This document shows positions 1 through 45,169 of a stretch of 45,169 bases of DNA, in pieces. Position numbers and translations under genes: made by a program. Location of the stretch: assembly GCA_032358255.1 (NCBI GenBank), contig JAULBX010026619.1, forward strand, positions 1 through 45,169. The letters are read 5' to 3'. The DNA comes from Heterotrichella gracilis (taxonomy: Eukaryota; Sar; Xanthophyceae; Tribonematales; Xanthonemataceae). Position 1 is the first letter of the stretch, and each line of letters opens with the position of its first letter. A model generated the notes under the pieces. It had not been told where the DNA came from. It saw nothing but the letters and a program-made list of their open reading frames with translations, and ran no database searches.

Positions 1-471
1 CCCTTGCTTAGTTGAACTCAAGACTCAACTCAAACTCAGGTGCTGAGCCAACGGCTGGGTCGACCGTTGGAGGGGGCTTAGGGCTTAGGGTTGAGTGTAT
101 AGCATATTCGACCAGCTTGTGGTATGTTCATCCTGGACGCTCTAAGCTAGGGTTTAGGGTCATCGACCGCTGTATTTGCTTACATCATAGTCTTTTCAAT
201 CTGGCAACGTTGCACCCTACACACCCCTGATCTAGGGTTTAGGGTCATCGACCCCGCATGCGGTCAGGTCATATTTTACCTATCACGGCGTATACACGCT
301 GGTATACACGGTGTGGGGCCCTAGCTTGCACACCTTACAGCACCCTATGTTTTGTATGCCGGCATGTACGCCTTCCGCCTGACCGTCACCAACTGGCTGG
401 GCAAGACCGCCATCGTACCACCATAGTTAAAAACCCTAATCTGGAACCCTAAGAAACCCTCCCGTTCACAG
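1..471. other. Intronic DNA upstream of the first resolved exon of the REJ-like gene
   Basis: No convincing coding exon is visible here. The stretch holds several telomere-like units (around 75-95, 148-162 and 232-245) and a decayed copy (about 353-415) of the exon start at 472. The gene to the right therefore enters the window from the left inside an intron, and its 5' exons and signal peptide lie outside. Confidence 0.5.
353..415 (+). repeat. Decayed copy of exon start at 472
   Basis: About 60 bases matching 475-537 with substitutions (same AGMYAF.LTVTNWLG-type coding content), lying upstream of the functional acceptor. It has no preserved CAG acceptor. Confidence 0.7.
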
Positions 472-3400
472 GCCGGCATGTACGCATTCCAGCTGACCGT
501 CACCAACTGGCTAGGCCAGAGCGCCATGCGCGTGGCATACATGCAGAAGGTGGGGTCACCGGTACCCACGGTGTCCATCGCTGGGGGCAGCAGCCAGGGA
601 TTTGTGATCGCACAAGGGATCAGGGTTATGACGATCATTAACGTCAACACCATCTGCCCAGGTGCGTGGTAGGGTGGTGGTGGCGGTGGTGGTGTGGGGC
701 CGGTGCTGGTGGTGGTGGTTTTGCCCATTGGCGCCTAGTTGCAACTGCAATGTGTGGTGTTGTGGGTGTGGTGGCGAGAACCTTGCAGATCCGTTGCCAA
801 CAGCAATTTGTGTGTCTAAACTAAATTAAATTAAATTGAATTAAATAAATGCAGTAAAGGGCAGTGCATATACACGTTAGTATGGGAATTCAACCCCAAC
901 CCCAGAATTCCCATTCAACCCCCACGCAGGCTTTCAAGTCCTATACAGCTCTAAACCTTTGCCTCATTGGAAATTTGTCCCCCAATTTTTGCTCCTATTT
1001 CACCCCCCTCCGACATTTCCTGCAGGCTCCCAGGTTCTGTACTACTGGACCTTTGCCCCCGACTCCGCCTCTGTGTTTGACAGCGGGAGCTTCTCTGCAT
1101 CTCGCAAGGACCTGGTAGTCAAGGGGCCAGTGCCGCTAGCCACCCCTTTTGCAACATACAAGATGGTGTTCTCCACATGGCTGGCGGTGAGGATATGAAG
1201 ACTGTCAATTGTGTTAAATGTCGGGTTTATCATGGTTGCCATGCGTGCTTTTTCCTCTTTCAACCGTCCCTAAAGATCGAAAAGAAATTGCAAAAACATC
1301 ACACAAGGACCTGGTGGTCAAGGGGCCGGTGCCGCTAGCCACCCCCTTTGCAACGTACAAGGTGGTGTTCTCCACATGGCTGGCGGTGAGGATCTATGAC
1401 ATTCAACCGTATCAAATGTTAGATTTATCATGGTTGCTGTGTGTGCACTACAAATCTGCTGCTGTTTCACCAGCCCAAAAAATCCTTCAGATGCCGCCAG
1501 ACCCCTAACACCAGACCCTTCAAAGGCCTTCAAATTAACCCCACCATACCCTCCAAAACCCCTCCAACCCCACCCACAGGGTTCCGCCTCCACCGCCACC
1601 ACCAACGTCACCCTCACCGCCGCAGCCTCCCCCCTCTCCGCCGCCATCACCGGCCCCTCGGGCGACGTCCCAGACACAGCCACGGTTACCCTGGATGGGG
1701 TAAACAGCCTCGACCCAGACGACCCTGGCAATACCCTACTGCCCATGGCCTATACCTGGACGTGTGTGCGCATGGATGCTCAAAGGAACAAGGCACCTTG
1801 CTTCAATGGCACCACTGATGCGGTGGTTGGGGCCACCACGTATACCATAGGGAACGGCACGATTGCAGGTGCGGTGTGGGGCTGGAGGGTGGGTGTGAAG
1901 GGTGAATAGGTAATACACAGTTTGGCGCATTTGTGGTGTGTTTGCCCAAGGCTGGCGGCTGTCTGGCTCCATCGCTGAAAATCCCGGTACTACGGTTGTT
2001 ATACTGATCCTTGACACGTGTAATTTGAGGTTGGCGCTCTCTGAGTCTGTCCCTTCCTCGACCAATGTCCTCATACTTGAGACGAGGAGTGTAGTCATGT
2101 GAATGCATTTACCTCCACCTACATCGATTGGTGCATGTTGATGTAGCCATATTTCCTCCCCACCAGGCTCCGACTCCTACTTCTACCTCATCACCCTGGT
2201 GGTATCCAAGGGCAACCAAACCCTAGGAACCCTACGCACAGACACAACAGCAACCGTGCTGCGCATCAGGAGCGCCAGGCCAAACAGGCCAGCACCGCCC
2301 TTGGGGGCAATCAGGTGTGTGGGGTGGGCAGCAAAACCCTACCAAAACCCTGTGAAAACCCTGTAAACCCAGGCCAATGTCCCCTGTAGACCTTTAACAA
2401 TATACCAAAACCCTAGGACCCATATGTACCAAGACTGATCCTGCGGATCAGATGTGGCTTAAAACTCTATCAAAACCCTAGCGATGCCCTGTCAAAACCC
2501 TACCGATACTCAGGAATCCTACAAACACACACCACCGCCACGATGCTGGTCAAGCAGGAGCGCCACCCAAAACAGGGTGGGGTTTGGTAGGGTTTTGTGC
2601 AGGTCCTCGGTAGCAATTAAGTCAGGCTTGCAGACCCTGACGTAACCCTTCTCAAACCCTAACCTAGCCCTAACCAAACCCTAATCCCCTCCCCCCAGGC
2701 GTATATGCCCCTCCACCTGCCCCAAGACCCACCCCACCACCGAGCCCCTGCGCCTGGCATACATCCAGGAGGGCACACCCCGGGGACTGGCATTCTCATG
2801 GTGGTCATCCAACATAAACATGTCGGCGCCAGGTGAGGCGCAGTTGCAGTCATCCTCATTCTATCCTCGTTGGTCGACTCGATGGACCTCCCGGGCACCA
2901 TATGTACAGGAGTGACTGCTAAGCGTGCTTTTGAGTGCACTGCACATGGTGTAATTTACATATTGGTTAAGTATAAACATATGTATATGTTGTATATACC
3001 GTACATTCTAGCATGGACCTTGTGTAGAAAACTGCTGGCATCAATAAAACTCTTTGAGATCCGCTGAAACATATCTCCCTGCCCCCTTTTTCTTGTAGGC
3101 GTGGTCACCTCCACCTCCTATTCCAACCTCATTATCGCACCCCTGGATTCCTCCGGCGCCAGCGTGTTTGCAGACGGGTCCACAGTCACCCTGTACGTCA
3201 ACCTCACTGATCTGGTCTACCCAGACGTCACCGCGCAGGCATCCATATCGGTACGGGGCTGGATTTTAGGGTTTTGGGGTTTTCAAACCTAGGGTTTAAG
3301 GTCAACTTGCAGCACCGCCATGGGTTAAAATCCCACTGACCTGGTCTACCCAGACGTCACCGCGCAGGCCTCCATATCGGTACGGGGCTGGATTTAGGGT

Positions 3401-6400
3401 ATAGGGTTTAAGGGTTTAGGGCCGCATTGAGAGGTCATTGTTCAGGGGTTTAGGGAATTGACTCAATTGGTGCAAAGTCACCATGTGCGTCAACATCACT
3501 TACCTGGTCTACCCAGATATCACTGCACAGGCATCCATATCGGTACGGGACAGGGTTGAGAGGTCAGGGTCTAGGTCACATGGTATAACCCGCTCTGTTT
3601 TCAACTCCACGAGCCTCAATGCTATTGCGAGGGGTCTGATTAAGGGTTCTTAGAATATGGGTTTAGCCTATTTTTGGATCTGTTTTCAGCATGCCAGCAC
3701 ATACCATCTTTGGCAATCCAGTGGCGCATTTGTGAGTTGCACATAAATCAGGCTTGCATAACCCCATCTGATTTAGGCGCCCTACCCAGCCCTGCTCCAC
3801 TCCATCCTCCGCCCCACAGGTGGACATGAACCGGCGCCCCATCTGCACTGCCACCGCCCCCTCCACCTGCCTCACAGCCTCGCCATCCACTGGCCCCGCC
3901 CTCACCACTGCATTCACCCTCACCGCCAGCGGCTGGTCGGACGATGACCCAATCTCGTTTGAGTTTGGGACCGTCAGCCCGGCGGGGATAAGGTGGGGGG
4001 CGGGGTTCAGGGTTTAGGATTTAGGGTTTGCGGAACAGGGTTAGGGTTGAAGGTTTGGAGCTTAGGGTTTGGGAGTGTCAACCCCACTGGGACAAGGTGT
4101 CGGGGGCTTTTTGGCTGTAGGGTGTAGGGCTTGGGAGTGTTAGCCCGGCAAGGACAAGATGCGGGTAGTGATTAGGGTTTGGAAGTGTGAACCTGGCGGG
4201 GACAAAGTGTGGGTGGTTGTGGAATGGGGAAGGATAATTAGTTACTTAGTCACATGCATTCCAGCAATACAGCCAGATTAGCAGTCAGCGGAATGGGGCA
4301 GGATACTTCGAAATAATACCAGAAAGCAAAACCTCTTTTGCTGCATTTGATCACAGCCCTAAGGTCAGTGCTTGTGTCAAAATAGAGCGTTTTACAAGGG
4401 GGGGCGGTTGCATTGAATCAGATACGACTAGTGGTAGACGAGGACGAGGCAATGCCCAAATTCCCGTCTATGACCCACAAATATTGGGTTTGGGTCATCC
4501 AGCATAATCCAACAATTATACAAATTTGTTTGTTAACATTGACCTCCCCGTCTTAGGAGCATCTTCATCCGCGACTCCCCCTCCAACTCCTACGCCTTCG
4601 GTCAAGGCTCACTCCTCCCTGGCCCAGCCTCAGCAAACTACTCCACCACCCTCTACGCATGCGCAAGGGATGCATTCTCAGCCGTCTCCTGCACCCAGAC
4701 AAGCGTCAGACCCACACCGGTGCTGGCTGCGGCTGTGGATGCGACCATGGTGGCAAATATCCAGCAGGTAAAAGTGTTTTCCCATTTTTATGTTGCTCTG
4801 CTCTTATTCTCTTCTATGTACATCTCATATCTTATTCTTAGAGTACATTTCCATGTACCTATTTCAACTACACCTATTTCAACTTGGGCTCTTTGATTCT
4901 GTTGTTTTCTGTAACCTTTATTCTTATTCACCTGCAGGGTTTGAATTCCAGTTTGGCAGTGGGAACCATGGAAAATCAAAAATGAATTTCCCAGTGTTAA
5001 CCGTCATGAATTCATCCTTTTCTTTTTATATGTTTCTTGTTTTTGCAGGGTTTGAACGCCAGTCTGGCCAGTGGAGACCTTGGTTCTATCCTGGGCAGCA
5101 TGCGGGTGGTGGCGGCGGCTGCAGGGGCGGCTGCTGGGGGCAATAGCAGCGGGAGCGGGAACAGTACCGCGGTGCAGGTGGGGGCCCGGGATTGTGCTAT
5201 TGGTTTGGTGTGTATGGGTGGAGCGATGAGATCTCGGCCTAAGCAACCCACCAAATGTACAGGCCGAACCCTCACTCAAACCCCATCCCAACCCTTGCCT
5301 CAAATGTATTACAGACCCTGCTTGCCTCCCGCGCAGCCTCCACCCTGGCAGACCTCACCTAGGGATCAGGCGCTGCCAACCTAACCAAAACCCTCCCAGG
5401 AACCCTCACTAAAACCCCAATAAACCCCCTCATCAAAACCCCATAAGACGTTTTCCGAAACCCTTATCGAACCCTTCCGTCCCCCACAGACCCAGCTGGC
5501 CGCCAGCGCAGCCCTCACCGTATCCACCCTAGCAGACCTCACCTCGGGGTCTGGAGCTGCGCAGCTGAGCAAGGCAGATGGTGTTGCAATCGCCAGCGCA
5601 CTCACCACCATCACGCAGCAGCAAGGCGTGCTGGGGCCGGCGGCGGCGGCAAATGCGCTGGATGCGATTAGCGGCGCGTCGCAGGTATGTGGGTGGTGGT
5701 GGTGGTGGTGGTCGGTGTATGGGCACTATTGCCAACACGGATGCAGATATATTTTTGTCTTGCTTATCCCATCACTCATACTGCAGTACCCACATGCATC
5801 AAATTGCACTGCATTTCCATTTCCACTTCCATCACATGACGATTTCATTTTACACACATTGCATGACATGCCACCCCTGTCGATGAGATCGCTGACATGT
5901 ATTGACGCCATCCCCCTGCTAACTTTTTAATCACACCCCTTGCCGCAGGTGATTGCCAGCTCAGGTTCGGGCGCAGCAGCAGATGAGCTGGCGCCACTGC
6001 TGGCAGTCACATGCACATATAACTCACAAGCAAAATGAAAAGTAACCGTTATTAAAAAAATGGAATGGTAAATGAAATGTATCAGGTAGATTACGATCAC
6101 ATAACATTACTCCCCTTGCTACAGGTGATTGCCAGCTCTGGTACGGGCGCAGCAGCAGATGAGCTGGCACCGCTGCTGGCAGTCACATCCAACCTGGTGG
6201 GGGCGTTCACCACACAGCTGGGGGGGAACCAGACAGGGGCGCAGGTGGGTGGTGGGGTGGAGGGTAGGTGTGTGTGTGTGGTGGGGGAGTGGAGGGTGAC
6301 CTTTAAAAAGCAAATTCACATGTGCAGCCTCATGCACCATGGGAGTGCTCCTTGTGCCACTGGCATGTCAGCCCTGCATGAAGGAATAGAAGCTTCATCC

Positions 6401-9400
6401 ACCAACTGCCAATGCAAGTTAGGATTTTGGGTCAGGGCTTGGGGTTTCTGCCACGTCCCAACCCTGTATCCAGTCCTAAGTATCAACCTAAGGGTTCAGG
6501 GCCTGAAATTTTGGTGTCTACCTCCTATCACTGCCATGCTCTCCTCTCCCAGGCCTCCCTCTCCTCCACCATCGACACCCTCACCAAGGTCGAGCACGTG
6601 GTGGGTATAGTGGTGGGTGCGGCTGTGCGCATCATGGTGGTGGGGGAGGCACCCACAGTGTTTGTGCAGAGCGGTCTGTCTGCAGCGGCACAGCTGGCAA
6701 CACCAACCCAGCTGGCAGGTGGGGAAAAGACTGAACTTTAAACCGTACCTTATAATTGAACAGGACATCCTGATGCTTTGGTGTGTTTCACCCCTAAACC
6801 CTAATAACCCAGAGCTGGCTATCAGCAGCGGCACAGCCCGTGGCGACACCAACCCAGCTGGCAGGTGAGGCCCTAAAGCCTAAAGGTTTGTTGGCAGGGC
6901 ATAAGAAGCAATGTTGAACAGAACCCAAGAAACCCAGCCGACATCTGCTTGGGTGTTTTGCAACTCAACCACCACCACCACCCACCCTCGCTCCCCCCAA
7001 TCCCCTCACCACCCACCCACCCCGCAGGCGCCACCCTCGGCTTCAACACCACCACCACCACCACCACCACCCCCAGCGGCCGCCGCCTGCTCCAAACCGC
7101 CTCCACCCCCGCCCCCTCCGTTACCCTCTCCTCGGACTTTGCCACTTCCTGCGTCTCAGACCCCACTTGCCCCACATCCGCTCAGCTGGCAGTGGCGTAC
7201 TACCAGCAGGGGGGGATACTGGAAGCCAGCCTCAAGGGGAGTGGGGGGGAGCTCATCCCCTCGGTGCCGGGTGCCAGCTTGGCCACAGGGTATATTGATG
7301 TGAGTTGATGGCGGGGGTGGACATTGTTCTACTAAAATTGAAATTAATTTATTTTTTTATAATTTCATTTTTATCTAAGTTTTTGCGGTCCCTGGGGCCA
7401 GCCTGGCCACTGGGTATATTGATGTGAGTCGGTGGCAGGGTGGGCATTGTTATATTAAAGTTAAGATTCAACTTGGTTTATTTGATGTATAATCTCCGTT
7501 TTTTCCAATACTCGCAATCCCCGGGGCCAGCCTGGGCACGGGGTATATTAATGTGAGCGGGCAGGGCAAGAGGAGGGAGGGGAATTTTTGTACTCACATG
7601 ATCAAATACTCGATATTTTCACGCATGCTGAACCACCGCTATCACCGCCACCGCCGCCATAAAATGACCCACCCTCCCCTCTACCTGCAGTTCTCCATTG
7701 AAAACTCCGATGGCAGCGACTCCTCTTTCACAGCCATAGGAGGAAACCCCGCAGTGGTTGTGCTCCCCTTGGGATCCACTTACAACGCCAGCCAGACCCT
7801 GGTGTGCATGCGGGTGGATGCCGCAACAGGTGCGGGTTTGACCTAGCTAGGGTGTAGCTCCGCGCGTGATGTAGCTACAGGGGTCGACCTATAGGGGTCG
7901 ACCTAGCTAGGGTCTTCCCATGGTGCAGGGTTTTCCTAGGTGACGCATGTCCCAGCTAGGGTAAATCACTGCGTGCGAATGGTAGCGGGATTACCCTGGC
8001 AATGCCCAACCATCACATGCACATGAATAGCGGTTCCCCAGCAAGGTCCAATGAGCTGCTATATGTACATGCTCAGGGTTGACTTCATACACGTTCTCCC
8101 TTGTAATCCCCTGTCCCCCCGCCCCACCCCAGGCGAGCTGCGCGGCTACCCCCCCAACACCCAGGGGGTGTATTTGCAAAAGGTGCAAAACGGGGCGGTG
8201 TACTGCCAGACCTCCTACACAGGGAAGATCCTGGCGGTGCAGTATAATGCCCCCCCTGCCTCGCCCCCTCCCCCCACCATCACCTTCCCCTCACCCCCTC
8301 CCTCGCCGCCCAAGGCCCCGCCAAGCGTGAAGGTGAGTGGGTAATAACACGCATTTTTATTTTGTTTTAACTTATTGTTTTTATAGAAACTTTCATTGAC
8401 AGGAGGACATATTGTAATATAATATTACTAATATTTGTGACATATTTAGAGCCATCCCTGTCACTGCAATGGCAAATCATTAATTGATGTATTTGTGTTA
8501 AAATAAGCACTTCTGTCGCAGACTGTCCCCTCTCCGTCCCCCTCCCCATCCACCACCCCCACCACCGCCAGCCCCCCACCACCCACCACTTCCTCCTCCC
8601 CGCCCCCACCCCCTCCCCCACCCGCCACCATCACCCAAGTGCCCAAGGTCTCCTTTTCTGCCCGCCTCACCACCTTCACCATCCCCACATTTGATAAGGC
8701 AGCCCAGGATCAGTACATTGCAGACATAAAGGGGGGCATTGGCGCAGGTAAGGAAAAGGGGCACATTATGGGGTCACATTATAGGGGCACATTGTAGGGG
8801 CGCAAAGGAGTGGCGCATTTGACAAGACAGCCCAGGACCAGTATATTTCAGACATAAAGGGGGGCATTGGCAAAGGTGGAAACTTGGGGCCCTGCGCACT
8901 TGGGGCCCTGCGCAAAAATCATGGTCGAGTGGGTCAATATACATTACATAATTGCAATTCCTATGTGAAATTTTAAATCATCCACATGGACATCCATATT
9001 CCACATTGGATATTCATATCCACGTATGCGCGCAACTGCAAACCTGGAGGCCTCAAAACTGGTTTGAAAATAACCATTACCCTACCTCTAAGGGTTATGC
9101 CGGGGGATGTGCAGTGCGTGCTTGGAGGCGTTGGCATTTGCCGCAGTGCCAAGGGTAATAAGATAATAATAGGACATATTACTATTGTATTACCCTTGGC
9201 ACTGCGTACAGATACCCCGGGCAAGGGTCTGACGTTACAGGGTGACAGGGTGTTTATATAAGGATCTAGGGTTTAGGGTGATTTGTCTTCTGCCACGATG
9301 GTTTGTAGCTTGTTTCCAGCAACTGAACTGGCCTAGTTGACCAGGCCTGCCCGTTCATGGCGCCCTTGTTTCACTGATGTAGACGGTTTCCTTGTTGTCT

Positions 9401-10963
9401 TTAAGCCTCTGGTGCATGTACAAGCGGTATTGCCTTGGTTTCTTGTTCTTCCACTCCGGATGCACACTGTGTGCACACTGGGTGGTGGAGCAGGAAGTCC
9501 AGGCTAGACCAATTGTATATGCATCAGAGGCACAACGCATGCCAAAGATAACCATTGCCCCTGGCCAGGAGAAGTTGTGTGCGCCAGCAACTGCCAGCAG
9601 GGGCCATGTGTGTCATTGTGTGGTGGCATCCTCAGAGTCTGCAATCTCTTGTGCAAGCATACACCACACGGGTCTGACTGATACATAAGGATGTGGCCTT
9701 AACTCACTCTAAATCCTTGATTCTGACTTAGGATTCTGATGCATGTACCTCCAGGGTTTGACTGCTACAGTTGCAGTGGATACCTTATCCCAATCCATAT
9801 TTACTAAAAAATATATTTATAAGGATTTAATACATTTATAATAATAAAAATGTAAACACTGAAAATTAAAAAAACATGACACCCTCACTCCTCTCCCCAG
9901 CGCCCCTCGCCACCCGACCCCCACCGCCATCCCCCCGTCATCACCATCACCTCCATCACCGCTAAAACATGTCTACCATGAATTCACCGCCATTGCGCCC
10001 TGTCAACACCCACCCTTTCACCATCACCATCACCTCTTTCATCCCCCCCTGCCTCCTCATATCCCCCTCACCATACAACATGACCCCCTCGCCCCCCTCC
10101 ACCCCAGTGTCCCCCACCACCCCTCCCCCCTCCGCCACCCCCCCTGTCGTCACCATCACCTCCATCACCGCTGGGTCGGTGGTGGTGGGCACTTCAGTAT
10201 ACTTCACCACAGGAGACGCTGAGGGCGCAGCTGCACTGGTGACTCAGCTTGTGTCTGACCCCACTGTGCTGCTGCCAGCTGGCACCTATGGGGATGTGAC
10301 TGTGGCGCAGGTGGCGGCGACTGTGGTGGCTCCGTCGGAAGGTGAGGGGTGGGGAGTGGGCGGGTTGGTGACAGGGATTAGGGTGTGGGCTCAAGACTGT
10401 TATCGGTACCACGTCTGTGGTGTGAGATGTTTTTTTTACAAATAAGTTAATGTTTTGATGTTAATTAACCGGAATCTGATAAGTAGATCATGCATCCAAT
10501 GTGCCCATCCAGCAGTTTATGTACCATTTGAGTGCGCACTCTACTTTGAGTCACAAGGATTGTGGGCAAAAGCTCGCCAAAGCAAATACACTCTGCTCCT
10601 GACCCACTCCCCCCCTGCCCTCCTGCAGTCCCCAACACCAAGCCTGCATCCACCACCCTCCCCATCGGCGCCATCATCGGCATTGCAGCCGGAGGCGCAG
10701 CCTTCTTGGCCGCCGGTGTCATCCTGGCGGTCTTCCTCATCCGCCGCCACAGAACCCTCATCCGCACCCCCACACCCCCCACCGGTGGGGCCTCCCGCAG
10801 GTCCAGCAACACCCACGGGGTGCCTCAGGTGGGGGCTGGCGGCAAGCGCCAGAGCCAGCGGTGGAGCAACGCGGGTGGGGACAGCCCCGAGCACGTTGAG
10901 CCGCTGAGAAGCAGGGGTGCGCGCGCCACTACCACCACCTCCTCCTCCTCGACCGAGGGGTAG
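472..10963 (+). CDS. REJ/PKD-like type I membrane protein, 3' 18 exons (5' end outside window)
   Basis: Eighteen exons join in one open frame with consistent phases: 472-661, 1026-1186, 1580-1868, 2167-2314, 2699-2832, 3099-3250, 3820-3992, 4557-4767, 5049-5177, 5490-5684, 6125-6244, 6553-6718, 7028-7299, 7691-7829, 8133-8332, 8522-8747, 10108-10341 and 10629-10963, about 1157 residues visible. The first exons resemble REJ (receptor for egg jelly) modules: beta-rich segments such as YAFQLTVTNWLG, a LDGVNSLDPDDP motif followed by YTWTC, and paired cysteines. An Ala/Ser-rich middle part follows, then Pro-rich spacers (exons 8133 and 8522), and a module starting VVTITSITAGSVVVGTSVYF that recurs in chlorophyte surface proteins. 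The last exon has one membrane helix (IGIAAGGAAFLAAGVILAV), then a basic stop-transfer RRHR and a short Ser/Thr-rich tail. The orientation suggests a cell-surface or flagellar-membrane ectodomain protein. No PLAT domain or TRP-channel part is seen, unlike animal polycystin-1. Family assignment is from motif pattern only. Confidence 0.75.
1297..1392 (+). repeat. Duplicated exon end plus splice donor (copy of 1092-1192)
   Basis: Roughly 95 bases nearly identical to the end of exon 1026-1186, including the CTGGCGGTGAGGAT donor. Spacing is about 206 bp. It has no acceptor of its own at the same place. Confidence 0.85.
3334..3549 (+). repeat. Two tandem copies of the end of exon 3099-3250
   Basis: Copies at about 3334-3392 and 3485-3549 repeat the exon segment encoding the DLVYPDVTAQASIS region and the TCGGTACGG donor. 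The intervening intron carries telomere-like GGGTTTAGGG units. The first copy is nearly identical to the parent and the second is more diverged, as expected for sequential duplication. Confidence 0.85.
3993..4556 (+). repeat. Long intron with telomere-like repeats and a dispersed short repeat
   Basis: 4005-4200 contains several degenerate TTTAGGG-like units and three diverged copies of the preceding exon end (GTCAGCCCGGCGGGGATAAG type, near 4075, 4137 and 4188). 4242-4275 holds a 29-base match, in reverse orientation, to 29508-29540. Confidence 0.55.
4931..4976 (+). repeat. Decayed copy of exon start 5049, with acceptor
   Basis: CTGCAGGGTTTGAA followed by a diverged copy of the exon beginning. 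The true exon starts at 5049 after TTTTGCAG. Confidence 0.7.
5312..5352 (+). repeat. Decayed copy of exon start 5490, with acceptor
   Basis: An acceptor-like ACAG is followed by ACCCTGC and CCACCCTGGCAGACCTCACC, matching 5490-5545, but the frame then meets TAG. Confidence 0.65.
5941..6012 (+). repeat. Near-identical copy of exon 6125-6244 start, with acceptor
   Basis: GCAGGTGATTGCCAGCTC and the following roughly 60 bases match 6121-6190 at about 95 percent by eye. The copy stops abruptly after the GCAGTCACAT segment and has no donor, so it is probably not spliced in. Confidence 0.85.
6823..6870 (+). repeat. Duplicated exon end plus donor (copy of 6688-6722)
   Basis: Repeats the ACACCAACCCAGCTGGCAG segment and a GTGAGG donor, about 150 bp after the functional donor at 6719. 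Confidence 0.75.
7388..7560 (+). repeat. Two further tandem copies of exon 7028-7299 end plus donor
   Basis: The junction GGGTATATTGATGTGAGT recurs at 7388-7432 and 7517-7560, spaced 125-128 bp from the original at 7264-7303. The roughly 80 bp of AT-rich intron after each copy is also related, so the duplicated unit spans exon end, donor and intron. Confidence 0.9.
8814..8879 (+). repeat. Duplicated exon end (copy of 8692-8751)
   Basis: The segment encoding FDKAAQDQYIADIKGGIG is repeated 122 bp downstream. The donor changed from GCAGGTAAGG to AAAGGTGGAA. Confidence 0.88.
9142..9206. repeat. Perfect 19-bp inverted repeat (hairpin/MITE-like)
   Basis: CGCAGTGCCAAGGGTAATA at 9142-9160 is exactly inverted at 9188-9206. 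The 27-base spacer is AT-rich and partly self-complementary. It lies in the long intron 8748-10107, which otherwise shows no exon. Confidence 0.85.
9891..9966 (+). repeat. Decayed copy of exon 10108 start, with acceptor
   Basis: CTCCCCAG is followed by a C-rich stretch and CATCACCATCACCTCCATCACCGCT, matching 10148-10172. In the phase required by the upstream exon it runs into TAA, so the exon at 10108 is preferred. Confidence 0.6.
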
Positions 10964-12380
10964 GGGGGGTGCGTGCGCGCCGCAAAACGTGACATGAAGG
11001 AAATAATGGAAGCGCAATTACAAGGGAAGCGGGCAATGTGCGCACAATCTTCTGCCATGCAGTTTGCAAAAGCAGAGAGCTTTTTTATTAAAAGAGCGGT
11101 CATAGATGACAATAAGTTGGAATTTCCAGGAGATCATTGTCATGTTGTGCTGTGATGGATTTGATATGAATAAGCAGCTGTTGCCGCACATGCCTGTCAA
11201 TACGTGCAAGTTCTGATTGGACGAATGGAAGAAGGTTTTGTGCCAGTATTGTGGGGGTTTCCAGTGGGTGACTAAGGTTAAATGTGAACTGCTCAGCTCA
11301 GCAGCCTGCACACTGCCCCCTAATAAAGCAATTCTAGAGTAAATGGCAACCCATTGACTCTCAAAAGTTGGACACGCATACCTCAGTGATTACCTCATGC
11401 CATTGGCATAGAACATGTTATGCTGCCTGTATTGACCCAAATGACATTGGTCATCAAGCCGTTGTGTTGAGCATTGTTGTTACCTTATTTGAACCTGCTG
11501 CACAGTGCGTGCCACGCTTAGATGTCTTGTTGAAGAGCACACTTGGCGTCTTGTGCTAGATTTATTTGTTGAAGTGTTTGCGTTATTCCATTAGGACCCC
11601 TTTGGGCCGGTGTTTTTGCCCAAATAAAACTTTACATTTGGCAATTGACAGGTTGCATGTGAGTGGTCCTCATGATTTGAGCCTCAAACTGACCTCATGG
11701 GACCCGTGATGGTACTGGGTTGAAAACTTTTAAACCTAACATTGAGATTTGGCTTCGAAGTCTAGTAATGAGAGTGTGAACAGTAGATGACAATTGGGCC
11801 TTGCCAATCTGCCCATAGCAACACATTGTAAGGATGTGTAATCAATAAAAAAAATGACAATCATAGTGGATGTAATGCCGCATGGCGCACTTAGGCTAAT
11901 GTGTTCATTGGTTGGCAAGTCTGTGCGGTCCAACTCTATAGTATATTCGGCGGAAGAGAATTTGAATGGCACTATTCCTAGGACAATTCAGGACATGTCT
12001 AAGTAACGTGTCCTTACCCAACAGTGCAGTATCAACTACCGTGACGGCGTAACCCTGAGGCAAGTTTCATGGTCCACTATGTAATCTGAGACTCTTAATA
12101 GCAGGACATATTTGCTTGGCATTGTGTTTGCAAAAGGATTGCTAGTCAATGTACCACATGTGTCTGGCCCAACTGAATTCAATTGAAGCATGCTAATCAA
12201 ATCATCATTAGTGTCTGGTTGCTTTGCAAGCAGCTACAGAATTTCTCCTGAAGCCTTGCCAATTGCAAATTGAAGCATTGCCAATTGCCAAACATTGCCA
12301 ATTGCAGTGCCCGTTGAACAGGCCTAGGTGAACACCCGATTCGCCCTGTGTGAGTGCCTCTAAAGTTGGTGCAAATTTCA
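10964..12380. other. Intergenic; likely 3' UTR of the REJ-like gene
   Basis: No gene is supported. AATAAA-like strings occur at about 11322 and 11619, and TGTAA twice at 11826-11840. Any of these could end the REJ-like transcript. 12230-12310 has short repeats of GCCAATTGC. Confidence 0.4.
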
Positions 12381-13853
12381 TCACTGCACGAGGGCCGCCA
12401 CCCGCCTCATCAAGTCTTCATTCACTTTGATGCGCTGCATGGATGCTGCAACCCCAGGGTACCTCAGGCTGATTGCAGGGTACACGGGGCTTGGCACATT
12501 GATGATTTGCTGCCACTCGCTTGGATCTGTAGTGGCTCTGTCGCCAAGCCATACGACAAGCTGCTTCCTGATCATGTCCAACACCATCACCACGTGGTGC
12601 ACCTTGCAAGGTGGCGCCCACCTGCCCATCACACTTTCTCCTGGAGGAAGTCCCTCGCTGCGTCCATCAACCCTCACTGTGCCATTGCTGCAGATCATGA
12701 CAGCTCCGCCAGCATAAGGAAGAAACGATTCCACGCTGAGAGAGTCATCATACACATACTCAATATCCAGCAGCTGGTTGCATGCATCCATTTCAACTGA
12801 GGTTGTGCCAAGGGTGAACGTGATCACCCAGACATGCACCCCGCTCTTGATGCCCTGCCTTGCCCTGACTGAGCAGTGCGGCGCGCTTGCTGCACCACAG
12901 CCACATTTGCAAAACTTGCTCCGGTGCTCAGCACTGTGCCTCCCTCCAGGACATTGTTAGCCCCATGCGCCATTGCCTGCTGCTTGTATACGCGTAGCAG
13001 CTGTTTCTCACTCATCAGGCCAGCTCCTTCCAGCTTCTCTGCCACCAGCTGCGGCTGCACTTGCTTGAAGTCTACTAGGTCCCACAGGGACTGCAGCAAT
13101 TGCGCCATGATTTGCTGTGTATGAAAAGGTGACGAGCCCTCTTCAGTCAAGTGGGCAGCCTGGTCCTTGCCCCACTGTACAAGGCGCCGAACCACCTGGA
13201 CCTGGGTTATGGGCAACCTGTGTGCGCGCTGTTGTTCCAGCAACCACTGAACAGCATTCTGGGAGTACCCAGTGAAGGTGAACTCCCTGCTGTCCATGGC
13301 TTGGATGGCTTTCAGCGCGGCGCTCTGGAGCTGAATTGCCCTGCGCTCCAAGGCTGCTGTCAGGACATGCCCAACTGTTGCTGGTGTCACAACCTTGGTG
13401 ATAGCACGCTCAATCGCCCTGCACAGCGTGTCAAGTCCATACTGTGCTGCCAAGCAGTGGGCCTCCACAGCAATGCTGTTGGCCTGAATGCTGTCAATTC
13501 TTGCTGTGTCAAGCAAGTCCAGCACCAGCTTAAAAGCATCGCTGGATGCCTCTGGCAGGGATATCTCGCTCATGCCACACTCCTTCATGCCTCCAAACAG
13601 CAGGCGATTAAAGTAGGGGCACCATGCTGCCAGGAAAGCCTTGTTGGCGGGCACCTTGACGCCATCCTTGCATATGAAGGAGACATCGTTGTGGGAGGTC
13701 GAGCCCCGCAGAGCAGCGAGGAGCTCTTGCTGGAGCTCGTCCTCAGGTGTGGGTCGCTTTGCTGCAGCCAGCCTCTCGGAGAAGCGCACGCCTTGCTGGA
13801 CTGGCAGTGGCGGGAAAAAGGAAGCCTTGGGTCGAGCCAAGAAGCACTTGCCA
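12381..13853 (-). CDS. BTB/POZ-BACK protein with C-terminal SPRY-like domain
   Basis: The main frame (from about 13853 down to 12824) has a BTB domain: DVSFICKDGVKVPANKAFLA, then YFNRLLFGGMKE, then ISLPEASSDAFKLVLDLL. A BACK-like helical region follows, including LCRAIERAITKVVTP and AVQWLLEQQR. The SPRY-like part continues in another frame (12839-12381): SGVHVWVITFTLG, then VVMVLDMIRKQLVVWLGD and PVYPAISLRYPG, ending at TGA 12381-12383. The join needs either a short intron (acceptor GGCAAGGCAG just before the GIKSGVHVW codons) or an indel. No in-frame ATG precedes the BTB domain. The frame opens after TAA, with a good acceptor CCCGTAG at 13854 and a donor CGGTAAGC at 13934, so the start probably lies in an upstream exon that I cannot place. 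Such proteins usually act as CUL3 ubiquitin-ligase adaptors (family knowledge; substrate unknown). Confidence 0.8.
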
Positions 13854-13935
13854 CTACGGGAGAATGGCCCAGAGACGCTGGTGGGGGTTTAGCCTGCACC
13901 AAACGCAATAGCGTGCATCAGTTGGACCGCTTACC

Positions 13936-16605
13936 GAGTATACAGTCTTACAAGGAGGTGCGGCAGTGACCTTGCCCAACCGTGCGCACACACAGTAACT
14001 CACCTTGCCAATTGAATTGTACTACTTGACGTAGGTGTTGTCACTTAAACAGCTAACAGGTTTGCAACGTTTAGAGCCGCCATTTTATCTGGAACACCAT
14101 CAAGCTGAAGTTACGGCAGTAACTGTTTTCGGTAAGCTCGCTTAGGGCTCGCATGCATTTGCCTTCGCGAGAACGTTGCCCCCGCCATGTGAATGCAGAC
14201 TGCCAAGGGGGAAAGCCATGCAAACCGAGGAAAAAGTGTCGCGACAGGAAAATGACATTTACTAAATGATGCTAGTAATGTCCAATTCCTTGATTTTAGC
14301 CCTGAGGGTAATCCATTACCCTGCCATGGCCATGGCTGTTCTTATAATTGTATTGGAGAACTGCATTAACAATCATTGCTTTCAATTGAGCATGCAATGA
14401 AAGACTGTTGCGGATCGGATAGCGCTGTGTTTGCAAGGTGTGCGCGTTCCCAACGCGCAGTGCAAACTAGGATAAGGAGCCTCACATCAACCTCCAATAC
14501 CACTGCACGGAGCGCCGCTATGGGGACATCCTATCCATGAACATCCTATGGATAAACATCAAATGTTGAGTTTGAGCCATGCCGCATGGTCCAGTGCCGC
14601 TCCGTGCAGATTTCAGGGTGCCTGCCCAAAACACCGGCAGGCACCACATGCAGCATCCATGTACAACATTGAGCCAGTTGCGCACGTATGTATCCATTTA
14701 GTGAGATGGCATCCTGCATTCAATGCGAATCGCGCTGCCGATGCATCTGCAGGCACCACTGTGGCATGAAAAAGGGAAACAATAGGCGCAACATGCGCAA
14801 AATTCAGCGAAAACAGTAAGGCATGGTCGCTGCAAACATAGAAGGCGACTGATCTCTGAGTCAAGATCCCATAGCAAGGTAGTATAAGGCCAACAGGGCG
14901 TCCATTTCCCATGCAAGCTGACAGGCAGCTCCAGCCTGAGCAGCCTGGGCCCCACCCCGCCCCCCACCCACCCACCCCCCAACACCCATGCTTCCAGCCT
15001 CATCTCCTGGGCAGCACAACATCGAACTGGTCCTTTGTGTGGCCAATAGCTTTCAGTATACTCCTCCACACCAGTTCATCACAATTATGCCCCTCACGTA
15101 ATTTGCCAAGCTGATTGCAGTCGCTTCATGGTGTGTGCTGGTACACACCACTACCACACATGTGCATGCTGCTGGTCTGCCGGGGCCCCCAGAACAGCAC
15201 ATTGGGTGCAGGCCTTGGATAACAGTGCTATGGCTACAGGGTTGAGCCAAACTGTGGATCTGTGCTCAGCTGCTCTGTGCGCCACTCGTCTTGCCCTGCA
15301 TCGCCGCCCTGCCAGCAGTGGTCTGGCCCCATGGCCCCATTGCCATCCTGGCCTGCCGCTTGGCCAATTGCGCCACCAGCGACATCAGGCTTGTGCACTA
15401 GGTGCTCAGGAACAACAGGGATGATAGGCCGTACAAAACTGACGTCTATAGACGTAAATACAAATAAAGTGCCAACAACGCACCACATACCTTGGCTAGC
15501 AACTTCTGAGCTTGTTTTAAGGTGTCTTCAGAGCAATGGCATGCCACCCATGCTTTTCTCAAAAGGCAAAACCACACACGAGGTCACCCACAAGTAAAAG
15601 CCTTGAACCTAAGTTTTGGGAATCAGTGAATCGCAAAATTCTTCAGAGCTGCACGCTGCTCAGAGCTTTGAGGTGATGGTATACCATGGTATCAGGGGAC
15701 AATTGCAATTGGAAGATGGCGGGAACTCGACCATAACATATAAAACGATGCGAAGTTGTTTCAGCATGAACCAGGGCTTACGTCTGGAATAACTGGCATG
15801 TGAGACACATTGTAGCTCTATTCATAACGCAGAGACTCTGTTGCAGAGTCAACCGCAAGGTGGGCTTTTGCAAACACTCATCGAACGCATGCGCACCGAA
15901 CCACTGCATTGGTACACACGAGAGTGCTCTAGGATATGGGTTTTGTTGTGCAATGGATATAAATTGTTAAGTGGGGTCTCATGGACTGGATAAGTGGGCC
16001 TTGCTTCGAATCTCCGAATGCATGCATGCCAAGGCAAAATTGCATTGCCACGAGGTTTACAGCAGACCAAGAGTGAGATATATGTATCTAAACCAGGAAT
16101 TATCTCTTTGAATGCTTATGTATATAATGATCCATTTCAAGTGGCATCCAGCACCAAAGGCAGGTGTCCAAGCAGCCCCCTGTGTTCAAGCAGTGCCTGT
16201 ACCAGTGCCCTATCTCAAAGTTGAAGCAAGCTGGTGCACACAGATACAATAAGACTGTGAACCATCCAATATAGATCCATATGTAGCTGCGTGTTCATGC
16301 AGTACACCAGTTGTCCTATTTATGCAGGAGCAAGCATCGCACCCCGCGCAATGCCCATGCCCATTCCAATGCTCAAACATGCCATGTCTCAACTCGAATC
16401 AGGCTAATGCACTGCACATATCAGTATTATATCAGGATTGAAGACTACTCGATTTGAATAAATGCACAGTTACATTATATACAGTGCACCACTGAGGCGC
16501 GCTGACTGGACATCCCTGCAGGAGACTTGACTGCTAGCACCCAGCCATCCAGCGCTGGCACCGGGCTTCACCCACCACCATATCAGTTGCACAGCCGTTG
16601 TCAGG
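13936..16605. other. Intergenic, no confidently supported gene
   Basis: Several open frames exist but lack motifs. The most coding-like is a minus-strand exon candidate ending at 15234 (VRPIIPVVPEHLVHKPDV followed by a Gly/Gln/Asp-rich stretch), possibly preceded by an exon ending at about 15491 with donor GTATGTGG. I could not join them convincingly. The C-rich strings around 14950 and 15300 explain most other frames. Confidence 0.3.
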
Positions 16606-17329
16606 ATGTCCCGCCCAAACCAAGTCGACTGGGAGAGTCTCCCTTCATCAGCAATAGAGCTGATCGCTGCAGCTCTGGTCAACAACACCGATGCCTTCTG
16701 GACGCTGCAGGACATTGCCCAGCAGGCAGCATCCCTTGCCATCGCTGGGCCCAACAGCCAGCTGTGGTCCTGCCTCTCCCAGGAGATCTGGAGCCTCCTC
16801 CATGTCAGACTCCTGGCGTTGCCAGAGTGCCAGCACATTTCCCTCCCCAGTTGCATAAACCTACACACCACATTCCGACAGATGGCATCAGCATGCAGGT
16901 CACATTCACCAGGGCGACTGCAATGCATATGGGTTTGCGTTGGGCAAGACTCCCTGGGAGTGTGAGCTGTGTCATCATCTATTCCTCAAGCACCGCAGGT
17001 TCCTTCGAGCCCTGGCCCTTGGTCAGCATCAGGACCAAACGGTGTTTGCCTCCTCGGCACACAACAAGTATGGGCTGAGCGACACACAGGTAGGTTTAGT
17101 AGTCAGTCATTTAGTAACAGGCCCAGGTACGGTACGGGCTGAGTGACACACAGGTTAGATAGTCAGTTACAGGCTTCCCAGCAGTATATACATGTCCAGC
17201 TGGAACGCATGGACTGACTCTCGACATGTAGAGTACAGCCAGAATAGCAATCAGTAATACCATTAGCAATCAGCTCTGCACACGCAGCTCTGCACAGTCT
17301 GCAAAATCTGTCCTGACACAAAACAACGC

Positions 17330-17385
<56 letters not shown>

Positions 17386-18097
17386 CCATTCCTCAACGTA
17401 TTCTGTATAAATACATTGGAGGCTTTGACCCAAGAATTTGTAATGACACACAGGTTGCGGGCCTTGAGACGCGCGAGGTGCCGCACCCCCGCACAGGCTG
17501 GAAGCAGCCCTGCAAGGTGGTTTCAGCTGTGCTGGTCAGGCGCATGGCGCGGGCCAAGCATGGCACAGAGGCAGGCCTGGAGGCAGCCAGGCGGGCGCGT
17601 CAGGCCTCTCTGAAGCCGGGTGCGTGCCCTCCTCTACACTAAATTCCCTTCCCTAAACCCTAATACCCTAAACCCACTGGACGTTGTTTATAGACCATGA
17701 ATCAGAAATTATGTACTCTAACCCTCACCACCATGCCTTTACAGGGAAAGGCTGCACCTGGCAAAAGAGCAAAAAATTGGTAAAATATGCCCAGCTCTAC
17801 CTGAACAGGCGCATTTGATGATGTCACTCATGCAATTTGCTGCTAGGTGATCGCCGCACCTCCAAGTTCAAGCGAGAGGTGGAGGTGAGGGAGCTTATGA
17901 CGCGCATGGGGCTCCCTGCTGACCAGCTTGAGCGGTACATGCTCCACCTGTTCAAGCCCTACATCAACGAGGGGGCAGGCACTCTGGGAGACCAGATGCG
18001 TCTAGTCCAGGCCTGCATGGAAGCGGAACAGAAGGGAGCCAATGCGGGCCAAACCGCGGCTGTGCAGCACCCAACCAGCCACGGCCCCAGCCAGTGA
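16606..18097 (+). CDS. F-box/SAP-family protein, copy 1 (divergent, exon limits partly unresolved)
   Basis: ATG at 16606 opens an F-box-like segment (VDWESLPSSAIELIAAAL, then DAFWTLQDIAQQAA and LSQEIWSLL) clearly paralogous to the copies at 37377 and 40152. Later exons are: a segment ending at 17090 with FASSAHNKYGLSDTQ before donor GTAGGT; 17454-17621 with VRRMARAKHGTEAGLEAA; perhaps a mini-exon 17745-17779 (GKAAPGKRAKNW); and 17849-18097, which ends at TGA. The intron 17091-17453 carries a long (CAA)n microsatellite. The SAP motif clear in the other two copies is not recognisable, and the C-terminal exon differs from theirs. It may be a diverged functional member or a decaying one. Confidence 0.5.
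17327..17386 (+). repeat. (CAA)n microsatellite
   Basis: About 18 tandem CAA/AAC triplets inside an intron of F-box copy 1. It produces an artificial poly-Cys/poly-Leu frame on the opposite strand. Confidence 0.95.
17622..17690 (+). repeat. Telomere-like units in intron
   Basis: CCCTAAACCCTAATACCCTAAACCC-type sequence at 17650-17675, directly after the donor of exon 17454-17621. Confidence 0.7.
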
Positions 18098-19106
18098 TCT
18101 GGGCCATGTGTGCACACAGTTGATGCGCATCCATGAAAAATGGAGCAGGAGCGGGGAGGTCGCGAGCCCATGCAGCCATCCATTCAGTCACATTGCTGCG
18201 AGTCCCTACTTGAATTTGAGTTCCGCCAGCCAATGATTGGGACAGGGGCCGGGTGATCATGATGGCTAGCCGCAGGCATGCAGCACCGAATCAGCACAAA
18301 CCTACCGAGTGAGATTATACATGGAGACTCGCCAATGGCAGTGCACTACCACTTCTCTTGTCTCAAAATACTTGCAAAGTATGTTAGGGTGGCATGCCTG
18401 GCGGGTGGCATGCACAGCACAGCTTGTGCAGCCCGGGGGTTGGAATGCATGGATGGGGTAGATGGGGTTTAGGTCGAGGGAGGTGGGCCCTAAGGAACCC
18501 TGGTGCACGCGCCATCCAAGCGCCATGAGCCTCCACGCACTGGAATTAATGGTCTCAACTTGATAATTAAGTGCCATGCCAAGGGTGATATGCACTTCCA
18601 TTTCCGCACTGTGCAGCTGTGCATTATGGTAATGAAATACCTACAAAGGTTTGCAATTTTGCAAAATGCAGTGCTGGGCTATGTTTTCTAGCACGTTACA
18701 GAATCAAGTAAAGTAAGATTTTCCAATGGCACCCCGTTAGGGTGGTAAGCTATTGCCATAGCTACTGCCACACATTTTTTTGGCGGGAGCCTGGCCCATT
18801 AATTGCGGCAACCAGTCCGCCAAACCCTATAGGGTAGAGATTGACTTGCTTTACTTCAATTTGGGTCCAACGGCAGGGTGGCAGTCACAAATTAACAAGG
18901 CCGCAGCAGGTATCGCTTCAAGCTTGTCGCGCTGGTATATCCAAACAAACAGGCATTGTAAAGAATGATCTGGCTTCAGTCACATGTTGGTATTTTTATT
19001 TTTATTTTACTACCCGACTTACTGCAGGTTGGCCCATGTGGCTCTGGGCCCATGGCGCACGCTGCCCTTTTGTCCTACCAAACACTTAAGTAGCCTTGCA
19101 ATTGCC
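18098..19106. other. Intergenic between convergent genes, no gene seen
   Basis: Lies between F-box copy 1 (+) and the small membrane protein gene (-). Only short frames without motifs are present. TTACA at about 18693 (TGTAA on the minus strand) could serve the small gene, but it is 410 bp away. Confidence 0.35.
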
Positions 19107-19578
19107 TTAACCAAAGAGTGCCTTCAACATCTCTGGCAGGAAGCCCATGACGTGGAGGCCCACCATGGGAAGCACCAAATACACAAAAAGCAGGGACAAG
19201 CTCAATTGCTGTGTGTCACCATCCTCAGCTGTTTCAGCTACATTCCTACAAGTTTGCAGCGTGGCTGCAACCGCCTGAAAGACAGTACGGAGTTGAATTG
19301 ACAACCTGTCAGGTAGAATTCAACAGCGGAAGCTTAAACCAAATTCAAATTTGCCTGAGGGAGCATACTCTCACCTTCTGTCCTTCAGGGGAGGTGGCTT
19401 TGGCTACAAAGCGGTCCTGCAGAAAACAACAACTTTATGATTAGGTGACAACACAGAAGTATGCGAGGCGCTGCTGCCAAGGCTGAGCCACCCCTATGGA
19501 ATGTGCGCATGCATTGAGTGGGTTCACAAAACCCTTTGCAGCCGGTGCCTGTGCAGCTTTGCAGTTGACGTGTGCCAT
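19107..19578 (-). CDS. Small (98-residue) protein with one membrane helix, three exons
   Basis: Exons 19492-19578, 19375-19416 and 19107-19274 (minus strand) join in phase 0 at good sites: donor GGGGTGGCT, acceptor TTTTCTGCAG, donor AAGGTGAGA, acceptor TGTCTTTCAG. The predicted protein starts MAHVNCKAAQAPAAKG, has a polar middle (DRFVAKATSPEGQK, then TCRNVAETAEDGD) and a hydrophobic segment LSLSLLFVYLVLPMVGLHVM close to the C-terminus. I do not recognise the family. The size and topology suit a small organelle or ER membrane protein (inference). It is divergent from the PPTase gene. The chosen ATG at 19578 gives a complete frame. Confidence 0.5.
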
Positions 19579-20035
19579 ATTCTCTTCTCTAGACAAGCAG
19601 AGGTGTTTTTATCGAACAGAGGGACTGGAAGCACTGGCAGAACAAAGCATGCAAAAGCAAACGCCCGGAGTTAGTACTTTACATCAGGCAAACAAGCAAG
19701 CACCCAAAAACTAGTCTGTCATCAGTCGTGAGAACGAAAGTACGTTTTGCGCTATAGGTACTGTACTCATATTTGAGGCCTTATGTGAGGATGGTCAGAA
19801 CTCAACTGGCACCAAAAGCGGAGAATGAGACAATAAAAAAAGAGCTGTTTACTTCTTACCCCACCTATCAAAAGTCCTGTATGATAACGGAATAGAAGTT
19901 CTAAATTAAAGGGTCCTGTGATAGCTTTCACAAGTTAATCACCTGTCTCTTGCGGTTTGAAAAGCAAGGTAGCAACACAGCCTAGCACAGCACAGATTGG
20001 TCGCTCACCATGTAGCCCCCTTCCACCCACTGCGC
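19579..20035. promoter_or_regulatory. Shared divergent promoter region (small membrane protein / PPTase)
   Basis: A 457-bp gap between two head-to-head starts, with no exon evidence. No specific motif can be called; the role is inferred from arrangement only. Confidence 0.35.
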
Positions 20036-23000
20036 ATGAAACTGCTGTCGCCCTGCGCCGCTGGCTTTCCCGCCCTGCGAAGCCACTTATCACGGGGCTG
20101 CAGCCTCCAACCCACCCCACTCCTCGCCGCACCCCTGCACCGGTTACAGCGGGCGCCATCTCGCCATGCTGCGGGGCGGAGGTGGCTGCGGTGGGGCGCC
20201 TCCGCCGCGCCAGGTTGCGCCCCCACTGGTTCACCTTTGTACAGCGAGTGTCTGGAGATAGGTCCTGATGAGGTGCACGTGTGGTGGCTGTTCCCTGAGC
20301 AGGTAGGCAAAAGCGCAAATATGCATGCTTGCATCCGTGATTGCCTACTTCCCTGTTCCCGTGTGTGCGTCCGCGTTCCCTGCAACTTGTTAGTGCAGCA
20401 GGGTGGCTGTGCACCGAGAATGTGCTTGTATGCGTTATGTAGGCGTATGCATTGGTGCTTGCATGCAAGGGTGGTGGTGTCACCTGTATATGAATGCATG
20501 TGGAAAGGGCCCTGGATGGTATAACGGACAGGCCTAAGGGTTTGCGATGCTCTAGGGCAACTTCAATTAGTGGAATGCTGTATACAGACTTGAACACAGA
20601 CGAGTTTTTAAGGTGTATGCATATCCCCATGGCATTGGGCAATGTGTGCTCACAAAGCTGCTCACGCTGGCCTCAATTGCTTGGTCTTAAGTGATCTCAG
20701 CATTGCAAAATCTCATCCAGGCAAAGCCTTTTCTCTTGTGACACACGTGAGATCCTTGACACTACACACGGACAAGGCGGTGCATGAAGCCCGCGTGGGA
20801 ACAGCACCATCCACACCCGCATACCCTCCCGTGCACCTCCTAACCCAAAACCCCTCTCACCAAACCCTCCACTGGCATCCCACCACCCTCCCATCCGCAA
20901 ACCCCTTGTCACATAATCCACCCACCCACCCACCCCCAGGCCCGCGACCCCCTCCTGCTGCGCCAGTACCACGCCTGCCTGACACCTGGCGAGGCGCTGC
21001 ACGTGGCGCAAGCACACAGCCCAGAAGTGGCGCACGAGAGGCTGCTGGCACGTGCACTGGTGCGCAACCTCACAAACAAACTCAGTGTTATGTACAGGTT
21101 TTCATGTTTTTATTATAATAATTCAGTATCTGTTCAGGATTTTATCATTATTTCCCCCTTGTTTATGACGTTGGCCTTGACAGCTACTATGTGGGTAAAT
21201 ACACCAGCGTTTTGGGATGTGCTATCATTGGCGTTGGCATCGGCATTGAGATTGGCATTGCCAACGGCATTGGCACTGGCAATTGTACTACTCCATATCC
21301 ATATCCAGACTTGCATTCCAAATGCTGGCTCACAGTGCGGGGGGCAAAACATTGGATTTTGAGATGAGGGCTTACTATTCATGCATATTTAAAGAATCTT
21401 GTCTGATCTTATATTGAAAAACAATCGATATAATGCTATGAATGTCATGAAAAACAATATATTGATGATATTGTTGTTGAGTAAGAATGTAGAATCCCCC
21501 CACCAGCCTTGCACGCCCGCAGGTGCGCAGCATGCTTGCCCGCTATTGCGGGGGGCGCCACACAGCGGCGGCGCTGCGATTCTCGGCCAATGTGAACGGC
21601 AAACCCGAGCTGATCGGCATTGATGGGGTGGCAGGGGGGCTGGTGGGGGGCGGGCTGACCTCCACGTTGCAGTTCAACCTCACGCACACCAAGACAGCGA
21701 TAGGTGGGTGGCAGGGCATGGCTTGGCTGCTGGAGCGGTCAGGGTTTGGAGTATTGGGCGTGGCTTGAGTAGCGAGGGGTGTGTAGCTGCATGCGCTCGC
21801 TTGCATTGTCTGCGTTGTACCGTGGATGTTTTGTTGGCACATTTGGCACAGGGTTCCAATCGCACTTCGGTCATGTGAAACCCCCTGCCTGCTCAGCAAT
21901 CAGGAAGGGTCCCCCCATGTGCTCATGAACCCTCATGCCGCATGCACTACCTTTGCCAGGGAGACTGCGCATGGGCTGCGTACCCAGCATGAAAACCCTC
22001 CCCGCACCCTGAAAACCCTGCCGCAACGCCCTCCACCTCTCCCCGCAGGCTGCGCCGTGGCTGTGGGTCGGGCTGTGGGCCTGGATGTGGAGGACGCCGC
22101 CCGCGCCACCACCCACCTCCCCACTCGCATCGCACAGCGCAGGCTGTCAAAACAGGAACTGGCACAGCTGGAAGGTGATCCCTAAAACCCTACAGCAGAC
22201 ACCTTAAACCCTGAACGCTGAACCCTAAAACCTGAGCCCTGTGCCATTGGATGCGCAGCTGGCGCAGCTGGAAGTAAACCCTGAACCCTAAACCCTGAAG
22301 GTTAGGGTTATAGAAACCTGCATGGTGTCCAAATAGGAGCTGCCGCCGCTGGGTTGTAACCCCAGTGCTTAAGGTTTGGTTTTCTTCGACCCTGCCGGGT
22401 GGCAGACCAGGGGTAAGTGCAGCTGGGTTCTGGAAGTAACCCCAAAATTTCAATCCTGTCGCACAAAACCCTGAACACTACAACCTCACACCCTTCAATA
22501 CTGTGTTCCATTTATCCATCCTGTCGTGGAGTACAGCCAGATTAGGAGGGACAACAAACCACAGCCGGGTTTGAGGGTATATTTTTCATGCGTCCGCATT
22601 TTCAAGGCTAGCGTTGCCCTCGTGCAGCATTCATTGTGTTATAACCCTAGGGTTTTTCCGCTTGCAGCAATTGTTGATCCGGAGGACAAAGCGCGCCACT
22701 TCCTGCGGCTGTGGACCCTGAAGGAGTCATACGTAAAAGCAACAGGGAGGGGCATCAGTGCACCCCCAGGCCTCAAGGGTTTTTCAATTACCCTACACGA
22801 CCCGCATGACACCACCAGCCTGCCAGCTGCAGCACCAGGGACCATGGCAGTGCAAGGAATCGCAGCCGGGAAGGGGCCCCTCCCCAGGATAGGGTTCAGC
22901 TCCCAGCTGGAAAACCCTAGCGACTGGCGCTTCCTCCTGTTTTCGCCCTCGTCGCGCCACGTGGCAGGGCTGTGCGTGGGGAAGCGTCAGAAAACAGCAA

Positions 23001-23224
23001 ATGGGGAGGATGACCTTGGCCGCACTGGGGAGGTGGTTCCGCCTATCGAATTCAACGGGGAGGGGGGCTATGGTCATGCAAGTCGGGAGGTGGATGAGGC
23101 GGTACCAACCCCACTGTTGAGAGCTGGAGGGCCGCTGCCGCTGAAGGTGACTCAGTGGTGCACTGTGCCCTTCCTGTATGATGCCCAGCTGGGGGATGGG
23201 GCGGCGCTGTTGGCTGCATCTTGA
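20036..23224 (+). CDS. 4'-phosphopantetheinyl transferase (Sfp/AASDHPPT type)
   Basis: Transfers the phosphopantetheine arm of CoA to a serine of carrier proteins (ACP, and possibly PKS/NRPS carriers). Five exons, 20036-20302, 20940-21059, 21523-21703, 22049-22174 and 22668-23224, join with matching phases to 416 codons. Family motifs appear in order: EVHVWWLFPEQ; RALVRSMLARY (exon 2/3 join); LRFSANVNGKPEL; LQFNLTHTKTAIG; VGLDVED with Mg-binding D202 and E204; and FLRLWTLKESYVKATGRG (W247, K250, E251, K255). The first roughly 65 residues are Arg/Ala/Ser/Leu-rich and look like a chloroplast or mitochondrial transit peptide. The ATG at 20036 is the first in frame. The C-terminal part beyond residue 270 is longer than in bacterial Sfp. 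All catalytic residues are present, so it is likely functional. Confidence 0.93.
22190..22330 (+). repeat. Telomere-like units and copies of PPTase exon 4 end
   Basis: ACCCTAAAACC and CCCTGAACCCTAAACCC strings surround a repeat (about 22252-22274, GCGCAGCTGGCGCAGCTGGAAG) of the end of exon 22049-22174. A more diverged third copy may lie near 22335. Confidence 0.65.
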
Positions 23225-23343
23225 GGCGCAGTTCAACCTACTTTGCGTTGCAAGGCACCGGGCATGCAATGGCAACTTGCAACCAGTGGTCAGCGGCAAG
23301 TGGCACAGCAGGGCCTGCCCGGTGCGGCGCAGGTGCAGCGCAT

Positions 23344-23412
23344 AGAAGTATCCACCCTGTGTGATGCCCAGCTGGGGGATGGCGCAGCGCTGCTGGCAGT
23401 TTCATGAGGCGC
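23344..23412 (+). repeat. Duplicated 3' end of the PPTase reading frame
   Basis: The last coding bases plus stop (GATGCCCAGCTGGGGGATGG to TTGAGGCGCA at 23179-23230) recur at 23361-23413 with GTTTCATGAGGCGCA. The copy keeps the same relative stop position and lies in the presumed 3' UTR. Confidence 0.8.
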
Positions 23413-25266
23413 AATTGCAAGGCACAGAGCAATATTAATGACACGTTGCCAATGAAATAGTCAGCCAGGGGACGCTGTTGGGTAGTACAACTGTAGCACT
23501 TTTCTTCAACAACTCAGTAGGCTACCAGCGCTTCAACAATGGCAAAATAGCAGTGCCGCTTTTCCTGCCGTTTTCAAAATGTCGCTCTATAAAATACGAT
23601 CCACTGCATAGCCAATGCTAACGATCACTGCTTGGTTGAATTGTATTGTTTTGAAAGTGCGTTCCATTACTGTGCAGTGCATATTTTTTATATTTTTTGA
23701 AGGATAGTATGCTTATAAGCTTTGAAGAATCCCGCCAGTAAACGTTAACCTTCCAAGGACGATTCTGTCTGATACCATCGCCATTTAGATTCAGTCTGTT
23801 ACTATAACTTCCTGTACGGTATGCTACCCGGTAACGTTGCCCTGTGGGATGGGATTGGCATCTGGCTCTTCTGGTTAACTTGTGGATGTGACACCTCGCC
23901 CATGTGGCACTGGTCACTGTCCTTGTGAACAGCTGGCCCCGCACTTTCAGTGGCAACCATGTCGCACACATACTGCAGTGGCACTGCAACACATGGGGTG
24001 CAACAAGTTAAGCTTTGATGGGTCTAGAGTGTTTACCAGGGTTTGTATAGGTCTGTTCTTCGCAAAGCCTTCCTTGTGGCAACGGCCTGAAGGGCCCGGC
24101 CTGGGTGACCAAGGCCCTAGTTATACTGACATTAATCGGGGCTATGCTTAGGTGCTATGCCCTTGTTACCCACGCCATGTTCCACTGGTTGCTGCCCGGC
24201 TTGTCTGTGTTTTTCAACATTGCTGGTTGTGGTTTGCCGCCGTGTGTGGGGGCGTTCTGTTTCTTTCTTTCTTACTTACTTACTTCTTGCCTGACTGAGA
24301 ACTTGCCCTGCTCCCGCCAATTCGCGAGTTGGCGGGAGCAGGGCAAGTTCTCAACAGGCAAAAAGTATAAACAGGCAAAGCACTTGCAACACAGGACAAG
24401 GAACATGCCCAGTAAGTAAAACCTTCAAACCACGCTTTCAACCGCACTGTTGGTTGCGGGCAAAACCTTGCTTCGGGTCGAATCCCAGTTGGCGCTAACG
24501 CATGCATGCATCGTTCACAACCCACCTTTCCCTCCCAGCTGTCCCTTCCACAACGTCCTGGCCGACCGGCGTGACTCCAACTTGTCTATCGCAATTCTAT
24601 TATAGCTACAGGGCTTAAAAGTGACCTGTCCGCTACTTCCTTTCGAGGTTCCGGAGCCGGACACCTCTGAGAAAAGTGCAGATGGGGAACCTGGCAACCT
24701 GTATACGAGGAGACAAGGAGTCTGCAGGCTCGAATAAAGGTGGGTATTGGAGACGCAAGTTGATTTACTCGGGTGCAAGTCTTTTTTTATTGGTAAAAAA
24801 AGTCAGGTTGGCCCGAGGTTGGTTGGCAGCACAATGGTGGGTAGCTCATATGCATGCACAGCACACATGGCCATGGGCACATTTTCCTTCTGCATGCACA
24901 GCAGTGTGTACAAAGTTGTCTGGCAGGATTTTAAAACAGGTTCGCGTTGTTGTGAACCACTGGTGGGTATTTACTTCTCTCTTATGTAATAGGCTTAATG
25001 ACCCAATTTGACCAAAGCCTATACGAGGGTGCTTCAGAACCACTTCGTTAAAAACATCACAGGGAAGCTTGCACGCACGTATTGCACTGCAAATAGTAGT
25101 GCAGCAAGCTTGGTAGTTATGGTGTGAGAACCTCAGGTGATGGGTGGCACTCAGCTTGACACAGCACCCTCTGAACAGAGGCATGTTAGCAGCATGCCTG
25201 AGCGATTGTGGGCTAAACCACAGCACTGTCACACATGTTGAATTCAACCCTGCACTGCAGGTGTGA
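23413..25266. other. Intergenic with a large palindrome, no gene supported
   Basis: No frame with recognisable motifs. 24264-24290 has TTTC/TTAC simple repeats next to the palindrome at 24287-24360. Confidence 0.4.
24297..24352. repeat. 24-bp perfect inverted repeat with 8-base loop
   Basis: GAGAACTTGCCCTGCTCCCG-CCAA (24297-24320) is exactly complementary to 24329-24352. The loop TTCGCGAG contains the palindrome TCGCGA. Beyond a 2-3 base mismatch a further 7 pairs (TTGCCTG/CAGGCAA) extend the stem, so the whole structure spans about 24287-24359. It would form a very stable hairpin. Confidence 0.93.
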
Positions 25267-26533
25267 CCATGGATCATTTATCGGCAGCCATGGCCAGCAG
25301 CTGCAACGTGGCTGCCAGCCCAGGAGCATGAGGGTTGCCCCATACACTCCCTCCCCGACCACCTGCTGCAGCGAATCCTTGGGGCAAGTGTCAACTCGTT
25401 TGGCTTCAAGGAGAGGATACGGCTGCAGCTGGTGTGCAAGCGCTGGCGCCAGGCCCTTGCAGGCCCCAGTGCGGCATGGGAAAACATGTTTTATCCAATC
25501 TACTACTGTCCGGCCCCCAGTAAGTCGGTCCTCCACTGGCTGTGCTCCAGGCTAGGTGCCACCAGATCCTTCACTGGCCTCACCGGCACAGCGCAGGGTA
25601 AGCTGCTCGTTCTCAACAGCCTGAACCCAGCTTGTCTCACTTCGCTAAATGTGGGAAGCTTATATGACGGGAGCAGCGCCGGTCAGCTGCTTGAGGCCAC
25701 CTTCCGCCTCACCTCCCTCACTTCCTTGAACCTGCGCCTGTGCTGCACCCCCAAGCAGGTGGCGCCCTACATGCCCGCCATGTCAGCACTGGTCAACCTG
25801 GAGCGGCTGGAACTCGGTGTCTGTACCAGCTCTTGGGACGCCCAGCACTGGTGGCAGCAGCTTCCCTGCCTTCCAAAGCTGGGTTTGGCAGCGGTGGTGC
25901 TAAACGGGGTGGATATTGTCCCAATGCTGGCCCACCAGCCTGCACTCAGCAGCCTGCGAGTGGCGACAGAATATTACCAGCCTGAAAGGGGCGAGAACAG
26001 CCTCAACACCAGCATGCGTCAGCTCACCCAGATGAAAAACCTGCGAATCAGCGTCACAATTCCTGGCTACAGGCTAGAAATACCACCCCACAGCTTCCCC
26101 GCATCTCTGGAACGCCTGTACATTGGCCAAGGTGATGGTGTGGCGTTTGATGCCATGACTGTCCTCCCAGAGCTCGTCCACTTGACCTCACTGGCCGTGT
26201 GCTGCAACGGGATAAGTTGCTCAAATCTGCCCTGGCCAGCTCACCAACCTTAAGAAGCTGAATGGACTGTCCATTGCACCCAGCGTTACTGTGTTCAGAT
26301 TATTGTGGGCAAACCGTGCGCAGCTGCAGGTGGCATTTGGACCCTACCCCGCTCACCAAGTTCAGGGCCTCTTTTCGGAAAGCCTGATGAGCAGCAGAAT
26401 GGGCTACCATCACATACAATTGACATCAAACGGCGACACGGGACGTGCAGCCTGGGGCCTGCATGGGAAGTGCTGCGTCATGGAGCGCATCTTGCAGCGT
26501 CTGCCCAGCAACCATTGCTACTGCATGCGCTGA
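25267..26533 (+). pseudogene. F-box/leucine-rich-repeat protein with frame breaks
   Basis: An intronless frame (25267-26253) encodes an F-box (IHSLPDHLLQRILGASV, then RLQLVCKRWRQAL) followed by leucine-rich repeats such as LTSLTSLNLRLC, LVNLERLELG, LSSLRVA and MKNLRISV. Homology of repeat type continues in the next frame (LTNLKKLNGLSIAPS) after a shift near 26225, ending at 26533. No in-frame ATG precedes the F-box. An ATG at 25269 is in another frame and would need a one-base change near 25327. Two shifts suggest a decaying member of an F-box/LRR family (SCF ubiquitin-ligase substrate adaptors), or an assembly with indels. If only the first frame is used, the protein simply ends early at 26253. 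Confidence 0.65.
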
Positions 26534-27670
26534 CATGGGCAAACAAGGTGAGGGCTCCTATTTGGAAGCCCCCTAGGGCAGAAGCTTTGGTGTGTTTGAG
26601 CGCACACCTCCGCAGCATGCCAATTTTTCCTTCATCTTTCACCTCTGTGCGACACAACCAGCAATGCACGCACACATGGGGGTTGTCGCCAATGTAGTCC
26701 CACTGCCATGCCAATATTACGAGGTTTGACAAACCTTGTCAATTTTTGAATGGCGTCCACAGATTGTGATATCGCTGTGTAGATTGTAGATTGTGGATTC
26801 GTTGTATGCAAAGTGCAATGCCATTTCACCAGCAGGATAGTATTACCCTGCACTTAGGCTGGTTGAACCGATTATTAATACTTGCAGGATATACGCCGCG
26901 TATATCAGCGGCTGGCAGAGCATCTGATTCAGTAGAACAAGACATGACCTCCATATGGGCACTGTCGGTGGATGCATCCCTCTGGGGCACACATGTAATG
27001 TAATGCAATGCAGAATGCCATTTCCCATTGGGCACTACCAAGTTTTATGGAAAAGTGAAGTTCGCAGATGCCAAAATAGTGCACCACTGCGTGTTCTTGT
27101 CGAGAGGGTATAAAACAAGCAACGGCGTTAGATTTTACACGGGCTTGCCATGATACACACTACATCATCAAAACTTGGCCCATGTAATCAGCCTAAAGCT
27201 TGGCGCTCTGAAATTGACAACGCAGTCTCCCAAGCATGCACAGAAATGGAAGAGGAATAACCCCTTTGCGAATGATAGGGGATCATTGATGGCTCCGCAA
27301 TTGCCGCACTGGCAGACTGAGTAGCCTAGGGCCTTGGGTTCTGTGGGCTGCCAGATATTGCTATCGCATGGCTTTTGTAAAATTGCATCCATGGCAAAGA
27401 GCGCAACATCTATTGCCCCAAAGAAGTGAAAAGAAAACGACGCAAAGGAATGCAGTCCAGCTATGTGTTGTACACATAGCCACCAGTGGGACGAAAGTCA
27501 GTCAGGGAATCCATCCCGCAACGCAAAGATGCTGCAGCAGACAAGAATGTGCCACGTGGCAATGGCAGCTAAAATAACGCAGTGGTGGTCATAGGGATAG
27601 GTGAAACAGGTGCCCGCTACATTTTTACAAGAGTGCTTTTGGCAAGTTCTTCATTCCGTTACTCTACTTC
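26534..27670. other. Intergenic; one weak minus-strand exon candidate
   Basis: Mostly featureless. A minus-strand frame at 27168-27445 includes FFGAIDVALFAMDAILQK and SVCQCGNCGAINDPLSF, with a CxCxxC zinc-ribbon-like cluster. It may be an isolated exon or chance. The minus-strand TGTAA at 27625-27629 belongs to the scramblase 3' end. Confidence 0.3.
27625..27629 (-). terminator. TGTAA polyadenylation-type signal of the scramblase gene
   Basis: TTACA on the plus strand, i.e. TGTAA on the transcript strand, about 42 bases after the scramblase stop. TGTAA is the usual poly(A) signal in Chlamydomonas-type algae. Confidence 0.55.
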
Positions 27671-30600
27671 CTATTCTTTGAACATGTCCCACACCTGCCC
27701 CAGCAGACCCCCCCCCTCGCCATCCCCATCCCCACCGCCATCATCATCATCACCCCCACCCCACCACCCGCCCTCCCCCCCGTCTCCGTCATCATTTCCC
27801 CCCTGGTCCCCACCCCACTCGTCGCCTCCCAGATCTCGGTCCAATGACTCCTCTTGTGGAGGAGGTGGTGGTGGCGGTGGTGGTGGTGTGTCAAAGCCGG
27901 GGCTGCCTGCAACAGGTGGCAGCATCAAAATGTGAGCGCACTACCGTTTCAGGGCTTAGGTTTCGTTTCGGATGTGCATTAGGAGCCTGCAACAGGTGGC
28001 GGCATCACAATGTCAGCGCAATCCGAACACTCAACAAAACCGAAACGCGGTGGCATTAGAGATAAGGAAAACACACACTACGGTAGTTCTAAACCACTCT
28101 TGGCACCAAAGCACACGACAGGCTCTTCATACGGCGAAATACCCACCCATACCCACCCATCCCACCCTGCCGTGTTGCCCCACCCACCTGCATCACCCCC
28201 CGCAGCCCCCTCCGCTCCCACCGCCCCCTCTGCCCCCTCCGCACCCGCCTCCGCCCCCGCACCCCCGCCAGGGAGGGGCATCGGGTAGGGGATCATGGGC
28301 CCCCCCATCAGCCCATAGCCCCCAGAATGCCGCGAGAAGTAGTCAAAATCGATGGAGATGGCAGCCGCAAGGACCAAGGAGCGCTCGTCAATGCCCAGGG
28401 GGCGAGCCACCGCCTGCGGGAGGAAGTGGGTGGGTGGGTGGGTGGGTGCATGGGTTATCTCGCATGGCACTAGTGGGAGGTGGGCTCGGGGGTTAACCCC
28501 TTTGCATACGAACACATGTGAGGGGAGACGGCGAGGGAATACAGGCCACATCGACCAGGATGGCGGCAGCAAGGACCAGGGAACGCTCACCAATGCCCAA
28601 GGGGCGGGCCACCGCCTAGATAATGGGGGCATTGTGGTGGTGGGTACGAAGGGAGTGAACATGGGGGCAGGTGATGTGAGGAGAATTGGGGTGAGGCAAG
28701 CGGGATGGGTGATGGGGTACACATCTGAACACAGGGGTGTAATTGAAACCAAGATAAAGATGGCGGCCGCAAGGACCAGGGAGCACTCATATATGCCCAG
28801 GGGGCGAGCCACTGACTGAGGGCGATGGGGGGTGTATTACTATGAAAGGGTGGGAGAGGTGAATGTGTGTGGCTCGCAGCACAAAACTTTAGCAAAATAC
28901 TAAAAAAAATTTATATGTGTGTGGTAGGAAACTGACCCCTGGGCAACAAACTAAGAGCACATGTGTGGCGGGAAGGAAAGGAAAGAGGGCAGGGTTACAC
29001 ACTACGGGAAATACACGCAGCAACAACCTCTACACACAATCCTCAATCCACCACCGCTACCACCACCACCACCCACCAGTTGTCCCCCCGCCTGCGTGGG
29101 GACCACCGCCACCGCATCCCCACCCCCACCCCCCACCGGCGCCCCCACTGGCGTGGGCAGCTGCTTAGGATCGGGTGGGGGCTTGTCGGGGTGCGCTGCC
29201 GAGATGGTGTTGGCTGCTTGCTGGGCGGCCTGAGCGGGCGTGGAGCCGAAATGGATGACGTATTTGCCTGCGTCTGTGAACAGCTCCTTCCCAAAGCCCT
29301 GGAAGTTGCGGTCGATGATTGCCAGCAGGCCTGTGGTGTTGGGAGGGGGGGTTTATGGAGAGGGTATGATTGGATGTTTAGGGTATCAATCCTAAAAGAA
29401 CAGATTTTAGGGTACCCCACCTGCATCATCGCGTGGGATCAATAGGTGGTTCAAACAGTGCCAGGAAAGAGCTGCTTGGCGCCGCATGAGCAAGGTTGAC
29501 TTTTTATCTGGCTGTATTGCTGGAATGCATGTAACTAACTACTAACTATTGCTGGAATGCATGTAAATAGCTGAATAACCAGCCCACATCTTACACCCTA
29601 TCCCATTAGCCCCTCCACCACCCATCACAAACCTTGCTCCATTTCCACCCCCCTAAACCATGCATCTTACCAGCCACACACATGCCCTACCCCCTTCCCA
29701 CCCTTTTCACCCACCTCCTTGCGCGTCCCTGAGCTCAAATTCCCACGCCATGAGCTGCCCGCCAATCTCGGCAAACTGGCGCTTGTCTGCAAACAGATCG
29801 TAGTTGCGCCGCCACAGGTGCCACCGCTGGCGAACCTGCATTGCCGAGGGTCTTGTAAGGGTTATGATAGGCGTTATAGCATTTCCCCCTCAAGGGAGCT
29901 TAACGTTCTGAGCGCAGGTGGCATAGGGACATTTGCTAGGGTATTGGTAGGGGTTTGCATCTGATCTGGTTACGCTGGCGCTTGTCGGGGATCAGGTGGT
30001 AGTTGCCACCGCTGCCGGACCTGCGGTGTGGAGGGTTTTGCTAGGGTTTCTGTTGGTTGCGCTACACACTACCTGGTACAGGAGCAAGGGGACGCATGCT
30101 AGGGTTAGTAAGAGTTTTGCACATGTTTCCTCTGCCCAAGCTGGGGCCTATTGGTGAAATGGTTGCAATTGCACCGGCACAGGTGCGGAGGTTTTCACCG
30201 TGCTGTGAAAGTGCAGATTTGCACGCCCTTTTGGAACACAATACAGCCCTGATTTATGTTGTCATTTATAATCTGCACTTCTCTGGGCAGCCGAAGGATG
30301 ACCACAGCTGGTGGTCCATCACCCACCCAATCACTACATTCCCGAGCCCGCCAGTGTGTAGGGTTTATAATGCAAAGTTTAAAGTTTAGGTATGTGCCTC
30401 ACCTCGCCCACCACGTTCCCCTCCCCATCTTCCACCAGCATTGAGCTGTTGATGAGGTACATGGGGCGACGCACGCGAAAGATGACCTGGGAACCTGGCA
30501 GTGGGGGCAGGGGTCCAAAGGATTCAGTCCGGGCGGAGAGTGGTAGATATATGCAGGGGTTTGTGGGGACAACAATGAGATAAAAAGCGCAACAGCGTAA

Positions 30601-32131
30601 AAATAATCGTGCAGATAAAAACATCATCATTGAGATATTAATTATTATTCTATTTCAATTTCTTGTGCTTTTCTCTCGTGAAGTTGCATGTGAAGGACTC
30701 CTGTAATGGCGAGAAGTATGGACATAAGATTTAAAAGATTTCCTCACCGTCCGGCGTTGTCACCGTTGCTGAGAAAGGCCTGCGGGTGCGCAGCAGCTGT
30801 CGCCCCACCACCCTGCCAAACCCCCCCAGGTCCTCCGCCAGCAGCGCCACCACCTGGCCGTCCTGGTCAAGCACCTGGTACTGGTTGGCCTGCTCAAAAC
30901 CGAATATGACGGTCCCCCTGGGATCAGGGAGGGTGGTTGTGGTACTTGTGCAGTGCCGTGCGGTGACAGTGCGAGTAAGATGAGGAAGGGGGAGGGGGTA
31001 TCGACCACCAGCATACGCTTAACATATTTGGCAACGATATGCAAACCCAACGAGTAGCAATATGACGGTCCCCCTGGGAGGAGGGAGGGTAGTGGTGATA
31101 ACTTGTGCTCAGCCCAGTGCAAAACTCGGCTGCAGGTGGGATTTTGTGGCTACGCTGTGCACCGCTGTGCGGTAACTGTGCGAGTAAGGAAAGAGGGGGC
31201 AACCGAGGGTGAGTACCACAATTATTAAAATCCATGCAATTACTCGGGTAGATACATGCAGGGCGGTATTAAGGTACGAGTGACAGAGAGGCATTGCATT
31301 GAAACAAATGCCTTGCGAGGGTTTTCACCACCGCCAGTGCCCGAAAGGGGTGCTGCTGCTGCACTGTTTGCCAAAGGGATGCGTGCGCCATATTTAACCC
31401 AGTATACTCACCATTCCACATTTCGTGTGATGATCAGCGCTTCGTGGTTGACCACATCCGCCACCTGCGTTGCATTAGGGTCTCAGTTAGGGTTTAGGCC
31501 ACCAGCGGATGTGCATGCTGTTGAAGGTTTCCCAGTCTCTGTACAGCGAAGGTGCATGCTGGCTTAGGCGCATGCATGCAGCTGTGGATGACGGCTGTGG
31601 TCAATATGCTGCTACTGTCTAGGTGGTCCTCCAGTCGATGCGTTATGCATGCATATGCCCCAAAGAAATGCATGCAGGTGGACATGACTGCCAAACCCTC
31701 GCAGGCATCCACCGCATTGGCTTGCATACCTGGCTGGGAGAGGGAGCAGCATGTGAAGGGACCACCTCCTTGGGTGGTGGGGGGACCTCGACCTCGGATT
31801 GAATAGGTGGTGGGACCTCTGAAGATGGTGTGACCTCTCGGCGGCCTCTCCTGCCACTGGGAGAGTTCAGCACTTTTCGGTGGGTGGATAACGAGGTGAT
31901 AAACCCCCTTCCAAGGGATGGTGGTGCCTCCCAAGGCTGAGATGCCGCAGTGTGTGTCCGAGGATCAAGCCCAATTGGCGCATTCTGGAAGTTTGGTTGT
32001 GAGGTGGAAGCCCTGAGTGTGAAAGCGACTAGAGAACAGGTGCAGGATGTCAGGGCTTGGTCACTGACAGCGGGTTTCAAGGCATGGCTGAGCCCTCGAG
32101 CAGCCAATAGGGCAGCTCTGCGAGCTAACAT
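27671..32131 (-). CDS. Mitochondrial-type phospholipid scramblase (AIM25-like)
   Basis: Eight exons on the minus strand join with exact phases: 31730-32131, 31412-31464, 30748-30917, 30403-30494, 29715-29835, 29077-29330, 28188-28413 (or 28197-28413) and 27671-27906, giving 517 residues. The N-terminus MLARRAALLAARGLSHALK is a classical mitochondrial presequence. Scramblase-family motifs follow: HEALIITRNVEWGTVIFGFE, ANQYQVLDQDGQVVALLAED, RRPMYLINSSMLVEDGEGNV, VRQRWHLWRRNYDLF, and IDRNFQGFGKELFTDAGKYV. The family's C-terminal hydrophobic helix (SLVLAAAISIDFDYFSRHSG) comes next. Exon 6 adds a Pro/Gly-rich insert before that helix, and the last exon adds a Pro- then Asp/Gly-rich tail ending in GQVWDMFKE. 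Scramblases move phospholipids between leaflets and the AIM25 group is mitochondrial (family knowledge). The gene is head-to-head with the RNF121-like gene. Confidence 0.94.
27984..28014 (-). repeat. Copy of the acceptor region of scramblase exon 8
   Basis: GCCTGCAACAGGTGGCGGCATCACAATG repeats 27902-27930 (GCCTGCAACAGGTGGCAGCATCAAAATG) about 84 bp away. It includes the acceptor. Confidence 0.75.
28549..28619 (-). repeat. Decayed copy 1 of scramblase exon 7 start
   Basis: Repeats the acceptor and the segment coding AVARPLGIDERSLVLAAAIS with substitutions (GERSLVLAAAILVD). It then diverges. Confidence 0.88.
28745..28816 (-). repeat. Decayed copy 2 of scramblase exon 7 start
   Basis: A third copy (SVARPLGIYECSLVLAAAIF) with a CAG acceptor. 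The frame stays open for a while, so cryptic use is possible, but the IDFDYFSRHS core is lost. Confidence 0.88.
29508..29580 (-). repeat. Dispersed short repeat shared with 4242-4275
   Basis: ATCTGGCTGTATTGCTGGAA plus the following TGCATGT matches the reverse complement of 4245-4275. TTGCTGGAATGCATGTAA is itself repeated in tandem at 29517 and 29549. Confidence 0.75.
29976..30036 (-). repeat. Decayed copy of scramblase exon 5 start
   Basis: The plus-strand text CTGGCGCTTGTCGGGGATCA, then GGTGGTAGTTGCCACCGCTG, matches 29777-29830 with gaps. The copy keeps the CCTGC acceptor complement. Confidence 0.6.
31058..31090 (-). repeat. Copy of scramblase exon 3 start with acceptor
   Basis: ATATGACGGTCCCCCTGGGA and the following GGAGGG repeat 30904-30930 almost exactly. 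The neighbouring CTGTGCGGTAACTGTGCGAG also repeats 30955-30976. Confidence 0.8.
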
Positions 32132-32508
32132 CAGTTACACGCATGCATGCACATGCAGTGCATGCCCGAGGAAAATGGAAACAGGCCGATGCAGGTTATG
32201 GAGCTGGACAGCTGCAGACACCAATATCCAGATTTTTGAATGAGGGAACTGAATCAGCGTTTATGAAGGCGCTTCTACCGTATAGCAAACACTGCAGGAA
32301 CACCACCAGGCTCGTGAGTATGCCCAACAAAAAAGCGACAAACATAATGGATACCCAGGCACATACAATCCTTATTCTTCAACGCATCAGGGTTACGCCA
32401 CTGGCTGCATATCTACTTGCCCGAGACCACATCTCTAGGATTCGCATCATCAACCCACATGCCACACCCTTGACCCCTGTGTATAGATAGCCACCTCGTG
32501 GGGCCGAG
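32132..32508. promoter_or_regulatory. Bidirectional promoter region, scramblase / RNF121-like genes
   Basis: Only 377 bp separate the two start codons, both well supported. It contains GCATGC-rich palindromic sequence (32139-32168, ACGCATGCATGCACATGCAG region). No TATA box can be assigned with certainty. Confidence 0.55.
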
Positions 32509-36341
<3,833 letters not shown>

Positions 36342-37376
36342 GGGGGATGGGGTGGGTGGTGATAAGGGTGCGGGTGCATAGACTGGGTGCTGCCATATCC
36401 AAGGCGGCATGGGGGTGTCTATAAAGCCAGGGGAAGGCTCTTCAGTATTAGTGGCTACCACAGTGGCTGCATTAACGCCAATGGCATGCTGGCATGGAAT
36501 GCGCTGCGAGCATGGTGGTCACGGTGCAGTCAGCGGCAGCTGACAAATTGTGATATTATCATCTGCGGCGATTCAAAAAAAAATGCCCGGCTTGTTGTGG
36601 CACTATGAAGTTATGGCACACAGTTTGTCCAGGCTGAGAGACTGTCAGGTGATGCATGGCCATATGGCCAGTGGCTTCACATTAGGGTTGGATGGGCACT
36701 CCAGCTCCATGCCATGGCCAGGCCCGCGGCGTGTGCAATGCATTCCCCTCGGCAGTCGACATGGCACATATGGTTCATTATGCTATAGCATGGTGTCTGC
36801 CCAAAACATCATGTGGCACCGGGTGGCCACTTGCAGGCAGGTTTCTGCATGATTCAATTTAATTAAATCATTGACCAGACTTGGTGCGCCATTGGGCGAT
36901 CAACTTGAATGCACGTGCGCCATCAATTGGATGGATGCACATTTCATGCAGTACTGCGCAGGCGCCTTGATGGCGCCGGGCTGTCACCATTGGTGGCATC
37001 AAGCAAACCAAAAGTTTCCAGAAATTTTGGTTTGCTTGTGACATGTCAACCCATGCCAAACACGTGCCATGGTTGTAAACCGGCGCAGCTGTGCTATTTT
37101 TAGTAGCCACAGCTGTGATGCAAATCAACTACATGCCACTCTGTATACAAAAACAACAAATCAGCCTGGATACCTTCATAAATTTGTACATTGTAGATTT
37201 CCTTTCTGCGTTTCTAGGCCGCTCACTGACAGCCACTGTGTCTGGCTATGCGCCAACCCTTTCCTCCATGTGCCAGCTAGACCGTCTGGCAATGCAGCAG
37301 CATTGCACCCGATCCAGCGCACACACCCGGGTGGGCCCATCAACCCCCTTTTTTCCACTCTCTCACAGCAAGGGCA
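36342..37376. other. Intergenic between convergent genes
   Basis: No gene supported. A 13-bp inverted repeat (AAGCAAACCAAAA at 37001-37013 against 37025-37037) is present. Confidence 0.4.
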
Positions 37377-38560
37377 TCACCAAGTGTCTGATGGAAATGA
37401 GGCTGAGGTACCCACATGGTCCCACAGCGTGAAAGGGCTAGACTCCCCCCAACCACCAGGCAGCACCTCGCGCAGGCTTGCAGGCAGCTCAGGCCTGCGC
37501 AGCGCCCTTTCCTTAGACCCACACTCCGCCACCCTCTTATTGAGCGCGCTCCCCTCAATAACCAAGCTCAGATATCCCATCCGTGCCCCTACAGGTCTGG
37601 CATCTGCAACCATCTGTTCTATCCCCTCGTGATACGGCCTGACTACCGATTCCGTCAGCTGCCTGAAGTCTTCATACAGGGTGTGTTTCTGGTAGAACTC
37701 CAGCTCATGCAGCTTGGTTGCAATGCAGTCTGGAATGCCGGGTCCCCCCGGGCAGTCTCCACACACAATGTACCAAGTACAGCGGCTATGGAGGAGTGCA
37801 GTGGTGACAGGTTGCGCCATGTTCTGTGCCTGCAGGGCTGTGGTCAGGTCCTGTGTGCGCCGCTCCTCATGCTCTGTTTCCCGCTGCTGCCAGAATGGGT
37901 CACGCTCCCGCTGTGCTGCCAGGTATGCTGCCTGCGTGCCATGCTTTGCCCTGGCAATGCGCCTCACCTCAGCGGCCTTGTAAACGGAAAACAACCTGGG
38001 GTGGTGTTCATCCACAAGCTTCAAGGTTTTGAACGTGACTGTGTGATGGGTCACGTTGCAAAGGTCCCAGTCAGTTAAGCCATATTGCTCCTTGGCAGCC
38101 GACTCGTACACCCTGCGGCTCGCCTTGTGGCCCAACACCAGCACACGCTGTGAGGGGTGCACGGTGCGATGGTGGAAGTGCTCCTGCATCTTCAACAGGT
38201 GGGCCCTGAGCCTGGCTGCCAGATCTGCCTTCTTGCCCTTCTTGGAAACCCCTATGCTGGCAGCAGCTGCTTTCAGCTGTGATAGTGTCATGGTGTCAGA
38301 GATCTGCATGCCTGGTGGTGGTACTGCACCAGGGCAATCTGGGAGTGGCGGCAGCAGGGTCCGAAGCTGCCTCCAGAGCTCTTGAGAGAGGTCCTTGCAC
38401 AGCTGGTTGTTGGGGCCAGCCAGTGCCACAGATGCTGCCTGCTGGGCAATGTCCTGAAGCGTCCAGAACGCATCTGGGTGGCTGGTCAGGGCAGCGGCAA
38501 TCAGCTCCAGAGCGGTGCAGGTATGTGAACTCCACTCCAGTCTACTTTGGCTTTTTTTGT
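37377..38560 (-). pseudogene. F-box/SAP-family protein, copy 2 (5' end damaged)
   Basis: A long open frame from about 38520 to 37377 encodes, in order: the second half of the F-box-like segment (ELIAAALTSHPDAFWTLQDI and LSQELWRQL), a SAP domain (LSQLKAAAASIGVSKKGKK, then LAARLRAHL), and a conserved block VLGHKASRRVYESAAKEQYG, LTDWDL, VYKAAEVRRIARAKHGTQ. A C-terminal helical region (IATKLHELEFYQKHTLYEDF) follows. Compared with copy 3 the initiator ATG is replaced (KAKVDWS against MAKVDCS), a linker is deleted, and a one-base loss shifts frame just before ELIAAAL (about 38518). The body is intact, so either the gene is recently broken or another start is used. The F-box suggests an SCF adaptor; SAP suggests DNA or chromatin binding (family knowledge). 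Confidence 0.7.
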
Positions 38561-39430
38561 AAACAATGCTGTAGACAAAAATTCAAGAACCTGCAGTGAA
38601 GCACAACTCGCCGTAAACGTACAGCAAAGCGTGCACCCACAGAAGAAAGTAACTTGCTGTGCACACAACTTGGTGGCAACATGATGAGTACTCATGATCA
38701 TGCTCAGAAGTTCCGAAACCAAGATACTTAGTTTTGGTTCCAGTGCGTGCGACACCCAAGGTATAAAGCTAATCTGCAATGTTGTTCACCTAAGTATTGT
38801 ATACCTAAGGCTATACGTCCGAAAAGCACCCACCAACTGGACACCAGGGTGGGTGACATGCATGCATTGCTTTCGGTACAAGATGACCACGCAGCTGACG
38901 AGATGTATATGGGCCTGCCGCAGCGCTGACTTCCAAGAACGGTGCTGAAGCATGTTATTCTCATCACCCACCTTTTCTAGCAACCTCCTGAGCATATTTG
39001 CAGGTGTACACGCTACTCGAGATGCCACTGATATGATGTGGGGCATATGCGCGGCAGGTGGCCGAAACAAACGCCTTTCTCTGCGAGTGGACGCTGATAA
39101 ACACACCGAGTGGTTGGGTTGAAGGACCAATAGTACAACGCTCTTCCTGCATGTTCACGGTGCTGTTTCAAAATGCCTCGAGGGGACTGCAAGTGTCCCC
39201 GGCTCGTCCCAACATTTCTCATTTATTGTATTGATTAATTGTATATTACAAGATTGAAAAGGGTTTCCATAAAATGTTTTGTTAGATACACATTTTGACC
39301 GCTACCCCGCTAGAGTGTGACAGCACACTTCCAATAGATATTCTCAGTATCATAACCACGCTCGACGCTCGTTTGAAGTCCTTTGAATAGCGTGATGCAT
39401 GTCTTGCCTTGCCTCAACCAATTAAGAGAT
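38561..39430. other. Duplicated upstream segment of F-box/SAP copy 2
   Basis: 38590-39190 aligns patchily with 41455-42010 upstream of copy 3: shared GCCGCAGCGC, GACTTCCAA, TAGCAAC, TCCTGA and GCTGATAAACA strings in the same order. The minus strand has a conserved WKSALRQ-type short frame in both. Whether this is promoter, 5' UTR or a former exon is unclear. Confidence 0.5.
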
Positions 39431-39434
39431 GTGG

Positions 39435-39535
39435 CTGGTCACTCTTCCATCCCTGTCCGCGCCCCACACACTTCCTTGCACCTCTGTTTGTGCTGGGGCG
39501 AGTGCGCATTCTGGCACTTCAAGTTGGAGTCGAAT
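39435..39535 (-). pseudogene. Remnant of MYND-finger gene end
   Basis: The minus strand reads LKCQNAHSPQHKQRCKEV, then a stop in the same place as the fuller MYND copy (CQNAHWQQHKRTCKEA, stop at 42614-42616). DNA identity is high over 39400-39510 against 42575-42690. The first zinc ligands are lost. Confidence 0.65.
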
Positions 39536-40151
39536 AGTAATATTGAGAAAACTTGCCCCAGCAACACCTAGTGCGCACTTCAATTTGGTTCAGGTCCGTG
39601 AATTTTGAATTCAAGGTCAGCCACATTTCTTGGCAAGACATGGTCCATGAATTTTGAATTCAAGGCCGGCCTCCAGTGGAGGGTTGTGTACGGCATAGTG
39701 TCTGCCCAAACCATGCATAGAATTCCAATCATTAAATCAATGAACTAAATCAGCTCAACTTGATGCCATTGGGATGGCCTGATGAGCCATGCCGCATGCC
39801 CACCGTCACGGTGACACTGTCAGCAAGTGGCAGCTACTAGCAACACAACACATATTGATGCCTGTCGCCTGTTGGCAACACATATTGATGCCCGCTGCCC
39901 AGGCCAGGAACATGGCATGCACCAGTGGGCGCTCTCTGAGTTCAAGAGCCACATGCACTGTCAGGTTACCCACCAGCGTACTTGCACCATTGCACGCGTC
40001 AGACATCATGTGGAGCGCAAATGCATTCAGTGGAGATCATGGTTCACAATGTTTAATATGTCCCCCGTAAGCATCAGTGCAATGGCCAACTCCATGGCGC
40101 ACCCATGCAGGAAACAAGGCTGAAAATGGCACTGATAGAACTCAAGTAGGA
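39536..40151. other. Intergenic, small direct repeats
   Basis: GTGAATTTTGAATTCAAGG occurs at about 39598-39616, and a close copy (CATGAATTTTGAATTCAAGG) follows roughly 50 bp downstream. ACACATATTGATGCC occurs twice at 39848-39892. No gene supported. Confidence 0.4.
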
Positions 40152-41420
40152 CTACTGCGCCTGACGAGCACCATCTGCCTCAGGATACTGAGGACCTCCC
40201 TCATTTTGCTGCCAGCCAGCCAATTCCATCTCCGAATCAAGGTACCGCAGCAAGGCGCCAATCCGAGGCTTGGGCAGCCCACGTGCGCGCATGCTGGCAG
40301 GCATCTCAGGCCTTTGCAGCGCCAGTCTCCTTGCCACCGCATCCAGCTGCAACGCATCCTGCTCACTGTATGTATGAATTCTTTGATGGTGCTCCCACCC
40401 ACGCAGGACCGCAAACTGCCTGCAGTCTTGGTACCGGGTGTGCTGCTGGTAAAACTCCATCTCATGTACCAGGGTTGCGATGCAGTCTGGGGAGGTGTAA
40501 GCTCTTCCTCGCATAACATACTTGCGGCAGACCCAGGAGAACAGTGCAATGGCGACGGGCTGAACCAGGTTCTTTGCCTGTAGCGCTGCGGTTAGCTCCT
40601 CTAATCGCCATTCTGCGTTCTTTCTCCCACGGTCCTGCCAGAATGGGTCACTGCCCAGCTGTGCCACCAGGTATGCTGCCTGTGTGCCGTGCTTTGCCCT
40701 GGCAAGGCGCCTCACCTCAGCAGCCCTGTACATGCGCCACGTGGTTTGGCTGTTGGGCGGATATGTGATGGCCTTGAAGGCTAGCGTCTGCAGCTCCCCG
40801 TCAGTGAGACCATATTTTTCCCTGGTAAAGTAAAAAAAGTAAAAAGTATCTTATTTTATTTTTATTCACTAAAAGAAAGAAAGAAAGAAAGAAAGGAAAC
40901 GCCCACAGGGCATAGCCAGGCACAACACACAAAATATTAGTAAGGTTGAGGCGTACACTCTGCGACTCGCCTTGTGGCCCAAAATCAGCGCACGCTGCTT
41001 GGGGGCCACTGTACGAGAGCGCAGGTCCTTGTGCATCTCCACCAAGTGGGCTCTGAGCCTGGCTGCAAGCTCTGCCTTCTTGCCCCCTTTGAAAACCCCC
41101 AGGCTGGCAGCAAGCCCTATCAGCTGTGGCCCCGGCATGGCGTCGGTGATCTGCACGTCTGGCGGTAAAGGGCACTCTGGGAGCAAGGACCGAAGCTGCC
41201 TCCAGAGCTCTTGAGAAAGCTCCCGGCAGAGGTGACTGGTAGAGCCCGCCAGTGCCACATATGCTGCCTGCTGGGCAATGTCTTGAAGTGTCCAGAAGGC
41301 ATCTGGGTGGCTGGTCAGGGCGGCAGCGATGAGCTCTATTGCAGGTGCGGGCAGGGAATCCCAGTCTGCTGTAGGTGTCGTTGCCATAGCAGGCGTTGCG
41401 CTGCAGTCAACTTTTGCCAT
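40152..41420 (-). CDS. F-box/SAP-family protein, copy 3 (most complete)
   Basis: Starts at ATG 41420 (MAKVDCSATPAM). It contains the F-box-like segment (DWDSLPAPAIELIAAAL, DAFWTLQDIAQQAA, LSQELWRQLRSLL), then a SAP domain (GLAASLGVFKGGKKAELAAR) and LILGHKASRRVYAS. After an intron of about 100 bp it continues from 40821 (EKYGLTDGEL, YRAAEVRRLARAKHGTQAA) to the stop at 40152. The intron contains an (AAAG)n/(TTTC)n microsatellite. The exact donor is uncertain (GTGTTGTGC near 40920 fits the phase). The block around GLTD.DL and RARAKHG resembles the C-terminal part of XPA-like DNA-damage proteins (tentative). It is in tandem with copy 2 and intact where copy 2 is broken. Confidence 0.7.
40873..40898 (+). 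repeat. (AAAG)n microsatellite
   Basis: Five to six AAAG units inside the intron of F-box/SAP copy 3. Confidence 0.9.
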
Positions 41421-42613
41421 CGTTGAAAGTAGGGGCGTGGATACACACTGGAGGACCTGCACTGAAGCACAGAGCGTAAAGCGGTCACATAAGAGAAGTA
41501 CCTTGCACCAGGAGTTGTAGCAACTAGGGGCTAGTTACCAATAGCCACACATTGGCAATGCATGCTGTTTGCTTCTGAAACAGAAATAATTGGGTGCACA
41601 GGTGCGACACATAAGGTACAAAAGCCCCATAAGCTCTATGCTGTTGTTGCAACTTGCTAGCAGGACACGTCTGAAAGCACATTGTACCCAAAGCTGTTTA
41701 CCAGCCCTGGCTATAGTGCAGCACGGCATGAACACGAGGTAAAAGATGGACCTGCCGCAGCGCCGACTTCCAAATACGTTGCTAAGGGTGAACCACGTCC
41801 ATATATCCACGCACCTTCTTTAGCAACTTCCTGACCAGAACTGCAGGGTGTACTCGACAGCAGGTGTCAGGATGCATGCATGCTAAATGAGCAGCGGTGC
41901 TTTCTGCAGAAGAAAATGAGCGCCTTGTCTGCAAACCGACGCTGATAAACATATCACGCGTTTGTATCGATGTTCCTACTGATATATGGTGTGGAACTCC
42001 AATATTTGAGCTCGTGCCCTGAGCTCGTCCCACAAATTCCAGCATTAAAGCTTGTCATTTACTGTGCAATTTACAAAAAAAATACATCTTATTTTGACAA
42101 CAATAAATAGGTGTAAATCCTGTCATTTACATATAACGCGTAAATACGATATAGTAAGTTATTAATAGTAACGTCAAGATTTTTTGCTGCCTGGACCATA
42201 CAAATGGAGTGAAGTCCATATGGAAGCAAAGCAAATGAATTCAGTGAGCTTGCAAATAGCACGAAATAAGAAAATCTTTTCATAACTGCCGGAGAGGAAA
42301 AGCACAACAATTACAGCCCTTAGAGAAAAACCCAAACCCAAATATTGACAGAAAAACAGCCAGCAGTGACAAATAGCCCTATATAGTAGTGCGCACCATG
42401 GCAGCAACGGGTGGTGCAACCAGATCACGATCTTCACCCAAAATGCAATTCCAGTCACCTAACGCCAACAACTACCGCCTTGCTAAATGGTCCGCCCAGC
42501 ACAACTTCAATAAGAGGTTGCCGAGTACCGTACCGGTAGTTTGATAAGATTTGGCAAGTAGTTCTGTGCAGGTTGACCATGCCTCGCTTCACCCAATCAA
42601 GAGATGTGGCTGG
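41421..42613. other. Upstream region of F-box/SAP copy 3, part of the segmental duplication
   Basis: 41455-42010 matches 38590-39190 as described there. 42060-42470 is AT-rich, with no supported gene. Confidence 0.45.
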
Positions 42614-44465
42614 CTACTCCTCCCCCCCTGCCCGCACCCCACGCGCCTCCTTACACGTCCGCTTGTGCTGCTGCCAGTGCGCATTCTGGCACTCACTCCC
42701 GCAGTACCGCACCAACCCACACGGGCACTTGCTTATGGAAATATCCCCACCGCCGCCACCCCGCATTTGCTGCAGATCCTCCCCTTTTTCTTCTTCTTCT
42801 TCTTCTTCTCTTCCGTATGCTCCCCTTGCTGCGCCATGCTAGAAACACCACGCCCTGTGCCACCACTGGACCCTTCGGCATCCTCATGCACGTGCCCGGC
42901 ATCTGTAGCATGTATACCAGCATGTGTATCCCGGCTTGGCGGGTGGCCATCATCTGTGGGTGCTGGTGTGGACTTTATTTTTCTTTTTCTTTATTTTTTG
43001 GGGACGCGCCTGCTTCCCCACTGGTGACTGGCCCCTCGGTGGGAGATGCCGCGCTTGCTTCCTTCCTGCTGGGTGGCCCTTCAGTGGATGAGGCTGGGGT
43101 GGTGGTGGTGGGTGTCCCACTGGTACTGGGGTTAGGAGGCTGGTCGCCTTGGGTCAGAAACAGCCAGCCGCGCTGCATGCTGCGCCAGCGCGTCTGCCTT
43201 CCAAGGGGGACACGCAATTGTCCTTGTGTGCGCTGGGCTGGGAGCAAAGGATGCGCTTTGGCAGCCAGTAGATGCCGCTTGTCCACCACCGGGAGTGCTT
43301 TGGTCTCTACTCGGTGCGGCTTGGTCCCCATTTGATGCAGGCGCTTCATCACCAATGGATTGCCCCCTTGAGGCTTCCAGATGCTGCTGGCGCATGATGC
43401 GTGTGTGCATAGCCACCATCTGAGCACCGGGTGGGAGAGTGTTAGGGTTTTTAGGGGATTACAGGCGTAGGGTGGTTAGGGTTTAGGGTGCATGGCCACC
43501 ATCTGAGCACCAAGGGGGGAATGTGTTAGGGTTTTTAGGGGGGTTCAGAGGTACGGTGGTTAGGGTTTAGGATGCGCGGCCACTATCTGAGACCATGGGG
43601 GGCGAGCTGTTTGGGGGTGGCAGCACACTGTGAAGACGTGCTGTTTAGGCTTTAGGGTTTGGAGGAGGTGGGAGGTGGCATGAGCACCTGAGAATCCTGC
43701 TTTTTACCCAGGACTGAAGGGGTCCAGTGCCCGCTTATGGCATGCTCCAGCTGGTTGAGTTGCAGGAATCCCTAGAGTACGCATGGCGACAACATCATAA
43801 CAGATGCGTGTAGCAGCGCTGCTCACCTTTTTCTTCAAATTTGGGGCGATCCTGAACTCACCCAGGTCGCGAGAGTACTCGACCTTGCCGGGGGGGGAAG
43901 TGCGTACTCTTTGGACCGTGGGGGTCCACGTAGAATGCCATCCGCTTACCAGCACTGCAACAGCATGGGTGTGGGTTCAGGTCTCTGAAAGATGTATTAT
44001 AAAAATTGAAGTTACATAATAATATCAAAATGACCTGACCGCACCACTGCCACCTGGCAGGAAGTGGCTCCTGAGCGTACCAACCCTGCCCAGTCCACGC
44101 CTTCAGACAGCAACGATGTTGCCAATAGGGTTTAGGTTTTAGGCTTTAACACCATCCCCTGACTGCTGGAGGTGTCACCCCAGGGGGCAATACAACTCGG
44201 TCACACCAAGTTAACGCAGTTAACAGAAATACTACCACTTTTTACCTGCTAGCAGGGGCAGGCCAAGGGCATGCCTCCTGCCATGACGCTGTGGCAGCAC
44301 AGAGGGGGTCCAGCAACATACAGCAGGTGGTCATGAGTCAAGACTCGAGACTCATGAGGTCATGCTGTGTGCATAACACACCTTGGCCACTTGACACCTC
44401 TGAGACAGCAGCGATTGCGACCAGCAGGTTCCACAGCTCCACACCTTCATGGCTAACCACGCCGC
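42614..44465 (-). CDS. MYND zinc-finger protein, multi-exon, only partly resolved
   Basis: The 3' exon (stop at 42614-42616) encodes a MYND-type finger: CPCGLVRYCGSECQNAHWQQ, then HKRTC. It is preceded by a poly-Glu/Lys stretch from a (CTT)n repeat. Further upstream on the minus strand are coding-like pieces: about 43420-43130 (MHTRIMRQQHLEASRGQ, then Ser/Ala/Pro-rich); 43708-43771 (FLQLNQLEHAISGHWTPSVL); 43827-43954 (KRMAFYVDPHGPKSTHF, then a frame change at a G8 run, then VEYSRDLGEFRIAPNLKKK); and about 44385-44465 (HEGVELWNLLVAIAAVSEV). Phases do not all fit, so exon limits are provisional. MYND fingers mediate protein contacts. I do not recognise the N-terminal part. Confidence 0.45.
42784..42810 (+). 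repeat. (CTT)n microsatellite coding poly-Glu on the minus strand
   Basis: About seven CTT triplets, translated as a Glu run (or Lys/Arg in other frames) before the MYND finger. Confidence 0.9.
43440..43660 (-). repeat. Tandem copies of a MYND-gene exon start with telomere-like units
   Basis: The exon-start segment (plus-strand GCATRGCCACCATCTGAGCACC) occurs at 43408-43430, 43490-43512 and, diverged, 43574-43596, at about 83-bp spacing. Between the copies lie GTTAGGGTTTTTAGGG and GGTTAGGGTTTAGG units. Confidence 0.85.
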
Positions 44466-44936
44466 TGGAGGGACGATGCACGTTGCAATTTTGTGACCAG
44501 AGGTGTTTAATGGGTGCATTACATAGAGCAGGGTACGCTGCCCAGCTTTGGCATTTGCATATGGAGCCAGGGGGGAACCCTGCGCGGGGGCCTGGGGAGG
44601 AAGAGGAGGGGGTGTTAAAAGGGGGTGGATAGCTGTGGGAGGGGGTGTTAAAAGTTGTGGGGAGGTGGGGAGTGTGGATAGCTGTGGGGAGGGAGTGGTG
44701 AAGGGGGCAAATGGGGGTTTGAGGTGGGTGGCTGCCCTGTGCTGCCCTCACCCACTTCCACCCTCAAATTCCTTCCCAGGAAATTCCATGTGGGGGGGAA
44801 CTGGAGGAACAACTTGACAACCCTATTACATCCCCTATTTGCAAAACTGAACAGGAACTGCCCGTGGTTATATTAGACGGGCTGCAGGTGGAAGTGGTGG
44901 ACAAGTTCACCTGTTTAGGAAGTGTCATTAATGACA

Positions 44937-44964
44937 CGAAAAGTGTCATTAATGACACTTTTCG
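44937..44964. repeat. 28-bp perfect palindrome
   Basis: CGAAAAGTGTCATT followed by its exact reverse complement. The core GTGTCATTAATGACAC (16 bp, also palindromic) is already present once at 44922-44937 in the LINE sequence. Confidence 0.93.
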
Positions 44965-44969
44965 TCATG

Positions 44970-45044
44970 AGTGGCTATCAGTAATAACGGATCACAAAGT
45001 GGCTATCAGTAATAACGGATCACAAAGTGGCTATCAGTAATAAC
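44970..45044 (+). repeat. 28-bp tandem repeat, about 2.7 copies
   Basis: Unit AGTGGCTATCAGTAATAACG plus GATCACAA at 44970-44997, 44998-45025 and 45026-45044 (partial). The first two are identical. Confidence 0.95.
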
Positions 45045-45067
45045 AATATTGGTAATAGTCAGCTTAA

Positions 45068-45121
45068 ATCTCCGCGTCTAAAGTGTTATCTCACTAGGGA
45101 TAACACTTTAGACGCGGAGAT
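45068..45121. repeat. 23-bp perfect inverted repeat with 8-base loop
   Basis: 45068-45090 is the exact reverse complement of 45099-45121. The right arm is LINE coding sequence, so the left arm is an inverted copy of it. Confidence 0.94.
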
Positions 45122-45169
45122 ATCACACCGCCTTAGCCGTGCAGGTGGCGCCTTTGCGTCGCTCAGAGG

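Follow-up and report, generated by a model that had tools for sequence, protein, structure and literature searches.

Recurrent tandem duplication across exon-intron junctions is a known kind of event. In the potato RdRp gene, a tandem duplication across an intron-exon boundary has been described (Ma, Lan and Niu 2016, PMC4974935), and an 83-bp tandem duplication within an intron is noted in the same study. In mammalian cells, small tandem duplications arise when staggered breaks are filled in by CST and Pol alpha-primase and closed by end-joining (PMC8355091). Intron growth and the origin of exons are open questions studied mostly via rare single events, and a partial survey of titles and abstract openings retrieved no genome-wide account of such a pattern in algae. 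Here we describe a stretch of 45,169 nucleotides of Heterotrichella gracilis (hereafter, the window; contig C411 of the 68.5-Mb assembly), together with 23 other loci (216,775 bases, 217 kb), in which the density of junction-spanning duplications appears to be high.

Genes were modelled ab initio by self-training on the same DNA as was analysed, and the low-complexity filter of BLAST was switched on. For the comparison of direct and inverted repeats, strong repeats were those of at least 50 bits and local ones those within 1 kb; the threshold for non-redundant local pairs in the window was at least 45 bits. Since the gene models fuse intergenic DNA into long introns, predicted introns above 1 kb were excluded from the simulations, which assumed equal rates for the copied exon and the native intron and took their indel spectrum from aligned blocks. 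Two loci that are probably not nuclear genome (L019 and L026; GC 0.39 and 0.32; 3 pairs) were left out of the 69-pair, 23-locus counts, giving a total of 92 pairs (69 plus 23 in the window) in approximately 262 kb. They were included (72 pairs outside the window, 95 in total) in the class list by window and locus, the residual similarity, the block coverage and the mixture fit, as well as in the counts of splice sites, intron length, copied-site use, motif density, strict odds ratios and youngest pairs. The pair L005:9210/9416 was dropped because it spans a 100-N gap, and the coding repeat L012:3416 was kept in the mixture fit and excluded from the codon-position and exon-part indel counts.

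The initial annotation had reported intronic copies of neighbouring exon edges, and we found these repeats in the window where it had placed them, in genes of which the REJ, ACPS (PPTase), scramblase and RING (RNF121-like) ones were backed by Pfam matches. In the REJ-like gene (plus strand), a copy of the exon start 472-527 lay at 358-413 (spacing 114, 89%), by eye without the CAG preceding the exon start. The exon end with its donor at 1098-1248 recurred in the intron at 1297-1446 (spacing 199), with 93% identity over the first 97 bp (1098-1194/1297-1393) and 76% over 49 bp of intron. The exon end 3177-3265 had copies at 3306-3394 and 3469-3557 (the whole feature spanning 3177-3573), and the exon ends 6667-6724, 7262-7316 and 8688-8756 were followed by copies at 6810-6870 (85%), at 7386-7440 and 7515-7569 (spacing 124 and 129), and at 8816-8882 (87%), respectively. 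Intronic copies of exon starts were present at 5311-5376 (exon start 5486-5560, 76%), at 5930-6015 (67 bp of exon plus 19 bp of CAG-bearing intron; exon start 6106-6191, 90%) and at 9873-9963 (exon start 10077-10172, two frameshifting indels). The RNF121-like gene (plus strand) showed a similar picture: the exon end 33858-33919 was copied at 33953-34015 without the donor GT, the exon end 34821-34866 at 35018-35063 (91%) with the donor intact, and the exon end 35582-35678 at 35770-35866 with two frameshifting indels and a partial copy at 35706; an intronic copy of the exon start 36121-36217 lay at 35947-36044 (86%). The exon start near 34653 had intronic copies at 34262-34330 and 34466-34526 (34262-34717 overall), and the same intron contained a 91-bp tandem unit (34320-34410 and 34411-34501) bearing, by eye, an acceptor-like end.

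In the scramblase gene (minus strand), the exon start with its acceptor at 28351-28432 had copies at 28553 and 28753 (spacing 202 and 200; 28351-28834 overall), and the exon edge 30903-30951 was copied at 31059-31108, with residual similarity as far as 31188. The end of the PPTase gene and its copy at 23356-23416 occupied 23173-23416 (plus strand); the predicted donor was very weak (score -0.4), and the pair 23173/23356 may represent the stop-codon end of the gene rather than a donor junction. The copies singled out as near-identical, at 1297, 5941 and 35012, aligned at 93%, 90% and 91%, respectively. Regularly spaced triplets had also been claimed, and we observed them at 7262/7386/7515, 28351/28553/28753 and 43405/43488/43572, the series at 3177/3306/3469 being less regular (129 and 163). 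The 43405 series proved to be a tandem array (43405-43602, minus strand; unit 83-84 bp, 2.4 copies, spacing 83 and 84); it had been assigned to an exon edge of a MYND gene, but in the gene model it was purely intronic, and Pfam gave no family for the predicted protein, which leaves both the exon edge and the MYND label unconfirmed.

The duplication process was not confined to the window and was found in most of the sampled loci. Among strong pairs within 1 kb, 24 were direct and 6 inverted in the window (4 direct pairs lay further apart), as compared with 73 direct and 5 inverted in the 23 other loci (13 direct beyond 1 kb). Direct pairs thus far outnumbered both inverted and distant ones, indicating that the repeats exceed chance. 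Among the 405 introns with a length of 40-1000 bp, 78 contained a recognisable local duplication. The copied stretches spanning borders were approximately 60 to 260 bp long, and the unit sizes fell into two clusters, 60-130 and 165-215 bp, the latter holding 36 of 95 pairs. No pair was detected in 5 of the 23 other loci (six when all 25 listed loci are considered: L014, L016, L017 and L023-L025). The homology-defined HSP70 gene on C95 likewise had no pair in its 8 introns, suggesting that the pattern does not occur in every gene.

According to the gene models, 16 of the 23 pairs in the window crossed a predicted junction, 2 lay in exons only and 5 were non-coding; 49 of the 69 pairs in the other loci crossed an exon-intron junction, in agreement with the earlier observation that the units usually straddle the border. 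In every one of the 60 pairs with a single junction, equally divided between donors and acceptors (30 each), the copy was located on the intron side. The copies add look-alike splice sites, as had been proposed: counting only blocks that reach the site, the splice dinucleotide was kept in 52 of 60 copies (GT in 24/30, AG in 28/30), and real and decoy sites scored similarly. Selection on the decoy acceptors, 28 of 30 of which are intact, was considered and dropped, since a junction block by definition reaches the site. The predicted lengthening of introns was also seen, with a median of 380 bp in introns with a pair (n=78) as compared with 266 bp in those without (n=327), a difference to which the greater room for detectable pairs in longer introns may contribute.

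The pairs covered a wide range of identity, consistent with the graded ages that the initial annotation had described. Divergence between copies was 0.075, 0.071 and 0.185 at codon positions 1, 2 and 3, respectively, with 0.149 for the aligned portion of the intron (74 pairs), and 28 of 35 exon-part indels in these pairs were frameshifting. These data show that one exon is constrained and one copy decays almost freely. Changes at position 3 were 2.5-fold those at positions 1-2, as compared with the 1.6 expected for one free copy under assumed rates, suggesting constraint on both copies in some pairs. In the pairs classed as tandem (23 of 95, including 3 in L019/L026), homology ran head to tail over the whole unit, or nearly so. 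Among 40 spaced pairs, residual similarity continued on the intron side in 15 and on the exon side in 2, and in 6 of the 15 intron-side cases it lay no more than 20 bp from the expected offset. At 90% identity or above (15 pairs), the block covered a median of 0.49 of the unit, as compared with 1.0 in the simulations, and in 24 of the 40 spaced pairs similarity did not exceed the 5th percentile of the simulated values. In many units, the intron half has therefore lost similarity faster than simple models permit, which speaks against plain decay there. Large neutral indels were tried as a common cause of the partial blocks and the junction excess, and a simulation including them failed to give the junction excess. 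In a search intended for polarity, neither a second haplotype of the REJ gene nor a paralogue emerged: apart from one short hit, the 39 matches fell on the first 75-92 bp, which are a high-copy repeat.

It is probable, taking decay and break fill-in together with duplication, that local tandem duplications spanning exon-intron junctions occurred repeatedly and left these copies behind. The anatomy of the pairs shows that the duplications were local, recurrent and placed across the junction. As the codon positions and frameshifts show, the outer copy remains joined to the coding exon and is held by selection, and the inner copy is spliced out with the intron and decays almost freely. The intron half would lose similarity first because both intron copies drift, and the visible remainder, as is partly borne out by the pairs, would be the exon edge and splice site, often approximately 190 bp from the original. 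Introns would lengthen and acquire decoy splice sites, the use of which would nearly always lead to a stop or frameshift, and a minority of the copies may turn into exons. The primary event may be the fill-in and end-joining of staggered DNA breaks, for which telomere-type repeats close to the intron ends are a tentative candidate source.

With regard to the enrichment at junctions, it is an even question whether the duplications are simply uniform in position, with exon halves recognisable for longer owing to constraint on one copy, from which gene conversion may renew the other. This possibility concerns only why junctions are enriched and is compatible with the explanation preferred above. 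As compared with a simulation of uniform duplication and decay under the same detection, junction-or-exon pairs were in excess over the rest (57:12 observed, 258:200 simulated; OR 3.7, p 2e-5), and broader class rules gave OR 3.1-4.1 (p <=0.002), which argues against uniform origin, as do the 14 pairs of 90-95% identity, 12 of which lie at junctions, with one further pair non-coding and one confined to exon. However, under a stricter definition of junction pairs, the four decay settings gave a lower OR of 1.4-2.5 (p 0.23 to 0.005), the value under plain decay being 1.4 (p 0.23), and the six youngest pairs, with at least 95% identity, comprised 3 junction, 2 non-coding and 1 exon-only pairs, both in favour of uniform origin. 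The blocks end abruptly, with older, often collinear similarity beyond, and so resemble refreshed tracts, but no direct sign of gene conversion was found. Of the earlier claim of a duplication process at splice junctions, the recurrent process was upheld; a bias in origin was not demonstrated, the excess over the uniform-duplication null varying from OR 1.4 to 4.1 by class rules and being absent from the six youngest pairs, and the longer visibility of exon parts, which the initial annotation had itself offered as an alternative, accounts for part of the junction excess. It is unlikely that duplications are favoured near junctions by telomere-type repeats that lie 15-30 bp inside introns and break or get healed. 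In support of this idea, introns below 1 kb carried 4.03 motifs per kb, as compared with 1.13 for predicted introns above that length, 0.43 for exons and 0.57 for intergenic DNA, and the density was 7.7 in introns with a pair and 2.96 in those without; a motif lay within 10 bp of the intron-side block end in 19 of 120 cases (control 6.8%). Moreover, C-rich words were most frequent at a distance of 15-30 bp from either splice site, whereas G-rich words peaked near the 5' site only, and the intron part of the blocks had a median of 16.5 bp at donors and 19.5 bp at acceptors. On the other hand, duplicating doubles the motifs and shared motifs can extend the blocks, no motif was present within 10 bp of 101 of the 120 block ends, the youngest pairs lack an origin bias, and the motifs could instead have a role in splicing, presumably as G runs and a branch-point-like CTAA. 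That such repeats act as break or healing points and produce border duplications, many of approximately 190 bp (close to one nucleosome repeat), as a standing mutational engine is a quite doubtful proposal; if true, the engine would lengthen introns, seed decoy splice sites and yield an occasional new in-frame exon.

A rather improbable reading takes most pairs for tandem exon duplications, or for introns newly gained and in use, both copies being translated. The pair L008:4076/4286, with 10 of 12 changes at position 3, no indel and, by eye, a frame-keeping acceptor, is consistent with it, and its sequence makes it a promising candidate for the birth of an in-frame exon; the mixture fit gave doubly constrained pairs a weight of 0.22, 10.6 log units over none (assumed position-3 shares 0.85 and 0.447). 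However, most exon-part indels break the frame, in 53 of 60 cases a stop or frameshift would follow if the copied site were used and the copy read through, and the ATM-like copy in L009 would, by eye, duplicate GLGDRHSHN, which we take to be a kinase motif. Coding constraint on most copies was set aside in view of the frameshifting indels, the codon-position pattern and these 53 outcomes. The birth of alternative exons, as initially suggested, is improbable for most copies, although the approximately 22% of pairs that the mixture fit places under double constraint and the L008 candidate favour it. Mobile introns (introners) or another inserted element are very unlikely, even though each pair of copies encloses a spacer (40-189 bp among the spaced pairs examined), an arrangement that superficially recalls a long target duplication. 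In a comparison of the first sample's spacers with 202 kb, no spacer family appeared among the matches listed, the stronger inter-locus ones looking telomere-type by eye and the rest being short and weak; a 381-bp repeat region matched only itself in the whole genome, and residual tandem similarity was retained in 15 of 40 spacers. We give almost no credence to an assembly error placing haplotypes or reads side by side. The pair across the 100-N gap and the foreign contigs in the assembly speak for it, but assembly does not produce divergence that tracks codon position or frameshifts in one copy, and the copies span a wide range of identity.

One small genome would offer many events of every age, in which rate, size spectrum, decoy fate and exon birth would be open to direct measurement. 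As real and decoy sites are similar in strength, it also lends itself as a natural test of how a spliceosome chooses the correct one. The pattern resembles introners (PMC9860276) in being a large-scale change of introns such as occurs in diverse eukaryotes, and differs in that no element family was shared among the spacer matches listed (202 kb). The CST/Pol alpha-primase mechanism is comparable as a generally applicable way of forming short tandem duplications in direct orientation; that system (PMC8355091) was shown for induced breaks with 43-50 base overhangs in mouse and human cells, and many units here are longer, as the 165-215 bp cluster shows. As in the tandem-duplication model with Drosophila cases (PMC2891723), exon-intron structure is altered and exon-like sequence is left in introns. 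In that model the exon interior is duplicated and a new intron is made, whereas here an existing intron is extended, the intron number being usually unchanged according to the gene models. In the potato RdRp gene (PMC4974935), a single event, verified by reads and phylogeny, gave rise to a new spliced intron; in contrast, the present loci contain 92 pairs of all ages, with donors and acceptors equally represented and the copy mostly left in the intron.

When the window was compared with itself by blastn (at least 50 bits, near pairs being those within 1 kb), 24 direct and 6 inverted pairs of copies lay less than 1 kb apart, and 4 direct pairs lay farther apart. The repeat coordinates of the initial annotation, which had described decaying intronic copies of exon edges, agreed with these pairs. 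One of its regular three-copy series (3177/3306/3469) was present but irregularly spaced (129 and 163 bp), and the array at 43405 was recovered, although with no exon attached in our gene model. For comparison, 25 stretches of other contigs were sampled by stepped contig numbers or a random list, disregarding content; removal of L019 (GC 0.39) and L026 (GC 0.32) left 23 loci of 216,775 bases. These contained 73 direct versus 5 inverted pairs less than 1 kb apart, and 13 direct pairs more than 1 kb apart. Non-redundant pairs ranged from 0 to 8 per locus, none being found in L014, L016, L017, L023, L024 and L025.

Genes were predicted with a two-strand hidden Markov gene finder that was trained on the same DNA and combines splice-site weights with codon-periodic fourth-order emissions. 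To avoid calling a copy as an exon, each member of a pair was masked in turn, the member with the costlier loss was taken as real, and genes were re-predicted with the other masked. The resulting models contained 478 introns with a median length of 285 bp; 453 were shorter than 1 kb. The window takes up contig C411 entirely, in an assembly with 903 contigs and 68,512,230 bases in total. It is eukaryotic, since the gene finder yields intron-rich genes with clean splice signals. Pfam domains in its predicted genes were REJ, ACPS (PPTase), scramblase, RING and BTB, and the predicted protein over the gene annotated initially as MYND, one of seven submitted, had no Pfam match. A predicted gene of L009 encodes a PI3/PI4-kinase with FATC (ATM-like, by Pfam), and, among solved structures, an HSP70 gene of the assembly best matched the Hsp70A chain of entry 7n6g, a Chlamydomonas structure, which makes a green alga the likely source. 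Three predicted genes of the window (16606-18093, 36455-38987 and 40246-41456) share by eye the motif DAFWTLQDIAQQAA and appear to be paralogues. By eye, one inverted repeat surrounds a GC-rich centre between genes (24285-24355), and further inverted repeats lie at the contig end, where a 28-bp unit occurs in 2.7 tandem copies (44915-45130). A repeat of about 75 bp at 1-76 is present, 95-100% identical, at 39 other places spread over many contigs, and 17 of these start no later than base 4 of a contig; the assembly therefore probably broke at this repeat. Contig C331 (L027) carries an intronless dnaK of bacterial type; with the deviant GC of L019 and L026, the assembly seems to include DNA besides the nuclear genome of the alga.

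Outside the window, 69 non-redundant pairs were counted: 49 crossed a predicted exon-intron junction, 8 were exon only and 12 were non-coding; the 23 window pairs were divided into 16, 2 and 5, respectively. The tandem duplications are a real, evolved feature in most sampled loci. In all single-junction pairs (60/60) the copy lay on the intron side, at 30 donors and 30 acceptors; such an even split would not be expected of an RNA intermediate that has a polarity. Copy spacing formed two clusters (n = 95, including L019 and L026), 60-130 bp (43 pairs) and 165-215 bp (36 pairs), the others lying at 130-165 or 215-260 bp (13) or above 260 bp (3); the longer cluster held 32 of the 61 non-abutting pairs with an exon part.

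GT was intact in 24 of 30 copied donors and AG in 28 of 30 copied acceptors, which is not evidence of selection because blocks that lost the site would often escape the junction class. Copied and real sites had similar median scores, 5.5 versus 5.9 for donors and 7.6 versus 7.65 for acceptors. In 53 of 60 cases, splicing at the copied site and reading on would bring in a stop or shift the frame. The median intron length was 380 bp with a pair (n = 78) versus 266 bp without (n = 327), in part because a long intron offers more room for a pair. Overall, the analysis supports the earlier proposal that introns grow and acquire decoy splice sites.

The proposed bias to junctions was examined by simulating tandem duplications at uniform positions in the predicted genes, with constrained and free parts decaying, and detecting them by the same search. 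Under plain decay, the simulated blocks comprised 236 junction, 22 exon-only and 200 intron-only cases, and the observed ratio of junction plus exon to non-coding pairs (57:12) exceeded this with an odds ratio (OR) of 3.7 (p = 2e-5), or 3.1-4.1 once large indels were added. A strict count, restricted to one-junction pairs with a clear exon score, with other non-exonic pairs on the opposite side and L019 and L026 included, lowered the OR to 1.4 (p = 0.23) for plain decay; when large indels were included it was 2.0-2.5 (p = 0.005-0.03). Junction pairs made up 12 of the pairs at 90-95% identity, beside 1 non-coding and 1 exon only, and 3 of the 6 pairs at ≥95%, beside 2 non-coding and 1 exon only. 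Thus, there is a junction excess over simulation, but these counts do not establish a bias in origin.

Across the 74 pairs that include exon sequence, divergence between the copies was 0.075 at codon position 1, 0.071 at position 2 and 0.185 at position 3, with the reading frame taken from the real exon, compared with 0.149 in the aligned intron part; of 35 indels in exon parts, 28 were frame-shifting. Positions 1 and 2 are equal at about half the intron rate, and this fits the prediction for one free and one constrained copy; divergence at position 3 exceeds what that combination alone would give. A mixture fit (66 pairs) placed both copies under constraint in 22%, gaining 10.6 log units over none. 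The best single doubly constrained case, judged by anatomy, is the pair at 4076/4286 of L008, in which position 3 takes 10 of the 12 changes, indels are absent and the acceptor by eye preserves the frame; the stretch 4076-4397 (minus strand) is a duplicated exon end with the look of a new in-frame exon.

Simulated blocks at ≥90% identity spanned the whole unit (median 1.0), versus an observed median of 0.49 (15 pairs). For 24 of 40 spaced pairs, similarity in the intron half did not exceed the 5th percentile of the simulations, and these are the young-looking ones, since 23 of the 24 have block identity ≥85%. Of the 40 spaced pairs, 15 retained significant similarity on the intron side, compared with 2 on the exon side, and in 6 of the 15 it lay near the expected offset; at least in these, the unit was therefore tandem. 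The exon half looks younger than the intron half, possibly because the exon converts its intronic copy (gene conversion), because constraint is partial, because introns turn over fast or because filler DNA accompanied the copying.

Telomere-type heptamers were the top over-represented intron 7-mers, clustered by splice sites, and occurred in introns of the window (e.g., 3260-3300, 4015-4080 and 33745-33765) and of most sampled loci. Counted in both orientations over all loci, AGGGTTT/TTTAGGG reached 4.03 per kb in introns <1 kb but 1.13 in predicted introns above that length, 0.57 between genes and 0.43 within exons; introns with a pair had 7.7 per kb versus 2.96 in those without. The motif lay ≤10 bp from 19 of 120 intron-side block ends versus 6.8% of control positions; C-rich words peaked 15-30 bp inside both splice sites and G-rich words at the 5' end. 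Insertion of interstitial telomeric repeats during break repair has been reported in primates and rodents (PMC7215372). The motifs may be a cause, a record or a mere accompaniment of the duplications, and they may equally serve in splicing.

Taken together, the duplications are of a known kind and notable in amount, their density being judged from this assembly alone. A tandem duplication over an intron-exon boundary is documented in a potato RdRp gene (PMC4974935), intron gain by tandem duplication has been proposed and in part demonstrated (PMC3443670, PMC2891723), and fill-in of staggered breaks gives small tandem duplications in mouse and human cells (PMC8355091). No such density or two-sided symmetry, no graded decay with a codon-position signature and no telomere-motif link were found in these sources.
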